A stretch of 64,000 nucleotides of DNA from a virus: IMG/VR virus record IMGVR_UViG_3300020202_000063, positions 1 through 64,000 of that record; one strand, 5' to 3'. A program made the translations under genes and the position numbers. Shown here piece by piece: positions 1 to 64,000 of this stretch (position 1 is its first letter; each line of letters begins with the position of its first letter). Under the pieces are notes generated by a model. The model was not told where the DNA came from, searched no databases, and was given only the letters and a program-made list of their open reading frames with translations.

Positions 1-6
1 TGAATA

Positions 7-414
7 ATGCCTTATTATTTGTTCGAAAATACGGACACGGGCGAAGTTCATGAAATTTGGTTTCATATGAACGATGAGAAGATTTATAATGGTGAAAACA
101 ATGACCAAGTAGGTAAGTGGAAACGTCTTTGGACCGTTCCGAATGCTGCGATTTCTAGTATTGTGGACCCTTATAATACAAAGAGTTTTGTTGCGGCCAC
201 GACCAATAAGAAAGGTCAAACTGTTGGAGAGATGTGGGAGCGTTCGGCTGAACTAAGTAAGGTACGGGCTGATAAAGAGGGTATAGACCCAGTAAAACAA
301 AAATTTTACGAAGATTATCAAAAATCAACAGGACTTAAGAACCAATATCAGGCCCGCGAAGAGGCGGGAATAAAAGCAAAAGAGATTGTAAAAAAGCTAG
401 GTTTCAGGACTTGA
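7..414 (+). CDS. FmdB-like phage protein
   Basis: This 135-residue protein begins MPYYLFENTDTGEVHEI, which resembles the N-terminus of small FmdB-type proteins found in T4-like and cyanophage genomes. Those usually carry a zinc ribbon, but no CxxC pair is visible here. The C-terminal half is charged and helical, ending in KAKEIVKKLGF. The start follows a TGA at bases 1-3, which may be the stop of an upstream gene. The role is unknown; the family link is by eye only. Confidence 0.6.
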   Translation: MPYYLFENTDTGEVHEIWFHMNDEKIYNGENNDQVGKWKRLWTVPNAAISSIVDPYNTKSFVAATTNKKGQTVGEMWERSAELSKVRADKEGIDPVKQKFYEDYQKSTGLKNQYQAREEAGIKAKEIVKKLGFRT

Positions 415-442
415 CATATAGTCCAAGTTAAAGTTTAGTATT

Positions 443-460
443 TCCGAACACAAGTTCGGA
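443..460. other. Hairpin in the gap before the SSB-like gene
   Basis: A perfect 7-bp inverted repeat (TCCGAAC / GTTCGGA) with a 4-base loop lies between two genes. No T tract follows on the plus strand, so it is a poor intrinsic terminator. It could be a processing site or an operator. Downstream, an A-rich leader leads to the next ATG at 492. Confidence 0.4.
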
Positions 461-491
461 TTAGTAAAAAGTAAAAACAAAGATAAAGCAT

Positions 492-1118
492 ATGGCATTA
501 GGTAAACAGTATAAAAATGACGGTTCAAAAGTTTATGTTTTGAAACCACAGAGTAAAGACGACAAAGGAAATCGTGTCCCCCCACACTTTGCGGTCTATG
601 AAAAAGTTGATGGGAAGTGGGTAAAGACACGCGAGGAAACTCGTGTTAGTGGCGACCTTTTCAAAGTCGAAATTAAGGAATTCGAATTCGATAAGGTAAA
701 GACGAAATCAGTAACAGTAGGATTGCGAGATGAACAGAGTAAGGAGGCATATCTTCTTGATTTGCGCTTTACAAAGGCTACCCGTAATCTTTACAACATG
801 CTGGCTTCACTTACTGATAATTTTAGTAATTTGTCAGTCTCGCTATATTCGAAGGAGTATCAGGGTAAGGAATATGATACGTATAGCTTGCGTCAGGGTG
901 ATTCGCTTGTTCCGTGGAAGTACAAGCAGGCAGACCTGCCAAAGCCGATTGAAGTTACATTCAAGGGCCAAGTTCAGCGCGATTATACTCCTATCGATGA
1001 GATATTCGAGAAGGAATTGCAGGAACTCGCGACTCGATTGAGTCGTCGTGCGCCCGCTCCCGCAGTTAGCACTCCATCCACCGCATCGACGCCTACGGAA
1101 CCACTCCCACCATTTTAA
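492..1118 (+). CDS. Candidate single-stranded DNA-binding protein
   Basis: A 208-residue protein with an alternating beta-rich body, compatible with an OB fold, and a low-complexity Ala/Pro/Ser/Thr linker from about residue 187. The extreme C-terminus is TEPLPPF. Bacterial SSB proteins end in a partner-docking tail such as DIPF, so a short tail ending in PPF behind a disordered linker suggests a phage SSB analogue. The segment SLRQGDSLVPWKYKQADLPK resembles phage proteins of this kind. The neighbouring possible annealing protein at 4345 fits a recombination role. The call is inference from architecture. Confidence 0.35.
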   Translation: MALGKQYKNDGSKVYVLKPQSKDDKGNRVPPHFAVYEKVDGKWVKTREETRVSGDLFKVEIKEFEFDKVKTKSVTVGLRDEQSKEAYLLDLRFTKATRNLYNMLASLTDNFSNLSVSLYSKEYQGKEYDTYSLRQGDSLVPWKYKQADLPKPIEVTFKGQVQRDYTPIDEIFEKELQELATRLSRRAPAPAVSTPSTASTPTEPLPPF

Positions 1119-1156
1119 GGTGGTGATGTAACCAAACATAGGGTGGTAATGTAAAA
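1119..1156 (+). repeat. Tandem GGTGGTRATGTAA repeat, possible promoter variant
   Basis: Two copies of GGTGGTRATGTAA lie at 1119-1131 and 1142-1154 in the short gap before the glycosyltransferase. Each ends in ATGTAA, one base from the GTGTAA element seen before many other units. The second copy is 27 bases from the ATG at 1176, within the usual range. A CCACC/GGTGG hairpin also spans the upstream stop codon. Confidence 0.35.
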
Positions 1157-1175
1157 CTTACCATCTTATTTATTC

Positions 1176-3065
1176 ATGCGTCACAAGATTCTATTACATA
1201 CAAATTTTCCCCTGATTAAGTCGGGGCTTGCTGAAAACGGCAGAATTCTTGCCAAGTGGTTAGACCAGACTGGAAAGTACGATATTGTGTATCTCGGTAG
1301 TCAAGCGGCTGAGAACCACACGGATATTCCGAAGATGCCATATAAAACGCTGGGTGTAATTCCTGCCAATCCACTTGAACAGGAAGCGCTCAAGCGTGAT
1401 TTTTTTAATTGGCGCGATACGTGTTATGGCGGACGCTCTTTGCATAAAATTATCGAACGTGAGAAGCCTACAATCTGGTGGGGTTCAGATGATATTTGGG
1501 CGTTTCAACCACACGTATATAATGCAGAATGGTTCAAGAAAATCAATACGGTGTTCCACATTACCGTGGATAGCGTGCCAATTTCCAAGATGGCTTATGA
1601 ACAAGCCGCATCCACTCCGAACTATGTCACATGGGCCAAATTTGCTCAGAATGAAATGATTCGCAATGGGGCGAAAAATGTACTTCAAATTTATGGTGCG
1701 TCAGAAACAAGTAAGTTCAAACCTATTTCGTTGAAGGAAAAGAATGAACTTCGGGCAAAGCACAATATTTCTCCCGATACTGTCATATTTATCTATCTTG
1801 GTAGAAATCAACTTCGTAAAGAATTTGGTAACGCGATTGCCGCATTTGCAGAATTCAAGAAAGAAAACCCGCATGCGAACGCCAAGCTTCTATTCCATAC
1901 TTCGTTTGCAGAGAGTGGTGCGGGATGGGACATTCCAAAACTTATAAACTATTATAACGTTCCTAATGACGACGTGCTTACCACAATGTTTTGTCGTCAA
2001 TGCGGGGAATGGGAAATTAAGGCATATCAGGGCGAAAACACAGATTGTCGTTTTTGTAACACTGGTAAATCTCAAGTATCCTGTACTATCGCCCATGGTG
2101 TCGAGCACGATGAACTACATCTAGTTTATGGAATTGCCGATGCAGCTATAAGTCCATTTACTTCTGGCGGTTTGGAGTTTCATAATGTTAATTCGCTACT
2201 TTGCGGTCTGCCACTTGCATGTACAAATTATTCATGCGGTGAGGATTTCTGTGAACAACCTTTCGTCTACCCAATCAAATGGCATACTCGGTTTGAACAC
2301 CAGACAACCTACAAGAAGGCTACTAACGACGTTAATTCTATAAAGAATTTCATGTCGATAATGTACAAGAAGACATATGATGAACGTCGCACCGAGGGTG
2401 AGATTGGTAGAGATTGGGCGGTGAAAACATTCTCTATTGAATCCATTGGACCCCAGTGGGAAAAATTGTTTGATTCAATGCCGCATCCCGATTGGTCTCA
2501 AATCGACCTCACACCAAAATTCAAGAATCCGGATTATCCAATGCCAACGGTTGAGGATAACGTCGCATGGGTTAAGGAACTATATCGCGGAATTCTAGAC
2601 CTCAATGTTCAAGATGATGATAAGGGTGTGCGCGATTGGCTTGAAAGTCTTCGAATTGGTAGAAGCCGTCAAAGCATATATAATTATTTTATCAATGAGG
2701 CACGTAAAGAGAATGCGAGACTGAAGCCAAATAACGATTTAGAAACTCTATTCGACCACACTCCGGGTCGCAAAAAGCTGCTTCTCGTTATGAAAGAAAG
2801 TGGTGGAGATATTTTTATTGGACAAGCGCTCCTACCAAAACTGAAGGAGTTGTATCCCGATGCTGATATATATTGGGCCTCAGATGAAAAGTTTCACGAA
2901 CTTCTTGACGGTAATGAATATATTTATAAAGTATTGAAATACATTCCAGAGATGGAGAATGAACTGCTTATGATGCGCTACGTAGATTATTTTTATTTTC
3001 CAGCGTTAGCGACCCAGAGACAGTTAAATTACCTAACTCACGATAAGATTGGGTTAGAATTATAA
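1176..3065 (+). CDS. Multidomain glycosyltransferase: GT4-like, DUF4214, N-terminal half of GT9
   Basis: Residues 1-435 form a GT-B type glycosyltransferase. The GT4-like donor-site segment lies at about 321-350, with SGGLEFHNVNSLLCGLP containing the expected acidic residue (E334). A four-cysteine knuckle (C273, C276, C291, C294) is inserted between the two lobes. Residues 461-512 match DUF4214 (LYRGILDL...WLESLRIGRSRQSI). Residues 531-629 look like the N-terminal lobe of a GT9 heptosyltransferase. The frame stops at TAA 3063-3065, and the GT9 C-terminal lobe follows in the same frame from 3087, so the two genes appear to be one interrupted protein. The glycan target (host envelope, virion or DNA) cannot be told. 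Confidence 0.75.
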   Translation: MRHKILLHTNFPLIKSGLAENGRILAKWLDQTGKYDIVYLGSQAAENHTDIPKMPYKTLGVIPANPLEQEALKRDFFNWRDTCYGGRSLHKIIEREKPTIWWGSDDIWAFQPHVYNAEWFKKINTVFHITVDSVPISKMAYEQAASTPNYVTWAKFAQNEMIRNGAKNVLQIYGASETSKFKPISLKEKNELRAKHNISPDTVIFIYLGRNQLRKEFGNAIAAFAEFKKENPHANAKLLFHTSFAESGAGWDIPKLINYYNVPNDDVLTTMFCRQCGEWEIKAYQGENTDCRFCNTGKSQVSCTIAHGVEHDELHLVYGIADAAISPFTSGGLEFHNVNSLLCGLPLACTNYSCGEDFCEQPFVYPIKWHTRFEHQTTYKKATNDVNSIKNFMSIMYKKTYDERRTEGEIGRDWAVKTFSIESIGPQWEKLFDSMPHPDWSQIDLTPKFKNPDYPMPTVEDNVAWVKELYRGILDLNVQDDDKGVRDWLESLRIGRSRQSIYNYFINEARKENARLKPNNDLETLFDHTPGRKKLLLVMKESGGDIFIGQALLPKLKELYPDADIYWASDEKFHELLDGNEYIYKVLKYIPEMENELLMMRYVDYFYFPALATQRQLNYLTHDKIGLEL

Positions 3066-3086
3066 GAGAACGTCATAATAAGTCTA

Positions 3087-4343
3087 ATGAGCACACTTGC
3101 AAAAACCTACGCGTTAGCCTGCGGCGTACCACTTAGTAAGCCGACAATATTTGAACAATTCTTTCCACTGGATTGGCCGGTTGATAAAATCATCTTGCTG
3201 CACGCCGGTGGCGGACAGAGAGATGAAAAGGGCCAACCTCTGTTTTCGGCCAAGATATACGACCATTTCGATGAAGTAGTACGATTAATAACACCTCAGA
3301 TTGAAAAGGCTGGATATAAAATCTATCAAATCGGTGGACCAAGTGAAAGCGGTGTTAGCGGGGCCGTAAATCTTTGTGGGCAAACCACGGTTAAACAAAC
3401 CGCCTATCTTTTAAATCGGTGCGCTCTATTTATCGGCAACGATTCCATGAATGCGCACATTGCTGGTTCAATGATGATTCCCATGGTTGTGCTATACGGT
3501 CCAACCGACCCAAAAAATCACGGACCCGAATGGTGCGACCCAGCAGTAACAATTCTTATCGAATCGCATAGGTTTGGCGCCAAACGACCATCATACGCTT
3601 CCAACGAACCAATCAAGACGATAAATGCAATCCCACCTGAACAAGTTGCCAATGCTGCGCTCGGTCTTCTGGGACTTGAAAATGTAAGACGCAAATCTCT
3701 CTTCTTTGGTTCAATCTATCGTAATCAAATTTTGGAAATTATTCCGGATACACAATTGCGGCCAGAATTCTTTCCAAATGTTGGAATTGCGATTCGCATG
3801 GATTATTTCCACAATGAGTCTGGTCTGATTGCAAATCTTTCACAGCGTAAAAGTTCTATATTTCTTGATAGACCAATCAATTTGGACATATTTAAAACAT
3901 TTCGTTCAAATGTTGTATTTGTTCGCATTAAGGTAACAGAACATATTACGCCAAAATTTATTAAGGATATTGCTCGTATCGGTATACCGTTTTCTTGCTT
4001 TACGGAAGAACATGACCCTGTAAAGCTGAAGAAACTCCGTTATGACTTTTTCGATGTGTGTCTTATCGATGAGGCTCGTGATAACACAGCAGAACTATTT
4101 TGGGAGCAAGCAGATAAGTATCTTAATACAAAGCTTGACAGAAACCTCAATCTTTCAGAACTTACATACTGTTCAAACAAGTACCTAATTTCTGGAAAGG
4201 GAATCTATCTAAACAAGGCTGCGTATGATAAGAATCTTAGCATTCCAAATCTTGGGGAGAACCATCAGACGATTGGTGAGCTAGCGAATAGTCCCGACTT
4301 CTGGAAAGAGATACAGCATTACTACATTTACAAAAAGGAATAA
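3087..4343 (+). CDS. GT9-type glycosyltransferase C-terminal half with unknown C-terminal domain
   Basis: Residues 35-150 carry the signature of ADP-heptose:LPS heptosyltransferase-like enzymes: LLHAGGGQ near 37, FIGNDSMNAHIAG at 115-127 and YGPTDPKNHGP at 137-147. The N-terminal lobe needed for a GT-B fold is missing here but is present at the end of the previous gene. Both are in the same frame, separated by one TAA and seven sense codons. No Shine-Dalgarno sequence precedes the ATG, which suggests it is an internal methionine of a once-continuous protein. Residues 200-418 are an unrecognised alpha/beta region. It may work as a separately translated partner or be a product of a nonsense change. 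Confidence 0.7.
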   Translation: MSTLAKTYALACGVPLSKPTIFEQFFPLDWPVDKIILLHAGGGQRDEKGQPLFSAKIYDHFDEVVRLITPQIEKAGYKIYQIGGPSESGVSGAVNLCGQTTVKQTAYLLNRCALFIGNDSMNAHIAGSMMIPMVVLYGPTDPKNHGPEWCDPAVTILIESHRFGAKRPSYASNEPIKTINAIPPEQVANAALGLLGLENVRRKSLFFGSIYRNQILEIIPDTQLRPEFFPNVGIAIRMDYFHNESGLIANLSQRKSSIFLDRPINLDIFKTFRSNVVFVRIKVTEHITPKFIKDIARIGIPFSCFTEEHDPVKLKKLRYDFFDVCLIDEARDNTAELFWEQADKYLNTKLDRNLNLSELTYCSNKYLISGKGIYLNKAAYDKNLSIPNLGENHQTIGELANSPDFWKEIQHYYIYKKE

Positions 4344-4344
4344 T

Positions 4345-5133
4345 ATGAGCGAAGTCGAAAATAATACACAGTCTGAACAAATGCTACAGCGAGATGAGAA
4401 TGGTTTGGTGGTTGGAGTAAATTATAAATTCAAGAAAAACGGATATAGAAAAGTTATTGATTGGCGCGCCATGATTCTTCCTGAACATTTGGTATTTAAC
4501 AAACAATACCAGAAGGAAATCGAAGAGAGAATCGGAAAACCATTTGACCACATTTCAATAGAAGAAGCTTTAGCGTCGGACAAGTTGGAAGACCGCCACT
4601 TCCTGATTTTACTTGCCGGTATCAAGGAATTGGCCGCACTCCGTGGATTTGTCTCTGTTGATACGTCTTTAGATAAGGTTGAGCAGCATCATTGTGCCGC
4701 TCGTTGTCATATCACATGGATGCCGAATTTTGAGACTTCCGGACACACGGTTACGTTCGGGGATGGTGCTGGTGCCAGCTTGGACAACACAAACGGCTTC
4801 GGACAAATCTTTCTAGAAACAATCGCAATTAATCGGGCGTTCGTGCGTGCAGTGAGAAATTTTCTCGGTATTAGTATTGTTGGTCAGGATGAAATTGGTG
4901 GTAAGTTTAAGAAGGAATCGGGTCAACCGTCTCAGACCGTTGCCTTTTCATCTAATTCTTATCTGGAACAGGTTTGCTCAGAACGAAAGATTTCTTTCGA
5001 GACTTTCCAGAAGCGTGTAATTCAGGGATATAAACATTTACTCAAGGACCAAAATCCCGAAGCGTGGAAGAGTTTTGCAGATTTGAAACCGCTTGACGCA
5101 ACAAATCTGTTGGAACTTATTAAAAAGGATTAA
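4345..5133 (+). CDS. Possible Rad52/ERF-like ssDNA-annealing protein
   Basis: A 262-residue protein starting one base after the previous stop. It has a mixed alpha/beta core with a conserved-looking segment, LETIAINRAFVRAVRNFLGI, which resembles the AxTxAxxRAxRxxLG helix of phage single-strand annealing proteins. A glycine-rich turn (TFGDGAGASLDNTNG) precedes it. The C-terminal 60 residues are helical, like the partner-binding tails of such proteins. The family assignment is weak, and a structure search would decide it. Confidence 0.35.
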   Translation: MSEVENNTQSEQMLQRDENGLVVGVNYKFKKNGYRKVIDWRAMILPEHLVFNKQYQKEIEERIGKPFDHISIEEALASDKLEDRHFLILLAGIKELAALRGFVSVDTSLDKVEQHHCAARCHITWMPNFETSGHTVTFGDGAGASLDNTNGFGQIFLETIAINRAFVRAVRNFLGISIVGQDEIGGKFKKESGQPSQTVAFSSNSYLEQVCSERKISFETFQKRVIQGYKHLLKDQNPEAWKSFADLKPLDATNLLELIKKD

Positions 5134-5138
5134 AGTTG

Positions 5139-5145
5139 GTGTAAA
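5139..5145 (+). promoter_or_regulatory. GTGTAAA late-promoter-like element
   Basis: This copy lies 13 bases before the GTG start at 5152. If TGTAAA acts as a -10 box, the transcript would start at the start codon itself. It may be a chance match because the gene is small and of uncertain start. Confidence 0.45.
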
Positions 5146-5151
5146 TATTTC

Positions 5152-5448
5152 GTGCTTCTCGGAATATCGGCAGAATTATCAACCCCTCCAAGTAGTCCAT
5201 CAGTTTTTCGTGATGTTTGCTTGTTCGCTAAGGTTTTTCGTAATTACGACGTTGTGGCTTTCAGCGAAAAAGAAATGATAGATTTATATGTCCGATGGTT
5301 CCGAAAGTACGGTTTATTTGATTATGTTGACGACATTGTGACAAGAATTGAAATCAAAAGGGTAGACGTTGAAATTGAGGGTGGTGGAAAGCTAACTGCC
5401 CATTGTTTACATGATGTTCTAGCTCATATTCCCAAGCCGCCCCGATAA
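5152..5448 (+). CDS. HAD-like C-terminal fragment, hypothetical
   Basis: A 98-residue protein with a GTG start; an in-frame TAA at 5131 rules out a much longer reading. The segment KEMIDLYVRWFRKYGLFDYV resembles the helical part of small phage HAD-fold proteins, but the usual N-terminal DxDG(V/T) motif and the later IDDRA motif are absent. It is therefore either a remnant or a different fold. The stop codon lies inside the loop of the terminator hairpin at 5434-5456. Confidence 0.5.
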   Translation: MLLGISAELSTPPSSPSVFRDVCLFAKVFRNYDVVAFSEKEMIDLYVRWFRKYGLFDYVDDIVTRIEIKRVDVEIEGGGKLTAHCLHDVLAHIPKPPR

Positions 5449-5462
5449 GGCGGCTTTTCTTT
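5434..5462 (+). terminator. Intrinsic terminator
   Basis: A perfect 8-bp stem, AAGCCGCC (5434-5441) with GGCGGCTT (5449-5456), is followed by TTCTTTTATTT. The loop contains the stop codon of the preceding gene. It separates the 0-5.4 kb genes from the neck and tail unit. Confidence 0.85.
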
Positions 5463-5480
5463 TATTTACGCCTCTAAAAA

Positions 5481-5487
5481 GTGTAAT
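5481..5487 (+). promoter_or_regulatory. GTGTAAT late-promoter-like element
   Basis: The element follows the terminator directly and lies 14 bases before the ATG at 5495. TTAAGGG sits between them. With a -10 reading the mRNA would begin one base before the ATG, so it would be leaderless. Confidence 0.65.
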
Positions 5488-5494
5488 TTAAGGG

Positions 5495-5944
5495 ATGGCA
5501 TCCTTACTTTCTACTACTGATAAAGCGGCGCTTGTATCGGCTTACGAAAACCTCGTAGATACATTCAAGCGGCCTATTGTCGTGTACCATGAAGCTGAAA
5601 AGACGGTGGTTATCTCTGACCCCAACTACAATCGTCTAAGGAAATTTAGCCAAAATACTCGTAATCCGGATAATACACCTGTTTCGCGCACCATTAATGC
5701 TCGTATATACTACGCTAGCAAGCAGGGTAGCCCATTTAATACTTTTGGTCAATCCCCACAAAATAAAGCAAAAATAGATGACGGAATGGTCCGTATCAAG
5801 ATTCATGCCGATGATTTTGAGTTTATGTCAAAAGCTAAGAAGATTGAGTTGGATGGAAATCTATTCGACGTTGATTCTGTAGAGCGCCCACATGGACTTT
5901 TCGACACTGAATATTATACATACTGGTTAAAGAGGAGTCAATAA
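5495..5944 (+). CDS. Putative head-tail connector (neck) protein
   Basis: A 149-residue protein with a beta-rich second half (MVRIKIHADDFEFM, then IELDGNLFDVDSVE) resembling small head-closure or stopper proteins. It is the first gene of the neck and tail block, and its stop overlaps the ATG of the next gene (TAATG). No enzyme motif is visible. The role is inferred from size, fold impression and position before the neck and tail-tube genes. Confidence 0.5.
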   Translation: MASLLSTTDKAALVSAYENLVDTFKRPIVVYHEAEKTVVISDPNYNRLRKFSQNTRNPDNTPVSRTINARIYYASKQGSPFNTFGQSPQNKAKIDDGMVRIKIHADDFEFMSKAKKIELDGNLFDVDSVERPHGLFDTEYYTYWLKRSQ

Positions 5945-6585
5945 TGGCTGATTTCAATACTAGAGCACAAATCAACCATCATAACGTAATGTTGGAACTC
6001 GAATCTGCCCATCCCACAATTAAGGCGGCAGCGGAAGTATATGTAAGAAAAGAATATTTCGAACCCGCTGTACGCGCTCTAAGGCAAGATTTTGAATCAC
6101 ATCCGGTTACTGTCGAAATTGATGGTGGTATGGAATTTGGCAATGAAGCGGGAAATCCAAGTAAAACATTATCGGTCGGTGCATCGAGCAAAAATCTTTA
6201 TAGTTTTATTGGTTTTGAAGAAGGAACGCACCCGACTAATGCAATACGTAACCGACTAAGAGAGAGCAGTTCAGCAGGTCCGAAGATGCACGCGCTACCT
6301 GTTAAAAAACGTCAGTTTGTTTACGAATTTGAGATTAGTGGTCCTGATTTGGATGCAATTTATGAAGCCACCCCACTCCCATGGGCACAAGGATTATCTT
6401 GGGCTGAAAAGATTGAAACGGGTATTCCGGGTCTCGCGCGCTTCGTTTCAAAAGATAATCTGGGTCGTTCGGGTGGTGGTTACCAAGCGAAGAATGATGT
6501 TCGCAAAAATGGCCCCAATACTAGCCGCCCAATCAGCTATCTAACAGGTATCGTTCAAAGATTTCTAGATAGATTCACAAGATGA
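5944..6585 (+). CDS. Putative tail-completion / neck protein (HK97 gp10-like)
   Basis: A 213-residue protein with an N-terminal helix, a GFEEGTHPTNAI segment and a C-terminal helix ending RFLDRF. This layout resembles HK97 gp10-type neck proteins that link connector and tail terminator. It overlaps the upstream gene by one base and the downstream gene by four (ATGA). The assignment rests on position and general layout. Confidence 0.45.
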   Translation: MADFNTRAQINHHNVMLELESAHPTIKAAAEVYVRKEYFEPAVRALRQDFESHPVTVEIDGGMEFGNEAGNPSKTLSVGASSKNLYSFIGFEEGTHPTNAIRNRLRESSSAGPKMHALPVKKRQFVYEFEISGPDLDAIYEATPLPWAQGLSWAEKIETGIPGLARFVSKDNLGRSGGGYQAKNDVRKNGPNTSRPISYLTGIVQRFLDRFTR

Positions 6586-7418
6586 ACACCCAATTTTTAC
6601 ATAAAGCAGAGTTAGGTTTTCTGTTGTGGGCAGATAATTTCCTATGCAATCGTGCGCAGGCTTATACAACGCATACTTCTCGATTATATTATACCCCTGA
6701 TGACAGACTACATGAATCGAAGATAGCATATGCATCACCATTTAAGGGGTGGGTTTATGATAGCGGTGTACAAGGTGCCTATATACCAAGCAGTATAAGT
6801 GGTTCATTAGGAACACTTACGGAAGGACAAAGCGGGCTACAATTCGATTATGAGAATGGGCGCGTTATCCTAAATTCTGGTGTAGGTACGAATCTGAACC
6901 TGACGGGTACATACAGCTTCAAGGATTTCAATATTTATCCAACAAATGAAGGTTTGGAGCAGATTATTGTTGAAAATAAATATTATTTGAATTCACGTTT
7001 TGACCGTACTCAGACGGGTATTCCTCCGTATGATTTCGTGACCCCCGCGATTTTTGTAAACTTTTCTACAGTTTCTAACAAACCTTTCGCCTTCGGTGGT
7101 TTACAGCTTTCACAACCAACCGCTTCAATGGTAGTTTTGGCCGAAGAACCATGGCAATTACAGGGAGTGATAAATACCTTTGTTGATGCTGCCGAAAAGT
7201 ATTTTCCGTTGGTGGAGGCGTCAATCGACCCCATTAACGAATCTGGCGCCTTACGTAGCGGTTATAACTACACAAATATTGCTGCATCCCGACCCGCTAG
7301 CGATTTAGTGCGTATTGACTCTGTACGCGGCTCGCGACTCACCGATTCTATCAAAACAAATGAGGGTTTATATGTCGGTTTGATTGATTTCCAACTTTCT
7401 TACGCACGAACGACTTAA
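6582..7418 (+). CDS. Virion structural protein, possible tail terminator
   Basis: A 278-residue beta-rich protein with many Thr, Ser, Tyr and Gly residues and no catalytic motif. It lies between the neck genes and the first tail-tube-like gene, the usual place of a tail terminator, although it is longer than most. The start overlaps the previous stop by four bases. I do not recognise a named family. Confidence 0.45.
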   Translation: MNTQFLHKAELGFLLWADNFLCNRAQAYTTHTSRLYYTPDDRLHESKIAYASPFKGWVYDSGVQGAYIPSSISGSLGTLTEGQSGLQFDYENGRVILNSGVGTNLNLTGTYSFKDFNIYPTNEGLEQIIVENKYYLNSRFDRTQTGIPPYDFVTPAIFVNFSTVSNKPFAFGGLQLSQPTASMVVLAEEPWQLQGVINTFVDAAEKYFPLVEASIDPINESGALRSGYNYTNIAASRPASDLVRIDSVRGSRLTDSIKTNEGLYVGLIDFQLSYARTT

Positions 7419-7424
7419 AATTTG

Positions 7425-7431
7425 GTGTAAC
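7425..7431 (+). promoter_or_regulatory. GTGTAAC late-promoter-like element
   Basis: Lies in the 38-base gap, 32 bases before the ATG at 7457. AAGGA follows about 10 bases before the start codon, which would give a short leader with a Shine-Dalgarno sequence. Confidence 0.6.
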
Positions 7432-7456
7432 TAAATCTGCAAAATAAGGACCGGTT

Positions 7457-8410
7457 ATGGCACTATATCAGGGAGTAGAACTTAAAATTTCATCTGGCTT
7501 CGCGGGAACCACAATGATGACGGTCGAACGTCTTCAAGGGGTAAACTTTGGTTTTGATTTCCAGCGAGCGGATGTTCGTCAATTAAATCGCTTCCGTCCA
7601 GACATCAACAGACCGACGATGAATTACACGCCGGTCACTCTGTCATTCGACTATATTAAGGGCGACTCCATGGTTGAAAGCGTCTTAGGCTTGACCAACC
7701 CCACGGGTGTTATTTGTGGTATTACAAATTCTAAAGCATTGGCCGGGTATGGTATGCGCAATTTTGAAATTTGGCAATCACCACTGGAATCGAACAATTA
7801 CGTTGGTCAATTCAACCTTTCAAGCGGCGTTTTAAATAGTTATAGCTTGGCCGCAAGCGTTGGTGATTTTGCAAAAACATCCCTTTCTTTCCAAAACTTT
7901 GATATTGGTTGGGTTGCTAACTCTACAGCAAAGGGCAATGCCCCAACATATAACGGTATACCCGTGCGCTCCCAAGATATCCAAATTACCGGTATTAATT
8001 TCAGTGGTTTTGGCGTCAGCGGTTTCGCTCTACAATCTTTCAATCTTGGTATCAACATTAGTCGAAGCGAAACAATGCAAATTGGCTCGAAGTTCCCAAC
8101 AGAGCGCCAAATTGTCGATGCCACAGCTACATTGCAAGTTCAGGGCTTTATTGAAGGCGGCAACAGCACATTGACTGGTTTGGGTTCTTATGATTGTGGT
8201 GCGGCCACCAACGGTTCTATATATATTACTTTATTACCTTCATGCGGTACGAATCCAGCGATGACTTATCGGGCCATTAATCCATATTTTCAAGGTATGA
8301 GTCAGAATAATACCGTAGGCAATTTTGCATCGGTTGACCTTTCATTCATAATTCCGTTGCCAATTTCGGCGCATGAGACCGGTTCTGCATCGAATCTCAT
8401 TATCTCATAA
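7457..8410 (+). CDS. Tail-tube-like protein, paralogue 1
   Basis: A 317-residue beta-sandwich-type protein. It shares a block order with the genes at 8481 and 48727: a VNFGFDF strand near residue 27, then VTLSFDYIKGDSM, then SLAASVGDFAKTSLSFQN in the middle, then FALQSFNLGINISRS. That pattern suggests duplicated tail-tube-type domains. It has its own promoter-like element and a good ribosome site, as expected of an abundant virion protein. Which paralogue is the major tube protein cannot be told. Confidence 0.6.
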   Translation: MALYQGVELKISSGFAGTTMMTVERLQGVNFGFDFQRADVRQLNRFRPDINRPTMNYTPVTLSFDYIKGDSMVESVLGLTNPTGVICGITNSKALAGYGMRNFEIWQSPLESNNYVGQFNLSSGVLNSYSLAASVGDFAKTSLSFQNFDIGWVANSTAKGNAPTYNGIPVRSQDIQITGINFSGFGVSGFALQSFNLGINISRSETMQIGSKFPTERQIVDATATLQVQGFIEGGNSTLTGLGSYDCGAATNGSIYITLLPSCGTNPAMTYRAINPYFQGMSQNNTVGNFASVDLSFIIPLPISAHETGSASNLIIS

Positions 8411-8435
8411 TTCGTCAAAATTAGTATAATCCAGC

Positions 8436-8442
8436 GTGTAAT
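8436..8442 (+). promoter_or_regulatory. GTGTAAT late-promoter-like element
   Basis: Placed 45 bases before the ATG at 8481 in a 70-base gap. A TATAAT-like string also occurs at 8425-8430, so a host-type -10 cannot be excluded here. Confidence 0.6.
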
Positions 8443-8480
8443 TAGATATACCAACTATCATACTTTAACCGAACATTCTC

Positions 8481-9605
8481 ATGGCTAGAAATCGCGTCTT
8501 CTTTAATGAACTTAACCTCTTCGTCGGACCTACAGGGGAATTTCCATGCACAGGGAAACACTTTGGCGGGGGTAATACAGGTGACAACCTCGTTGCAGAA
8601 CTTCACCGTGTACAATCTGCCTCTCTAGACTTCTCTCTCAATCCTACTGATATTCAGGAATTTGGCCGCGCCGACCGCGTAGATGCTATCTTCTTGGACT
8701 CCCCAACGGTAAATCTTCAATTTACATATTTCCCACTTGATGGCGTCAACGAAAGTCGCCTTGGATTCAAGGCAAACGATATTAATGGTTCGTTCCTTTC
8801 TGGTATTTTGACGGAAGTTACCGATACGAAGAATTACTTCCTCACGGTTTCGCCCGCCGGTATCAATGACGACTCAAATAATAGCCAGACAAATCGCAAT
8901 GTTATTTCGATTGGAAACGCTTATATTACAAACTACACGTTTAGCGCATCTGTTGGTCAAGTTCCAACCGTAAACGTTTCAGTCGATGGATTCAATGTTC
9001 GTTTTGATACTGGTACATCACAGAAGACAATTCCTGCGGTTAACCCTTCGAACGGCCAGACAATTAGCACATGGAATTTCACGATTCCAACCGGTGTAAC
9101 TTACACTGGCGCCGCAATTCCTGCCGCACTTCGCCCCGGTGAAATCCAACTCGAATTGCCAATGACTGGTGCGCTCGGTCAATACATGAGCGGTAGCAAT
9201 TCCTTCCACCTACAGAGCTTCAATTTGTCGATTCCAATGAGTCGTACAGATATTGGTCGTATCGGAACATTGTTCGACTTTGCAAAACCGCTTTCGCTTC
9301 CATTGACCGCAACGCTGACATTGGACGCCCTTGTTACAGAACTTCGTGCTGGTTCGCTGTCTGACTTGCTCTGCAATTATCAGAATCATGATTTCCGTAT
9401 CAAGTTGAAGAATCCTGCATGCCCCGGCACCGCTGCGGCAGATGCAATCTGGATTGACTTCCGTAATGCAAAACTCCAAAGCGAAAGCTTCGGATTCGGC
9501 ATCGGTAACAATGCCACGACTTCCGCGACATTTACGGCGCAAATCAGCGCTGGTAATAGCGCGACCTCTGGTCCATTCTTCAGTGGTATCAATGCTACCG
9601 CATAA
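8481..9605 (+). CDS. Tail-tube-like protein, paralogue 2 (candidate major tail protein)
   Basis: A 374-residue protein with the same block order as its neighbour: VQSASLDFS near residue 45, VNLQFTYFPLDGVNES, YTFSASVGQVPTVNVSVDG and FHLQSFNLSIPMSR. It has its own promoter-like element upstream and a strong terminator downstream, an isolated high-expression cassette typical of a major tail protein. The coding sequence has more C-ending codons than its neighbours, which also fits high expression. The assignment is inference from context. Confidence 0.65.
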   Translation: MARNRVFFNELNLFVGPTGEFPCTGKHFGGGNTGDNLVAELHRVQSASLDFSLNPTDIQEFGRADRVDAIFLDSPTVNLQFTYFPLDGVNESRLGFKANDINGSFLSGILTEVTDTKNYFLTVSPAGINDDSNNSQTNRNVISIGNAYITNYTFSASVGQVPTVNVSVDGFNVRFDTGTSQKTIPAVNPSNGQTISTWNFTIPTGVTYTGAAIPAALRPGEIQLELPMTGALGQYMSGSNSFHLQSFNLSIPMSRTDIGRIGTLFDFAKPLSLPLTATLTLDALVTELRAGSLSDLLCNYQNHDFRIKLKNPACPGTAAADAIWIDFRNAKLQSESFGFGIGNNATTSATFTAQISAGNSATSGPFFSGINATA

Positions 9606-9632
9606 TATTTGATTCAGTTCAAATTAGTTTTC

Positions 9633-9666
9633 ACAAACGGGGTCAAAAGCTCCGTTTGTTTGCTTT
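9633..9666 (+). terminator. Intrinsic terminator
   Basis: ACAAACGG (9633-9640) pairs with CCGTTTGT (9652-9659), followed by TTGCTTTTAT. It ends the tail-tube-like unit and is followed by a new GTGTAAT element. Confidence 0.8.
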
Positions 9667-9708
9667 TATACTCTTAGACTAATTTCTTTGCAGATTGCAC
9701 CTTTATTA

Positions 9709-9715
9709 GTGTAAT
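9709..9715 (+). promoter_or_regulatory. GTGTAAT late-promoter-like element
   Basis: First element after the terminator, 33 bases before the ATG at 9742; AAGG lies 5 bases before the start codon. Confidence 0.65.
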
Positions 9716-9741
9716 ATTGCGTAGGAAAGGTAATCTAAGGT

Positions 9742-10041
9742 ATGGAAAATTTGGTTGGGGCAAGCGCCCCGGATATCCTGCGCTTTCAAGTAAAGCGAGG
9801 CATTACAGCTACATATAAAGAAGCCCTCAATATTCTTGAGGAACTTGAGCGTGAACACGCCGCCGCATTAGCGCGGTTACAAGCGGCATTACCAGAATCA
9901 GATAGGAAGCTTGTTGCAGTAGCGGATTATTGGCATAGCGACAAATATGATTCGTTGCGTCGTCGTATTCTTACAACAGGAAACAATGCATATAGGTCAG
10001 TAGAAGAACAAATGACCAACATGATTATCATGTTTAAATAA
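9742..10041 (+). CDS. Small helical protein before the tail chaperones
   Basis: A 99-residue, mostly helical protein with a heptad-like central stretch (ILEELEREHAAALARLQAAL). No known motif is visible. It starts the unit that leads to the tape measure, so it may assist tail assembly. It is 23 bases upstream of the next gene. Confidence 0.45.
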   Translation: MENLVGASAPDILRFQVKRGITATYKEALNILEELEREHAAALARLQAALPESDRKLVAVADYWHSDKYDSLRRRILTTGNNAYRSVEEQMTNMIIMFK

Positions 10042-10064
10042 AACAATTTAAGGAATGGCAAAAT

Positions 10065-10856
10065 ATGGAAAATATTAGAACACTATACACATTTACGGTT
10101 GAACTCGAAAAAGAAATCGAGCGCTCCGAGACGGTAACGGTTGATGGACAGACATATGATAGAAAAGTTAAAGTCAAAGAGAAGACTCCTGTAAAAATCG
10201 CATTAAAGAAACCCGGAAGACAAGAATTTGAAGATACTCGTGTATTTTACGGCATTTCTCAGAATAAGGCGATTACAGACGGTTTCCTTACTAAAGGTAT
10301 GATGGTTAACAAGTATGCTAACACTACGGGTGGCATATTTAGTCAGAACGAGGCAAAGGAATTACTCCAACTATTCAAGCGTCGAGATTTGATTGATACA
10401 GAATTGAAGCAAGCTGCGGCCATTAAAGCGCCCGAAGAGATTCAGGCGGATTTGAAAGAGAAGTTGTTGGCAATCAGTCGCCAAATTCTCGAAATCGAAC
10501 TTAGTAATCAATCGCTATTCCAACATACTGCTGAATATCGCGCACGCGAACAGGCAATCAGTTATATGTTCTATTGTTTTTCATATATTGAGCGCAATGG
10601 ACATTGGGTTCCACTTTTCGATGCGGATGACGAAGACCCCGTAAAACGGTTCAATCTTAAGCGGTCACAACACTTTAAGATGGAAGATAATGAAGACCAA
10701 CTTCTACTCCTTGTTCGTGACCGTTTGTTGAATCTCTTCGCGCATTACTATGAAGGTGCCGCAGGAACGGCAGAAGACTTCAAACGAGTCGAAGAAGAAT
10801 TTTTTAATAAATTTGCATCCGCCAAAACAGAGACCCCACAAGAGACTAATGTTTAA
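10065..10856 (+). CDS. Candidate tail assembly chaperone 1
   Basis: A 263-residue protein with a short beta N-terminus (TLYTFTVELEKEIERSETV) and a long helical remainder rich in Glu, Lys and Gln. Two genes between the tube protein and the tape measure usually encode chaperones that coat the tape measure. It overlaps the next gene at TAATG (10855-10859), which suggests translational coupling; no slippery heptamer was noticed near its end. The function is inferred from position. Confidence 0.5.
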   Translation: MENIRTLYTFTVELEKEIERSETVTVDGQTYDRKVKVKEKTPVKIALKKPGRQEFEDTRVFYGISQNKAITDGFLTKGMMVNKYANTTGGIFSQNEAKELLQLFKRRDLIDTELKQAAAIKAPEEIQADLKEKLLAISRQILEIELSNQSLFQHTAEYRAREQAISYMFYCFSYIERNGHWVPLFDADDEDPVKRFNLKRSQHFKMEDNEDQLLLLVRDRLLNLFAHYYEGAAGTAEDFKRVEEEFFNKFASAKTETPQETNV

Positions 10857-11845
10857 TGTCGCCTGACGTACTCAGACGTGGTTTTGCTGATATATGCAAC
10901 GGGTATTCCAAAGGTGAACTTTTTGGAAAGCCCGTTTATATTAAGCATCTTGGTCACATTGACCAACTGGATTTAGATACGATAGAGAAAAAGTTTTATA
11001 ATCTCGCTAAAAAGAGAGGGTTACCGACAGAAGCAAATCGTCTGGCACAACTTAAAAACGAAGGTAGATGGAAAGACGAGGACGAGAAAGAATTAGAAAC
11101 TCGTAAGTTGGCCATTGATTCACTGATTGCGGGGCGCAAAAATGCGCCGCTTCCATCAGTTTTAAAACGTATCAATGAACAGATAGCGGAAGAACAGAAG
11201 CTTTACGACAAGAAGCGCAATGAGCGTATAGAATTGCTTGGACTTACTTGTGAAAGTAATGCGTTACGCCGCCTGAACGAACACTATATCTCCCAAAATC
11301 TTTTTCAAGATAATCTTTTAACTAAGAGATTTTTTACCGAAGAAGAATTTAACCACCTTGATGATATGGAGGTGGCGACAATCATGGACCAATATAATCA
11401 GATTGTTGAACCATGTTCGGAACTTAATATTAAGAAAATCGCACTTCAGGATTTTTTTCAATCCTACTATTACGTATGTGGAGATGATTTTTCGGCATTT
11501 TACGGACGCCCGATTATCCGAATGACACTCTATCAGATAAAGTTGGCTAACTACGCTAAATATTTCAGAAATATTTTTGATAATTACGATACTCGTAATA
11601 TGCCAAAAGAACTCTTCGATGACCCAGATAAGATTATCGATTGGGTACTTGCGGCAGACCGCGCGAAGAAGCAGGTAGAGAAGCATCAAGATTCTGCCAT
11701 GAGTGCCCATGCGGGTATGACTGCCGAAGATAGAAAAGCTATAGGACAAACTACTGGTCCAGACCCATTTATGGAAGCTCTAAAAAAGAAGGGTGGCGGG
11801 TCGCTTGGTAAGGAAGAAATCATGAAGGTATTTGGTAAGCGATAA
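10856..11845 (+). CDS. Candidate tail assembly chaperone 2
   Basis: A 329-residue helical protein whose start overlaps the previous stop. It has two coiled-coil-prone stretches (around 110-140 and 255-275) and ends in a basic, glycine-rich tail (KKKGGGSLGKEEIMKVFGKR). It lies directly before the tape measure gene. No enzymatic signature is visible, and the chaperone role is inferred from gene order. Confidence 0.5.
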   Translation: MSPDVLRRGFADICNGYSKGELFGKPVYIKHLGHIDQLDLDTIEKKFYNLAKKRGLPTEANRLAQLKNEGRWKDEDEKELETRKLAIDSLIAGRKNAPLPSVLKRINEQIAEEQKLYDKKRNERIELLGLTCESNALRRLNEHYISQNLFQDNLLTKRFFTEEEFNHLDDMEVATIMDQYNQIVEPCSELNIKKIALQDFFQSYYYVCGDDFSAFYGRPIIRMTLYQIKLANYAKYFRNIFDNYDTRNMPKELFDDPDKIIDWVLAADRAKKQVEKHQDSAMSAHAGMTAEDRKAIGQTTGPDPFMEALKKKGGGSLGKEEIMKVFGKR

Positions 11846-11863
11846 CAAAATACCCCATTGTAT

Positions 11864-11870
11864 GTGTAAT
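11864..11870 (+). promoter_or_regulatory. GTGTAAT late-promoter-like element
   Basis: Lies 37 bases before the tape measure ATG. An ATACCC/GGGTAT inverted repeat flanks it at about 11850-11885. Confidence 0.65.
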
Positions 11871-11900
11871 TTATAGAGGGTATAAGGTAATATATTAGGT

Positions 11901-14900
11901 ATGGCACGTCCTCCAGCAGTTGTATTAGGGGTAGCGGGTGATTTCAGCGCGTTTAATCGCGGCTTATCGCTGGCGGTTGCTAATGCCCAAAGGACGTTAA
12001 ATAACGCCCGTTTTTCAAATCCACTAGGCACAATAAGCCGAGACGTTCGGGATTTTGAGCGTTCATTGCAGGCCGCATCCCAACGCGTTATTACATTTAG
12101 CGCCTCCTTGGGCACACTGGCACTTACAGCGTCAATTTTAAAATCTATTGCTAAGGATACAATAGCAGTCGAGCAAGCTTTTGTTGATATTAATTCGGTT
12201 TTCCAACTTAGCGCTCAAAACCTGCAAAAATTCAGCCGCGACCTTTTTGATGTAGCGCGCCAAACCAGTCAGTCCTTTGAAATTGCAGCGGAAGCGGCCA
12301 AAGAATTTTCACGTCAAGGTCTTAATTCTGAGGAAACTCTAAAACGCGTAAGAGACGCGATGATTCTTACCCGCGCCTCGGGACTAGATATAACCAAGTC
12401 AGTTGAGACACTGACAGCTACAATTAATAGCTTTAATAGCGCGAGCGTCGATTCTACCCGAATCATTAATAAACTCGTTGCTGTTGACCAAAGCTTTGCT
12501 GTATCGGCGCGCGACTTGGCTGAAGCACTATCTCGTGTAGGTTCTACCGCTCAAGATGCCGGTGTAAGTTTTGACCAACTTATTGGATTGGTTACCGCTG
12601 CACAACAAACGACCGCTCGTGGTGGCTCTGTTATTGGTAACTCATTTAAGACAATTTTTACTCGTATTGGCCGCGCAGACACACTACAACAACTAGAAGA
12701 TTTAAATATTGAAGTAAAAGATTTTCAAGGTAATGCGTTAGACGCAGTTACAGTCCTAAAGAATCTCGCTCGCGGTTTTGACGGTTTATCTGAATCCGCC
12801 AAAGCACAAGCCGCCGAACTCGTCGGTGGCGTTTTCCAAATTAACGTTCTTCGTTCTACCTTACGCGACTTGGGTAAGGAACAGGGAATTTTCGAACAGG
12901 CCACGAAGCGTTCGGGCGAAGCATTTGATGAGGCTATCAAGCGTAATGAAGCGCTAAATCAAAGTCTTGCGTCATTACTTACCCAGACGCAACTTACCGC
13001 AAAACAAGTTGGTGCGGCCATTGGTGAAATTACATTCTCGGATAAATTGAAGGAAGCGTTACAGGTTATTAATAATAACCCATTTGTTGACGCCTTCAAA
13101 AACATCAATACTTCCGATATTGGTTTGAAATATGGCGATGATATTGGCGCTAATATTGCCGAAGGTATATTAAGCGGTATTGGTAACATTCTTACTGGCC
13201 CCGCGCTTGTCTATATTTCTAAAATTTTTAGTGGTATTGCCAAGACGACCTTCAAAATATTCGGTGGAGATTTGGCTCAATTGGCTGGTATTAATCAGGA
13301 ATCTAACAAACAGATTTCGCTTGCCACCAAACTTAACGAATTATATCAGGCTGGTAATACAGCACTTCAAGGTCAACTTGGTACAATGCGTCAAATGACG
13401 AGTGCGATGGGCGCGCGTGCTGGCGCAACACCATTATCTACTCCCTTCACCCCAACTTTTGGTGCCGCTATTTATGCAAGTACAAAATTTGCTAGCACCT
13501 CACCTTTAGCACCACGTGGATTAATACCCGGTATCATTTCCCAATCGCGGCGTGAGGATTTTGATACAGCTTTCGTTAAGAGTGTACAACGAGAAATCTC
13601 CGAATCTGGTCGCAATCTTAGTGAGGCGATGAGTGCTACTTTCTCTGAATTTAGCCGACTTGGTATAACAGTAGCAGATTTAGAGCGTGTGATGCGAAAC
13701 AATGTTCGTTCATTGGATGCATATGAAACACAACTTAGAACACAACAAGAAGTTGCAAAACGCGGACGGCTTTTACAGACAGCGTTCAATAGTAATCGCC
13801 CCCTCTCTAAAGGTGGTCGGCTGTTTTCAGCCGTTACACAACAAGCAGAATTGGCCGCAGAGGAAAGATTTCGTGGTTTAATAGGTAAAGGTCCAGATGA
13901 TGAACTATCAGACCGTGAACGTCAGGTACTTGCTAGATTCCAGCGGCGTGCCGCATATCAAGCTGGCGAGTCTGTAACAACTCAACGCGAAAGAGAGTTG
14001 GCGGTACAACGGAGCCAACGAGTTAGAAATGGTATTTTTGGCGCCACTTTTGCATTACCTTTCGTTAGTGGCTTTATTCCAACTGGTGTCGGTGGAACGT
14101 CCAGTGGGCAAGCTCTTGGCGCACTAAGTGGTGGCTTACAAGGTGCTGCCATTGGTGGTTCGATTTCTCCTACTCCGCTTGGTTTGATTGGTGGTTCCAT
14201 TGCTGGTATTACTGCTGGATTTATCAGTAAACTAAATAAATCTTTTGAAGAACTGGCAGCGCAAATCGAAGAGGCCAATGCGCGCAATGCTGAATTAATA
14301 AATCAAGCAACAGAGTTTGGTCGAATTAGTGAAGCTCTGCGTACCGCTGGAAAAACTGGTGCGAGTGACCGTGATATAAATACTCTTATCGGAAGACAAC
14401 GTGATGTTTTTGCGGGTATTACAGACCCACAGACGCGCCGTGCACTTCTGGCTGCACAGGGAGATGCAACCGAAGAGGAAAGAGTTGTATCAGATTTACT
14501 TAGAAAAGGGGCATTAGAGGGAAGTTCGCGTGACGTAGCTTCTGCATTTAAACGTCTATCTGATAGTCGTAGTATTGGAAATTCATTTTTTGGTGGTAAC
14601 TCAGAGTTCTCCTCTTTATCGACCGCAATTCAAGTCGCCATTGCTCGGCGCTCCACCAACAATCCCGGTTTCGCTTCTCAAGTGGGAGCGCAATTTGGCT
14701 CAAATCCTTATCAAGCGCTACGTTCCATAGGTGTCAATCAACAAGAATTTCCGGAATTATTTAAACTGAGTGCAGAGCAATTGCGGACATTAGCCGACGC
14801 CGGTAAATATGCCGCAAATAATATTAAAGATTTGGGTGATGAAGCGAGTCAGGCTAAATTAAAACAGGCCACTTTTACGCGTCAAATCGCCACAATTATC

Positions 14901-17900
14901 CAGCGTTTAAATTACGAAGGTAGATTAGCTCAAAGTGAAATTGCAACAAGTGGCGCTATCAATCAAACGGTTGGCGACGCCGCCCTAAATCTAGGTTTTG
15001 GTACACCGGAACGTATTGCCCGCGACCGTGGAATTTTACAATTGCAGAGTGTTCGTTCATCCGGAGATGCGCAATTCCAAGGTGCCCTTGGTACAGGACG
15101 TGGTACAATTCTGGATAGCGCCCTACGCAATAATGCTACAAACGCACAATTCTTAACCGCTGTATTATCTGCAAATTCGCAAGAGCAAATAGCAGCTTTG
15201 GAAAACATCGCTGAAAACAGCGACCTTAAGCGAACGATTCGTGAAGTTGTATTCGAACTTCAATCTATCAAAGATAATACTCGTCAAGAAATTGAAAAGA
15301 CTTCGGTTTTGATAGAAGTAAGTAAGACTCAAGCGGCGTTAGAAGCACGCGCGCGTAATTTGGAGTCCGGTCGCTTTAATGAACAAACTCTTAATCGTTT
15401 GTTTGAGGCTCGATTGGGTGCACGGTCACCAACTGGCAGAGTACCGGGATTATCACGTGTCAATTCGTTAATTGAACAGGGTGATATTCTCGATTCCCTT
15501 GGAGTTGGTAAAACTGAAAATAGTCAGCGTATTCGTGAAACATTGAGTATAATTTCGACAACCGGTATGTTAGCCGAGATTATTTCTGAAATTACCGGCG
15601 AAGTAGTCAAAGCTGACCCTGCAAGTATTAAAGATGCGGCGCGTCGTGGTTTAGGTTCCCTTCGTGGGGGCACCGCAGAAGACGCACAGAGAGCAGATAT
15701 ATTTAATCGCGTTCTACAACAACTTGATAGGAATGCCATCAATCCAGATGCGGCCATTGGTAGATTGGGTACATTCTCCAAGGGGGCATCATTAGGTGGG
15801 GCTGGACCTCTAAATAATGCAGGTATATCCAATCTCTATGGTAGTGCTGTCGCAAGCCAATATACTTTTGCACAGGCGCGAGCAATTCAAGCTAGAGAAA
15901 GTGCACAAAATACCGCTAATTCTAAAATTGCAACATTACAACAAGAATACAGTCTGGCTCCATTTACTGCATTACAACAGGTCCGGAGTGGATTGCCGGG
16001 AAATGAAAAACAATTTGATTCCAACATAACTGGTACTTTAGATAATTTACTTGGTAGACTTATACCAGACCTTAATATTCCGGGTGACGAAGGTGGTTTT
16101 ACGGCCCATCCAGCACGACGCCAGATTGCAAAAATGTTTGCCGGTTCATTGAAAACTGGAACTGTAAATGATTTTATAAAATCTGCAACTTCAAGCGATG
16201 GTGAAATTTTCAACATAGCTCGTAAAGCTGGCGCAGACCCACAAGTATTTGCTCAAGCATTACAAGCCTTGATATTGTCCGTCGCTCAACAGTTTGCCGG
16301 TCCACTGTTGGAAAAGATGCTTACGGATATCCAGCAGAACATTGATAAATTAAAAGTACCTCCCCCAACCAGCAGTACATCTGGTGTTCCAGCCGGTCTT
16401 GCGCGTGGAACCCCTACTCTTTCTGGTATTGGAAAGAATTTAAATCTTTTTGATAGGCCGTTTACACAATATTTTGGTATTAATCCGTCTCCCGTGCCAA
16501 CGGCTCAAGACGCACCCCAAAGCGGAATTGTAGATGCTATTCAGAAAGCGCAACGACAACAGAGAGATGCATCGGGCCGATTTAGAGATGCCGCTTTAAC
16601 TGGTGATATTGTTGGTGAATTATCTGCCGCAAGAGAATTAAAGCTAATAAACAGTCAAATTGTTTACTTGTCTGGACTTCTTACGAATAATTCCGCGAAG
16701 CGTCTTTTCATAGATAAACAATCCCGAGATGTCTGGGACGATATTCGTCAGATATATGAAGATATATCAAAAGGCGCATTAATTTCTGGTGGCACAATCG
16801 AATCCAAATTTCTAGAATTTGGACAGAAAGAAGGTCTTTCGGGTGACCCGATTTCATCCCTCAAAGCTGGTTTTGCCGGTCCGTTCGCTGGTATGAAACA
16901 AGATTTATTCGACTTATCTACAGTAGGTAAATCCGTAGCTGATAGCCTTTCCAACAATTTCGCGGCAGCATTTGGCGATTTTGCGACTGGTACAGAAAAG
17001 GGTAAGGACGCATTTAGAAATTTTGTGGTCAGTGTATTACAGGATTCTTCACGTGCGTTTGCTAGTAAGGCCGTTCAAGGATTGCTTGGAATGGTGTTAG
17101 GACCGGGCGGAAGTTTGGCTAATGCGTTTGGTTTGCCACAGGGCGCGGCGACGGGTGGTGTTATGAACAAAGCACCTGCGTTGCTTACCGCTGGTGAAGT
17201 TGTTATTCCTCGCGAAAGTGCAATGTCTATTGGATATGATACACTGAGCAAAATGAATCGTGGTATCATGGGCTATGCAAATGGCGGGGAAGTTGTCACT
17301 GGTGGTTCCGGCGTAGTTGATGATGTATTTAGAATGCTTCGTCCCGGCGACTTCGTAATGCGTAAATCAGCCGTACAGAAGTACGGTTCAGAGAATCTTC
17401 TAGAAATGTCTCGTAACTCTCGAATCCAAAAGAGATTTTTCGGTGGCCCCATGCTTATGGGTGCACTACTCGGTGGTGGTCTTGGGTATGCGACGGGTGG
17501 TAAGAAGGGCGCTTTAATTGGTGCATTGGGTGGCGCGCTTGCTGGTGGCTTATATCACAATTACGCTTCATCCGGTAGTGCTTTCAGTACCGTAACTCCA
17601 CCGGGTACTGGTGCATCAATTTACAGCGGTCCATTTGCTAAAGCCGCATCTTCCGGTGGTATGAATAGTGTATTGAAGATGTTTGCTGCATCAGCCGCGT
17701 TAGGTGGTATCGGTGCACTTATCTCACCTAAACCACAAGACGATTCCAGTGTTCTTCCAAAACTCACATATAGTCAATCAACACAATTGCGTGAATCGGC
17801 TGAAGCTCAACAAGCTGCGTTATTATCAAATGGTAGCGGTTTCCTTGTACCAGTTCAAACAAAAGATGGTTTCATTGTCCACGAACGTGTAAGAGTTGCG

Positions 17901-18335
17901 GCGACCCGTCGTTTTGAAAATGGCGGTGTAGTTCCAGAAATTTCCCGATATAATTCTGGCGGTATTGTAGGTGGCGGCATTTCAGTTGCGCGACTAAATT
18001 CTGGTGGCGTTGTACCTTCTCCATCTATCGGTACTGCTTCCATTAATGTTCGCGGATACAACGAAGGCGGTGTTGTGGCTGTTCCAACTGTCGTTGGTTC
18101 GCCAATAGTAAGTGCTGGTCGTAGTGGCGGCGGCGGTACGATAATGGGTGACATCAATATTAATGTCACTGTTCAGAAGGACGGCACTGTATCTAATCAA
18201 GGAATGTCAGAAGATGGTGAGGGTAATCAGTTGGCTCGCAACCTTCGCGCGGCTGTTATTGAAGTTGTACAAGACCAAATGCGTTGGGGCGGTTCACTGT
18301 ACAAATCATATGGCGCCAGCGACATGTCTAAATAA
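11901..18335 (+). CDS. Tail tape measure protein
   Basis: A 2144-residue protein and the longest gene in the window. The N-terminal third has the TP901/PhageMin_Tail-type helical core, with segments such as QSFEIAAEAAKEFSRQG and LARGFDGLSESAKAQAAELV. Hydrophobic glycine-rich segments occur near residues 710-780 and 1855-1885 (GALLGGGLGYATGG), suited to membrane insertion. The C-terminal region has repeated xGG(V/I)V motifs. At about 1.5 angstrom per residue, a rule for long-tailed phages, it predicts a tail near 320 nm. No lysozyme or peptidase domain was seen. It works inside the tail tube and sets tail length. Confidence 0.92.
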   Translation: MARPPAVVLGVAGDFSAFNRGLSLAVANAQRTLNNARFSNPLGTISRDVRDFERSLQAASQRVITFSASLGTLALTASILKSIAKDTIAVEQAFVDINSVFQLSAQNLQKFSRDLFDVARQTSQSFEIAAEAAKEFSRQGLNSEETLKRVRDAMILTRASGLDITKSVETLTATINSFNSASVDSTRIINKLVAVDQSFAVSARDLAEALSRVGSTAQDAGVSFDQLIGLVTAAQQTTARGGSVIGNSFKTIFTRIGRADTLQQLEDLNIEVKDFQGNALDAVTVLKNLARGFDGLSESAKAQAAELVGGVFQINVLRSTLRDLGKEQGIFEQATKRSGEAFDEAIKRNEALNQSLASLLTQTQLTAKQVGAAIGEITFSDKLKEALQVINNNPFVDAFKNINTSDIGLKYGDDIGANIAEGILSGIGNILTGPALVYISKIFSGIAKTTFKIFGGDLAQLAGINQESNKQISLATKLNELYQAGNTALQGQLGTMRQMTSAMGARAGATPLSTPFTPTFGAAIYASTKFASTSPLAPRGLIPGIISQSRREDFDTAFVKSVQREISESGRNLSEAMSATFSEFSRLGITVADLERVMRNNVRSLDAYETQLRTQQEVAKRGRLLQTAFNSNRPLSKGGRLFSAVTQQAELAAEERFRGLIGKGPDDELSDRERQVLARFQRRAAYQAGESVTTQRERELAVQRSQRVRNGIFGATFALPFVSGFIPTGVGGTSSGQALGALSGGLQGAAIGGSISPTPLGLIGGSIAGITAGFISKLNKSFEELAAQIEEANARNAELINQATEFGRISEALRTAGKTGASDRDINTLIGRQRDVFAGITDPQTRRALLAAQGDATEEERVVSDLLRKGALEGSSRDVASAFKRLSDSRSIGNSFFGGNSEFSSLSTAIQVAIARRSTNNPGFASQVGAQFGSNPYQALRSIGVNQQEFPELFKLSAEQLRTLADAGKYAANNIKDLGDEASQAKLKQATFTRQIATIIQRLNYEGRLAQSEIATSGAINQTVGDAALNLGFGTPERIARDRGILQLQSVRSSGDAQFQGALGTGRGTILDSALRNNATNAQFLTAVLSANSQEQIAALENIAENSDLKRTIREVVFELQSIKDNTRQEIEKTSVLIEVSKTQAALEARARNLESGRFNEQTLNRLFEARLGARSPTGRVPGLSRVNSLIEQGDILDSLGVGKTENSQRIRETLSIISTTGMLAEIISEITGEVVKADPASIKDAARRGLGSLRGGTAEDAQRADIFNRVLQQLDRNAINPDAAIGRLGTFSKGASLGGAGPLNNAGISNLYGSAVASQYTFAQARAIQARESAQNTANSKIATLQQEYSLAPFTALQQVRSGLPGNEKQFDSNITGTLDNLLGRLIPDLNIPGDEGGFTAHPARRQIAKMFAGSLKTGTVNDFIKSATSSDGEIFNIARKAGADPQVFAQALQALILSVAQQFAGPLLEKMLTDIQQNIDKLKVPPPTSSTSGVPAGLARGTPTLSGIGKNLNLFDRPFTQYFGINPSPVPTAQDAPQSGIVDAIQKAQRQQRDASGRFRDAALTGDIVGELSAARELKLINSQIVYLSGLLTNNSAKRLFIDKQSRDVWDDIRQIYEDISKGALISGGTIESKFLEFGQKEGLSGDPISSLKAGFAGPFAGMKQDLFDLSTVGKSVADSLSNNFAAAFGDFATGTEKGKDAFRNFVVSVLQDSSRAFASKAVQGLLGMVLGPGGSLANAFGLPQGAATGGVMNKAPALLTAGEVVIPRESAMSIGYDTLSKMNRGIMGYANGGEVVTGGSGVVDDVFRMLRPGDFVMRKSAVQKYGSENLLEMSRNSRIQKRFFGGPMLMGALLGGGLGYATGGKKGALIGALGGALAGGLYHNYASSGSAFSTVTPPGTGASIYSGPFAKAASSGGMNSVLKMFAASAALGGIGALISPKPQDDSSVLPKLTYSQSTQLRESAEAQQAALLSNGSGFLVPVQTKDGFIVHERVRVAATRRFENGGVVPEISRYNSGGIVGGGISVARLNSGGVVPSPSIGTASINVRGYNEGGVVAVPTVVGSPIVSAGRSGGGGTIMGDININVTVQKDGTVSNQGMSEDGEGNQLARNLRAAVIEVVQDQMRWGGSLYKSYGASDMSK

Positions 18336-18373
18336 AGTTGCAAAAGACACGATTTTAAGCATATTATCAAGCA

Positions 18374-19129
18374 ATGGCAAATGTTGTAAATGATTTTGAG
18401 TTCCAACAATACAATTCTTCTCTGCAATACCAGAAGAATGATGTTGTCTATGGCGTAAATGCGTCCGACTCCAATTTTTACTATGCGACCCAAGACTCTC
18501 AATCGTCAAGCCCATGGATGGGACTCACGTATACGGCGACATCGTGGGAGAGAACGGATGATTTAGCTACGGTCTATTTTACTAAGACCGGTTCACAAGT
18601 AAATTTTGCACCCGGTAGTCATATCATTGTTCTCTCATCTTCCCAAGGTTCCCTCAATTTTACTGGTTTTTGTTTGGATGGTGGTGCGAATTATGTTCGC
18701 TATTTAAATCCCGGTTGGAATCAAGGCGTAACAGCACTTTCGTCTTCAACGGTTGCCACACGTTATAGCCCCGCTTGGTCCACGGGTTTCTTCTGGGTTC
18801 CGTCAAATTCTACAGAAGTAGATTTTCAAACAAAACGTGATTTTGCCCAGTTCGGTGACGGATATACCTCTCAAGCAAGATTGGGTATTAATTCTATTGG
18901 TTCCGTCATTAATATGACATTTGATAATAGAACTTATCGTGAAGCCAAAGCTATAATCAATTTTGTACAGGTAAATGGTGGTACTAATCCGGTTACAATA
19001 AACTTACCCGTAAACGTACTGTTTAATAACCCAAAAACGAAGTATTTGTTGACCGACCCTAAAGTTAAGTTAACAGCATATAATCTAAACAATGTGACGG
19101 TTACCGCCACACGTGTTTATACTCCATAA
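18374..19129 (+). CDS. Minor tail protein, lambda gpM-like
   Basis: A 251-residue protein whose second half contains KRDFAQFGDGYTSQARLGIN, the hallmark of lambda gpM-type minor tail proteins. The N-terminal 100 residues (YQKNDVVYGVNASDSNFYYA) look like an added carbohydrate-binding-type module. It is the first gene after the tape measure, matching lambda order H-M-L-K-I-J. It likely sits at the tail tip ring. No Shine-Dalgarno sequence is seen before the ATG. Confidence 0.75.
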   Translation: MANVVNDFEFQQYNSSLQYQKNDVVYGVNASDSNFYYATQDSQSSSPWMGLTYTATSWERTDDLATVYFTKTGSQVNFAPGSHIIVLSSSQGSLNFTGFCLDGGANYVRYLNPGWNQGVTALSSSTVATRYSPAWSTGFFWVPSNSTEVDFQTKRDFAQFGDGYTSQARLGINSIGSVINMTFDNRTYREAKAIINFVQVNGGTNPVTINLPVNVLFNNPKTKYLLTDPKVKLTAYNLNNVTVTATRVYTP

Positions 19130-19131
19130 CA

Positions 19132-20052
19132 ATGCCAATTGCAAATGTAGTTCGAGAGACGGTAAAACTTAATCCGTCTTCAATAATACAATTATTCATT
19201 CTTGACGCCGTTAATATTGGTGCTGCCGAACCTTTGTATTTTCATAACGGTTCAAATGGCGTTTACACTAACATTGTTTTTAATGGTATCACGTATACTG
19301 CATTTCCTATCGAAGCTCAAGGTTTTGAAATCGATGGTAAGGGACAACTTCCGCGTCCAAAAATTCGTGCTGCTAATATCAGAGGCATAATCTCAACTTA
19401 TCTAAATAGTTTGGACGATTTCGTCGGTGCAAAGTTTACTCGTCGTCGAGTATTTGCTAAGTTTCTTGATGCTGTTAATTTCCCCAATAATATTAATCCA
19501 TTTGGCACTCCGGACCCCACGGCGCAGTTTCCAGATGAAATTTTTTATATCGATAGAAAGACTGCTGAAAACCGAGTGTTTGTTGAATGGGAATTGGTTA
19601 CTGCGTTAGAGGCGCCACAGGCTAAACTTCCTAACCGAATGATGTTAGCTAATCAATGTATTTGGAAATATCGTGATGGGGCATCCTGCGGATACTCTGG
19701 TGTACCTGTCGCTGATTACGCCAATAAGAAATTCGCAACCGCTGTTGGTAGTGGAGGTTACGGATTCACATTGGTTGACCGAGGCGAATGGAATGCCGCA
19801 ACTACATATAATCAAGGTGATTACGTTTACATCACTTCCACGCTTGATTTAAATTTAGGCGAAAAATTTTATTATGTTTGTAAAACGAATGGTACAGTTG
19901 GAACCAAGCCAAACGCATCCCTTGGCCTAGCTATTACTCCTTGGGTCGCTGATGCATGTAGCAGACTTGTGACTGGATGTAAATGTCGTTTTGCAACGGG
20001 CGCGTTACCATTTGGCGGTTTTCAAGGTCTTGCAAGAGTTCCATTCCGTTAA
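19132..20052 (+). CDS. Minor tail protein, lambda gpL-like
   Basis: A 306-residue protein starting two bases after the gpM-like gene. The C-terminal half carries the cysteines of the gpL family (NQCIWKY, GASCGYSG, DACSRLVTGCKCRF) and the ending LPFGGFQGL. Lambda gpL binds an iron-sulfur cluster through this region. Between the cysteine groups lies an extra module, GEWNAATTYNQGDYVYI to CKTNGTVGTKPNAS, which looks like a small carbohydrate-binding (CBM5/12-type) insert. It is a tail-tip component. Confidence 0.8.
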   Translation: MPIANVVRETVKLNPSSIIQLFILDAVNIGAAEPLYFHNGSNGVYTNIVFNGITYTAFPIEAQGFEIDGKGQLPRPKIRAANIRGIISTYLNSLDDFVGAKFTRRRVFAKFLDAVNFPNNINPFGTPDPTAQFPDEIFYIDRKTAENRVFVEWELVTALEAPQAKLPNRMMLANQCIWKYRDGASCGYSGVPVADYANKKFATAVGSGGYGFTLVDRGEWNAATTYNQGDYVYITSTLDLNLGEKFYYVCKTNGTVGTKPNASLGLAITPWVADACSRLVTGCKCRFATGALPFGGFQGLARVPFR

Positions 20053-20753
20053 TGAACAATAACGTTAAGAAGGCGATTAAGGAACATGCATTGCGTGATG
20101 CCCCAAATGAGGCATGCGGATTTATCTACATAAACGATAAGTCGATTCTTGCATTTCCGTGTAAGAATATCAGCGCCGAACCAACCGAAGAATTCGAAAT
20201 AGAGCAGGATGATTATTTTGAGTGCTTGCGCAACGGTCAGATTGTTGGCGTTTATCATTCTTCGGCGGGGTCCGCATTTTCCGAGGCGGACATATTTCAT
20301 GCCAACGAGTGGCCGCTTCCCTTATACTTATATTCACTCAACGAAGATTGTTTCAAAAGTTATATCCCAAAGAATTATGCGGTCGATTATTTAGGTCGTC
20401 CATTTATATGGGGGCAATATGATTGTTATTCTATTGTTCGTGATTATTATCGACGTGAATTTAATGTGTACCTCAAAGATTACGATTGTGATGAAACGTT
20501 TGAAAATGGCAGGCGTCTAGATATCGTAGAAAATTTCGAAAATGAAGGTTTTGTAAAATTTGAAGATTTTTCAAACATCAAATCTGGTGATGTTTTACTT
20601 TTCAAATGTGGAAACGAATATCACGTTGGTATTTACGTGGATGGAAACAAATTTTTACACCAACCTTTGCGAAGTCAAAGCCGCATCGAAGCTATTGACG
20701 GTTATTGGGCTAAGAACCTAATTGGGGTGCTAAAACACGAAACTCGTCTCTAA
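20052..20753 (+). CDS. Tail tip protein, lambda gpK-like (JAMM-type plus NlpC/P60)
   Basis: I chose the ATG at 20052 because it overlaps the gpL-like stop (TAATG); an upstream in-frame start at 19983 would lie inside gpL. Residues 1-105 form an MPN/JAMM-type domain with the usual glutamate (PNEACGF), but the metal motif reads YHSSAGSAFSEAD, so the second histidine of HxH is a serine. Residues 110-234 form an NlpC/P60 domain with the cysteine in GQYDCYSIV and the histidine in YHVGIYVDG. In lambda, gpK is a tail-tip factor with a cell-wall peptidase domain. The peptidase half looks intact. Confidence 0.8.
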   Translation: MNNNVKKAIKEHALRDAPNEACGFIYINDKSILAFPCKNISAEPTEEFEIEQDDYFECLRNGQIVGVYHSSAGSAFSEADIFHANEWPLPLYLYSLNEDCFKSYIPKNYAVDYLGRPFIWGQYDCYSIVRDYYRREFNVYLKDYDCDETFENGRRLDIVENFENEGFVKFEDFSNIKSGDVLLFKCGNEYHVGIYVDGNKFLHQPLRSQSRIEAIDGYWAKNLIGVLKHETRL

Positions 20754-20776
20754 GTTATAAATTTTGCACTTCTCCC

Positions 20777-20783
20777 GTGTAAT
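20777..20783 (+). promoter_or_regulatory. GTGTAAT late-promoter-like element within an inverted repeat
   Basis: Lies 41 bases before the ATG at 20818. The 8-base string CCGTGTAA (20775-20782) recurs inverted as TTACACGG (20809-20816), so a GTGTAAA also faces back on the minus strand. Confidence 0.6.
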
Positions 20784-20817
20784 CTTATATAATAAATAGG
20801 GAATAGGTTTACACGGT

Positions 20818-21627
20818 ATGGTTAATGTTTTTCTACATGGTATGCTCGGACGCAAGTTCGGCAAGGAATGGAGGGGTATTCACGCTAGTAATGCGTCTGA
20901 AGCTCTCCACGCGATTGATATTAATACGAAAGGGTTGTTTCGCCAGTATCTAGCCCAACATCCTCAAAGGCAGTATAAAATCAAGATTGGTGAAAGATTT
21001 GTTGAGGAAGATGTAGAAGTAACAGGTCCATCGGGAAATCAAGATATTCATCTGACACCCGTAGTTAAGGGTAGAAACAGTGGGTGGGGTAAGATTTTTG
21101 CGGCCATTGCAATTGTTGCATTGATGTGGTGGAATCCCGGTGGTTGGGCGGCTGCGGGTGGTATGTTTCAGTTGAGTGGTAGTCTTACCGCCGCAGGAAC
21201 AATTGCCGCATCAGCCTCCGCCGCATTATTTATTGGTGGTGTTTCACAATTATTAGCGCCCAAAGTTAATTTTGATGGTCCGAAAGACCAGAGACGCGCC
21301 AATTCATTTACTTTCGGTGGCAATGTAGATGCGGTACGACAAGGCCACCCGGTTCCAGTTGCTTATGGTAGAGTGCTAATAAATCCACTTCCAATTAGTA
21401 TATCGTTCTTCCATGAAGATTACACTGCGGGTGGCATTGCGACTCCTCCGGATGTAACTTCTACCACAGACGAAAATTATACATCTTCTACCACGGCGGC
21501 ACCGCCAAACAATCCGGTTGGACAGCTTGTTTCTGTTTCTGCTAACACCCCTCAATATTTTGGTAAATACACCGATACGCGTGGCACAACAACTCTTCCG
21601 CCTAGTGAAGTTCGAAATGAAATATGA
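20818..21627 (+). CDS. Tail assembly protein, lambda gpI-like
   Basis: A 269-residue protein with the gpI start (VNVFLHGMLGRKFGKEW), a ubiquitin-like N-terminal region, then a hydrophobic glycine/alanine-rich segment at about residues 95-145, then a Ser/Thr-rich tail. In lambda, gpI acts in tail-tip assembly. It overlaps the J-like gene by four bases. It has its own promoter-like element even though it lies within the tail-tip run. Confidence 0.75.
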   Translation: MVNVFLHGMLGRKFGKEWRGIHASNASEALHAIDINTKGLFRQYLAQHPQRQYKIKIGERFVEEDVEVTGPSGNQDIHLTPVVKGRNSGWGKIFAAIAIVALMWWNPGGWAAAGGMFQLSGSLTAAGTIAASASAALFIGGVSQLLAPKVNFDGPKDQRRANSFTFGGNVDAVRQGHPVPVAYGRVLINPLPISISFFHEDYTAGGIATPPDVTSTTDENYTSSTTAAPPNNPVGQLVSVSANTPQYFGKYTDTRGTTTLPPSEVRNEI

Positions 21628-24600
21628 AAGAAGAACTAGATAATCTAGTATCAAAGGCGAAGATTAGAATTTTGGACGCGCTCTGCGAAGGTCCAATCAA
21701 GGGGTTCGTATCTGGTAATGATAATTACGGCCCGATGAAATCGACGTTCCTCAACGATACCGTGTTGATGAACGCTAATAATACCTTTAACTTCAATGTT
21801 AGTGGCGATAACATATTTCAATTTGCGCTAGGTGAAAGCGGTCAGGCCGCGCTGCCCGAATTTGGTCGCGTTGAGACGTTCCTCCCCTTAAGTTCAAACA
21901 CCGAAGTAAAACAACTTCGTAAAAATCCTACGTCTGATAGCGATTATAAAGATGTTGTGGTTTCCTTTAATAATCGCACGTATCCGGACGCTGGCACTGC
22001 CCGTATCACTGTTCGCGTCCCACAATTGTTAACTCAAGTTGACCCAACACGCGAGAACAAGTTGCAGGAACCAATGATTCAGGGTTATCAACTCAAGTAT
22101 AAGATTGAGTGTTCCCTAAATGGCGGCGCGTACACCCAAATTGGTAATGAGATAACTATTTTTGGTAAAACTACTTCAGGATATTCAAAAACAATCGAAG
22201 TTCCACTTCCTTCTGATGGGTCCAATTTCCTAAGTTGGAAATTACGCATTCGTAGAACAACCGAGAATATTTCGACGCTCAAGATTGCAAACACCCTTCT
22301 TGTCGATGCGGTATCCATCATTTCGACCAATGAGTACAAATATCCCAATACCGTTCTTGTTGGTATGGAATTTGACTCTGAACGTCTTGGTGGTAGCATA
22401 CCTTCTCGCGCATATGAAATTTATGGTCTGAAGGTTAAAATTCCTAGCAACTACAATCCAGATACCCGAACATACACTGGTATTTGGTTGGGTGACTTTA
22501 AAGCGCCGACTGCCCAAGGTTCAAATATCATCACGAACGGCGGCTTCACAACTAACACCGCTGGTTGGACTGCATACAGGAGTTCACTCACCCGTTCTAC
22601 ATCTTCGCCTCCCGGTTCAACAACCGCATATGGTGTTGTTACTGTTGACATTCCGGCGGCAGAAGATAAGACGTATTTCTCAATATATCAATCTCCTTCT
22701 GCGCCACAATCCACGGTATATATCGTCAAGGGATACTATAAAGTAAGTAATTCTGCGCTTAACTTCAAGATTGGTATCAACAATACAACCGTTGCGGAAT
22801 ACACCACCATCGGCAATTCGACTGATTGGCAAGCATTTGAAACTCGAATTATTTCCGCTGGTTATAGCGATGGCGGTAATAATTGGGTCGAATTTGTGGC
22901 GCAGCGTTCCGGCGAATGTCTTACAGGTGACTCTTTCTCCATTACTGATGTTCAGGTAATGACGCCAGCGGACGACGGAAAACAGTACACGAACAATCCA
23001 GCTTGGGTGTTCTATGATATTTGTACAAATACCCGTTACGGACTTGGTAATTACATTCGTCCAGAGTGGATTGACAAGTGGACACTTTACCAAATCGGTC
23101 AATACTGCGACGAAATGGTTGATGATGGTCAGGGTGGACAAGAACCTCGATTTACGTGTAACGTCGTTATAACTCAACAAGAAGACGCGTATAAGGTACT
23201 ATTGAACTTGGTAAGTATATTCCGTGGCATGTTGTACTTTGCCAATGGTAGACTCTTCCCAATTCAAGATGCATTAAAGACGTATACAGCGCAATTTACG
23301 AATGCGAACGTTATAGATGGCGTATTTAATTATGGAAGTTCCTCGAAACGTACTCGTCATACGGTTGCACTTGTCAAATGGAATGACCCAAAGAACTCTT
23401 ATCGTGAGACGGCTGAAGTTGTAGAAGATACAGACGGCGTAACAAAGTTCGGATATCAGGTGTTGGAAATGTCCGCATTTGGTTGTACGTCACAAGGTCA
23501 GGCTTATCGTGCCGGTAAATGGGCGCTTGTATCCGAAGCTTTAGAAACTGAAACGGTTACGTTTAAAACCGCTTTAGAGGGCACCTATCTAAGACCGGGC
23601 GATATTTTCCAAGTTTACGATAATGCACGCTACAATCTAAACCAAGGTGGTCGATTGTTAAATGTTTACAGCCCAACTAACGTTGTACTTGATAGGGATG
23701 TTGAAATCCAAGCTGGTTATATTTACGATTTAACGGTTACAACGCCCCGTTTCTATCTTGAGGCAACTGGCGAAATCACAGGTTCGGACCAGATTGGAGC
23801 CATTCGTAACAGTCAGGTTGTCACATCACGTCTCGCCACAACTTCATATACTGGTAGAGATATCACTGTTTCATCGAGTTTGGGTAGTGAAATAGGACCG
23901 GGTTCCATTTGGACACTCTCGTTAGTAAGCGGCAACGCAAGTGCAACAGTACGCCCGAAGCAATATCGTTGCTTGGCTACGGCAGAATACAAACCATTTG
24001 AGATTGAAGTATTAGGACTTGAATATTCAACTGGTAAATTTGGTTTGATTGAAACTGGATTCTCAGTTATCAATAATCAGGTTTATGAAAATGCCGCCGA
24101 AGCGCCCCCTGTACCGGGTGGGTTCTCGGATGGTACTTATCAAAGACTTGGTGTTAACTATATTGTCGATACAGAACAGAATTTCGTTCGTGAGTATCTG
24201 GAATTAGATTGGTTCCCAGTTGAATCGCCTATCCTAAAGTTTTATCGCGTTCGCGTGACGCCTCCGGGTGGTAGTCCGCAGATTATCGCGGAAACTATGT
24301 CGGACGTTTTTGCGTATGCTTTGAGCGGTTGCCGCCCCGCTGGTTTCTATCAATTCTCTGTAACGTCAGTTGGTAAAGCTCTGACCGAATCCGCCGCACT
24401 GACAGGTGGATATCTGGTCGGAACAAATGATGGTATTAAATCCCTAACGTATAATACTTCCACTCCAATCACTGGTGTTTATGGTACACCTATTGATAGC
24501 GAATGGTTACTTTCTGGGTTTGAAACGCGCGCGCCAACTTTACATATCTTACGTAATACTGGCGAATTTGATGGTAATGACCCAAGATTCTTCTATATAA

Positions 24601-26486
24601 CTGGTTACGAATTCCAGCTAACGGAAGTAAATGCGCCAAATACGGTATTACTTGACCTTGGTAAGCATGCTTCTGAAACGGTACGGCTGTCGTCTGCCAA
24701 CATAAATTCGATTGCGAATCGACGTGCTTTTGGTGTCAAAGTTACGCCGCTATCATGTATTGAATCCGGTGGTAATGGATTTGGCGCGTTCACCCAAACC
24801 ATGACAAACAAGCCGCCACTTCAGGCAGCGAACGCAACATTTACAAATGGTGGTGGGGGCGTTAATTTTAATATCGGTCCTAACGCACACGATACGGATG
24901 TGAGTGGTGTATATCTTTGGAGTGCGCTTACTACAGCTTCTTTTACGCCATCTTTTGGTAATCAAACACTGATTAGTGATAATCTTGCTGGAACTCACTC
25001 TCTTTCCGCTACGGGTGCCTATAATTTCTGGTATTCACTAATTGACTCTTACTGGACTGGTGGCTGCGTAATTTATGGACCTTCTACCGTTAACTATGTC
25101 GGTGTTGCCGCCAATAGTGTGGCACCGGGTTCGATTGACTATACGTCTTTCGTAAGTGGTGTTGAACCAATCAGAGTTGTTAGTGCGCTACCCGCTACAT
25201 GTACTGTTGGGCAAATAGTATTACTTTCTACCGATAGAAAACTTTATCGTTGTACTGGTAATGCATGGACGACGGTTGTTGATAATGCCGATATTGCTGC
25301 TGCCGCTATTACGACCGATAAGATTCTAGATGGGGCTGTGTCAGAATTGAAGGTTGCAAATTCTGCAATTAGTGCAAACAAACTTGCAACTAATGCGGTT
25401 ACAGCCGATAAAATTACGGCAAATGCGGTTATATCTGATAAAATTGCTGCAAATGCAATTGTGGCCGGTAAAATCGCGGCGTTAGCAGTTACCGCAGGTA
25501 CGATTGCGGCCCGAGCAATCACTGGTCAAAATATCGCCTTCGGTACACTTCGTGGTGAAAACATAGCCGCTAATACAATTACTGGTAATAACCTTGTTAT
25601 CGGTACGATTGAGGGTGGTTTTATTGCCGCCGATGCAATTTCCGGTAATCATATCCGTGCTGGTCAGATAACGGCGAATAAATTGAGCGTTACTCAACTT
25701 TCCGCTATAACCGCCGATATGGGAACAGTAACGGCAGGTACATATCTTACTAATTCGACCGCATCAAATCAACTAAAACTAAATTCTGCTGGTCTGCAAA
25801 TGGGCGCAGATAGTAATGACAGAATCTCAATTATCTCTGCCCCGTCAGACGGTTCTAATCACAGAGTTCGAGCCTATAATTCTTCTAATAATCTTGTTGC
25901 TGATTTTGGTGTAATACAAATCCTCGGTACAAATGACGGATACTTTGCCTTATTTGATAGCGCTGGCAATGTAATGATTGATATGTATGGCAAAGATGGT
26001 GGTGCTAATTTTACTGGGCCTATCTATACAGAAGGTGATATTAATATCGGTACTGCTTCCGTCAATCGTTGGTTGTACCTTGCGCACGCCAACGCACAAA
26101 TGGTTATTGGTGGCGATACGAATCTATATCGTCAAGCTGCGAATCAGTTAAAGACAGATGATGATTTTTATGCTCTCAGCTTAACAGCAACGTCATCAAG
26201 ACGTTTCAAGAAGAATATTCGACCAATGCAACACGCATTGAAAATCGTTAATATGTTGAGTGGAGTACATTTCGATTGGACAATCCGTGATAGAGATAAC
26301 GATTTCGGCCTTATTGCTGAAGATGTTGCCAATATTCTGCCAACTGCTGTTGGATATGATGAAAGTGGGTATGCTCAAGGTCTTGATTATGGAAGACTTA
26401 CTTCCGTACTTGTGGAAGCGGTTAAGGAATTGACCCTAGAGGTTAAGACATTAAAATCCGAAATATCGGATTTGAAGAATGGATAA
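21624..26486 (+). CDS. Central tail fibre / host specificity protein, lambda gpJ-like, with S74 chaperone
   Basis: A 1620-residue protein. The first half matches the gpJ body that forms the tail hub, starting ELDNLVSKAKIRILDALCEG. Residues 300-455 look like an inserted jelly-roll carbohydrate-binding module. Fibronectin-like regions follow. Residues 1220-1315 are a repeat of short I/A-rich units (ITTDKI, VTADKI, VISDKI) typical of a trimeric fibre shaft. The C-terminus, from SSRRFKKNIRPM at about 1525, is a peptidase S74 intramolecular chaperone with the expected Ser and Lys residues, which self-cleaves after trimer folding. It probably determines host range. Confidence 0.85.
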   Translation: MKEELDNLVSKAKIRILDALCEGPIKGFVSGNDNYGPMKSTFLNDTVLMNANNTFNFNVSGDNIFQFALGESGQAALPEFGRVETFLPLSSNTEVKQLRKNPTSDSDYKDVVVSFNNRTYPDAGTARITVRVPQLLTQVDPTRENKLQEPMIQGYQLKYKIECSLNGGAYTQIGNEITIFGKTTSGYSKTIEVPLPSDGSNFLSWKLRIRRTTENISTLKIANTLLVDAVSIISTNEYKYPNTVLVGMEFDSERLGGSIPSRAYEIYGLKVKIPSNYNPDTRTYTGIWLGDFKAPTAQGSNIITNGGFTTNTAGWTAYRSSLTRSTSSPPGSTTAYGVVTVDIPAAEDKTYFSIYQSPSAPQSTVYIVKGYYKVSNSALNFKIGINNTTVAEYTTIGNSTDWQAFETRIISAGYSDGGNNWVEFVAQRSGECLTGDSFSITDVQVMTPADDGKQYTNNPAWVFYDICTNTRYGLGNYIRPEWIDKWTLYQIGQYCDEMVDDGQGGQEPRFTCNVVITQQEDAYKVLLNLVSIFRGMLYFANGRLFPIQDALKTYTAQFTNANVIDGVFNYGSSSKRTRHTVALVKWNDPKNSYRETAEVVEDTDGVTKFGYQVLEMSAFGCTSQGQAYRAGKWALVSEALETETVTFKTALEGTYLRPGDIFQVYDNARYNLNQGGRLLNVYSPTNVVLDRDVEIQAGYIYDLTVTTPRFYLEATGEITGSDQIGAIRNSQVVTSRLATTSYTGRDITVSSSLGSEIGPGSIWTLSLVSGNASATVRPKQYRCLATAEYKPFEIEVLGLEYSTGKFGLIETGFSVINNQVYENAAEAPPVPGGFSDGTYQRLGVNYIVDTEQNFVREYLELDWFPVESPILKFYRVRVTPPGGSPQIIAETMSDVFAYALSGCRPAGFYQFSVTSVGKALTESAALTGGYLVGTNDGIKSLTYNTSTPITGVYGTPIDSEWLLSGFETRAPTLHILRNTGEFDGNDPRFFYITGYEFQLTEVNAPNTVLLDLGKHASETVRLSSANINSIANRRAFGVKVTPLSCIESGGNGFGAFTQTMTNKPPLQAANATFTNGGGGVNFNIGPNAHDTDVSGVYLWSALTTASFTPSFGNQTLISDNLAGTHSLSATGAYNFWYSLIDSYWTGGCVIYGPSTVNYVGVAANSVAPGSIDYTSFVSGVEPIRVVSALPATCTVGQIVLLSTDRKLYRCTGNAWTTVVDNADIAAAAITTDKILDGAVSELKVANSAISANKLATNAVTADKITANAVISDKIAANAIVAGKIAALAVTAGTIAARAITGQNIAFGTLRGENIAANTITGNNLVIGTIEGGFIAADAISGNHIRAGQITANKLSVTQLSAITADMGTVTAGTYLTNSTASNQLKLNSAGLQMGADSNDRISIISAPSDGSNHRVRAYNSSNNLVADFGVIQILGTNDGYFALFDSAGNVMIDMYGKDGGANFTGPIYTEGDINIGTASVNRWLYLAHANAQMVIGGDTNLYRQAANQLKTDDDFYALSLTATSSRRFKKNIRPMQHALKIVNMLSGVHFDWTIRDRDNDFGLIAEDVANILPTAVGYDESGYAQGLDYGRLTSVLVEAVKELTLEVKTLKSEISDLKNG

Positions 26487-26488
26487 AC

Positions 26489-27565
26489 GTGGCCTCTGGT
26501 ATTCATATAATGGTTGGTGGTGTAAGAACGGATTTAGATTCCGTTTTTGCACCCATTGAATCATCCACCCCAACGAGTACGACTACTGGATTCAAAACTT
26601 CTGGTGGTAGCGATATTCGTCTACGATATTACGCTGCAACCGGGGGCGATACTCGCGCTAGTAATACTGGATTAAAATATTGGAATGGAGGAAGTTATGT
26701 AGATTTAAAAAATCTTTTTCGCGATTTTAATTTCAGTGGCGCTCCAACAATCACAACACAACCAAGTCCAGCGACAGTGGACGAAACAGAGTCTACAACT
26801 CTTACTGTTGTCGCGGCTGGTGCTTCACCACTAAGCTACCAATGGAAGAAGAACGGTAGCAATATTTCAAACGGTGGTCATTATTCCGGCGCTACAACAG
26901 CATCTCTCACCATTTCTAGCGCGGACGAAAATGATGATGCTAATTATAAATGTACCGTATCTAATGCACACGGAACAATTGATAGTAGCGAGGTTCATGT
27001 AACTGTCATCCTAATTCCAGTTATTAACAATGGTGCGGTTGGGGGTGGCGAATTTAACGTCGAAGGTGGCCCATATTCCTTCAACGAGGGTGATGGTCCC
27101 GTACTTAAGGTTACAACCTCTCGTGGTCAAAATCTAAGTTATCAATGGAAATTGAATGGAAGTAATGTTGGTAGTAATAGTTCTACCCACGCAATTACAG
27201 TCGGACCATCAACGGATGGAACATATACCTGTGTAGTATCCAATACTGCTGGAAGTGATACATCTTCAAATTGTGTGATTAGCATTATTGCTCCGGTTAT
27301 CGATGATGCCAATAGTACCGTCAAGACTGGTGGAATTACATATGACTTTAATGATGGCGAAAGTGTTGCGGACTTCCACGTTTCCACATCGGCGGGCACA
27401 AATCTTTCATACGTATGGACAAAGGACGGAGTTAATCTTGGAATCAATAGCGCCCAAGGTCCAGTATACAACCCGGCGACTACTGCCGATTCCGGCTATT
27501 ATGAAGTGACTGTATCTAACAACGGCGGAAGTGCTATTGCCTCCGCTCAAATGAATGTAACATGA
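26489..27565 (+). CDS. Ig-like domain virion protein
   Basis: A 358-residue protein with a GTG start two bases after the J-like stop. After an N-terminal region of about 85 residues come three tandem Ig-like domains, each with the LSYQWKKNG-type tryptophan strand and the DxANYKCTVSN-type tyrosine-cysteine strand (the third has YYEVTVSN). Such domains decorate phage tails and heads and bind carbohydrates weakly. The position after J suggests a tail-tip accessory. It overlaps the next gene by four bases. Confidence 0.75.
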   Translation: MASGIHIMVGGVRTDLDSVFAPIESSTPTSTTTGFKTSGGSDIRLRYYAATGGDTRASNTGLKYWNGGSYVDLKNLFRDFNFSGAPTITTQPSPATVDETESTTLTVVAAGASPLSYQWKKNGSNISNGGHYSGATTASLTISSADENDDANYKCTVSNAHGTIDSSEVHVTVILIPVINNGAVGGGEFNVEGGPYSFNEGDGPVLKVTTSRGQNLSYQWKLNGSNVGSNSSTHAITVGPSTDGTYTCVVSNTAGSDTSSNCVISIIAPVIDDANSTVKTGGITYDFNDGESVADFHVSTSAGTNLSYVWTKDGVNLGINSAQGPVYNPATTADSGYYEVTVSNNGGSAIASAQMNVT

Positions 27566-28584
27566 AATTAAAACCTATCCTACTAATTTTTATCACTCTG
27601 TTTTTCTTATCTGGATGTACTCTCTTTGATTTTGTAGCGACGAAAACTGGTTACGATAAGAAAGAAAAGGTAGAGTTGCGCATCAAGGATTTGAAAGACG
27701 AGCGTGAGGAAGCGTTGAGAAAACAAGCTATAGAAATTAATAAAGCAAAAGATGATTATTACAAACAACTTCGTGAAAATTTTCAAAATACAATAAATTG
27801 GACATATGGTGCGACCCTAGCCTCAAGTCTCAAAACGAATAAAACGCGGCTAGATAACATTTTAGATTACCGATTGACAACTGCCCTTTCTTTCGGCCCT
27901 GCTCCGACACCCGAAGCGATTATTTATCAAAATAAATTACTTCGTGAAGAATTGGACGAGAGAAAAGTTACCGACGAAGCGCTTGCAAAGCGATACGAGG
28001 AAAAGGAAAAGGAAGCACAGGCTGCGCGCGTCTCGGAAGCTGCAAAAAGTGAGCGAGTTAAAGCCTTAGAAGAGAAGATTCCAGAAATAGAGCGAAAATA
28101 TGCTAAGGAAATTGATGACCAATATGAAGCTTTGAATAAAATAAACGGGGATTTAATAGCACTTAAAACGAGGGAAGCTGAACGCATGGCAGACGAGAAT
28201 AGTCTTAAAAAATATTTGATAGGCATACTATGCGTCGGCGCGGCTGGTGCCGCCATCGGAGCATATTTTATGCGCTCGTTAACCCTTGCCGTGGTTGCCA
28301 TTTTTATAGGTGGAGCCGCCATCGCCGTCCCATTTATTAAACCTTGGATGATAATAACTGCTATTGGTGCGGTTATAATAGTTGCTGGTTTCATCGCTTA
28401 TAAACAACTATACGAAGAAAAGATTATATCTAATGGGGCAATTGGAACTATCCAAGAACGTCGCAATGAAGCAGAAGATGATTATCAGCAAAACCTTAAG
28501 CCGAAACTCAAAGATTGGTTCAAAGATGCTCCAAAACTACATAAAAAGGTGGAAGACCGCCTAAAAGAGTTAAATTTAAAGTAA
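27562..28584 (+). CDS. Lipoprotein with coiled coil and C-terminal membrane anchor (spanin-like)
   Basis: A 340-residue protein. Residues 1-19 are a signal peptide with lipobox LSGC (C19). Residues 35-75 and 125-215 are highly charged coiled-coil helices. Three hydrophobic segments follow at about 218-235, 240-257 and 263-281, then a charged 60-residue tail. An outer-membrane lipid anchor, a periplasmic coiled coil and an inner-membrane anchor in one chain is the plan of unimolecular spanins, though those have one membrane segment. A role in lysis or in superinfection exclusion is possible. No holin or endolysin gene was seen nearby. Confidence 0.5.
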   Translation: MKLKPILLIFITLFFLSGCTLFDFVATKTGYDKKEKVELRIKDLKDEREEALRKQAIEINKAKDDYYKQLRENFQNTINWTYGATLASSLKTNKTRLDNILDYRLTTALSFGPAPTPEAIIYQNKLLREELDERKVTDEALAKRYEEKEKEAQAARVSEAAKSERVKALEEKIPEIERKYAKEIDDQYEALNKINGDLIALKTREAERMADENSLKKYLIGILCVGAAGAAIGAYFMRSLTLAVVAIFIGGAAIAVPFIKPWMIITAIGAVIIVAGFIAYKQLYEEKIISNGAIGTIQERRNEAEDDYQQNLKPKLKDWFKDAPKLHKKVEDRLKELNLK

Positions 28585-28600
28585 ATTGATTGCATAAAAA

Positions 28601-28607
28601 GTGTAAT
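28601..28607 (+). promoter_or_regulatory. GTGTAAT late-promoter-like element
   Basis: Lies 35 bases before the ATG at 28636; AAAGG sits about 8 bases before the start. It would drive the unit that includes the sigma-like factor, so the factor may reinforce its own synthesis. Confidence 0.6.
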
Positions 28608-28635
28608 CGCGAATATCATATAATGAAAGGTAACA

Positions 28636-29040
28636 ATGATTAAATATTGCACTCAATGCGGTCACAAACACGAATTCACGTTTAATGCACCCGCCTTTTG
28701 CGAGAGTTGTGGTAACGCCTTTGCTGGTGTTACCCCCGCCACTCGTACCGTTGCAAGTACCCCCGCCAGACCATCAGTTGCACGCCAAATCCAAGAGGAT
28801 ACAGATGATACACCTTTGCCCGATTTATCAAAATTGGACGTAACGGTTGAGATTCATAAAGCACCCCGCATGACGTTAGAGCCAAAGGGTGATTCCATTA
28901 CGGTTGTTGGTGGCGCTGGTATAGGTGGAGAACCACGCCCACGAGGGCAGAAATTCAACCGAGAAGATGTCCAAAGAGAAATCGAACAACAATTCAGAAG
29001 AGAGCGGCAAGAACTCAAAGAAGAGGTCACACCGAGTTAA
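28636..29040 (+). CDS. Zinc-ribbon protein
   Basis: A 134-residue protein with an N-terminal zinc ribbon formed by CTQCGHKH and CESCGNAF, an Ala/Thr/Pro linker, and a charged C-terminal helix (EQQFRRERQELKEE). It may bind RNA polymerase or nucleic acid. Its 3' end overlaps the sigma-like gene in another frame, so the two are co-transcribed and probably translationally linked. Confidence 0.6.
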   Translation: MIKYCTQCGHKHEFTFNAPAFCESCGNAFAGVTPATRTVASTPARPSVARQIQEDTDDTPLPDLSKLDVTVEIHKAPRMTLEPKGDSITVVGGAGIGGEPRPRGQKFNREDVQREIEQQFRRERQELKEEVTPS

Positions 29041-29674
29041 GATAGAGACTTTAATCCCCGTCATACAGCGCGAGATTCATAAAAGGCGCAAGAAGTGGAC
29101 GCTTGCATCCGTCTCATTTGAAGACGTTTCTCAAATCGTCCTTATCAGAATTGTAAGTAAATATCACACCTTCGATTCATCAAAGGGTGAGTTTTTACAT
29201 TGGGTTAATCGTGTAATCAGTCATACGATTATAAATATTCTTAGAGATAACTATCTAAAGTATAGCCGCCCTTGTATTTTAGGTTGTATTCATAATACTG
29301 GTGACGACAACTGTTCTCTCACCAAGAATGGCAAGCAATGCGCTCAATGTCCTCTCTATCGCGACTGGGAGAGGTTGAAGAAAGAACAGTTTAATATCAA
29401 TCAACCACTTTCGCTTGAAAATCATATTCAGGAAGTGAATGATGAATTTTATGATATCGAACACGCGAAAGAGAAGTTGAATGTCGAGATGAAGCGTCGC
29501 CTTAAACCATCAGAATGGCGCATTTACGAAATGATGTTTGTCAATCGTAAGGATGATGATATCAAAGAAGATACAATTAAGAGTTACGGTATAAGCTATC
29601 CGCATTTTACCAAACTCCGTACCCTGTTTATCGAAACAGCTAAGAAAATTATCGAAGAGGAATCTTTAGCATGA
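28925..29674 (+). CDS. Sigma70-family-like transcription factor, candidate late sigma
   Basis: The longest reading starts at GTG 28925; ATG 28967 (residue 15) is an equally possible start. Residues 63-107 look like sigma region 2: FEDVSQIVLIRIV, then FDSSKGEFLHWVNRVISHTI. Residues 114-146 hold a cysteine-rich insert (CILGC, NCS, QCAQCPLY), probably binding zinc. Residues 190-245 look like a region 4 helix-turn-helix, RLKPSEWRIYEMMF and then ISYPHFTKLRTLF. It would direct host RNA polymerase to phage promoters. The repeated GTGTAAT element without a -35 box is the obvious target, as with T4 gp55. It overlaps both neighbours. Confidence 0.7.
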   Translation: MENHAHEGRNSTEKMSKEKSNNNSEESGKNSKKRSHRVKIETLIPVIQREIHKRRKKWTLASVSFEDVSQIVLIRIVSKYHTFDSSKGEFLHWVNRVISHTIINILRDNYLKYSRPCILGCIHNTGDDNCSLTKNGKQCAQCPLYRDWERLKKEQFNINQPLSLENHIQEVNDEFYDIEHAKEKLNVEMKRRLKPSEWRIYEMMFVNRKDDDIKEDTIKSYGISYPHFTKLRTLFIETAKKIIEEESLA

Positions 29675-30801
29675 GTGATGTTCCGCAGACCCCTCCCGCC
29701 GATGACACAATAACCCCCGCACACGAAGAAATAATTCGCAAGCATTTAGAAGGGGTGATGAATGGTACTATCAGTCTTGATGACCTAACCAAGATTGTAT
29801 TTGACGACCAGACGATTGATGGTCGCAGCAAGAAGGGTCGGGCACTTAAGAAGTGGATTGTTGCAAAGGGTCACAAAATTAAGACAAGTAAATATGAACC
29901 AGAAGGTCCATTTGTACTTGCCGACGAACATGTAGAATTCATCACGAATAATATAGATAGCATGCGCCCAATGGAAATTGCGCGCACATTATTTCCCGGT
30001 AAAAAGATTACGCCACTTAACAAGGAATATTTGGCGATATGTACCAAGATTCGGGAGATAAGACCAGAAGCGGTGCCCGAAAGTGATAGAATGGCGGAAG
30101 GTCCATACGAACCACCAAAGTCAATCTATCGGCTGGTTCCACGTATCAACGAATACGTTTCTAAATACAAAATTGAAAATGTAAAGCCCCTTCCTCAAGA
30201 CGAGAAACAGATTTCGGATAGAGATTTAAAATGCTTGAAGAAATTGTTGGGTTATATGAATACCCACACGTTCTTCTTATCTATTAATATTTACGAATTA
30301 GTACATGAACGCGAACTGTTTGAAAGTCGCTTCATTCGATACACTTATGATAAACCGGACCTAACGGAAGAGGAAGTTGACCAATACATCTCGGTTTGTG
30401 ATAAATACGTCGCGCTACATCAAATCCGTAAAAACATCCAAACACTCCAAAAAGAAATCAACATCAACTTGGAGGCGGCAACCGAGGAAAAGAAGAAGGT
30501 TGCCATGTCATATATTGAGTTATTGAATTCATATCGTGCCAAAGAAAAGGACGCGGAAGATGTCCTAGAGCGAACAGTTAAGGCGTTGGTTGGTACACGC
30601 GATAAGAGATTGGCGGGTCAACAGGCAAATAATGCGACCGTTTTGAATCTAGTACAAGCGTGGCAGGATATCGAAAAGCGGCGTGAATTACTCGAACTGG
30701 CAAAACGTCAGCGCGAGGCAGAACAGGATGCAGTTAAACGTCTATCTAACATGGATGCGGTTGTTGCGCTAATTGCTGGATTGTCCAAGGATAACGTATA
30801 A
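29671..30801 (+). CDS. Candidate small terminase subunit
   Basis: A 376-residue helical protein. The first 140 residues contain two helix-turn-helix-like segments (LTKIVFDDQTIDGRSKKGRAL; MRPMEIARTLFPGKKI), and residues 245-360 are coiled-coil-prone. It lies two genes before the large terminase, joined through four-base overlaps on one side and a single-base overlap on the other. DNA-binding N-terminus, oligomerising middle and position suggest a small terminase, but it is longer than usual. A second transcription regulator is an alternative. Confidence 0.4.
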   Translation: MSDVPQTPPADDTITPAHEEIIRKHLEGVMNGTISLDDLTKIVFDDQTIDGRSKKGRALKKWIVAKGHKIKTSKYEPEGPFVLADEHVEFITNNIDSMRPMEIARTLFPGKKITPLNKEYLAICTKIREIRPEAVPESDRMAEGPYEPPKSIYRLVPRINEYVSKYKIENVKPLPQDEKQISDRDLKCLKKLLGYMNTHTFFLSINIYELVHERELFESRFIRYTYDKPDLTEEEVDQYISVCDKYVALHQIRKNIQTLQKEININLEAATEEKKKVAMSYIELLNSYRAKEKDAEDVLERTVKALVGTRDKRLAGQQANNATVLNLVQAWQDIEKRRELLELAKRQREAEQDAVKRLSNMDAVVALIAGLSKDNV

Positions 30802-31769
30802 TGGATACTACTTGCAACTACTCTAAAGCCGATACAAATATCGATTTTTGTAGCATTCCTCCGTTTGTTTGTGAAGTGGATAGGTCATTTCACGAATCTT
30901 TAGAAGCTCTTAATAAACACTTGCGTAAGTTCAAAATAAAACAGAAAGATTATTACGAGAACTATTATAAACGAGTAGATTTACTCACTGGGGAACCAAT
31001 TGTATTTAAATCGATTGACCAATATTTTTCGGCACACTTCAAGGATAAGAACAACATGAAACGTTGGTTCAAAGAAAATCCAGAAGACGCAAAGAAACTG
31101 TCAATTCGTATGTTGAAAGAGCGAATCAAGAGGAAGAGTCTGACCCGACTTCCAAGTGAGGTAGAATTAATAACATGTGGCCTGCCGAGTTCTGAGTATT
31201 ATTATAATTTCATTGTATCTGAGGTTGTATCTGCCGGCCTGACGCCTCCATATGATTATGGATGTACGACATTTGAGGTTGATGATTCTCCGTTGCAGAT
31301 AGTCGTAGATACACGCGAGCAAACCCCTTTAAATTTTAAAGATGTTACAATAGTTAAGAATTCTTTAAATTTTGGTGATTATGCCGTTTTGGGCAAGGAA
31401 CAAGGCATCGTCATTGAGCGTAAGTCCTTGCCAGATTTGATTGGTTCGTGTGTTGCGCAGTATGAACGTTTCACAAGAGAATTTCAACGTGCCAAGGACG
31501 CGGGTGCCTATCTCATTGTGTTGTGCGAGGAAAGTTTGAACACAGCGCAAAACTATCCTTATATTCCATACTTAAGAAGGTTTATTAAAACGCCTCCTGA
31601 AGCAGTATTTCATAATGTCCGAGAATTGATGCAGAATTTCGGATTTCAATTCGTATTTTGTGATGGTCGCGCACGCGCGGCGGAAGTCGCTATAAAAATA
31701 TTTAGGTTAAAACAGGATGTGAGAACTTTAGACTTACAATTCTATTTAGACCGTCGTAAATTATTATAA
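30801..31769 (+). CDS. ERCC4-type nuclease
   Basis: A 322-residue protein. Residues 165-300 carry the ERCC4 (XPF/MUS81) nuclease fold with IVVDTREQTPLNF (D170), FGDYAVLG and IERKSLPDL (206-213), matching the GDxnERKxxxD signature. The first 160 residues are helical and unrecognised. No HhH tail is present. Such enzymes cut branched DNA. Lying four bases before the large terminase, it may trim or resolve replicated DNA during packaging, a role other phages give to endonuclease VII-like or HNH enzymes. Confidence 0.75.
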   Translation: MDTTCNYSKADTNIDFCSIPPFVCEVDRSFHESLEALNKHLRKFKIKQKDYYENYYKRVDLLTGEPIVFKSIDQYFSAHFKDKNNMKRWFKENPEDAKKLSIRMLKERIKRKSLTRLPSEVELITCGLPSSEYYYNFIVSEVVSAGLTPPYDYGCTTFEVDDSPLQIVVDTREQTPLNFKDVTIVKNSLNFGDYAVLGKEQGIVIERKSLPDLIGSCVAQYERFTREFQRAKDAGAYLIVLCEESLNTAQNYPYIPYLRRFIKTPPEAVFHNVRELMQNFGFQFVFCDGRARAAEVAIKIFRLKQDVRTLDLQFYLDRRKLL

Positions 31770-31773
31770 TACC

Positions 31774-33675
31774 ATGTGGGAAAATTTAGCTTGGGAGCCG
31801 CCCGATTATAAAGGTGCCGGTGAAAAGAAAACGGTAAACGATGAATTTATGACGGTCACCGAAGAACTTACTGAGGAACGCGCGCGCGAGATGCTTGGTA
31901 AATTCCTTCGTGAGAATCTGGCGTTTACAACAGAAATTCTTACTGGCATTAGGTTGTACCCCGAACAGGTTGTATATCTACGTTCTTGGTTTGAGAACAA
32001 TTTTAATCTTTGTATAGCTGGTCGTGGTTGTGCCAAGAGTACCCTTGCTGGTGTTTTTGCCATTCTGTATTGTTTGTTCAATCCTAGTACCACTGTTCTT
32101 ATCGTATCTCAGAATTTCCGTTCGAGCCGCCGTATCCTCGAAAATATTGAACGTATTGCTTTATCACCCTCGGGGACGTTACTCCGTCAAATCTTTAAGA
32201 ATGAGAAATTAAGCAGGCGCGGCGATATCTTTCAGTGGGAAATGTTGAATGAATCTCGTATTATCTGTGTCCCCTTATCTAATGGTGAAGGTCTCCGTGG
32301 ATTGCGCGCAAACGTTCTGATTGTGGACGAAGCACTTCTAGTCCCAATGAAAATCATTGAGGAAATTCTACAACCCTTCCTCGTGGCGTCTGGCGACATC
32401 AAAGATAAACAACGAGTTCGCGAATATGAGGATAAATTAATTAAGGCCGGACGCATGAAGGAGTCCGAGCGTAGGGTGTTTAAATCTACTTCAAAAATGA
32501 TTCTTCTTTCCTCTGCATCTTATCAGTGGGAAGACCTTTATAAAGTTTATTTAAAATATCTTGAACACGCTCGCACCGATACTGAAGAACAACGTAAAAT
32601 TGCATCTTATGGAGTTTTACATTTTAGTTATGAGTCTGTACCCGAAGATATGTTGGATGCCGCCATTAAAGAGGATATCAAGAACGCCCCACAATCGACT
32701 ATCGATAAGGAATACAAAGCTATCTTTATTGAAAGTACCCGCAGTTTCTTCAGTGCTCAAAAGATGGCTGAATGTACTGCAAAGGCTGGTGAACAACCTG
32801 TTACCGAAATAGTGGGAGAACCGGGCGCAGAATACGTTTTAGGTATTGACCCTTCATTTTCATCTTCTGAGGCGAGCGACCATTTCGCAATGTGCCTCCT
32901 TAAGATAGTACCGAGGGGCGATAAGAAAGTAGGAGCCGTTGTAAATCAATACGCGGTTGCCGGTGGAAGTTTGAAGGACCACATCCTATATTTATATTAC
33001 CTACTTACTAAATTCAATATAATATATATAGGTATCGACGCATCCCAAGGTGATAATAATGAATTTATAAACGCATGTAATAATTCGGCTCTTTTTAAGA
33101 GCGCCGGAATTGATTTAAAAGATATCGATGCGGAATTTCATCGTGACGATATGGAAGTGTTACCTTCGCAAATCCTTCGTAGTTACAATTTTGATAATAA
33201 ACGAATCGTTCAGAAGCAGGGTTTTCACTCTGCCTTTCAGCGTGCGGCAAACGAATATCTACAAACGTGTATCGAAAACAGGTCAATTATTTTCGGTAGC
33301 GAAATTTCTGGTATGGATGGATTGGGCGAATCGCTATCGAAACTAGATTTTTCTATTTTACTTGATAAGAATAAGGGGCATAGCGAATACAATGACCCCA
33401 AAGATGGCGGCGTATTCTTACTTATGGAAGACCAAGCGCGGCTTATACGTCTAGTTAAGGACGAATGCTCATTAATTGAAGTCGGGGTTTCACCCTTAGG
33501 TACAAATAGTTATGATTTACCTCCAAACATTAAGCGGGCCAAGTCAGCTAATCGCGCACGTAAAGACTCTTATTCGGCGCTCCTTTTAGCCAACTGGTGC
33601 CTACGCCTCTATTTAAAGAGCCGAGAAATGCCAAAGCAAGACAACACGGGTACATTTAGACCTATTCTCATCTAA
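31774..33675 (+). CDS. Terminase large subunit
   Basis: A 633-residue packaging motor with ATPase and nuclease domains. The Walker A-type motif is GRGCAKST at 83-90, Walker B VLIVDEA at 181-187, and the coupling motif LLSSAS near 245. The RNase H-like nuclease begins with VLGIDPSFSSS (D359), followed by YIGIDASQGD and a C-terminal acidic site at YNDPKDG. The layout resembles T4 gp17-type terminases, which suggests headful packaging, though that needs end mapping. It docks on the portal encoded at 34283. Confidence 0.9.
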   Translation: MWENLAWEPPDYKGAGEKKTVNDEFMTVTEELTEERAREMLGKFLRENLAFTTEILTGIRLYPEQVVYLRSWFENNFNLCIAGRGCAKSTLAGVFAILYCLFNPSTTVLIVSQNFRSSRRILENIERIALSPSGTLLRQIFKNEKLSRRGDIFQWEMLNESRIICVPLSNGEGLRGLRANVLIVDEALLVPMKIIEEILQPFLVASGDIKDKQRVREYEDKLIKAGRMKESERRVFKSTSKMILLSSASYQWEDLYKVYLKYLEHARTDTEEQRKIASYGVLHFSYESVPEDMLDAAIKEDIKNAPQSTIDKEYKAIFIESTRSFFSAQKMAECTAKAGEQPVTEIVGEPGAEYVLGIDPSFSSSEASDHFAMCLLKIVPRGDKKVGAVVNQYAVAGGSLKDHILYLYYLLTKFNIIYIGIDASQGDNNEFINACNNSALFKSAGIDLKDIDAEFHRDDMEVLPSQILRSYNFDNKRIVQKQGFHSAFQRAANEYLQTCIENRSIIFGSEISGMDGLGESLSKLDFSILLDKNKGHSEYNDPKDGGVFLLMEDQARLIRLVKDECSLIEVGVSPLGTNSYDLPPNIKRAKSANRARKDSYSALLLANWCLRLYLKSREMPKQDNTGTFRPILI

Positions 33676-33691
33676 AATCGTTAGCTTTTTT

Positions 33692-33698
33692 GTGTAAT
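33692..33698 (+). promoter_or_regulatory. GTGTAAT late-promoter-like element
   Basis: Lies 35 bases before the ATG at 33727, the commonest spacing seen, but only 11 before the upstream ATG at 33703. Read as a -10 element, it would start RNA inside the 33703 codon and so favours the later start. Confidence 0.6.
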
Positions 33699-33726
33699 TG
33701 TTATGGCAATGTCACTTTTTCGACAA

Positions 33727-34281
33727 ATGAAATCCATTCTTGGTTCTCACACAAAGTCAATTTTCGCACTTTTTCTCAGTCTTATACTATTTTTCGGGCT
33801 GATTTCCTGCGCCAAGCAAGCTGGGGAACCACAAATGTTTTCCGGAAGTGTGTTACATTTTAGTGACCTTATACGAAACGTCAAAGCGCGGGATATTCAT
33901 ACGGGTAAATTAAACTACGCTGTAGTACGTCGTGAGTGGGTAGAATGGTATTACAAACAATTTAGAGACGAGATAGGTAAAGGTCAGTTCGGGGTAATCA
34001 AATGGGATAAGTTATTTACCTGTACAGCTTTTACTACCCGCTTTGTTGCTGACGCACAATTACATTTTTTTCGAAACGCTTGGCATGATACAATACAATA
34101 TCGTGCAGAATCGGTGGCGATTGGAGAATTTTGGTTTCAACCACAACCAACTGGTCCGGGGCACGCTATCGCAGTTTGTATGACGGAAAACGGCTTAGAG
34201 TTTTTTGAACCGCAGACCGGCCAATGGGTTAATATTACCGAAGAACAAAGAACCCGTAATTGGTTCGCAAAATTTGATTAA
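33727..34281 (+). CDS. Lipoprotein with cysteine-peptidase-like motif
   Basis: An in-frame ATG at 33703 exists, but the promoter spacing and the signal peptide favour 33727, which gives MKSILGSHTKSIFALFLSLI as a classic positive-then-hydrophobic leader ending in lipobox LISC. The mature part contains FTCTAFTTRF, GPGHAIAVCM and FFEPQTGQW. That Cys-His-Glu order is what papain- or transglutaminase-like folds show. It would be a lipid-anchored periplasmic protein. Placed between terminase and portal, it looks like an added gene, perhaps acting against superinfection or on the envelope. The catalytic reading is inference. Confidence 0.6.
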   Translation: MKSILGSHTKSIFALFLSLILFFGLISCAKQAGEPQMFSGSVLHFSDLIRNVKARDIHTGKLNYAVVRREWVEWYYKQFRDEIGKGQFGVIKWDKLFTCTAFTTRFVADAQLHFFRNAWHDTIQYRAESVAIGEFWFQPQPTGPGHAIAVCMTENGLEFFEPQTGQWVNITEEQRTRNWFAKFD

Positions 34282-34282
34282 C

Positions 34283-36238
34283 ATGCCACGTTCATATAAT
34301 AAAACTTCCACTTGGTGGGAAACTCGAAAGAAAGAGGCTGAATTACGCGCCTCTGCAATAACACCAACTAAGTTTCAACCTATTTCCGCCCCAGACCTCA
34401 AATATGAATTTGCGGGAGAAAATCTAGTTGCCGCTTGTGCGGGCAGCGGGTCAGTAACGAATACCCGAAATAAGTTTACGAATAGTGGATATTTCAATGG
34501 TGGCGGCATAAACGGCTTTGAAAATCTATCCAATTATCCATTACCATATGAAATTTCGAATGGGCGTATTTCCATGGGGAATACCATCCAACTCGTCATG
34601 CGTGCGTATTCGGGCTTCCCTGTATTTCGCAATGCAATCGAAGTATTAGTAGAATTTACAAATACGCCAATGCACCTTAAAGGTGGTAATGCAAAATCGC
34701 GCGAATTCATTCAGGCGTGGTTCCAAAAGGTTGGCATGCAGAAATTGAGTGAGCAGTTCTTCCGTGAATACTATCGCTCTGGTAATGTATTTTTGTATCG
34801 ATTCGATGGGCGCATGCGCGATGCCGATTTTAAGCAAATGCAGCAGGTTTTCGGCGCCAAATCAAACATTATTCCTATCCGATATGTTTTGATTAACCCC
34901 ACCAATGTATTTGTTGAGAACGCAATCATCACCAACAACTATACATATGTAAAACTCCTTTCGCCTTTTGAAGTTCAGCGTTTAAAGCATCCTCAGACCC
35001 CAGAGGAGCGGGAAATGTTTGAATCGCTCCCCGATAATGTAAAGCAGCAGATTAAGAACGCCAGTGGTGGAGGGTTGAAGCAGATATATGTTCCCATCGA
35101 CTTAAATCGCCTTTATTACGTATTTTACAAAAAGCAGGATTATGAACCTCTGGCCACTCCTATGGGTTTCGGGGTTTTAAATGACATTGAATATAAACTT
35201 CAGATGAAGCGTATTGATATGGCTCTTACCAAGACCATCGAGCACGCGTTCTTGAAGATTACTATGGGTAATGAGCCTGATAAACATGGTATCAATCAAG
35301 CAAATATGCAATCGATGCAGGATATTTTTAAGAATTCCACCATCGGGCGCGTATTAGTAGCGGATTATACTACAAAAGCCGAATGGGTTATTCCAGACTT
35401 AAAGAATCTGCTTGGTCCGGAGAAATATCAGGTTGTAAACGACGATATTCGAGAGGGTTTACAGTCCATACTACTCGGCGATGATAAATTTGCAAATGCC
35501 GTCATCAAAGCACGCGTTTTCAATGAAAGACTTAAGGAGGGTCGAATGGTGTTCAAGCGTGATTTTCTTGAACCGGAAATTCGTCGTATCTGTGCCGAAA
35601 TGAATTTTAAATCTGCTCCTACTGTAGAATTTGAAGAAATCTTACTAGAAGACGACACAAATCTACAACGTCTTTACACTCGTTGGGCTGAACTTGGTAT
35701 CCTAGCACCTTGGGAACTTATTCGTGCAAAGCAAACGGGTCTTCTCCCAGAAAAGGCCGATAATATCGAGTCTCAGAAAGAATACAAAGATTTACGCGAA
35801 GACGAATTTTACTATCCACTTGTTGGGGCGTCCGCACCTAAAGATGGAGAGGCGTTGGCCGCACCATCAGGTAGACCATCGGGTACAAAGTCCAAACAGA
35901 CGACTAAAAAGGTCAGTCCAATTGGCGGCGGCGTTTCTTCTAAGAAGTTGATGAAAGCAATTTCGTTATCCAATGACCTTCTTGGTTCTGTACAGAGTGA
36001 ATTCCGTAAGCGCTTTAATCTCAAAAAATTAGATAGTGCGCAACAAGACTTAACCGCTTCACTGGCAAAAGCCATTATGGTAAACGAAGATATTGAGAAG
36101 TGGCAGGAGTGTGTTGCGAGCTATATGGATAGCCCAAAAGATATGAATAAAGAACAATGCGCTATAGTGGATGAGATACGTATCGCGCATGAAGTAGATG
36201 AATGGCAAGCCATACTTCTTAACAAGTGTAAAATCTGA
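34283..36238 (+). CDS. Portal protein
   Basis: Starting at the ATG two bases after the lipoprotein stop, this protein has about 651 residues. It contains portal-like segments: FRNAIEVLVEFTNTPMHLKG, SGNVFLYRFDGRM, and an SMQDIFKNSTIGRVLVADY-type stem region followed by WVIPDLKNLL. A Lys/Thr-rich linker near residue 540 leads to a helical C-terminal region. It follows the terminase and precedes the prohead protease, as expected. It forms the dodecameric head vertex through which DNA is packaged. Confidence 0.85.
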   Translation: MPRSYNKTSTWWETRKKEAELRASAITPTKFQPISAPDLKYEFAGENLVAACAGSGSVTNTRNKFTNSGYFNGGGINGFENLSNYPLPYEISNGRISMGNTIQLVMRAYSGFPVFRNAIEVLVEFTNTPMHLKGGNAKSREFIQAWFQKVGMQKLSEQFFREYYRSGNVFLYRFDGRMRDADFKQMQQVFGAKSNIIPIRYVLINPTNVFVENAIITNNYTYVKLLSPFEVQRLKHPQTPEEREMFESLPDNVKQQIKNASGGGLKQIYVPIDLNRLYYVFYKKQDYEPLATPMGFGVLNDIEYKLQMKRIDMALTKTIEHAFLKITMGNEPDKHGINQANMQSMQDIFKNSTIGRVLVADYTTKAEWVIPDLKNLLGPEKYQVVNDDIREGLQSILLGDDKFANAVIKARVFNERLKEGRMVFKRDFLEPEIRRICAEMNFKSAPTVEFEEILLEDDTNLQRLYTRWAELGILAPWELIRAKQTGLLPEKADNIESQKEYKDLREDEFYYPLVGASAPKDGEALAAPSGRPSGTKSKQTTKKVSPIGGGVSSKKLMKAISLSNDLLGSVQSEFRKRFNLKKLDSAQQDLTASLAKAIMVNEDIEKWQECVASYMDSPKDMNKEQCAIVDEIRIAHEVDEWQAILLNKCKI

Positions 36239-36247
36239 TATTTATAA

Positions 36248-36254
36248 GTGTAAA
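36248..36254 (+). promoter_or_regulatory. GTGTAAA late-promoter-like element
   Basis: Lies 42 bases before the ATG at 36290, just after the portal stop codon. Confidence 0.6.
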
Positions 36255-36289
36255 TAAACATACCAACCTTTAACTCATATATTGCGCTC

Positions 36290-36784
36290 ATGAAGAGAGA
36301 ATTGACCCTTACCAACAAACGTTTCGCAGAAGAACTTGTTGCACATCTAAACGAAAAAGAACCTATCGCTAAGTTAGAGGAAAAGGATAGTAAGTTCATC
36401 GTCGCCTATGAGACCACAGCCGCCGATGGGCAATGTGTCGATGAGAAATTGGCGCAAGTTGCGCAATATCTTTTTAGAGTGGTTGATGACCGCTTCAATT
36501 ATGTTCTTCGTCAAATTGACCAAATTTGGACTCAGTACGATAAACATACTGTCGGACATTTACCACAACTATCCCCATCTGGCTTGGCCAAGCTTATTAA
36601 AGCAGCCGGTCAAGAAGATGATTTTGAGGTTCGTCCACGTATGGTTTGGGCATCTCAGGGTGGTATCGAATTTGGCGCACAGGAACTCAAAGACGCACTT
36701 ACAAAAATTAATGAAAGTGCCGAGGCTTCCACCGATAAGGATATCAGCCGCTTGATGGATGTAATTCGCGCCCAAAAGAAATAA
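36290..36784 (+). CDS. Hypothetical head-morphogenesis protein
   Basis: A 164-residue, mostly helical protein of unrecognised family (KRELTLTNKRFAEELVAHLN at the start, KDISRLMDVIRAQKK at the end). Its stop overlaps the start of the protease-scaffold gene by one base, so the two are probably coupled. A role in capsid assembly is suggested only by position between portal and protease. Confidence 0.5.
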   Translation: MKRELTLTNKRFAEELVAHLNEKEPIAKLEEKDSKFIVAYETTAADGQCVDEKLAQVAQYLFRVVDDRFNYVLRQIDQIWTQYDKHTVGHLPQLSPSGLAKLIKAAGQEDDFEVRPRMVWASQGGIEFGAQELKDALTKINESAEASTDKDISRLMDVIRAQKK

Positions 36785-38415
36785 TGGACGGTTTACCGGA
36801 TATCTTCAAAGATAAGATAGAGATTTTTTCCACTATTAAGGTTATTGAGGAAACTCAGTCGCCTTTTAAGAAGGAAGAAATCACTGCTTCGTTAGATAAA
36901 TTAAAGGATATTTTTCCTAAATGGGTAGATGTAGATTCTACTCCCGATATTCTATTTCTTGCCTCTAATCTAGTTGTGTGCGATGTAATGAATGGCAATC
37001 ATGTTTGTTTGCCCCTTTCCGTCGCCAAAGAAGTATACAAAGGCTTTATTAATAAGCTTGTTGATATTGAGCATGATAGAAAGAGAATTGTTGGTTTTAT
37101 TATAAATTCTGCTTTCACCAAAGTCGACACAGACGAAATTATAGAAGAGAAGGATTTGGATAGCTACGACGGTTTGGTCCAGATATCTTATGCTGCGGCC
37201 ATCTGGCGTTTAGCCGCACCAAAATTATCCGCATTTTTACTCAAGGCGTCCAATCCAGAATCTAAAGAATACAATCAGGTAAGTTCAAGTTTTGAACTCG
37301 CAGTTAGTGATTGGGATATTGCAGTGGGTTCCCCTCATGTAAAGAATGCGCGTATCATCAAAAGGGGTGACAAAGATTTTGATTTGTATGCTGCATATCT
37401 CCCCAATAACAAAGGCTCTGGGAAGACTAAACAGGGTGACTTTGTATATCGCGTGATTAAGGGGGAAGTTCTTCCTACGGGCGCGGGCTTGGTCGCCAAT
37501 CCAGCAAGTCAAGTCGAAGGTATCTACACCTTAGTTGGAGAAGAAGATATAGTCGAAAAGGAAGAGGGTAAGGAAAAAGCTGATATAAGTGTAGTAGAGA
37601 CTCCAAAAGTCGAGTCTACAGAGGTAACTACGGCAAATATTACGCTTCCTACCAATGAAATTTCTCAACAAAATATCGAAAATACTAAAATCGAGGGAAA
37701 ACTAAGTGTAAACTCTAATACAACCCACTCTATGAAAATTACCAAAGTAGAAGATATCGTCGCATCTCTTTTTAAAGAGGAAACAACTGCAAGCGCCGTT
37801 ACTGCTTTCATTGCTGCCGAGATTGCTAAGTCCAGTGAACAATATGTCAAGGATTTACAGGCGCAGAAAGACCTAAGTAAGAAGCTTGAGGAAGCAAAGG
37901 CTTCTGCGGAGACAAAGGCACAGGAACTTCAGACGAAGGTAACCGAACTTGCGAACCGCCTTAATGAAATTGAGGCTCAAAAGGCCGCTCAACAGGCCGA
38001 AGCAGATTTCAATCAACGTATGAATGCGTTTGAAGAAGAATATGACCTTGATGAAGAAGACCGCAAGTCTCTCACGGTTGATATTAAGGCATGCAAGACG
38101 AAGGAAGAATTCGAAACTTTCGTGGCTAAGATTAAGCCGCTCATGAAGGAAAAGAGCAAGACTTTCAAAAAGGAAAAAGCTTCCAAGCTTGAAGAGGCTG
38201 TTAAGGCCGCAAAAGCAACTGGCGTTTCTATTGATACCGTTAAGGTTGACCCAAAGACATTGGATTTCGTTGAAATCGTTGCTTCGGTAAAAGAGACACC
38301 AAAACAGGAAAATGTTCCAAACACACCTCCCCCAGCAGGAGAAAAGAGTCTTGTAGAGCGTATGCAGGCTTTCAAAGACCAGATTAGCTTTAACGGCAAA
38401 GTCGTTAAACAGTAA
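36784..38415 (+). CDS. Prohead protease-scaffold fusion
   Basis: A 543-residue protein. Residues 1-245 look like a herpesvirus-fold prohead protease, with INKLVDIEHDRKRIVGFI (candidate catalytic H97) and the serine in NQVSSSFELAVSDWD (168-169). A Glu/Thr-rich linker spans 255-315. From about residue 317 begins a coiled-coil scaffold with LQAQKDLSKKLEEAKASAET and long Lys/Glu helices to the end. Lambda C/Nu3 is a known case of protease and scaffold from nested frames. Here an internal promoter-like element and ATG lie exactly at the boundary. Confidence 0.8.
   Translation: MDGLPDIFKDKIEIFSTIKVIEETQSPFKKEEITASLDKLKDIFPKWVDVDSTPDILFLASNLVVCDVMNGNHVCLPLSVAKEVYKGFINKLVDIEHDRKRIVGFIINSAFTKVDTDEIIEEKDLDSYDGLVQISYAAAIWRLAAPKLSAFLLKASNPESKEYNQVSSSFELAVSDWDIAVGSPHVKNARIIKRGDKDFDLYAAYLPNNKGSGKTKQGDFVYRVIKGEVLPTGAGLVANPASQVEGIYTLVGEEDIVEKEEGKEKADISVVETPKVESTEVTTANITLPTNEISQQNIENTKIEGKLSVNSNTTHSMKITKVEDIVASLFKEETTASAVTAFIAAEIAKSSEQYVKDLQAQKDLSKKLEEAKASAETKAQELQTKVTELANRLNEIEAQKAAQQAEADFNQRMNAFEEEYDLDEEDRKSLTVDIKACKTKEEFETFVAKIKPLMKEKSKTFKKEKASKLEEAVKAAKATGVSIDTVKVDPKTLDFVEIVASVKETPKQENVPNTPPPAGEKSLVERMQAFKDQISFNGKVVKQ
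37706..37712 (+). promoter_or_regulatory. Internal GTGTAAA late-promoter-like element
   Basis: Lies inside the protease-scaffold gene, 26 bases before the in-frame ATG at 37732 where the scaffold part begins. A chance match cannot be excluded, but the position is apt. Confidence 0.5.
37732..38415 (+). CDS. Nested scaffold protein (internal start)
   Basis: Translation from the in-frame ATG (residue 317 of the fusion) would give a 227-residue scaffold beginning MKITKVEDIVASLFKEE and containing the whole coiled-coil region. A GTGTAAA element 26 bases upstream supports separate expression. No clear Shine-Dalgarno sequence precedes it, as in many genes of this phage. Separate scaffold would supply the excess over protease needed in capsid assembly. 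Confidence 0.45.
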   Translation: MKITKVEDIVASLFKEETTASAVTAFIAAEIAKSSEQYVKDLQAQKDLSKKLEEAKASAETKAQELQTKVTELANRLNEIEAQKAAQQAEADFNQRMNAFEEEYDLDEEDRKSLTVDIKACKTKEEFETFVAKIKPLMKEKSKTFKKEKASKLEEAVKAAKATGVSIDTVKVDPKTLDFVEIVASVKETPKQENVPNTPPPAGEKSLVERMQAFKDQISFNGKVVKQ

Positions 38416-38444
38416 CCCCTATAAACTTTAATTTATAAAATAAC

Positions 38445-39086
38445 ATGCCAAATACAACCACATTTGCAAATACTCGTATTCACCCAACGAGAGACTATAG
38501 TGAACACGAAGTCATTAATATGTTCTCGAAGGACCGTACTGGTGAGGCAGGCGAACTCGTAAGAATCGTTCGTAGCACACCAAGCGAAACCAACAAATTC
38601 AGCAATACAACTGTCGGCGCGTCTTTCAGCCGCACGTACAATAAGTTCTACGAAACAACCGACAAGGTTCGCGCTACGGCGGGCGGTCAGTATGCAGACA
38701 CGAAGTACAACGTACTCGGTTTGACGCTGAATGCTACCCTTTCGCATGACGAAAACGGTCTTCCACTTTTCAATAACCCGCAGCGCCGCGAGGAATTGCA
38801 GTGCGTTATGTCCGGTGAAACGGTTCCCGTTCTCCGTCGTGGTGTTATTGGTGTTTATAGCAATGGCTATGTTGGCACCCCAACAGTCGGCTACGCAGTA
38901 GTACCATTCTCCGGTGGTAACGGTATGCTCGCTTTCGTTGACCCAACTAATACAGGCGAACTTGGTGGTATCGGTGGTTCAGTTCTCCCAACGCCACGTT
39001 ATCGCGAAAATCAAGTCATTGGTTACTGCCTTAGCTCGTCCGGTGATGAACTTGGAGGCTACGCCCTTATCAGTCTCGAACTCTAA
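38445..39086 (+). CDS. Capsid decoration-like protein
   Basis: A 213-residue beta-rich protein lying between scaffold and major capsid genes. It is rich in Gly, Val and Thr (VLRRGVIGVYSNGYVGTPTV) and uses highly biased codons like the capsid gene, suggesting strong expression. That size, composition and position fit head decoration or stabilising proteins. No Shine-Dalgarno sequence precedes the ATG, which is preceded by an A/T-rich leader. Confidence 0.6.
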   Translation: MPNTTTFANTRIHPTRDYSEHEVINMFSKDRTGEAGELVRIVRSTPSETNKFSNTTVGASFSRTYNKFYETTDKVRATAGGQYADTKYNVLGLTLNATLSHDENGLPLFNNPQRREELQCVMSGETVPVLRRGVIGVYSNGYVGTPTVGYAVVPFSGGNGMLAFVDPTNTGELGGIGGSVLPTPRYRENQVIGYCLSSSGDELGGYALISLEL

Positions 39087-39117
39087 GTTTTAAACCAACA
39101 GAAAGGAAACTTTTTAC

Positions 39118-40227
39118 ATGAAAATTACCATCAATAGAACACCAGAGCAAGTTGAACTTGTGAAGCTTATGGCTAGCAAGAACAAGTTGAAGGCTATCGA
39201 AGCTCAAGAGGCATTCGCTGCTTTCATCGCCCCTGTTATCCAGAACATTCTTCAACAGGCTCCCGTTATCTCCCGCTTTTATAAGGACATCGCATACGAT
39301 TCCAATAGCAATCCATCAATTCCTCTCGACCTATATTACGACGTAACCCAGAAGGGTCTCGTTCGCGTATGGTCACAGACAATGCCCGGTAGCTTGGCTA
39401 CAGCCATCACTCAGGGTATCACGGAAATGATTCCTTCTACATACAATCTTACCTCTGCCGTATCGTTCCTCAAGAGCTATGCCGCAGCCGGTCGCTTGGA
39501 TGTAGTTGCAAAGACACTTGAACGCATGGCGCAGGAAGTATTGCTCAAGCAGGAAGTCAATTCCGCTTCGGTTATGCTCTCCGCTCTCGCTGGCGCGCAG
39601 TACGGCAATACAAATGCCTATCAGACAATTCGCTCTACGAACAAGGCAAACTTGGTTCCAAACGACCTCCTTCGTTTGATGACATTGGCCGCGCGCGTCA
39701 ACGCTTCGTGGGTTGGTGGTACTCCTACCAATGCTCCCCGTGGTTTGACCGACCTTATTCTCTCGCCAGAAGCGGTTGAGAAGGTCAAGGGTTGGGCATA
39801 TGAGCCACTTAATACACGTGGCGCCGCAATTCCAACTCAGGCTGGTATTGCAGAGCAAATCTATAACACTGCTGGTCTCCCAAGCATCTACGGTGTTACG
39901 CTCAATCAGGTTAACGAATTCGGTGTAGGATACTCCTACAATACGATTTTCGATACCGCCGCAGGTTCTAATTCGTACCCAGCATCGCCAACTGGTGGTT
40001 CTGCCGCCGCATTCGACGGCACCAGTGAGGAAATCATTGTTGGTCTCGATGCAACACGCGATAATCTTCTCCGTCCAGTTCTTACCAATGGTAATGAAGG
40101 AAGCACGTTTGAGATTAGCGCCGACGACCAATTCTTCGTCCGTTCGGAAAAGATTGGCTTCTACGGTAAACTCCGTGAAGGTCGCGTTGCAGTCGATACC
40201 CGCGCAATGCTCGGCCTCATTATGTAA
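39118..40227 (+). CDS. Major capsid protein (HK97 fold)
   Basis: A 369-residue protein with features of HK97-type capsid proteins: an N-terminal helical arm, then the long central region with LTDLILSPEAVEKVKGWAYE and a C-terminal strand pair (FFVRSEKIGFYGKLREGRVA). The ribosome site AGAAAGGA is among the strongest in the window, codons are highly biased, and a terminator follows at 40248. The gene order (terminase, portal, protease-scaffold, decoration, capsid) is canonical. It forms the shell. Confidence 0.88.
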   Translation: MKITINRTPEQVELVKLMASKNKLKAIEAQEAFAAFIAPVIQNILQQAPVISRFYKDIAYDSNSNPSIPLDLYYDVTQKGLVRVWSQTMPGSLATAITQGITEMIPSTYNLTSAVSFLKSYAAAGRLDVVAKTLERMAQEVLLKQEVNSASVMLSALAGAQYGNTNAYQTIRSTNKANLVPNDLLRLMTLAARVNASWVGGTPTNAPRGLTDLILSPEAVEKVKGWAYEPLNTRGAAIPTQAGIAEQIYNTAGLPSIYGVTLNQVNEFGVGYSYNTIFDTAAGSNSYPASPTGGSAAAFDGTSEEIIVGLDATRDNLLRPVLTNGNEGSTFEISADDQFFVRSEKIGFYGKLREGRVAVDTRAMLGLIM

Positions 40228-40247
40228 GGTCGATAAAATCGATTCTC

Positions 40248-40283
40248 GAAGCCCCCTTTCTGAAGAAGATTGGGGGTTTTTTA
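40248..40283 (+). terminator. Intrinsic terminator after the capsid gene
   Basis: CCCCC (40252-40256) pairs with GGGGG (40272-40276), extended by weaker G-T and A-T pairs, and is followed by a seven-base T tract. Confidence 0.8.
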
Positions 40284-40318
40284 TTTCGTTATTGTGGCCT
40301 CCCCGCGTATTATCATAC

Positions 40319-40768
40319 ATGGAAAAAGTAAATAACGATAAACAAAGAAAATGTGCCCGATGTAAAAATATATTTCCACTAGACTTGTTTCCAATAAATC
40401 GTGGTTTAAAACATGGACATGGCTACTATTGTAAGAATTGTAAAAACATAGTTAAACGCGAAAACAGACATCGTTATAGAGATAGAGAAAAAACTAAGAT
40501 ACAAACAATTAAATATAAGTATGGCCTCTCAGAACAAGAATATATTAATTTACTAGAAAGGTCTGGTCACCAATGCGCAATTTGTAAACGCTCCGATAAG
40601 AGGTTAGTTATAGACCATAATCATCAAACAAAACAAGTTCGTGGTTTACTCTGTGCCACATGCAATACTGGTCTCGGACACTTCTATGAAGATGAAGTAA
40701 TCCTTACTGGCGCTATAAATTATGTAAAAACCCATAAAATATTGCGCATTAATCAAAATCGAACATAG
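40319..40768 (+). CDS. Endonuclease VII-like HNH (homing-type) nuclease
   Basis: A 149-residue protein starting at ATG 40319, just after the capsid terminator. An N-terminal zinc ribbon (CARCKNIFP, YCKNCK) precedes the endonuclease VII-type core GHQCAICKR, VIDHNHQTKQVRGLLC and CNTGLGHF. Many copies of this family in phages are free-standing homing enzymes. The AT-rich coding sequence, unlike the capsid gene next to it, and the position between two transcription units fit an inserted selfish gene. A role in resolving DNA branches is the alternative. No GTGTAAT element precedes it. Confidence 0.8.
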   Translation: MEKVNNDKQRKCARCKNIFPLDLFPINRGLKHGHGYYCKNCKNIVKRENRHRYRDREKTKIQTIKYKYGLSEQEYINLLERSGHQCAICKRSDKRLVIDHNHQTKQVRGLLCATCNTGLGHFYEDEVILTGAINYVKTHKILRINQNRT

Positions 40769-40773
40769 AATAT

Positions 40774-40780
40774 GTGTAAT
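40774..40780 (+). promoter_or_regulatory. GTGTAAT late-promoter-like element
   Basis: Lies 14 bases before the ATG at 40788 and overlaps an earlier ATG at 40779. Read as a -10 element it predicts RNA starting at about 40787, i.e. a leaderless transcript from the second ATG. Confidence 0.6.
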
Positions 40781-40787
40781 GGGTGGC

Positions 40788-40961
40788 ATGCAATCAAAGA
40801 TTAAAATTACAGAAACTACAATTGAATTCGAAGAAATCAATGGAAAATTAGAAGCCCCCACACTCGACGATTTGGAAGCTTTTTCTCGGAATTTAACTGA
40901 CGAGGATAAAGAAGAGATTAAGAAATATTTCGCCAATCGTAAACCCAATACACTTAAATAA
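40788..40961 (+). CDS. Small acidic protein
   Basis: A 57-residue protein (60 if the overlapping ATG at 40779 is used). It is acidic and probably helical at the end (LTDEDKEEIKKYF). The start at 40788 is chosen because the upstream promoter-like element overlaps the earlier ATG. It ends one base before the next gene. I do not recognise the family. Confidence 0.5.
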   Translation: MQSKIKITETTIEFEEINGKLEAPTLDDLEAFSRNLTDEDKEEIKKYFANRKPNTLK

Positions 40962-40962
40962 T

Positions 40963-41340
40963 ATGCCTAAAAAGAAAATTCCATCAACAGAAATTACTGG
41001 CGATTTAAAGCCGCGTCTCTCTCTTTATGAAATGGTTGGACTAAATGTCAATCCATATAACCAAAGAACTCTTGAAGAGTATCAGGCTTACCTAGACACA
41101 CTCAGTTTTATTGAGTTACATGAGCATGCCGCGCAGGAAGCGGGTGTGGTGCCGATTGACGATAGAGAGAAGCTATTAGAAAGACTTAGCCGCCAATTCA
41201 TCGTTGTAAATGGTCAATTAGAAGCGAATGCAATTCAGGTTAAAGAATCGCGGGAACAACTTGAGGCTTCAAAGAAGAAGTCGAAACTAAGTCCTGAAAA
41301 ACAGCGCCAACTCAAGGAAATTTTGGCAAGAGGCCGTTAA
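40963..41340 (+). CDS. Hypothetical helical protein
   Basis: A 125-residue charged protein. After a short N-terminal region (PRLSLYEMVGLNVNPYNQRT) it is a continuous helix, with a coiled-coil-prone C-terminal third (ESREQLEASKKKSKLSPEKQ). It is co-transcribed with the small gene before it. A packaging or head-joining accessory role is possible, but nothing in the sequence decides it. Confidence 0.5.
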   Translation: MPKKKIPSTEITGDLKPRLSLYEMVGLNVNPYNQRTLEEYQAYLDTLSFIELHEHAAQEAGVVPIDDREKLLERLSRQFIVVNGQLEANAIQVKESREQLEASKKKSKLSPEKQRQLKEILARGR

Positions 41341-41344
41341 TTTA

Positions 41345-41351
41345 GTGTAAC
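41345..41351 (+). promoter_or_regulatory. GTGTAAC late-promoter-like element
   Basis: Lies 35 bases before the ATG at 41380, directly after the previous stop codon. Confidence 0.6.
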
Positions 41352-41379
41352 TTATAGATACAAAAACCCTTTTTAAACC

Positions 41380-41817
41380 ATGGCTTCTCTAGTCTATAGC
41401 AAATTTATCCAAAACGTCTTCAATGGTACGATTTCTCAGGTGGATTTTGATACCAACACCTTCAAGATGTTGTTAGTTACATCTTCTTACACACCAGATA
41501 GGGATGCACACGATTTTCGTAATGATATAACAAATGAAGTGGCAAACGGTAACGGATATACAACTGGCGGTGCCACTTTTGGCGCGATTACTGTAACACT
41601 TGACACTACCAATGACCGTATTGATATTACATTCCCGACAATTTCTTGGGCGAGTGCAACGTTTACTGCGCGCGCAGGTGTCATATACAAGGATGCGGGC
41701 GGGGCCGCAAGCGACCCCCTTATTGCGTACGTTGATTTTGGTACGGACGTAACCGCTACCGCTGGTACTTTCACAGTCACGTTCTCTGGTCCATTACGCT
41801 TCTCTAACGCAGCCTAA
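41380..41817 (+). CDS. Virion structural protein (beta-sandwich)
   Basis: A 145-residue beta-rich protein of a type common in phage structural regions, with FNGTISQVDFDTNTFKMLLV near the start, a GGATFGAITVTLD strand and a C-terminal TFTVTFSGPLRFS. It resembles small head or tail decoration proteins in siphoviruses. It begins a run of fibre-related genes separated by gaps of 3-12 bases. Confidence 0.6.
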   Translation: MASLVYSKFIQNVFNGTISQVDFDTNTFKMLLVTSSYTPDRDAHDFRNDITNEVANGNGYTTGGATFGAITVTLDTTNDRIDITFPTISWASATFTARAGVIYKDAGGAASDPLIAYVDFGTDVTATAGTFTVTFSGPLRFSNAA

Positions 41818-41829
41818 TTAGGATAACAT

Positions 41830-42168
41830 ATGGCTGATGCCCATAAAAATTTCAGTATCAGCGCTGTAACTAATAATCCGGGAACCGGTGGAACCTCACT
41901 CACTATAACGAGCGGCCATACGACCCGATTTCCCGACGCGCCTTTTAATGCTACTGTTTGTCCGGCCAGTACAACTCCGGACCCAAGCAATTCTGAAATT
42001 GTCCGGGTGATAGCCGTAGATGCCGGAACAAATACGTTCACAATTCAGCGCGCCCAAGAAAATACAACGGCCCGAAATATCGTGGCAACCGATTCAATAT
42101 TTGCGTCGGTTACGGTTAAAACTTTAACCGATGTTGAAACAGTAGCAAATCTAATGTTATTAATCTAA
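41830..42168 (+). CDS. Small beta-rich virion protein
   Basis: A 112-residue protein with the segment IVRVIAVDAGTNTFTIQRAQ, a turn found in many phage adhesin-related proteins that pair a value with its coordinate region. Short Gly/Thr-rich strands precede it. It probably forms part of a fibre or its attachment. It lies 12 bases after the previous gene. Confidence 0.55.
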   Translation: MADAHKNFSISAVTNNPGTGGTSLTITSGHTTRFPDAPFNATVCPASTTPDPSNSEIVRVIAVDAGTNTFTIQRAQENTTARNIVATDSIFASVTVKTLTDVETVANLMLLI

Positions 42169-42171
42169 TCC

Positions 42172-42594
42172 ATGCCTAAACAAACTGCACTTTATCTCCC
42201 TGCTAACGTCAATAATTCGGGCGTAAATTTTGTCAATTCCGATGGCGTAGCATTCAAGAATCTTTACACTGCCGGAAATAATGATTCGGACGTTTATTCT
42301 ATCATTGCCGCGAGTAATGATTCTTCAGTTCGCGCCTTTCAATTAGCAATTCAACGTTCATCCATAAACTATCCACTTGGGACCATTTCAATTCCTACTG
42401 GTGCGGGCGGCACAAGCGCCGCTGTCCCTTCTGTCGATATGATAAATTCTACTTCCGTGCCGGGTTTACCCGTAAATGGCGCTGGTAAGCGATATATCTC
42501 CCTTCGTTCGGGTGAAAATCTTGTTGTAGCGCCAATGGTGGCATTCACTGCGGGTGCAACTGGTTGGGTATCAGCCTTTGGTCAAGATTATTAA
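42172..42594 (+). CDS. Beta-rich virion protein
   Basis: A 140-residue protein (PKQTALYLPANVNNSGVNFV at the start) with strands spaced by Asn/Ser turns and a C-terminal SGENLVVAPMVAFTAGATGW. It resembles small decoration or fibre-associated proteins. It lies three bases after the previous gene and five bases before the next. There is no catalytic motif. Confidence 0.5.
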   Translation: MPKQTALYLPANVNNSGVNFVNSDGVAFKNLYTAGNNDSDVYSIIAASNDSSVRAFQLAIQRSSINYPLGTISIPTGAGGTSAAVPSVDMINSTSVPGLPVNGAGKRYISLRSGENLVVAPMVAFTAGATGWVSAFGQDY

Positions 42595-42599
42595 AATTT

Positions 42600-43721
42600 A
42601 TGCGCGTTTTAACGTCCCCTCAATTCAGGCCCGCGCCTGTTACTCAAACTGCGTTGGACGATGTACGCAAGTCTTCACGTATTAAAATTTCGCAGGCGGC
42701 GCATGGTTTAGTCGCAGAAGATGTAGTTTATAGTAATGCTGGTATTTGGGCCAAAGCAAAAGCGGATGCATTAACCACATCTTCGGTTGTTGGAGTTGTT
42801 GAGTCTGTTCTCGATATCAATACCGCCATAATCGTTATAAACGGTGAATTTACATTCACTACCGCCAAAACATCCAGCAGTATTTATTATTTGTCGGATA
42901 CTACAGCGGGGCTACTTACCCTTACACCGCCAACAGCTACAACTTCATATGTTGTTCAAGTGATAATTACGACGAGTACGGGCGCGGCATTTGTACAGGT
43001 TGGGGAACCAATGGCGTTGGCAAAATTGGCGATTACCGATATTGACAAGATGGATGCCACAACAGTAAATGGAGACCCAAATTCTAAAGTCGCTATTGGT
43101 TCGCATTTTTTAACGACTGAACCATTTACAACGATAACAGCCAATACAGGTACAGCTACTATTGCTGCGGCAGCGAGCGCACAAGGTATATTAACATTAA
43201 GTACCGAATCTAATTCAGCGGGTACAGCCGGTATTTATATTGGTCAGACTACTGGCACCCTAAATCAAATCGGATTGGGGCCAATAACAATTAAGGGAAG
43301 AATTAATCTTCCTGCGCTTTCAACAGCCAGCGAAGAATACATCTTTCGCTTTGGACTTGGTAACAACGTTACTGCTGCACCTACCATCGGTGTATTTTTT
43401 GAATATGATAGAGCATCAAATACGCTATGGCGATTGAGGAGTGGTAACGGTTCAGTTACAACGGTAAATGCTAGCGGAACTGGTTCAACTGTAGTACAAG
43501 CCACTTGGACAAAACTGCGTATTGAAATAAATGCTGCCGGTACAGCCGCAGAATTTTTTGTTAATGATGTTTCGATGGGTGTCGCAACAGGAACAATGCC
43601 AGTAAGCCCCGGTAACACATGCGGTCTTTTCGTTTCTATTATTAAAAGTGCGGGTACAACTGCTCGTACAGCCCAAGTTGATTATGCTTGGATGAAATTA
43701 GATATAACAAATCCAATGTAA
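42600..43721 (+). CDS. Tail fibre / lectin-like virion protein
   Basis: I chose the ATG at 42600 because an earlier in-frame start would overlap the preceding gene. The 373-residue protein has an N-terminal attachment part and, from about residue 180, a jelly-roll region (KGRINLPALSTASEEYIFRF, later WTKLRIEINAAGTAAEFFVN). That pattern is typical of concanavalin-like sugar-binding domains in phage fibres. It probably binds surface glycans. Confidence 0.6.
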   Translation: MRVLTSPQFRPAPVTQTALDDVRKSSRIKISQAAHGLVAEDVVYSNAGIWAKAKADALTTSSVVGVVESVLDINTAIIVINGEFTFTTAKTSSSIYYLSDTTAGLLTLTPPTATTSYVVQVIITTSTGAAFVQVGEPMALAKLAITDIDKMDATTVNGDPNSKVAIGSHFLTTEPFTTITANTGTATIAAAASAQGILTLSTESNSAGTAGIYIGQTTGTLNQIGLGPITIKGRINLPALSTASEEYIFRFGLGNNVTAAPTIGVFFEYDRASNTLWRLRSGNGSVTTVNASGTGSTVVQATWTKLRIEINAAGTAAEFFVNDVSMGVATGTMPVSPGNTCGLFVSIIKSAGTTARTAQVDYAWMKLDITNPM

Positions 43722-43727
43722 CATAAT

Positions 43728-44222
43728 ATGATACTACACGTTTGGAAAAATCCTAATTCTCGTTGTTTGGCTGAATGTATTCAAATTCAGGACAAACAGC
43801 CATATAGTACGATTGACCCTGAAACTGGCACAAAAATATATTTACCAATTCCTGTCGAAGACATTCCTGCTTTACCATATGAAATTATTGGTGATGGGTC
43901 TGTAGAGGATTTTGAAGCGTGGAGGGTACAACAAATAGCTACAGGCTGGGTCGCAGCGCCGCCAGAGCCAATAGTCCCATCCGCAGTTACTTGTGCAACT
44001 TTACGTATAGCTATAAAACGTCTTTATGGAATTACAGAAGAAAATGTTGATGCATTGATTGCTGGAATTTCGGATGTAAATGCCAAATGGGAAGCCGAAA
44101 CCCTTTGGAAGAAATCTCCAACAATTAGGAGACGGCATCCTCTTGTATTATCCTTTTCGGCAGCGTTTGGATTAACCTCTAGTCAAGTAGACCAAGCGTT
44201 TATATTAGCTGAGACTTTGTAA
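43728..44222 (+). CDS. Hypothetical fibre-associated protein
   Basis: A 164-residue protein. The first 90 residues (VWKNPNSRCLAECIQIQDKQ, then GWVAAPPEPIVPS) resemble short N-terminal segments of tail fibre assembly proteins. The C-terminal helices (TLRIAIKRLYGITEENVDAL) match a small helical unit often found after a proline hinge in phage tail accessory genes. It sits between two fibre genes, which fits a chaperone or connector role. Confidence 0.5.
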   Translation: MILHVWKNPNSRCLAECIQIQDKQPYSTIDPETGTKIYLPIPVEDIPALPYEIIGDGSVEDFEAWRVQQIATGWVAAPPEPIVPSAVTCATLRIAIKRLYGITEENVDALIAGISDVNAKWEAETLWKKSPTIRRRHPLVLSFSAAFGLTSSQVDQAFILAETL

Positions 44223-44226
44223 TCGA

Positions 44227-45990
44227 ATGGCTAACTATTATTGGGTCGGTGGGACAGCTAATTGGGACACATCAACCGGAACAAATAGATGGGCTACCAC
44301 TTCAGCAGGTGGAACATTTCATACAAATCCTCCCGGTGCTGGCGATGACGTATTTTTTGATGCAGGGTCCGGTGTTGTAAATTGTACAATCTCCGCTAAT
44401 GCTTTCTGTCGTTCATTAAACTGCTCAAACTTCACTGGTACACTAACACATACAAATGGAGTTACGTTAGCTATTGGTGATGGGACAGCAGGAACAAGTA
44501 ATATCGCATTGAAATTTGTTTCTGGAATGACATATAGTCCAAATGCGACAGGTAGTATAATAGATTTCGTGTCAACTTCCACTACTCTTCAAACTATCGA
44601 CTTCGGCACAAGGCAGGCGTGCCGGTTGCGGTTCACGGCGGCAGGGAAATGGGCGTTTATATCTGCTTTCACGACGGCCAATGTTGCCACCCAGATTAAT
44701 ATAATCGGGGGTGCGGAAGTCCACGTTGACGGACTTAGTGATAATTCCGGATTTGACCACACGTGGGGCTATTTATCGATGGCTCACGCTTCGGCCAATC
44801 TGTACCTCGGTAACGCAACCGTCCGGATTCGTGACACGAGCAATGTGGTTCAAATCAGTGCTGGGACCGTCATTCCGGGTGCCTCTACTTTCATCATTCA
44901 GGGTGGAGGTTCTTCCTCGTTCTGGGGCGGCGGAAAGAATTACTGGAACATTCGGTTTACCTGTACCGGACAGGGGACAATCCTAGATAATGGGACGACG
45001 TTCAATGACATCTCACACGCGAGCCCATGCACCTCGCTTCGGTTCGGTGAGGATTCAACCTATAATGTCACATCATTTAGCGTTCGCGGCACGTCAGCCT
45101 CAAGGTTTCCCGTTCTATCGAATGGCCGCACGTTCACGCTCAATAAGACGTCTGGTTTAGTTTCCTGTGACTGGCTCACGCTCTCCAACTGTAAGACTAG
45201 CGGCGGGGCGGTATGGTTCGCTGGCTATAACAGCATCGACGAGGGGCTGAACAGCGGGTGGCTTTTCCGTGGACCGCAGCCGAGGGTGATTAGACGCCTT
45301 GTTGTCGATAATGCCTACCGCTTCAATGGGTCTCAGTACAATCAGTTCACAGGCGGAGGAGCTACAGCAGACCCGACTGAATACACTTTGGCAGCGTGGG
45401 TGAAACTCGACCACGCCGGGTTGGACTTGGGTATTGTCTTTCGCTCGAATGGAAATCCGTCCGCTTCCTATTCCCATGAGCTTTCTTTTTCAGGTGCACT
45501 AAGAAAATTCGTTTCCAAAACGTATGACGGTACTTTGAAAGATTGTGTAGGGACAACTACAGTGGTCAAAGATGTCTGGTATCACGTTGTTGCCACAGCG
45601 AAGAACGGAAGTGCGGTGAGATTGTATGTTAATGGTGTAGCCGAAGGTACTCCGATGGCGATAGGCACGCTTTGGCTTGATGGTAATGACTGGTGGGTTG
45701 GGCGTGGCAATTCAGGTGCTCCCATTACGGGTGGCTCAATCGTCCCGACCCCCTTTCAGGGGTTGATGAGAGATTTGGTTGTTTGGAAAAAGGAACTAAC
45801 CGCCAGCGAAATCCTTTCGCTTGCCAACGGCTCAAAGCGCCCCGGTGACATTCAAGCCGCAGACTTAGTTATTTATTGCCCGATGAATAATACGGGCAAC
45901 GGTAACAACGTATCTGGAAACTGGACTGAAAGGGTAGGCGGCCTGACTCAGAATCCAACAGGAACGTGCGTCGGAGGACTATTTCCATGA
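44227..45990 (+). CDS. Fibre protein with C-terminal LamG domain
   Basis: A 587-residue protein. The N-terminus, ANYYWVGGTANWDTSTGTNR, is a common start of phage-associated beta-helix adhesins. Residues 120-350 look like a right-handed beta-helix. Residues 365-585 form a LamG/concanavalin domain, with FNGSQYNQF, LAAWVKLDH, DVWYHVVATAK and LMRDLVVWKKELTASEI. The DNA turns visibly GC-richer from about base 44600, inside the gene, so the adhesive part was probably acquired by recombination. It overlaps the next gene by four bases (ATGA). Confidence 0.65.
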   Translation: MANYYWVGGTANWDTSTGTNRWATTSAGGTFHTNPPGAGDDVFFDAGSGVVNCTISANAFCRSLNCSNFTGTLTHTNGVTLAIGDGTAGTSNIALKFVSGMTYSPNATGSIIDFVSTSTTLQTIDFGTRQACRLRFTAAGKWAFISAFTTANVATQINIIGGAEVHVDGLSDNSGFDHTWGYLSMAHASANLYLGNATVRIRDTSNVVQISAGTVIPGASTFIIQGGGSSSFWGGGKNYWNIRFTCTGQGTILDNGTTFNDISHASPCTSLRFGEDSTYNVTSFSVRGTSASRFPVLSNGRTFTLNKTSGLVSCDWLTLSNCKTSGGAVWFAGYNSIDEGLNSGWLFRGPQPRVIRRLVVDNAYRFNGSQYNQFTGGGATADPTEYTLAAWVKLDHAGLDLGIVFRSNGNPSASYSHELSFSGALRKFVSKTYDGTLKDCVGTTTVVKDVWYHVVATAKNGSAVRLYVNGVAEGTPMAIGTLWLDGNDWWVGRGNSGAPITGGSIVPTPFQGLMRDLVVWKKELTASEILSLANGSKRPGDIQAADLVIYCPMNNTGNGNNVSGNWTERVGGLTQNPTGTCVGGLFP

Positions 45991-46670
45991 GCGTAATTCG
46001 AGCAGGCATCAGCAATACCCTCCTCAACAATCTAGTTGCCTACTGGAAACTAGATGAAGCGAGCGGCAGCCGCGCCGACTCGAAGGGGAGTCACACGTTA
46101 TCAGATATCAACACAGTCACGCAGGCGGCAGGCAAGCACGGCAATGCGGCACAATTCACTGCTGCTAACTTGGAACGGCTGAATCTTGCTGATGACGCTA
46201 ACTTTAGAATTAACACGAATGCGCTTACGATAGCTGGGTGGTTTTATTTGGATTCACTTAACGAAAACAGAGCTATTATCGCCAAGCGCGCTGAGTGGGT
46301 GCTATATGTAGATGGTGCCAACAAACCAACTTTCAACTTTCCGGGCGATGGGACCATTCAGACTCCAACTGCAGTATCTTCCGGGCAGTGGTACTTTGTT
46401 GTAGGTTGGTGGAAAAATGAGAATAATGCCGGACGTGGAGCTTTATACATTCAGGTCAATAACGGCACAATCTACAATACTGGTCTAGTTAACGGATTCG
46501 CTAATTGGGACACAGATGTTAATATCGGTGCGTGGGAAGAGGGGGTTAATAGTTATACGTTTTTCTGGAACGGCCGCTTAGACAGCATCGGAGTGTGGCG
46601 GCGTGAGTTGACAGCAGAAGAACGTGCATTACTTTATAATGGTGGTAATGGTAGAAATTATCCTTTTTAA
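45987..46670 (+). CDS. LamG (concanavalin-like) virion protein
   Basis: The ATG at 45987 overlaps the previous stop and is preferred to an upstream in-frame start at 45966. The 227-residue protein is nearly one LamG domain: LVAYWKLDEASGSRADSKG, LTIAGWFYLDS, SGQWYFVVGWWKNE and LDSIGVWRRELTAEERALLY. It likely binds a surface polysaccharide. It is a paralogue of the C-terminal domain of its neighbour. Its coding DNA is GC-richer at the start and returns to the phage norm near 46450. Confidence 0.75.
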   Translation: MSVIRAGISNTLLNNLVAYWKLDEASGSRADSKGSHTLSDINTVTQAAGKHGNAAQFTAANLERLNLADDANFRINTNALTIAGWFYLDSLNENRAIIAKRAEWVLYVDGANKPTFNFPGDGTIQTPTAVSSGQWYFVVGWWKNENNAGRGALYIQVNNGTIYNTGLVNGFANWDTDVNIGAWEEGVNSYTFFWNGRLDSIGVWRRELTAEERALLYNGGNGRNYPF

Positions 46671-46677
46671 ATATTTA

Positions 46678-46684
46678 GTGTAAT
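46678..46684 (+). promoter_or_regulatory. GTGTAAT late-promoter-like element
   Basis: Lies 17 bases before the ATG at 46695, which leaves only about four bases of leader if it acts as a -10 element. Confidence 0.6.
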
Positions 46685-46694
46685 CTAACGTACA

Positions 46695-47960
46695 ATGTCA
46701 TTCGGCGCAGCATATTTCGGCCAAGGCTACTTCGGTGGCTATCCTGTTACTACCGGCGGTGGTGGTGGCGACGGAAATGCGTCTGGAAGTTTGCCGACAG
46801 TTACAGTTATAGCGCCAGTTGCCACAGCTACAGGTAATGCTAACATAAGTGTAACCCCGACAACTATTACCGTAATAGCACCAACGGTATCGGCAGCGGG
46901 TAATGCAGATTGTAGTGGTAATATAGGGACTATTACTCTTTCTGCGCCAGCCGCGACAGCGACAGGCGACGCAAACACGTCAGGCGGATTAAATACAATT
47001 ACTGTTTCCGCTCTCGCAGGTAGCGCCAGCGGCGACGGTGGTGCCAGCGGCAATATAGGGACTGTTACAACTTCCGCGCCAGCGGCAAGCGGTACTGGTG
47101 ATGCGAATGCTTCTGGCGGTCTAAATACAATCACTGTAACTGCTCCCGCAGGTTCGGGTGCCGGAAATGGTAATACAAGTGGCAACATTGGTACTATCAC
47201 AATTACCGCTCCAACCGCTACTGCTGCTTCGTCGGGCGATGGTAATGCTACAGGTGCGCTGCCAACCGTTACAGTAGTTGCGCCAACCGCAACAGTAACA
47301 GCAGACGCAAATACCAGCGGTAATATAGGTACGGTCACATTGTCTGCCCCAGCGGGTAGCGCAGCGGGTAATGGTGATGCGACTGTCACACCAAATACTA
47401 TCACGGTTACAGCGCCAAACGCAAGCGGAACGGGAACCGCGAATACAAGTGGTGCAATTGGAACTATAACCGTTATCGCACCACAAGGTACGGCAGCAAT
47501 ATCATCTGATGGTAATGCAACGGGTGCGTTACCAACGATTACCGTTTCTGCGCCCGCCGCTACAGCAACAGGCAACGCGGGTGCGACGCCTAATTTACCA
47601 ACAATCACTGTTACAGCCCCAAGTGTTGCGGCAACGGCTGACGCAAATACAAGTGGTAATATATCCACAATCACTCTTAGTGCGCCAAATGCAACAGCAA
47701 CAGGCGGCGCTATTGCAAGTGCCAATATTGCAACAATCATTATTTCGGCGCTATCGGGCACGGGCACTGGCATAGCAAATACGAGTGGTTCAATCGGCAC
47801 AATTACGATTACGGCTCCAACTGCCGTCGCGCAGGATTTACAGCCAAACGTAGTCATTTCAGCCATGATTCCGCTCAGAAACAACCGGGCAAATGGTGTA
47901 ATTTATAAGGCCAATGTTGGTCAAAGACACCTTAAAGCCAAAGTTTCTCCCAAAACATAA
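46695..47960 (+). CDS. Tandem 22-residue repeat protein, probable fibre
   Basis: A 421-residue protein. After a short start (SFGAAYFGQGYFGGYP), residues 27-382 are about 16 copies of a 22-residue unit with consensus GxANTSGNIGTITxTAPxATAT. The regular short Thr/Val/Ile strands and Gly/Asn turns suggest a beta-solenoid or extended fibre. The last 40 residues (SAMIPLRNNRANGVIYKANV) are not repetitive and may be the anchor. A very long reverse-strand open frame over this gene is a by-product of the repeat codons. Confidence 0.65.
   Translation: MSFGAAYFGQGYFGGYPVTTGGGGGDGNASGSLPTVTVIAPVATATGNANISVTPTTITVIAPTVSAAGNADCSGNIGTITLSAPAATATGDANTSGGLNTITVSALAGSASGDGGASGNIGTVTTSAPAASGTGDANASGGLNTITVTAPAGSGAGNGNTSGNIGTITITAPTATAASSGDGNATGALPTVTVVAPTATVTADANTSGNIGTVTLSAPAGSAAGNGDATVTPNTITVTAPNASGTGTANTSGAIGTITVIAPQGTAAISSDGNATGALPTITVSAPAATATGNAGATPNLPTITVTAPSVAATADANTSGNISTITLSAPNATATGGAIASANIATIIISALSGTGTGIANTSGSIGTITITAPTAVAQDLQPNVVISAMIPLRNNRANGVIYKANVGQRHLKAKVSPKT
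46773..47841 (+). repeat. Tandem array of about sixteen 66-bp coding repeats
   Basis: The repeats are diverged at DNA level but keep their register. Two copies have 2-3 extra codons (AASS and AISS types), and one is a codon short. Such an array can gain or lose units by slippage and so change fibre length. Confidence 0.75.
47896..47902 (+). promoter_or_regulatory. GTGTAAT late-promoter-like element inside the repeat-protein gene
   Basis: Lies 64 bases before the ATG at 47960, within the end of the previous gene. ATTTATAAGG follows it, similar to other copies. It could serve the three genes to 49947. Confidence 0.4.
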
Positions 47961-48286
47961 TGAGTTACGATTTTACAATTAAGCAGGGCGCGCGCTTTCC
48001 TCAACTAGATGCAGTATTGCAGGATGAGGACGGCAACATAATATCCTTGACGGGAGCTAATTATGCTACCTTCGCCATGCGTCCGTTGGCCACTCTTACA
48101 TCTATAACCGGTTTGGCATCTATCATCGATGCGGCAGGGGGACATGTCCGATATGCTTGGGCGAGCGGCGATACCAACATAGCGGGTCCAGCCGATGCAG
48201 AATTTATCGTCAATTTTACAAATGGAGAACTCGTATTCCCGAGTGATGATTATATTCGCATTAATATTGTGGACAATCTAACATGA
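47960..48286 (+). CDS. Small virion protein, baseplate/upper-fibre type
   Basis: A 108-residue protein, YDFTIKQGARFPQLDAVLQD at the start and FPSDDYIRINIVDNL at the end. This is a frequent small beta-sandwich in siphovirus genomes, resembling the N-terminal domain of BppU-type proteins that join fibres to the tail. It overlaps the preceding stop by one base and the next gene by four bases. Confidence 0.6.
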   Translation: MSYDFTIKQGARFPQLDAVLQDEDGNIISLTGANYATFAMRPLATLTSITGLASIIDAAGGHVRYAWASGDTNIAGPADAEFIVNFTNGELVFPSDDYIRINIVDNLT

Positions 48287-48717
48287 ACCTTTATAATCTA
48301 GCTTATAATACTTGGAATGATTTAAATCAACCTGAAGATACGACTGCTAGTTATATTTCAGGCTGGTATCTACATAGCTCCAATTTAGGTTTACTTAACA
48401 ACGTTCTTGGTACTTGTTTCAGTGGGGTTGGTGGGGCTATATCTCCAGAATTAGGCAACGAAGAAGCCGCGATTTATAGCGAAATATTCAAGCAAAATTA
48501 TTGCAAACGAAAGATTTATTCGAACCTTGGGGCAAGTTCGATTCAATGGACGGAGATAAGAGAAGGTGATGGAGTGATTAGGCGCGCAAGCCCAACAGAA
48601 GTCGCAAAAGTATTTAAGGATTTACTTAAAGAATCCAATGCGACTTTCAAAGATTTGGTCCAATCTTATAAATCGAACTTGTCTTTCCCACGTAGCAACG
48701 ACTTCTCCGCGCCATAA
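48283..48717 (+). CDS. Conserved phage structural-region protein
   Basis: A 144-residue helical protein starting NLYNLAYNTWNDLNQPEDTT. Proteins with this opening, a YWLxSNxGxLNN-like middle and a conserved acidic EIREGDGVIRR segment are common in siphovirus head-tail regions. I know of no assigned function. It is coupled to the upstream gene by a four-base overlap. Confidence 0.6.
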   Translation: MNLYNLAYNTWNDLNQPEDTTASYISGWYLHSSNLGLLNNVLGTCFSGVGGAISPELGNEEAAIYSEIFKQNYCKRKIYSNLGASSIQWTEIREGDGVIRRASPTEVAKVFKDLLKESNATFKDLVQSYKSNLSFPRSNDFSAP

Positions 48718-48726
48718 CCTCGTATC

Positions 48727-49947
48727 ATGGAGTTAACGCAATACAACTCGGCGGCGATGTTTGTTGGGCCAAGTGTGGCGCTTAGTCAACACACCCCCAT
48801 AAATATTTTGCCGCTTTATGGCATTCAGTCCGCCTCTTTTGATTTTGGCGAACCCCTGACCGATATGGAAAGTGCTGAAGGTGTATATGAGCGCCTTCAT
48901 CTTAATCCAAATGAAGTAAATCTTCGTTTTAGTTATCATGTTCGTGATGGCACGAATGAGGAAAATATGGGATTAATGATAGATGGCACCGGTTCCGCCT
49001 TTGCCTATCTGTGGAATTACGAGCGTAATTACTTTCTCGCTACCCGTAACGATGGGCGCGATATTCTCATTTATTCTGGATACGATACAACTGTATTTGC
49101 GTTTGGACAGGGTTGTATTACATCATATGGTGTCAGAGCGACCGTTGGAGAGCCATTAATGGCTAACGTTTCACTGTCATTCTTAAATGTGGGCGTCTCT
49201 CTTTCTGGTTTAGATGTACAACTACCGGTTGTTCATAAAACTGACGGAACAACAGTTTATACATATGGATTTGATAACAATTTCTATACTGGTTCGGGAG
49301 ATTCAGTAGATTATACGAGTTCCGTTTCAGACCTATTTACGGGTTCTGGTACGAACAATGCCGAAACTGATAATTCATCATATTTTGCAACCGGTACTGG
49401 CTGGACTACAGATTGGCAAGCCCTCGACACGACTTATACGTTACCTTCGGTTTATTTTGATAATGCCCCGCTTTATGCAATTGGACCGGGCGACATCACA
49501 TTACATATTCCAAATGATGCGACCTTCTCTGATATTATCAGTGGAGAAGATGCCTGTGTGATTCAGAGTTTTGATTTACAGGCGGCGCTCATACATTTCG
49601 ACGACCGTCCAATGGGATATGTTTATCCGCGTAATCGGTTGGTTGACCCGCCGATTGAAGTACGTTTCAATGTTAATGCGTTTGTGGATAGAAGTAAGGC
49701 GGCGTTACTCAACGAACGTCTATGTATGAATTCGGGTCAAGCAATAGAAATTTCCGTAAGGAATCGTTGCAATAATTCGACCGAAATTATCAAATATCGA
49801 CTTGAAGGCGCGCGCCTAACCAATACCTCTACCGAACTAAGCATTGGTAATATAATGCAAGTGTCATATAATTGGTCTGCTCAGATATTTGAGCAAAATG
49901 AAACTGGCGTCACACTCGCCAATTTATTAATTACGGCAAACCCGTAA
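48727..49947 (+). CDS. Tail-tube-like protein, paralogue 3
   Basis: A 406-residue protein that repeats the block order of the genes at 7457 and 8481: YGIQSASFDFGEPL, VNLRFSYHVRDGTNEEN, YGVRATVGEPLMANVSLSF and ACVIQSFDLQAAL. It lies 40 kb from the other two, at the end of the fibre run, so it may form a specialised ring, a collar or a second tube-type protein rather than the main tube. Its end lies four bases from the end of the opposite-strand fibre gene, with no terminator between. Confidence 0.6.
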   Translation: MELTQYNSAAMFVGPSVALSQHTPINILPLYGIQSASFDFGEPLTDMESAEGVYERLHLNPNEVNLRFSYHVRDGTNEENMGLMIDGTGSAFAYLWNYERNYFLATRNDGRDILIYSGYDTTVFAFGQGCITSYGVRATVGEPLMANVSLSFLNVGVSLSGLDVQLPVVHKTDGTTVYTYGFDNNFYTGSGDSVDYTSSVSDLFTGSGTNNAETDNSSYFATGTGWTTDWQALDTTYTLPSVYFDNAPLYAIGPGDITLHIPNDATFSDIISGEDACVIQSFDLQAALIHFDDRPMGYVYPRNRLVDPPIEVRFNVNAFVDRSKAALLNERLCMNSGQAIEISVRNRCNNSTEIIKYRLEGARLTNTSTELSIGNIMQVSYNWSAQIFEQNETGVTLANLLITANP

Positions 49948-49951
49948 TTGA

Positions 49952-52900
49952 TTATACCTTGTTCCAAGTAGCGCCGTCGTAAATCAAGGTGCAAAAGTCA
50001 CCCACTGCCATAGTGAAGCTTGCTACGCCACTTGTTGTCCAGATGGTAGTACCGTTGCCAGAAATTGTGATGGCGGAACCACTACCCTTGTTCTTAATAA
50101 CGTAAGTTTGGCCGGTAATTGGAGTAGATGGCAACGTGAGTGTGTGACCACCAGTTCCAGTATATGCGATAAAGTAATCGGTGGTGACAAGTGTATATGT
50201 GGTCGATTGTGTACTGGTATTCTGTATTTTGCCGCCGCCGACAGCCAATGTACCCGATATACCAACACCACCCGTTACGATTATTGTACCTGTAGTATTT
50301 GAAGTAGAAGCGACACCAGCAGACGCAACTAGAACGCCGTCACCACGGAAGTTAAATCGTGTAGTACCATTGTAGTTCTTGAGTTGGAGGATTGTGGTGC
50401 CGGAACCCAAGTCACCACCTGTCAGGGCATGCTCGCGAAGTACACTGGTCGTGCCAGCGTTAAGTGCGCCTGCAATGCCAACACCACCAGATACTACAAG
50501 CGCGCCAGTGGTTGAGCTAGTGCTTGCCGTTGTGCTCGCCACCGTCAGCACGGACCCCGCTGAATTGGTGAAGAAAACAACGTTGTTACCTTGGTTGTTG
50601 ATATGAAGCGGCTTGCTAGACCATGACTGTAAGTAGACATTGGTATTGTCGGAGCCAGCAGTAAAATGCGTCGTGCCGCTATACTGAACCTGCAACGTGT
50701 AAGTTCCACCGTTGCCAACGGTGGTGCCTGTCGTGTTCAAGAGCGTTATACTGCTGTTGCGGAGACCAACATTGGTCGTGGATGCGCCAGATTGCGCATC
50801 AATATCAATACCGTAGGCGTTTGCGATGCCAGACGCGCCCTGATTGATGACGTGGACACCTCGCTGCGTCGTAATTGATGAACCGCTACCAACGGTCGGC
50901 GAGCCTACCAGTACAGCAACGCTGGTGGTCATGGTGAAGGCTGATGCTGCCGTTACCGAGGCAATATAAGCTGCATATCCAGCGGTCGTGACGGCACTGC
51001 CAAACGTGGGCTCTGAAAGGAAGCCGTATTGCGTTGACCCAGTCAGGTGAGAAGCAGCATTACCTGAGATGGTAAGAAGCGAGTCAGTGCGGACAGTCGT
51101 TCCGCTGATATTGGTACGGGAAAGGATTGTCGTACCCTGATTGCGCAATCCTACATTGGTCGTAGCAGCACCAGATTGCGCTTCAATATCAACTCCGATG
51201 GCGGTAGTCGTCTTGCCGCTGACTCCTTGGTTCGCGATGTATAGACCACGCATGTTCGTGACGGAACCAGAGCCGATTGTTGGTGGCGCAATGGCAATAC
51301 CAAAACCGTCTATCATTGTAAACGCCGCTGACGTAATTACGCCAAAGTACCCACTGTAGCCGCTAGTTAGCGCGGAAGAATTGAAGGTCGGTAGAGATAC
51401 TATGCCATACTGAGTCGTGCTGGATAGTGCAGAACTCGTGATATTAACGGCTCGGTCTGTTCCAGAGACACCGCCGATACCTACGTTGCCAGTCAGTTGA
51501 GTCGTTCCCGCATTGCGCAATCCTATGTTGGTGGTAGCTGCCCCAGATTGTGCAGCGATTTCAATGCCGATAGCATGCGCAATATCGGTGTCACCACCTT
51601 GATTCGCCACGTATATTCCCCGCATGCTGGTGACAATTGAGCCAGCACCAAGCGTTGGGGAGTCGGCATACAGACCGGTTCCTTCAACCGATGTGAATAC
51701 CGAAGCTACAGTACGAATGTTGGAATAGAAACCGATGAGACCGGTGGTTGCGCCTGAGGTAAACGTTGGCTGTGAAGCCACGCCCACTTGGAGGGTACCA
51801 GTCAACCCAGTTGACCCGATATAAATCCCCTGTGAAGCGACAGACGCCGCACCAACGCCCATATTACCACCAGACACAGTAATGTCACCGGTAAATGTCA
51901 CATCATTTGCGGTGTTCGCGACCGTCATTACGGTGAAGTCTGAATTGTTGGTTCGTCGCACAAACGAGAACTCACTCGTTGTGGAGGCTACCTTAAAGTA
52001 GAACCCGTAAGTGCGCGTGCCGCCTTCGTCCTGAAATAGACCTAATGAAGAATTGTAATCTAAATCTGGTGAACGAATGTTGAAGTCCGCAAGGGCGGCT
52101 ACGGATAGTATTTCCACTCTACCAGTGGCATCGCCCCTGATGATTTTCGTGTTGGAATTGACGAGTGATATGTCGCCGCCCGACACAGTGAGGTCACCAT
52201 TCAACGTTACGTTGTCATTGCTGCCGGTCACGGTAATCGGCGTAGTCCCAGACGTGATATTGCCCAGTGTGAAATTGTCGCCACCAGTCAGCGTAAATGT
52301 CTGAGCCGTTGCATTCGTCTTGGCAAAGGAGAGGCTTGCGCTGGCCGCGCCAGTGATAGTCTGATTGCCGCCGACGTAGAGTGCTCCACTTATGCCGACG
52401 CCGCCACTCACCACAAGCGCGCCTGTGGTGGTAGACGTGCTGGTTGTGGTAACCGGGTTAATCGTAACCGTGTTTGCGTCATTCGCTATGGCAGAACCCG
52501 CAGTCTGAGTGGTACTGGTGCCACCAATGACCCAGATGCCGGTGGTGTTTGTGTACTCTAGTTTGCCTGCGTACCGTGATGACGCCGAAGCTCTGGCCGT
52601 TCCATCATTATACTGGTTTCCCCAAAGGATGGTTTGGTTCGCGTTGCTGGTTAACCACGATGTCGCCGATACGGCCCCGTTGCCCACTGCAAGGCCCGTG
52701 GTTGAGTGAACAAACAGGTTGCCGGCTATACCAGCGCCACCCGACACCACCAATGCACCTGTGGTGGTTGAGGTGCTTGCAACAGTGCTTGCGACGGTGG
52801 TAACAGAAGTCGTCACTGCCCCATCCGTAACAGAAAACAGCGTCGTATTGTCTGTGAAGCGACTGACTCTGAATGAGCCGCCGTTTGCTTGAAGCGTTAC

Positions 52901-53779
52901 TGTGCCACTCGCTTGGCTGTTGAAAATGCCGAGGGAGGCAACCGCTCCTTGAAGCGCGTTGGTGGAGGTGGAGACGAAGCCGTTTGCTGTTGCTGCGCCG
53001 CCTGCATAGAATGCCCCAGCAATGCCAACGCCGCCCGACACAACCAATGCGCCTGTAGTGGTGGAGGTGCTGGCGGTAGTCGGCGCAATCGTCACTGTCC
53101 CTGCTGCAAAGTGGGTGTAAGCTGTGGCCCCCGTACCTACTCCGATGCGCAGACCGGGAGAAGCCGGAGCATAGATGAACGTTTGATTATTCCCGAGCCA
53201 AGCCAACGAACCCGAGTACGCCGTACCAGACATCCCAAAAAAACAACTGTCTGTTCCGGCTGTGTTGGTAATAGAAAGGGATTGTGTGGAGGCATAGCCG
53301 GAGCCAGATAGGGAAAGCGTCGTTCCGGCTTGTGTTATAGTTACGGCCCCCGCAAACGTCGCCGCCAAAGCTGGCGTAATCGTCAAGGCCGCCGTGGCTG
53401 AGGCTCCAACTGTCAGTTGAAGCGAGGTGGAATTGCTAAAGCGTAGGCCACCGACTTCAGTTCCAGCCTGATAGCAGATGACGCCCTGTGTGGTGGAGGC
53501 CGTACTATTGAGGAGGAGAAGTGCGTTGGTTGCAGCATTACCACCAATAGTAACCTGAGTGCCTCCAAATGTCGCCGCTAAAGTAGAAGATGCAAACGTT
53601 AATGCGGCGGTTCCAAAAGTTGATGACAATGAAGACGTGGTATTATAAATGGCAAGATTATTCCCACTAAACATACCAATACGCCACGCAGAAGAACCTT
53701 CCGCGATGCCAAACCTTATATGTGCCAGAGCATCAAGGTCGATTACTCTCTGAACCCGAATATCACGTAAAATTGCCAT
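49952..53779 (-). CDS. Large repetitive fibre protein
   Basis: A 1275-residue protein with its own GTGTAAT element. The unit ASTSTTTGALVVSGGVGIAG recurs at least five times, and a longer cassette containing RGIYVANQG and AQSGAATTNIGLRN occurs three times. These are typical of phage tail or head fibre shafts. The C-terminus (YTGTGGHTLTLPSTPITGQT) resembles a knob found at the ends of phage fibres. Its first 60 codons are AT-rich like the phage, while most of the gene is GC-richer, which suggests exchange of fibre parts. It lies opposite to all other structural genes. Confidence 0.7.
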   Translation of the reverse strand: MAILRDIRVQRVIDLDALAHIRFGIAEGSSAWRIGMFSGNNLAIYNTTSSLSSTFGTAALTFASSTLAATFGGTQVTIGGNAATNALLLLNSTASTTQGVICYQAGTEVGGLRFSNSTSLQLTVGASATAALTITPALAATFAGAVTITQAGTTLSLSGSGYASTQSLSITNTAGTDSCFFGMSGTAYSGSLAWLGNNQTFIYAPASPGLRIGVGTGATAYTHFAAGTVTIAPTTASTSTTTGALVVSGGVGIAGAFYAGGAATANGFVSTSTNALQGAVASLGIFNSQASGTVTLQANGGSFRVSRFTDNTTLFSVTDGAVTTSVTTVASTVASTSTTTGALVVSGGAGIAGNLFVHSTTGLAVGNGAVSATSWLTSNANQTILWGNQYNDGTARASASSRYAGKLEYTNTTGIWVIGGTSTTQTAGSAIANDANTVTINPVTTTSTSTTTGALVVSGGVGISGALYVGGNQTITGAASASLSFAKTNATAQTFTLTGGDNFTLGNITSGTTPITVTGSNDNVTLNGDLTVSGGDISLVNSNTKIIRGDATGRVEILSVAALADFNIRSPDLDYNSSLGLFQDEGGTRTYGFYFKVASTTSEFSFVRRTNNSDFTVMTVANTANDVTFTGDITVSGGNMGVGAASVASQGIYIGSTGLTGTLQVGVASQPTFTSGATTGLIGFYSNIRTVASVFTSVEGTGLYADSPTLGAGSIVTSMRGIYVANQGGDTDIAHAIGIEIAAQSGAATTNIGLRNAGTTQLTGNVGIGGVSGTDRAVNITSSALSSTTQYGIVSLPTFNSSALTSGYSGYFGVITSAAFTMIDGFGIAIAPPTIGSGSVTNMRGLYIANQGVSGKTTTAIGVDIEAQSGAATTNVGLRNQGTTILSRTNISGTTVRTDSLLTISGNAASHLTGSTQYGFLSEPTFGSAVTTAGYAAYIASVTAASAFTMTTSVAVLVGSPTVGSGSSITTQRGVHVINQGASGIANAYGIDIDAQSGASTTNVGLRNSSITLLNTTGTTVGNGGTYTLQVQYSGTTHFTAGSDNTNVYLQSWSSKPLHINNQGNNVVFFTNSAGSVLTVASTTASTSSTTGALVVSGGVGIAGALNAGTTSVLREHALTGGDLGSGTTILQLKNYNGTTRFNFRGDGVLVASAGVASTSNTTGTIIVTGGVGISGTLAVGGGKIQNTSTQSTTYTLVTTDYFIAYTGTGGHTLTLPSTPITGQTYVIKNKGSGSAITISGNGTTIWTTSGVASFTMAVGDFCTLIYDGATWNKV

Positions 53780-53804
53780 ATGTTATGCCGTTCCGTACCC
53801 ATAA

Positions 53805-53811
53805 ATTACAC
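53805..53811 (-). promoter_or_regulatory. GTGTAAT late-promoter-like element, minus strand
   Basis: Reads GTGTAATTTATGGG on the minus strand, 32 bases before the fibre ATG at 53779. The same element and spacing as on the plus strand argue for function. Confidence 0.7.
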
Positions 53812-53838
53812 CTTGGGCCGCAACGATTATAACATATT

Positions 53839-54255
53839 CTAACTCTCAAAATACTGTTTGCGCCAATATTCTTTAAGTTCTGGAAGTTCCTCTTCGTCAA
53901 GTTCTGGGGGTGAGTATTTAAAACCCAACCCATCCATCATCATTTTGGCAAATTTACCCGCATCTTGTTCAGCCATCACTACTTCCTTCATATAAGCAGG
54001 ATGGTAGCGTTTATAGCCACTCATAAACCGCGCAAACCTTTTATCTCGATTTTGGTGCCAGTGGCGCAATTCATGAAATAAGACAGCGCATCCTAGAACA
54101 GTACCCTTTAGACATCGTTGTATTGTGATTATATTCGTCTCTGGGTCAAAGTGCCCATTTACATTATTGGCTAAACGTCTATGTCTAACTTTTATACCTT
54201 TCGACCTTATAAAATCGAGTGTTACCTTATATTCCTTAGTCTTGCGCAGGCTCAT
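53839..54255 (-). CDS. Zincin-type metallopeptidase-like protein
   Basis: A 138-residue protein with HELRHWHQ at 61-68, a clear HExxH zinc-binding motif on a helix, after a short strand region (IITIQRCL). The third ligand could be a glutamate in the MAEQDAGKFA segment at about 96-105. The size fits minimal phage zincins such as SprT- or ImmA-like folds. It overlaps phoH by four bases, so the two are co-transcribed. Targets are unknown. Confidence 0.6.
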   Translation of the reverse strand: MSLRKTKEYKVTLDFIRSKGIKVRHRRLANNVNGHFDPETNIITIQRCLKGTVLGCAVLFHELRHWHQNRDKRFARFMSGYKRYHPAYMKEVVMAEQDAGKFAKMMMDGLGFKYSPPELDEEELPELKEYWRKQYFES

Positions 54256-55016
54256 CGTGGCATTGTTTCAATGCGCTCGACAATGTAGCCAAGCAAACCA
54301 CTGCGAACAATATCTTCCTTAGTGAAGGCGAAGCAATGAATCCCCTTTTCCTTGCTTGATTCGTCGTTGAACAAATCAAACATAGGTTGGAAGCCGCTCT
54401 TACCATTGATATCTGATTGCATTGGGTCGCCCAAGATGATAAATTTGGAGAATTGTCCAATACGCGTGAGAGCGGTCGTTAATTCTTTTCGGTCAAGATT
54501 TTGCGCTTCATCTACGATGACGCATTTCGCATTGATACTTGCGCCACGCAAATAGTTGATTGGAATACCCTTAAATCGTTCTTCCTTTGCAAGATGGTCG
54601 ATATCAGCTTTAGGTAGCAACTCTTCCAACTTGTCATAAAGTGGCATGAGGAAGGGTGCCAATTTTTCATTTTCAGAACCCGGTAGGGTGCCGAAAGATT
54701 TAGAGGCGCTTTCCGCAATAGAACGAATATAAACTAGGTCTGAGACACGTCTTGTATTCAGTAAGTGCAAAGCGCAATATACGGCAAGAAATGTTTTGCT
54801 GGTTCCAGCCGGACCAGAAACGAAAATAAGATTTGTTTTCTTATCTAATACTAACTCGATGAATTTCTTTTGTTTTTCGGTTAGGTCATTACGCTCTCGT
54901 ATCTGTAACTGGAAATCAATTTTATCGCGTTGGTATATGTAGGGCGATTTATCTTTTGGCTTTTCATTTTTTTCTGTTTCCTTTAGTTGTTTTTCCAGTT
55001 TCTTTCGTTTTGACAT
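54252..55016 (-). CDS. phoH: PhoH-like ATPase
   Basis: The start at 55016 is chosen because earlier in-frame codons run through a terminator hairpin and into the preceding gene, and a GTGTAAA element lies 35 bases before it. The 254-residue protein has Walker A GPAGTSKT at 68-75, Walker B KCVIVDEAQNL at about 164-174, and the conserved ILGDPMQSD. PhoH-type proteins are RNA-helicase-like ATPases common in marine and environmental phages; their role in infection is unsettled. Confidence 0.88.
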   Translation of the reverse strand: MSKRKKLEKQLKETEKNEKPKDKSPYIYQRDKIDFQLQIRERNDLTEKQKKFIELVLDKKTNLIFVSGPAGTSKTFLAVYCALHLLNTRRVSDLVYIRSIAESASKSFGTLPGSENEKLAPFLMPLYDKLEELLPKADIDHLAKEERFKGIPINYLRGASINAKCVIVDEAQNLDRKELTTALTRIGQFSKFIILGDPMQSDINGKSGFQPMFDLFNDESSKEKGIHCFAFTKEDIVRSGLLGYIVERIETMPR

Positions 55017-55044
55017 AAAATGAGTTTGGTTTGACTCGACATAG

Positions 55045-55051
55045 TTTACAC
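55045..55051 (-). promoter_or_regulatory. GTGTAAA late-promoter-like element, minus strand
   Basis: Lies 35 bases before the phoH ATG on the minus strand and just after the upstream terminator. The arrangement of terminator followed by element is the same as at 5481 and 9709. Confidence 0.65.
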
Positions 55052-55071
55052 CGAAATTCTCTTGACTGATA

Positions 55072-55099
55072 ATAAAAAACTCGGCTATTAAACCGAGTT
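55072..55099 (-). terminator. Intrinsic terminator, minus strand
   Basis: AACTCGG pairs with CCGAGTT (55078-55084 with 55093-55099) and, on the minus strand, runs into TTTTTATT. It ends the gene at 55114. Confidence 0.8.
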
Positions 55100-55113
55100 C
55101 TTTAGTTGTGTAA

Positions 55114-56028
55114 TTAGCCATTCCAATTGGAAGGAGGGGTCGCGAACCCCGCTGGGAACCCTCGCGGCAATGCAACTTTAGGCTGTTTAGCAAAGTCGAT
55201 GCCAATCTCTTCCAACTGTTCCCGAGAATCATAATAAATATCCATTGTTACCATTGGAGTAGTTGAGGCGCGCTCAAATTCGACATTTACAACCTTATGT
55301 TGAACTTGCTGGCCCCATGTAGAACCAACCGTGAAATCGGGTGCAGCGCTTGCTGTTGGAATACTGTCTAGTGAAGCACTACATCCTCTTGCGCCAGAAC
55401 GTCTCAAAGGACTCTTAGTTTCTTCGCCCGCGTTATATGAGGTCAACCTTGTGCCGCCAGCTAGATTTGAAGCGTTGCAACTGTAAGTTGTCGTGGTATA
55501 ATTCTTATCAACTGAATTAACATTATGTGAATCATAAGTTGTATAACTTGGCCATTCCCAAGTAGGATATGGACGATATGGGCGCACTAGCCAACTGTCT
55601 GTATAGACCGGATGGTAATGATGTACTGTTGTTACAGGTTGCGGTTTTATCTTTTCGCTGAAAACGGCGAGCGAAATAACTCCAACATTTTGGGTGGAAC
55701 CACTCACTTCCTTCGCATAGGATTTCTTTTTCTTCGTAAATTTGAAAGCGCCGACGCTTTCCAAATCTTTTCTGTAACCCTTGATATCAACCGAAGAATA
55801 TGCTTCGATTATATATCCGCTTCCATTGTAAGAAGCCTCTTTTCCACTTATTACATCCACGCCATCGACGGAAACAACCGCCAGCACGCGATAGGAGTTA
55901 TTATTTCGAATGCGCAGGCTATATTCACTACCAACCTTGGCTTCGATAAATGTCTTTCCGGCATGGCCGAATTGACGAACAGGACGTTGATTAACGAGCA
56001 CGTCTAGCTCGATATTTTGTTTATTCAT
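55114..56028 (-). CDS. Hypothetical protein with beta-sandwich N-terminus
   Basis: The ATG at 56028 is preferred to an earlier one at 56109 because the protein then begins NKQNIELDVLVNQRPVRQFG, the start of a beta-sandwich seen in uncharacterised phage and bacterial proteins (SLRIRNNNSYRVLAVVSVDG). Residues 115-165 are rich in Tyr, His, Pro and Trp. A hydrophilic linker and a C-terminal strand-helix follow (VTMDIYYDSREQLEEIGIDF). The function is unknown. It is preceded by a host-like promoter candidate and followed by a terminator. Confidence 0.6.
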   Translation of the reverse strand: MNKQNIELDVLVNQRPVRQFGHAGKTFIEAKVGSEYSLRIRNNNSYRVLAVVSVDGVDVISGKEASYNGSGYIIEAYSSVDIKGYRKDLESVGAFKFTKKKKSYAKEVSGSTQNVGVISLAVFSEKIKPQPVTTVHHYHPVYTDSWLVRPYRPYPTWEWPSYTTYDSHNVNSVDKNYTTTTYSCNASNLAGGTRLTSYNAGEETKSPLRRSGARGCSASLDSIPTASAAPDFTVGSTWGQQVQHKVVNVEFERASTTPMVTMDIYYDSREQLEEIGIDFAKQPKVALPRGFPAGFATPPSNWNG

Positions 56029-56086
56029 GTACTTTTGCGCCTCACAATGAGGACTTTTATGAATGACGTAATTATCATTCAGAAGA

Positions 56087-56116
56087 ATATTAGCGCAAAG
56101 TTGATGCAACGCGCAA
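56087..56116 (-). promoter_or_regulatory. Candidate sigma70-type promoter, minus strand
   Basis: TTGCGC (56116-56111) and TAATAT (56092-56087) on the minus strand are separated by 18 bases, upstream of the gene starting at 56028. No GTGTAAT element is present here. The call is weak. Confidence 0.3.
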
Positions 56117-56129
56117 CACTTTTAAATGG

Positions 56130-56161
56130 AAAAGGGTGCGCTTTTTAAGGCACACCCTTTT
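56130..56161 (-). terminator. Terminator after hsp20 (possibly bidirectional)
   Basis: A long stem pairs AAAAGGGTGCGC with GCACACCCTTTT orientation-wise (11 of 12 pairs), flanked by A and T runs on both sides. It ends the hsp20 unit on the minus strand. Confidence 0.75.
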
Positions 56162-56166
56162 GACCA

Positions 56167-56535
56167 TCATTTCACCCTGATTTCTATTGCTTTAGGTTTT
56201 GTTTTCTCTTTCTTTTTTAGGGTAAGAGTCAACAGACCGTCTTCCAGTTCCGCCTCAATTTTTTCGGCATCAATCTCATCCCAGAGAGGTACCGATTTCG
56301 TGATTTTATTGCCCTTCTTTTCAGCCTCAACAGAAAGGACGCCTTCAGCGACCGTTACTTTTACATCTTCGCGTTTAAACCCCGGTAGCGCAACGGTAAG
56401 AATAACATTATCCTTATTTTCATCTACCTTAAACGGAACGGAATAACTGGCAAACAATTGGTCGAACGCAACGTCCAACCGAAATGGGTCGTGATAGAAT
56501 CGACCTAAACTATAATTATATGGAATCAATGTCAT
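56167..56535 (-). CDS. hsp20: Small heat shock protein (Hsp20 / alpha-crystallin)
   Basis: A 122-residue protein with the alpha-crystallin domain: NVILTVALPGFKREDVKVTV, a VLSVEAEKKG strand and the closing DGLLTLTLKKKE, which contains the conserved GxLxLxL-like motif. Family members are ATP-independent holdases and are known from T4-like cyanophages. A good ribosome site (AAAGGAAAAGG) precedes the ATG. It is the first gene of the minus-strand set that runs to 49952, but it is terminated separately. Confidence 0.88.
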   Translation of the reverse strand: MTLIPYNYSLGRFYHDPFRLDVAFDQLFASYSVPFKVDENKDNVILTVALPGFKREDVKVTVAEGVLSVEAEKKGNKITKSVPLWDEIDAEKIEAELEDGLLTLTLKKKEKTKPKAIEIRVK

Positions 56536-56722
56536 AACCTTTTCCTTTCGTATGACATATAGCTATCTTGATGCCAAGCTAGCGCACTTATACAACTCAA
56601 TACAAAACAACAACTTACATATGTATGCAAGCGGGGAGTGTGTCATAACTGCGTCAAAATGTCCCAATGATTTATTTCACTTGACCCATCTGCAAAGTTA
56701 GTATTTTCTACTAGACGTACAT
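56536..56722. promoter_or_regulatory. Divergent intergenic region
   Basis: This gap separates hsp20 (minus) from the accessory genes (plus). TTGACC at about 56683 followed after 15 bases by TATTTT could be a weak host-type promoter for the plus strand. The palindrome ACATATGT lies near 56617. No GTGTAAT element is present, so this looks like the border between late and other gene classes. Confidence 0.3.
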
Positions 56723-57448
56723 ATGGCAACTCCCCTTCTTTTACTCCCACATCATTATGGGCCGGACACGCAGGATGTTTGGCGAGAAGCATTAAGGAGG
56801 AAATGGCGCATCGAAAGAATTGGTTCCGCCAAGATTGACATTGAGCCGAAGTGTTTGGGGCACAGTCCGATAAAGTATTATGGGAATATTTTACATCAGG
56901 AGCAGTGCGGCGGCGCACTACCTATCAAATTTTTGCCAATTGATATTACTAATCTTCCTCGGTTAAGAGAGTTTACGGGACGTTACATAGAACTGTTGCG
57001 GGCGCGCGACATTCCCCAGCCTATCCGCGAGACCTTGGTTTTTCTGAAATGTCCGGGAGTGAAGTGGATTGAGAGTCGAATTTACAAACAGGGAGAATAT
57101 TTTGATTGCAAGCCCGATGACTTTATTTATCGGCAGGAACCAATCGAAATTATAGATGAGATAAGGTGCTTTGTAGTTGATGGGGTAATACAAGCCGCGA
57201 GTTGGTATCGCATTAATAAAGAATTCATACCCGAAGAATTGATTGATATCGGAATATTTAAACATTTACAAAGTCTTACTACTGGTATTTGGGCGGCGGC
57301 TAAATGGCCCCGAGGTATTGTATTTGACTTTGGCCGTTTGAGGAACGGGCGCTGGATATTCATCGAATGTAATGAGAGTTGGGCGTCTGGTTTGTACGGT
57401 TGTAATCCTTCGGGGGTTTTTGAAAGTATAATCGCTAGCCAAGAATAA
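56723..57448 (+). CDS. ATP-grasp protein, R2K clade-like
   Basis: A 241-residue protein with the layout of the R2K clade of ATP-grasp enzymes (DUF4343-type): a N-terminal helical part, WIESRIYKQGEYFDC-type lysine region, EIRCFVVDGVIQAASWYRIN, and the closing metal-binding FIECNESWASGLYG. Members are common in phages and are predicted to ligate amino acids or peptides to an unknown acceptor. It leads the small-gene cluster to 60713. The substrate is unknown. Confidence 0.7.
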   Translation: MATPLLLLPHHYGPDTQDVWREALRRKWRIERIGSAKIDIEPKCLGHSPIKYYGNILHQEQCGGALPIKFLPIDITNLPRLREFTGRYIELLRARDIPQPIRETLVFLKCPGVKWIESRIYKQGEYFDCKPDDFIYRQEPIEIIDEIRCFVVDGVIQAASWYRINKEFIPEELIDIGIFKHLQSLTTGIWAAAKWPRGIVFDFGRLRNGRWIFIECNESWASGLYGCNPSGVFESIIASQE

Positions 57449-57449
57449 T

Positions 57450-57695
57450 ATGACTGAACGAGAATTAAAATTTGTGCGTTGTAAATGGGATGTTAAAGAA
57501 CAAGAGTCGCGCGTGAAGGAAGCCAAGGCCGCGCTTGACCAAGGATATAAGAAACTTCAGGCTGAGATGGAGCAGGAATATTCCAAACTCAAGTGTGAGT
57601 ATGAGCGAGAATTGATTAAGTTGGAGAAGGAAAAGGCATATCTTAAAGCCGCCGAAGAGGATATGGAAGCAGGATATAGCAAGAGCGACTCATGA
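57450..57695 (+). CDS. Coiled-coil protein
   Basis: An 81-residue protein made almost entirely of Glu, Lys, Ala and Leu helices (VKEAKAALDQGYKKLQAEME), predicted to form a continuous coiled coil. It starts one base after the ATP-grasp stop and overlaps the next small gene by four bases. The function is unknown. Confidence 0.55.
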   Translation: MTERELKFVRCKWDVKEQESRVKEAKAALDQGYKKLQAEMEQEYSKLKCEYERELIKLEKEKAYLKAAEEDMEAGYSKSDS

Positions 57696-57787
57696 ACACA
57701 GATAGAAACGAAGAGATGAATGATTTTATCGACGCTTTGATAGGCGGGCTTGTCATTTGCGGACTTATTCTGCTTTTACTTCCGTGA
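57692..57787 (+). CDS. 31-residue single-pass membrane protein
   Basis: ATG overlaps the previous stop (ATGA). The product has a short acidic N-terminus (NTDRNEEMNDF) and one hydrophobic segment, IDALIGGLVICGLILLLLP. It resembles small phage inner-membrane peptides that modulate host envelope functions or lysis. The overlap on its left and the short gap on its right support it being real. Confidence 0.5.
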   Translation: MNTDRNEEMNDFIDALIGGLVICGLILLLLP

Positions 57788-57793
57788 TGGTTT

Positions 57794-58294
57794 ATGGCTT
57801 CTGAAACACCAAAATATTCAACTAAAATATGTTTGACACCAAACTGCGGCAAACGTTTATGTGCACGTGGGTTTTGTGTCTCTTGTTATTATAAAAGTTT
57901 AAGACGCGGTTCGGTTATTGCTCGTTCCGCTACGAAACGATGGAAACATAGACTAAAAGATATAAATATTGAAAAGAAGAATGCCATTTGTTTGGTTTGT
58001 GGTCCCGTCAAAATAAATTCACGTGGTAATGGTCAATGGCGCTGTGCAATTGATACCAACGAACGCTCTAAACTTTACAAACGAGCCTATCGAGAAGAAA
58101 AGAGACGATTATTATTAACTTATTGTGAAATTTGTGGATGTAAAGACGTAAAACTTTGCTATGACCACTCACATACAACTGGTAAATTTCGTGGAACTCT
58201 GTGTGGGAAATGTAATTCTGCCATAGGGCTGTTTGGAGATAATGAAAAAGTGATAGAAAGTGCTAGGCGTTATATATGTGAAAGGGGAAAATGA
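57794..58294 (+). CDS. Endonuclease VII-like HNH (homing-type) nuclease, second copy
   Basis: A 166-residue protein with an N-terminal zinc-ribbon (CLTPNCGKRLCARGFCVSC), a second CLVCG...RC pair and the endonuclease VII core CEICGCKDVKLCYDH, TGKFRGTLCGKCN and IGLFGD. It belongs to the same family as the gene at 40319 but is not a close copy. It overlaps the next gene by four bases. It may be a homing enzyme or a second resolvase. Confidence 0.78.
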   Translation: MASETPKYSTKICLTPNCGKRLCARGFCVSCYYKSLRRGSVIARSATKRWKHRLKDINIEKKNAICLVCGPVKINSRGNGQWRCAIDTNERSKLYKRAYREEKRRLLLTYCEICGCKDVKLCYDHSHTTGKFRGTLCGKCNSAIGLFGDNEKVIESARRYICERGK

Positions 58295-58559
58295 TTGTTC
58301 ATTGTAAAAAACTAACTTATGATATATATATTGGTAGAAAATGCTATGGATTACCACAATCAAAATGGGGCAACCCGTTTGTCATTGGGAAAGATGGCAC
58401 GCGGGAGGAAGTTATAAAAAATATCGAGAGTGGATAAAGACCCAGCCGCAATTACTTGCTGATATTGAGGAACTTAGTGGTAAGGTATTGGGATGTTGGT
58501 GCGCGCCCAATCCATGTCACGGACAAGTGCTGCTTGACATACTTAACAACAAGATATGA
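58291..58559 (+). pseudogene. DUF4326 gene with a -1 frameshift at an A-run
   Basis: Frame one from ATG 58291 gives a clear DUF4326 N-terminus (CKKLTYDIYIGRK, WGNPFVIGKDGTREEVI) and stops at 58437. The -1 frame continues exactly where the domain should (KYREWIKTQPQLLADIEELS, then LGCWCAPNPCHGQVLLDIL) to 58559. The switch lies at A AAA AAT (58416-58422). Either one A has been lost from the run or a programmed -1 shift makes the whole protein of about 89 residues. The family function is unknown. Confidence 0.7.
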
Positions 58560-58568
58560 AATCGCGGC

Positions 58569-58928
58569 ATGAGACCAATAAGATTCAGAGTTTGGAATAA
58601 GAAGACGAAAAGTTGGGTGCATGGACCCGGCGACGAATGCAATCTCTTTGGGGAGACAATTTTACTCGGCGGCTTTATGCGCGTTCCATTGGAAGAATTA
58701 AATGATTGCGTGGCATTACAATATACCGGATTGAAAGACAAGAATGGTAAAGAAATATACGAGGGCCACATTCTAAAAGATAAATGGGATAAAGTTGGAA
58801 CAATTGTTTGGGACCATGCCGGTTTTCGCTGGCATAGTAACGCGGTGTTAAATTATATGCCCCTATCAAATAACTGGGGCGAAGATAAGGAAATTATTGG
58901 ACATGATTTTGAGAGGAAATACGATTAA
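58569..58928 (+). CDS. yopX: YopX-family protein
   Basis: A 119-residue protein with the YopX layout: [37 protein letters not shown], then [14 protein letters not shown] and a closing IIGHDFE. YopX proteins are widespread in phages and prophages; their role is not known. Its stop overlaps the next start by one base, as usual in this cluster. Confidence 0.85.
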
Positions 58929-59248
58929 TGCCCCCACTCCCATCTGATATTAAATTGCGCGCGGCTGTAGATTTGAAACGCCGTTCTGACGAATGGCTGG
59001 GTTTCAAGCATGTCACGGCGATTACAAAGGAAGATGTGAAATTTGGTCGCGGCGCTGTATTACATATGTCGGCGCGCGACTGGTGGGCGGAGGCGAACGG
59101 TCAGCAGAAGTCAGAAAAAGTGACTTCGGGCGTGAAGGTCATGTGGATTGGGAAATATAAGGGGAAAACTGCCGAGTGGATTGAGGAAAATGATTACGGC
59201 TATCACAAATGGGCTTTAGAAAATATAAAAGGATACGATAAATTATGA
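58928..59248 (+). CDS. Hypothetical protein
   Basis: A 106-residue protein. Its C-terminal segment VMWIGKYKGKTAEWIEENDY followed by HKWALENI resembles the GKYKGK...YxxWxLE signature of DUF3820-type proteins, also found at the C-terminus of some exonucleases. The N-terminal part is helical and charged. It overlaps both neighbours. Confidence 0.5.
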   Translation: MPPLPSDIKLRAAVDLKRRSDEWLGFKHVTAITKEDVKFGRGAVLHMSARDWWAEANGQQKSEKVTSGVKVMWIGKYKGKTAEWIEENDYGYHKWALENIKGYDKL

Positions 59249-59343
59249 GTAATTTGATTTCTACAACGACTGATGAGATAGCATTTAAGTTGGGTAAATT
59301 TGACATGCTCGCCTTCTATTTCAAATATTTAAGAGGGAAGTAA
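59245..59343 (+). CDS. 32-residue small protein
   Basis: ATG overlaps the previous stop by four bases and the stop lies two bases before the next ATG, so it fits tightly into the gene chain. The product ends in basic FYFKYLRGK. No family is recognised. Confidence 0.4.
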   Translation: MSNLISTTTDEIAFKLGKFDMLAFYFKYLRGK

Positions 59344-59345
59344 TT

Positions 59346-59594
59346 ATGAATTATAAGTTGAAAATTAAGGTGGCGCTGGAAACCGACGATGGTATTGTGG
59401 CACCAATCATTCCGGGTGGTATTCCAACTAAAAATGTAAAACTAGATGAGGTTCCATTTTTAAATATTCATGCCGACACAAAAGAGATGTTATATGTAAA
59501 GGCGGCTATTAATATCGCCACGACAATCCTACACGATAAAATAATGGATGGTGATTTTGGGGAGCAAATACTTAAATTAATGAATTCGAAATGA
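59346..59594 (+). CDS. Hypothetical protein
   Basis: An 82-residue protein with strands at the start (YKLKIKVALETDDGIVAPII) and a helix at the end (VKAAINIATTILHDKIMDGD). It overlaps the next gene by four bases. The role is unknown. Confidence 0.45.
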   Translation: MNYKLKIKVALETDDGIVAPIIPGGIPTKNVKLDEVPFLNIHADTKEMLYVKAAINIATTILHDKIMDGDFGEQILKLMNSK

Positions 59595-59785
59595 AAAATA
59601 CAAGAATACAAGAGGCGCAGGCCGCAAAAAAAGAATTGGTCACGAATATTTTATCACTCATTCAGGATTATGAACTGGAGTTCGGAGTGGTAGTTAATAA
59701 AATTATCTGGGAGGAAACGGGTCGAATACAAGCTGGGGGCGAGATTATTGTAAAGCGCGATTTCGATATAGAGGTTATTATCTAA
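59591..59785 (+). CDS. Hypothetical protein
   Basis: A 64-residue protein: a long helix (EAQAAKKELVTNILSLIQDY) followed by a strand pair (GEIIVKRDFDIEVII). It overlaps the previous gene by four bases and the next by one. No family is recognised. Confidence 0.45.
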   Translation: MKNTRIQEAQAAKKELVTNILSLIQDYELEFGVVVNKIIWEETGRIQAGGEIIVKRDFDIEVII

Positions 59786-60111
59786 TGAGCGCCCAAGTCA
59801 TAGGTTTCGTTCCCAAAGACCATGATATTCTTTTTCTCACAAAAGATAGAAACGACGTTTGGAATTATAATGCCCGATTTTTAAAAAGCGAAGATTTGGA
59901 TAATACGCTCTGTGGAGTGCGCGGAAATGTAATTATTGCGCTGGCGCCCCAAAATGAGGAATTTGTTCAACATATTCTACTTCCATTTATTGTGGCTGGA
60001 ATGGAATCGAGAAAGAATCCTATAACCGGAGAGCGAGAATTTATTAAAGACGAAAGTAAAGTTTGGCGAAATGATTTTGGTCGAGGTATAGAACCCGAAT
60101 ATTACATATGA
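59785..60111 (+). CDS. Hypothetical protein
   Basis: A 108-residue alpha/beta protein (AQVIGFVPKDHDILFLTKDR at the start). The middle GNVIIALAPQNEEFVQHILL and a C-terminal polar region show no known motif. It overlaps the next gene by four bases. Confidence 0.45.
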   Translation: MSAQVIGFVPKDHDILFLTKDRNDVWNYNARFLKSEDLDNTLCGVRGNVIIALAPQNEEFVQHILLPFIVAGMESRKNPITGEREFIKDESKVWRNDFGRGIEPEYYI

Positions 60112-60713
60112 GGGTGCTTGTAGCCTGTGAATTTAGTGGGAGAGTAAGGGATGAATTTATAAAGCGCGGGCATGATGCTTGGTCATGTGATATAATACCT
60201 TCGGAAAATGGCGGGCCGCATATTCAGGATGACGTGCTAAAACATTTGGATGAGGGCTGGGACATGCTAATTGGCTTTCCCCCATGTACTTATCTATGTT
60301 CCTCGGGCTTGCATTGGAACAAGAGAAGACCGGAGCGCGCCAAATTGACAGAAGAAGCGGTAGAATTCTTTTTGCGGCTATGGCATGGCCCAATTGACAA
60401 GATTGCGATTGAGAATCCAGTTGGGTGCATGTCAACGCGGCTGAGAAAGCCAGATTGCATTTTGCAACCTTGGCAATTTGGACATCCCGAATCCAAAGCT
60501 ACCTGTCTCTGGTTGAAGAATTTGCCGCTTTTAAAACCAACCAACATATTAAAGCCGCAAAATTTCACGAATAAGGGGACGCCTAGATGGGATAACCAAA
60601 CACCTTCTGGACAAAATAAACTCGGCCCCTCTGATAAACGCGCTATGGAACGTTCCAAAACCTATATGGGAATTGCCCAAGCCATGGGGGAGCAATGGTC
60701 AGTAATTCAGTAA
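60108..60713 (+). CDS. Short cytosine-5 DNA methyltransferase-like protein
   Basis: A 201-residue protein with the cofactor motif ACEFSGRVRDEF near residue 6, the catalytic-type FPPC at 57-60 and IENP at 101-104, in the order of C5 methyltransferases. The ending HPESKATCLWLKNLPLLKPT is typical of the short form found in many phages, which lacks a normal target recognition domain. It may protect phage DNA from host restriction or act on a modified base. It ends the plus-strand accessory cluster. Confidence 0.75.
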   Translation: MRVLVACEFSGRVRDEFIKRGHDAWSCDIIPSENGGPHIQDDVLKHLDEGWDMLIGFPPCTYLCSSGLHWNKRRPERAKLTEEAVEFFLRLWHGPIDKIAIENPVGCMSTRLRKPDCILQPWQFGHPESKATCLWLKNLPLLKPTNILKPQNFTNKGTPRWDNQTPSGQNKLGPSDKRAMERSKTYMGIAQAMGEQWSVIQ

Positions 60714-61324
60714 AAAACCTATTGGTAAAATAGACCCCGCTATAAATTCGAAAACGCCAGAACGGATTTTTAAAGATTTTTTGAAAACTTTTTGAAGGGG
60801 GTAGGGGGGGGCTGGTGAGTATAATTGAATGGGGAAACCCTAATAGGAAACATAACCCGCCTATAAATCAGAAAACGATTAAAAAGTAATCCTATTATTT
60901 TTCGTAGAGGTGTAGGGATAGTACCCCCCCGGTCGGCCCAATCGCAAGTCATTTGCAAAAATCCATAAATGGGGTACGGGGTTCTTTTACATATGTTTTA
61001 CATAGGGTTGGCATAACGTATGCCCGACAAATATCATGCCAATGCAATCTGACCTTATGCAATTAGGTAATCCACCCTATGTGACCCATGATATTGCATA
61101 ACACGTGCAAATCGTTTCCTAATGTCATTGCGTGCGTTTAAAGGCGATTCGTTTCTGGCCTATAGCAAGGTAGTGGGTTTTCTATTGCGTTGCGTAACCT
61201 CTTGGGGCCTGGGAACTTACGAAAGCATAGGGTGTTTGCCTTTCGTGCGTTTAAACCCAAGCAAACGGGGTCGTTTTTGCCTATGTTTGGCGATTGCATA
61301 CGGGGTCGGAATGCGCACAAATGG
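60714..61324. other. 610-bp non-coding region
   Basis: No credible gene lies here; the open frames lack codon bias and run into the terminator at 61325. It lies where a plus-strand and a minus-strand unit converge. It holds a diverged 121-bp tandem repeat, runs of eight G and seven C, a hairpin GGCATA/TATGCC at 61010-61024, and a CATAGGGT/ACCCTATG pair near 61001 and 61073. A replication origin, packaging site or untranslated RNA is possible. Confidence 0.6.
60716..60930. repeat. Diverged direct repeat, about 121-bp spacing
   Basis: The left copy starts near 60716 and the right near 60837. Each contains a CCCG(C)CTATAAATnnGAAAACG core, then an A/T-rich stretch, then a GGGTAGGG- or GTGTAGGG-type G-rich stretch. 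Similarity fades towards the right end. Confidence 0.6.
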
Positions 61325-61352
61325 AAAAGGCGCACCCGATGAAAGGTGCGCC
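61325..61352 (-). terminator. Intrinsic terminator, minus strand
   Basis: GGCGCACC and GGTGCGCC form a perfect 8-bp stem with loop TTTCATCG (minus strand), followed by TTTTCC. It closes the three-gene minus-strand unit. The loop is identical to that at 62346-62373. Confidence 0.85.
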
Positions 61353-61377
61353 CCATGTGTTAACCCTTGGTTTCGCT

Positions 61378-61521
61378 CTAGGGGAAAGCCTTTGCCCAAA
61401 ATTCGCGCGCCGATTTGTGGAATGCCTTTGCTTCGTCTGCGGACTGTGCACCAATGAGAGCGAACAAAGCTTGCGACATTGCCGCATTAGCGAACGCGTC
61501 TTGCGTGACTTGGTTTTTCAT
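61378..61521 (-). CDS. 47-residue small protein
   Basis: ATG at 61521 and TAG at 61378-61380 on the minus strand. The product, starting KNQVTQDAFANAAMSQALFA and ending EFWAKAFP, is Ala-rich and helical. It lies 19 bases after the previous gene and 25 bases before a terminator, and its codons match its neighbours. These support a real gene despite no clear Shine-Dalgarno sequence. Confidence 0.55.
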   Translation of the reverse strand: MKNQVTQDAFANAAMSQALFALIGAQSADEAKAFHKSAREFWAKAFP

Positions 61522-61540
61522 AGGTGGGAACGTTTGAGGG

Positions 61541-62038
61541 TTAACGAACGCGTTGCAACGTTTGCGCGCGCAACGTATAGCAAGTCACGTCCGAAGTTTC
61601 CGAAAACTCACTGGCCAGACAAAGCGCTTGCGCGCGTTCGCGCGTGATGCGTTGGCCGTTTTCACGGTACACTACCTTACAACGCCTTGGCGACCCATCG
61701 GAGCGCAAAACGGGGTAAAGGCGAACGTAAAATCCGCCATTATGGGAAATGACATAAGGGAAGACTTCCCACTGACCCCATGGCAGACCTGCGTTTGCGC
61801 TTGGCAACTCGCCGGACGCTCGCGCGGTTTGAACGCTCGCGCGATTGTCGTATGCCAGACCTACGCGGACAGTGGTCCTAACTTCCTTGGTGACGATTGC
61901 ATCGATACCCTTGCGGGTTTTCATGGGGCGAACCCATAGAACGGAAACGAAATGGCCAGCGCGAGCGAAGACCTTGCGGAGTAGTGGAAACATTCCGCAA
62001 AGCGCTTCTGTTTTTCCGGTGGTGTCGGGTGTGTTCAT
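61541..62038 (-). CDS. Hypothetical protein
   Basis: A 165-residue protein of no family I can name. A strand-rich core (TTVRVGLAYDNRASVQTARA, LPWGQWEVFPYVISHNGGFY, VRLYPVLRSDG) is followed by a helix with ITRERAQALCLASEFSE. It starts within the previous stop (ATGA overlap) and has a good ribosome site (AGAAAGGCG). It is likely part of a plasmid- or phage-type cassette with the DUF932 gene. Confidence 0.55.
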   Translation of the reverse strand: MNTPDTTGKTEALCGMFPLLRKVFARAGHFVSVLWVRPMKTRKGIDAIVTKEVRTTVRVGLAYDNRASVQTARASGELPSANAGLPWGQWEVFPYVISHNGGFYVRLYPVLRSDGSPRRCKVVYRENGQRITRERAQALCLASEFSETSDVTCYTLRAQTLQRVR

Positions 62039-62241
62039 CGATTCGCCTTTCTGTAGGTAACGGTAACAAAGTAGACGGTCTGGCCGTTTACAAGGTCAGA
62101 GGTGATGCGGTAACGCGTGCGCGACATTTCATCGATTGCGGCGAGGTTTTCGTCATAACGCGCACCACAGCCGAGAACGAAAGCATACGCGAGCAACGCG
62201 AACGTTGCGACGATTAGAGCGAATCCAACAGGGTTTTTCAT
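62035..62241 (-). CDS. Small membrane or exported protein
   Basis: A 68-residue protein with an N-terminal hydrophobic segment (PVGFALIVATFALLAYAFVL) ending at GCGA, which could be a lipobox-like or signal-anchor end. The remainder is polar (ITSDLVNGQTVYFVTVTYRK). It is the first gene after the 62346 terminator and overlaps the next gene by four bases. The ATG has an A-rich leader but no Shine-Dalgarno sequence. Confidence 0.5.
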   Translation of the reverse strand: MKNPVGFALIVATFALLAYAFVLGCGARYDENLAAIDEMSRTRYRITSDLVNGQTVYFVTVTYRKANR

Positions 62242-62322
62242 TGGTTTTTTTTGTTATGGGTTACGCTAACGAGCGCCAATGTCATTGCATACGGCACAAA
62301 AGGCAATTTGTTTTTGTGCGGA

Positions 62323-62334
62323 AACTACGTAGTT
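62323..62334. promoter_or_regulatory. Palindrome AACTACGTAGTT, possible operator
   Basis: A perfect 12-bp palindrome lies about 85 bases upstream of the gene starting at 62241. A related CACTACGTAAT string (minus strand) occurs in the leader of the DUF932 gene near 63731-63741. Confidence 0.4.
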
Positions 62335-62345
62335 GCGACAAATAC

Positions 62346-62373
62346 AAAAGGCGCGCCCGATGAAAGGCGCGCC
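62346..62373 (-). terminator. Intrinsic terminator, minus strand
   Basis: Two copies of the self-complementary GGCGCGCC form an 8-bp stem around loop TTTCATCG (minus strand), followed by TTTTGTATTTG. It ends the DUF932 gene 18 bases after its stop codon. Confidence 0.85.
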
Positions 62374-62390
62374 CGATTGCATAAGGCGGT

Positions 62391-63590
62391 TTACTTTGTG
62401 GCGTTCGCCTTTGCCGCCTTTTCTTTTTCCACGCGTTCCGCGTCTGCCAACAGTTTTTGGCCATCACAAATCAACTTTGCGCGTTTCTTTTCGTCTTGTA
62501 GGACAGCGAACGCGAAAGCTTTCATTGCGGCGCCGTTTCCGAATTCGGAAGACGCGATTTGCTTAAACGTATCTTCGCCGCCGGATGATTCGTGCGAATA
62601 GTAATCTGTGACAGCCGAGAACACATCCGCAAGGTTTTGTCCGACGTTACCCTTGCCGGTTTGAAACAGCTCGACAAGACGCGCGATTTGATTTGCGCGA
62701 CGTGCCGAGATTATCGCGCGTTCGCTGTCATTTGCCGCTGATTCTTCCTCGTTAGCGTCTTTCGCTGATAGGAAACCGGTGAAGAAAGCGCGCGCATCGT
62801 TTTCTGATATCGCAATCGCCGCAAAGGTTTGCATTGTCGCGACAAATTTTTCGGCGGTAACAAACGCGGCAGCAACGATTTCCGGGACATCCGCAAGTGC
62901 CGTTTCCATGTTTTTGGTGTGCGCGATACTAATCCGCAAGCGCTTGTCGTTACGGTCCAATAGATTGCAATTAAACGTGTTATTGCATACAGTGCAAACC
63001 GTGGACAAAACAACAGTAAACGGCGCCGACTTGTCATGTGACGAAAGGAAATTCAAATAGAATTGAAACTCCCGATTCGCCGCATTAAGGGTTAATGTCA
63101 TCGCCCCATTAACGACGGACAATGCATTGTCGGCAAACGTCTGCGGATTCAACTCGCGCGGAATGGAAAGCGCAACAGCGATACGTGCACGGTCGCAACA
63201 GGACAGAACCGAAGCCACAAACGCGCCGGGAAGCTTTGCGGCGGTGTCTGCGATAATCTTCAGGAATTTCGCGTTCGTGAGAACCGTATACGTCTGACAG
63301 TGGACCGGTTTGCCGATAATAATCTCCGGATTATCCGTGCACGTGAGTTCGCACGTTTCCGTTTCCACGAATTGCTCGTTCGTGTCCGGAATTTTGATGC
63401 CGACGATGGACATCAAAACCGGAATGCGCCGATACAGAACCCGCTTGACGATATCCCACGTCGAAAGAAAGCATGCGGCCAGAACCGTGGCGACCGGCAA
63501 ATCTTTCCATTCCGGATGCACTTCCGTTTTGTTATGCCACGCCTGTTCAATGCCTTGGTGTTTGTCGAACTTGCCGATTTCGTGACTCAT
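62391..63590 (-). CDS. DUF932 family protein
   Basis: A 399-residue protein starting SHEIGKFDKHQGIEQAWHNK, the usual opening of DUF932 phage/plasmid-like proteins. It shows the family blocks GKPVHCQTYTVLTNAKFLKI near 93-112, YLNFLSSHDKSAPFTVVLST, VCNNTFNCNL and LRISIAHTKNMETAL. The C-terminal 120 residues are charged and variable. A strong ribosome site (AGGAGA) precedes the ATG. The family is common on phages and plasmids, often near replication or recombination genes, but its activity is unknown. Its DNA is GC-richer than the structural genes. Confidence 0.85.
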   Translation of the reverse strand: MSHEIGKFDKHQGIEQAWHNKTEVHPEWKDLPVATVLAACFLSTWDIVKRVLYRRIPVLMSIVGIKIPDTNEQFVETETCELTCTDNPEIIIGKPVHCQTYTVLTNAKFLKIIADTAAKLPGAFVASVLSCCDRARIAVALSIPRELNPQTFADNALSVVNGAMTLTLNAANREFQFYLNFLSSHDKSAPFTVVLSTVCTVCNNTFNCNLLDRNDKRLRISIAHTKNMETALADVPEIVAAAFVTAEKFVATMQTFAAIAISENDARAFFTGFLSAKDANEEESAANDSERAIISARRANQIARLVELFQTGKGNVGQNLADVFSAVTDYYSHESSGGEDTFKQIASSEFGNGAAMKAFAFAVLQDEKKRAKLICDGQKLLADAERVEKEKAAKANATK

Positions 63591-63950
63591 GATATTTGTC
63601 TCCTAACTGTTTTTTTTGGGTTTCTGCGGCAATGCGCCGCATTGGTGCCGATAAAAGAGATTGGTTTTTGTTTGTCGAGATTTTTTCTCGGATTTTTTGT
63701 GCGGAGATTGCGTAGGCAATCGTGCGGCCATTACGTAGTGACAATATGTCACACCTGCTGTGGCCAGTCCGTTTGCTATTGCACAGCATTTGATTTGCAT
63801 TGCGCAAGCGCTTGGGCGCCAGGAGTTTGCCAGGCATTTGCAATTGCGCCGCGCGCGTCGCGCTGGCTGGTGGCTGGCGTTTGCTATTTTATTTTCATTT
63901 CATTTAAAAAAAAAAAAAAACAGTTTTTGATTTGGCGAAATAAAAAAAAC
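63591..63950. other. Leader and promoter region of the DUF932 gene
   Basis: No convincing gene lies in these 360 bases; a 65-codon minus-strand frame (63603-63800) has no ribosome site. The region is rich in TTGC and GCGC words, contains palindromes near 63731-63752, a run of eight T just before the ribosome site, and a run of 15 A at 63906-63920. It probably holds the promoter of the minus-strand unit. Confidence 0.5.
63738..63752. promoter_or_regulatory. Palindrome GTGACA-ATA-TGTCAC, possible operator
   Basis: Perfect 6-bp arms around a 3-base centre lie about 150 bases upstream of the DUF932 start, next to the TACGTA-containing string. The minus-strand TTGTCA inside it could be a -35 box, so a bound protein would block the promoter. 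The -10 is not clear. Confidence 0.4.
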
Positions 63951-63979
63951 AAAAAAAGAGCGCGACCCGTGCCGCGCCC
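63951..63979 (-). terminator. Intrinsic terminator of a gene beyond the window
   Basis: On the minus strand GGGCGCG pairs with CGCGCTC (one G-T pair) and is followed by TTTTTTTG and a further T run. It probably ends a minus-strand gene lying mainly past base 64000. Confidence 0.75.
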
Positions 63980-64000
63980 TTTGCCATGAGTCAAAATAAA

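Follow-up and report, generated by a model that had tools for sequence, protein, structure and literature searches.

A 98.6-kb virus record carries in its first 64 kb a short element, GTGTAAT, GTGTAAA, or GTGTAAC (GTGTAAH), just before a number of genes, which raises the question of what this element does and which protein reads it. In this stretch of 64,000 nucleotides (the window), family scans identify genes for a tail tape measure protein, a tail fibre J, a large terminase, and PhoH; rIIA and rIIB genes are located in the same record, beyond the window. An identity as a crAss-like phage was dropped in view of the long tape measure, the tail fibre J, and the T4-type terminase seen in these scans. 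The original prediction had taken the element for a phage-specific late promoter.

An exact scan recovered all 15 predicted copies, 13 on the plus strand and two on the minus strand, at their exact coordinates. On the plus strand, GTGTAAA at 5139..5145 lies 13 nt before a GTG start at 5152, and GTGTAAT at 5481..5487 lies 14 nt before ATG 5495, in a leaderless geometry. These are followed by GTGTAAC at 7425..7431 and GTGTAAT at 8436..8442 and 9709..9715, at 32, 45, and 33 nt from their ATG codons, respectively. GTGTAAT is found again at 11864..11870, before the tape measure gene (11901-18335), at 20777..20783, 41 nt before an ATG, and at 28601..28607, where it heads a transcription unit with a sigma factor gene. 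Further along, GTGTAAA at 36248..36254, GTGTAAC at 41345..41351, and GTGTAAT at 46678..46684 precede ATG codons by 42, 35, and 17 nt. The start codons of two genes were revised: the gene after GTGTAAT at 33692..33698 more likely starts at ATG 33709 (17 nt away), and that after GTGTAAT at 40774..40780 more likely at ATG 40788 (14 nt away, again in a leaderless geometry). On the minus strand, GTGTAAT at 53805..53811 precedes a gene of 1275 aa, and GTGTAAA at 55045..55051 precedes the PhoH-like gene (ATG 55016). The elements at 5481 and 9709 are preceded by intrinsic terminators on the plus strand (5434..5456 and 9633..9659), which had been proposed beforehand and are the two best hits of a terminator scan; the third proposed hairpin, near 55072 on the minus strand, is visible by eye.

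The number of copies is not significant by itself. The total of 35 GTGTAAH falls inside the shuffle range (27.4 ± 5.0, with at least 35 copies in 8 of 100 shuffles), and the raw total was rejected as evidence. The signal resides in placement and orientation, as had been argued: within positions 1-56028, 15 sense copies lie in 1,115 bp of gaps versus 10 in 54,913 bp of genes, a difference in density of ~74-fold, and the same gaps contain two antisense copies. The intragenic copies reported at 37706 and 47896 are real, but the count of two was wrong, as there are ten sense copies inside genes in this region; against eight antisense copies, these represent no excess. Equal density inside genes or in antisense orientation would have spoken against a promoter, and both are only at background. 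Furthermore, an unbiased k-mer count of the sense gaps ranks GTGTAA first among all 6-mers (15 versus 1.0 expected, p = 3.7e-13). In the window and in related phages, the bases before the element are A/T-rich and no −35 box recurs. Late gaps without the element also exist, for example at 415-491, 18336-18373, and 38416-38444.

Searches with the terminase and the portal yielded about 110 related viral loci, with 33–60% protein identity in these two proteins. No isolate phage in the collection searched matched the portal, terminase matches to isolate phages reach only about 21–24%, the tail fibre J as a query found no relatives, and no relative that would point to a host turned up in scans of bacterial and archaeal genomes. 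The GTGTA-using phages are a large, diverse family of uncultured aquatic bacterial viruses. Two features of their gene content were observed in passing: several YopX-like paralogues matching window positions 58569-58928 are scattered over the genome of a relative (L008-L015, record G001), and a LAGLIDADG and AP2-like homing endonuclease gene lies on the strand opposite to its neighbours at 80880-81848 of record G000 (L002 1880-2848).

The same element, which had been suggested as a test in related phages, is present across these loci and sense-biased in their gaps. In 43.3 kb of gaps between predicted genes, GTGTAA occurs 152 times in sense and 9 times in antisense orientation, with 176 copies in 1,306 kb of sense coding DNA. 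Once gaps with any 14-mer in common are removed, GTGTA ranks first among the 5-mers (128 gaps versus 18.9 expected) and GTGTAA is found in 79 gaps versus 8.0 expected; residual kinship among the phages means that p-values from this set are overstated. The family-wide core is GTGTA, with A/T-rich sequence before it and A, T, or C after it, and flanks that vary by clade, in the forms TAGTGTA[T/C], GGTGTATA, GTGTAA[C/T], and AAGTGTAAT. In two clades (L003/L058 and L038-L051), the element is enriched weakly or not at all, though the sigma gene is present. As a check on the method, GTGTA showed no sense excess in T4 (0 sense, 1 antisense) or phiEco32 (2 and 2). Simple k-mer ranking missed the few promoters that these two phages have of their own, and the method is therefore conservative for phages with few sites. 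A literature search for GTGTAA or GTGTA late promoters found no paper in the collection covered.

In records read over their full length (G000, G012, G009, G004, and G005), the sense copies are concentrated in the structural half, with few in the remainder; G001 follows this late-biased trend on a small number of sites. Orthologous genes keep the element at roughly 30–47% protein identity. GTGTA stands upstream of 19 of 25 portal orthologues, 15 of 22 orthologues of the 36784-type head-region gene, 11 of 19 of the 48283-type gene, 7 of 12 of the 5495-type gene, and 3 of 5 tape measure orthologues. Genes internal to operons rarely carry it in this comparison, and it is directly before none of 20 orthologues of the capsid-region gene 39118 and none of 22 sigma gene orthologues. 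The portal gene of the window has no element directly before it, and the copy at 33692 precedes a small gene inserted ahead of the portal.

A recurrent feature downstream of the element points to a putative start site. Among 42 non-redundant sites with 22 nt or more to the ATG, a pyrimidine–purine (YR) step is found 14 nt after the first G in 24 (p = 4e-7); apart from this position, the step is strongly enriched only at +7, which adjoins the element itself. The YR step in the window likewise peaks at +14 (9 of 15 sites). In addition, the first G in the relatives precedes the ATG by 14 nt in 53 cases, 15 in 30, 16 in 11, 17 in 9, and 18 in 12, and hardly ever by fewer. A Shine–Dalgarno-like site is found in only 4 of 126 genes with a near element, versus 17 of 36 with a farther one; among overlapping or abutting genes, 80 of 328 have such a site.

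This sharply fixed spacing, together with the scarcity of Shine–Dalgarno sites next to it, is also what would be expected if the element were not a promoter and acted as a translation signal, substituting for the Shine–Dalgarno sequence ~9 nt ahead of the start codon. Translation is equally required by genes that overlap or directly adjoin their upstream neighbour, yet in the relatives GTGTA lies within 25 nt upstream of only 3 of 334 such genes, versus 50 of 113 genes with gaps of 12–25 nt. Early regions, where the element is rare, are translated by the same ribosomes. Moreover, the element also occurs 22–60 nt upstream, where Shine–Dalgarno sites are enriched, most window copies lie 32–45 nt upstream, and the YR step keeps a fixed distance from the element and not from the ATG. 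Because overlapping and early genes almost always lack the element and the +14 step tracks it, the promoter reading is preferred, and we regard a role in translation as very unlikely.

For a promoter, the floor in the distance distribution at the putative start site, combined with the missing ribosome site, indicates leaderless mRNAs, and many late mRNAs of the family are probably of this kind. Five window sites have the near-start geometry after the two start-codon corrections (5139, 5481, 33692, 40774, and 46678), and the other ten would give leaders of about 18–31 nt.

A candidate reader of the element is encoded in the window. A match to Sigma70 region 2 at 29090-29251 lies inside an open reading frame with a likely start at ATG 28967, defining a plus-strand gene (28967..29674) for a protein of 235 aa. 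The match (Pfam PF04542, E 4.5e-8) covers residues 42-95 and places in this protein the region 2 of the ECF/sigma-70 superfamily. Of 19 family records, 17 have the domain above the Pfam cut-off, and orthologues occupy the same cassette in the related loci that extend to that position. In the alignment, region 2 is followed by four invariant cysteines and then by a C-terminal helical domain. No Sigma70_r4_2 match to region 4 exceeds the Pfam cut-off, while the AlphaFold model (mean pLDDT 83, pTM 0.48) has C-terminal helices and is aligned by Foldseek over nearly its full length with sigma factors. Nearly all Foldseek matches in the PDB and viral libraries are sigma factors, with E values above 0.001 and low TM-scores, which we attribute to a flexible domain packing in the predicted structure. 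Small conserved early proteins were also considered as sigma candidates and proved to be a lysozyme and unknowns.

The sigma gene shares its late element with a gene for a small zinc-ribbon-like protein (28636-29040), which overlaps the sigma gene start. Further matches to Sigma70 region 2 are found in other reading frames of the family (G004 65353, G007 109546 and 116063, G009 51119, and G011 109524); the one at G007 116063 is over the cut-off and the others are weak. Some family members may carry a second sigma factor.

The conservation of a phage sigma factor alongside the element bears on the view that GTGTAAH is a variant −10 box for the sigma factor of the host. TGTAAT is a single substitution away from TATAAT and the sites are A/T-rich. 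The altered base, however, is the A at −11, the most critical one in the sigma-70 −10 box. Neither a −35 box nor a TG extension recurs, and the early region lacks the element and has ordinary TATA-type boxes. We therefore consider recognition by the host sigma factor highly improbable. As for the polymerase, no multisubunit RNA polymerase domain was detected in ten records, in a search that did pick up its bacterial controls. No single-subunit polymerase was detected either, in a search that lacked a positive control and is weaker. This weakness, the fact that most of the phage genes are unannotated, and the use of such systems by other phages leave some room for the element being the binding site of a MotA-like activator or of a phage RNA polymerase that escaped detection, and not a sigma −10 element. 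The distance of ~14 nt to the putative start fits a −10 element and is shorter than is usual for an activator site; with a sigma gene present and no multisubunit polymerase domain, this explanation seems to us exceedingly unlikely. The same two observations make host core RNA polymerase with the phage sigma factor the simplest reader.

Several described systems offer a comparison. In T4, the late sigma factor gp55 belongs to the sigma-70 family and uses a single −10-type late element, TATAAATA, with no −35, features that it shares with the system proposed here. However, TATAAATA differs from GTGTA, and its 13 copies in the window are scattered over both strands and not concentrated before genes. 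No member of the gp55 family (phrog_234) was found in the ten records and the sigma factor described here gives no alignment with gp55. With neither a gp55 homologue nor late placement of TATAAATA, a T4-type late sigma was rejected.

The closest described system is that of phiEco32, in which host core polymerase and the phage sigma factor gp36 use a single-element promoter, tAATGTAtA, with starts 6–8 bp downstream (PMC8948821, PMC4331800). The two systems work alike, with a single element and no −35, and tAATGTAtA is one base apart from TAGTGTATA, which we assembled from clade-enriched words. In contrast, homology between gp36 and the sigma factor described here is not detectable outside the sigma fold (hhalign aligns 15 columns, probability 1%), and gp36 is reported to lack region 4 (PMC8948821, PMC4331800), whereas the family protein has a C-terminal helical domain and the four-cysteine module. 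Furthermore, phiEco32 is a cultured phage of E. coli, while the family described here has a long tape measure together with tail-fibre J genes, no cultured relative that we could find, and the leaderless geometry as a feature of its own. By these comparisons, the late-promoter system appears to resemble that of gp36 in logic, while homology gives no support for placing it in the gp36 family. Salmonella phage 7-11 likewise encodes a sigma factor, gp47, that directs late transcription with host core RNA polymerase, from the promoter GTAAtg-16-aCTA (PMC8948821); that promoter has two parts, whereas only one part recurs here. The nearest isolate protein, SigF of cyanophage S-TIM5, is 39% identical over 55 aa of region 2, which is not significant (E 0.3).

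The early regions display different sequences. In the early minus-strand region just beyond the window (G000 64572-74645; L001 4572-14645), (A)CCC[T/C]ATTGTA recurs about ten times, in many cases with a TATA-type −10 box some 20 nt downstream, and is probably part of an early promoter or an operator. One early-type box (CCCCATTGTA, 11853-11862) lies immediately against the late element of the tape measure gene and may make this a site of dual early/late control. TTGACA tops the 6-mer enrichment in the gaps of L008-L015 (record G001), which suggests ordinary sigma-70 early promoters.

The prediction of a late promoter is thus supported by recurrence in relatives, the bias towards the structural region, and a sigma gene in the same cassette; the sigma gene, the GTGTA core, and the leaderless geometry are new additions to it. 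Both sense enrichment upstream of late genes and an encoded sigma-70-family protein, which characterize phage-sigma-dependent late promoters as a general kind, were found. We conclude with high confidence that GTGTAAH acts as a single-element, −10-type late promoter, at which the sigma factor of the late cassette most likely guides host core RNA polymerase and the start is most likely at +14. In the proposed mechanism, the phage sigma-70-family protein, made from the late cassette, would bring the host core enzyme to GTGTAAH, and transcription would begin 14 nt after the first G. Where the element lies 13–18 nt before the ATG, the mRNA would have no leader or almost none; a Shine–Dalgarno site is more frequent among genes with longer leaders. 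Recognition of the element by the sigma factor is proposed by association, and the sigma gene belongs to a unit with a copy of the element at its head (28601), which suggests positive feedback.

Across the family, we give somewhat better than even chances to a common scheme in which a four-cysteine sigma factor is paired with the GTGTA element, many virion mRNAs start at the A of the AUG, and leaderless late mRNA is the rule in several clades. Should the late mRNAs indeed be leaderless, one would have to ask how these phages bring ribosomes to their abundant virion mRNAs. The element and the sigma factor would form a compact promoter–sigma pair, suited to in vitro study. For a phage family in which no cultured member was found, they would provide a readable late-promoter code with a matching sigma gene, from which operons and true start codons could be called from sequence alone.
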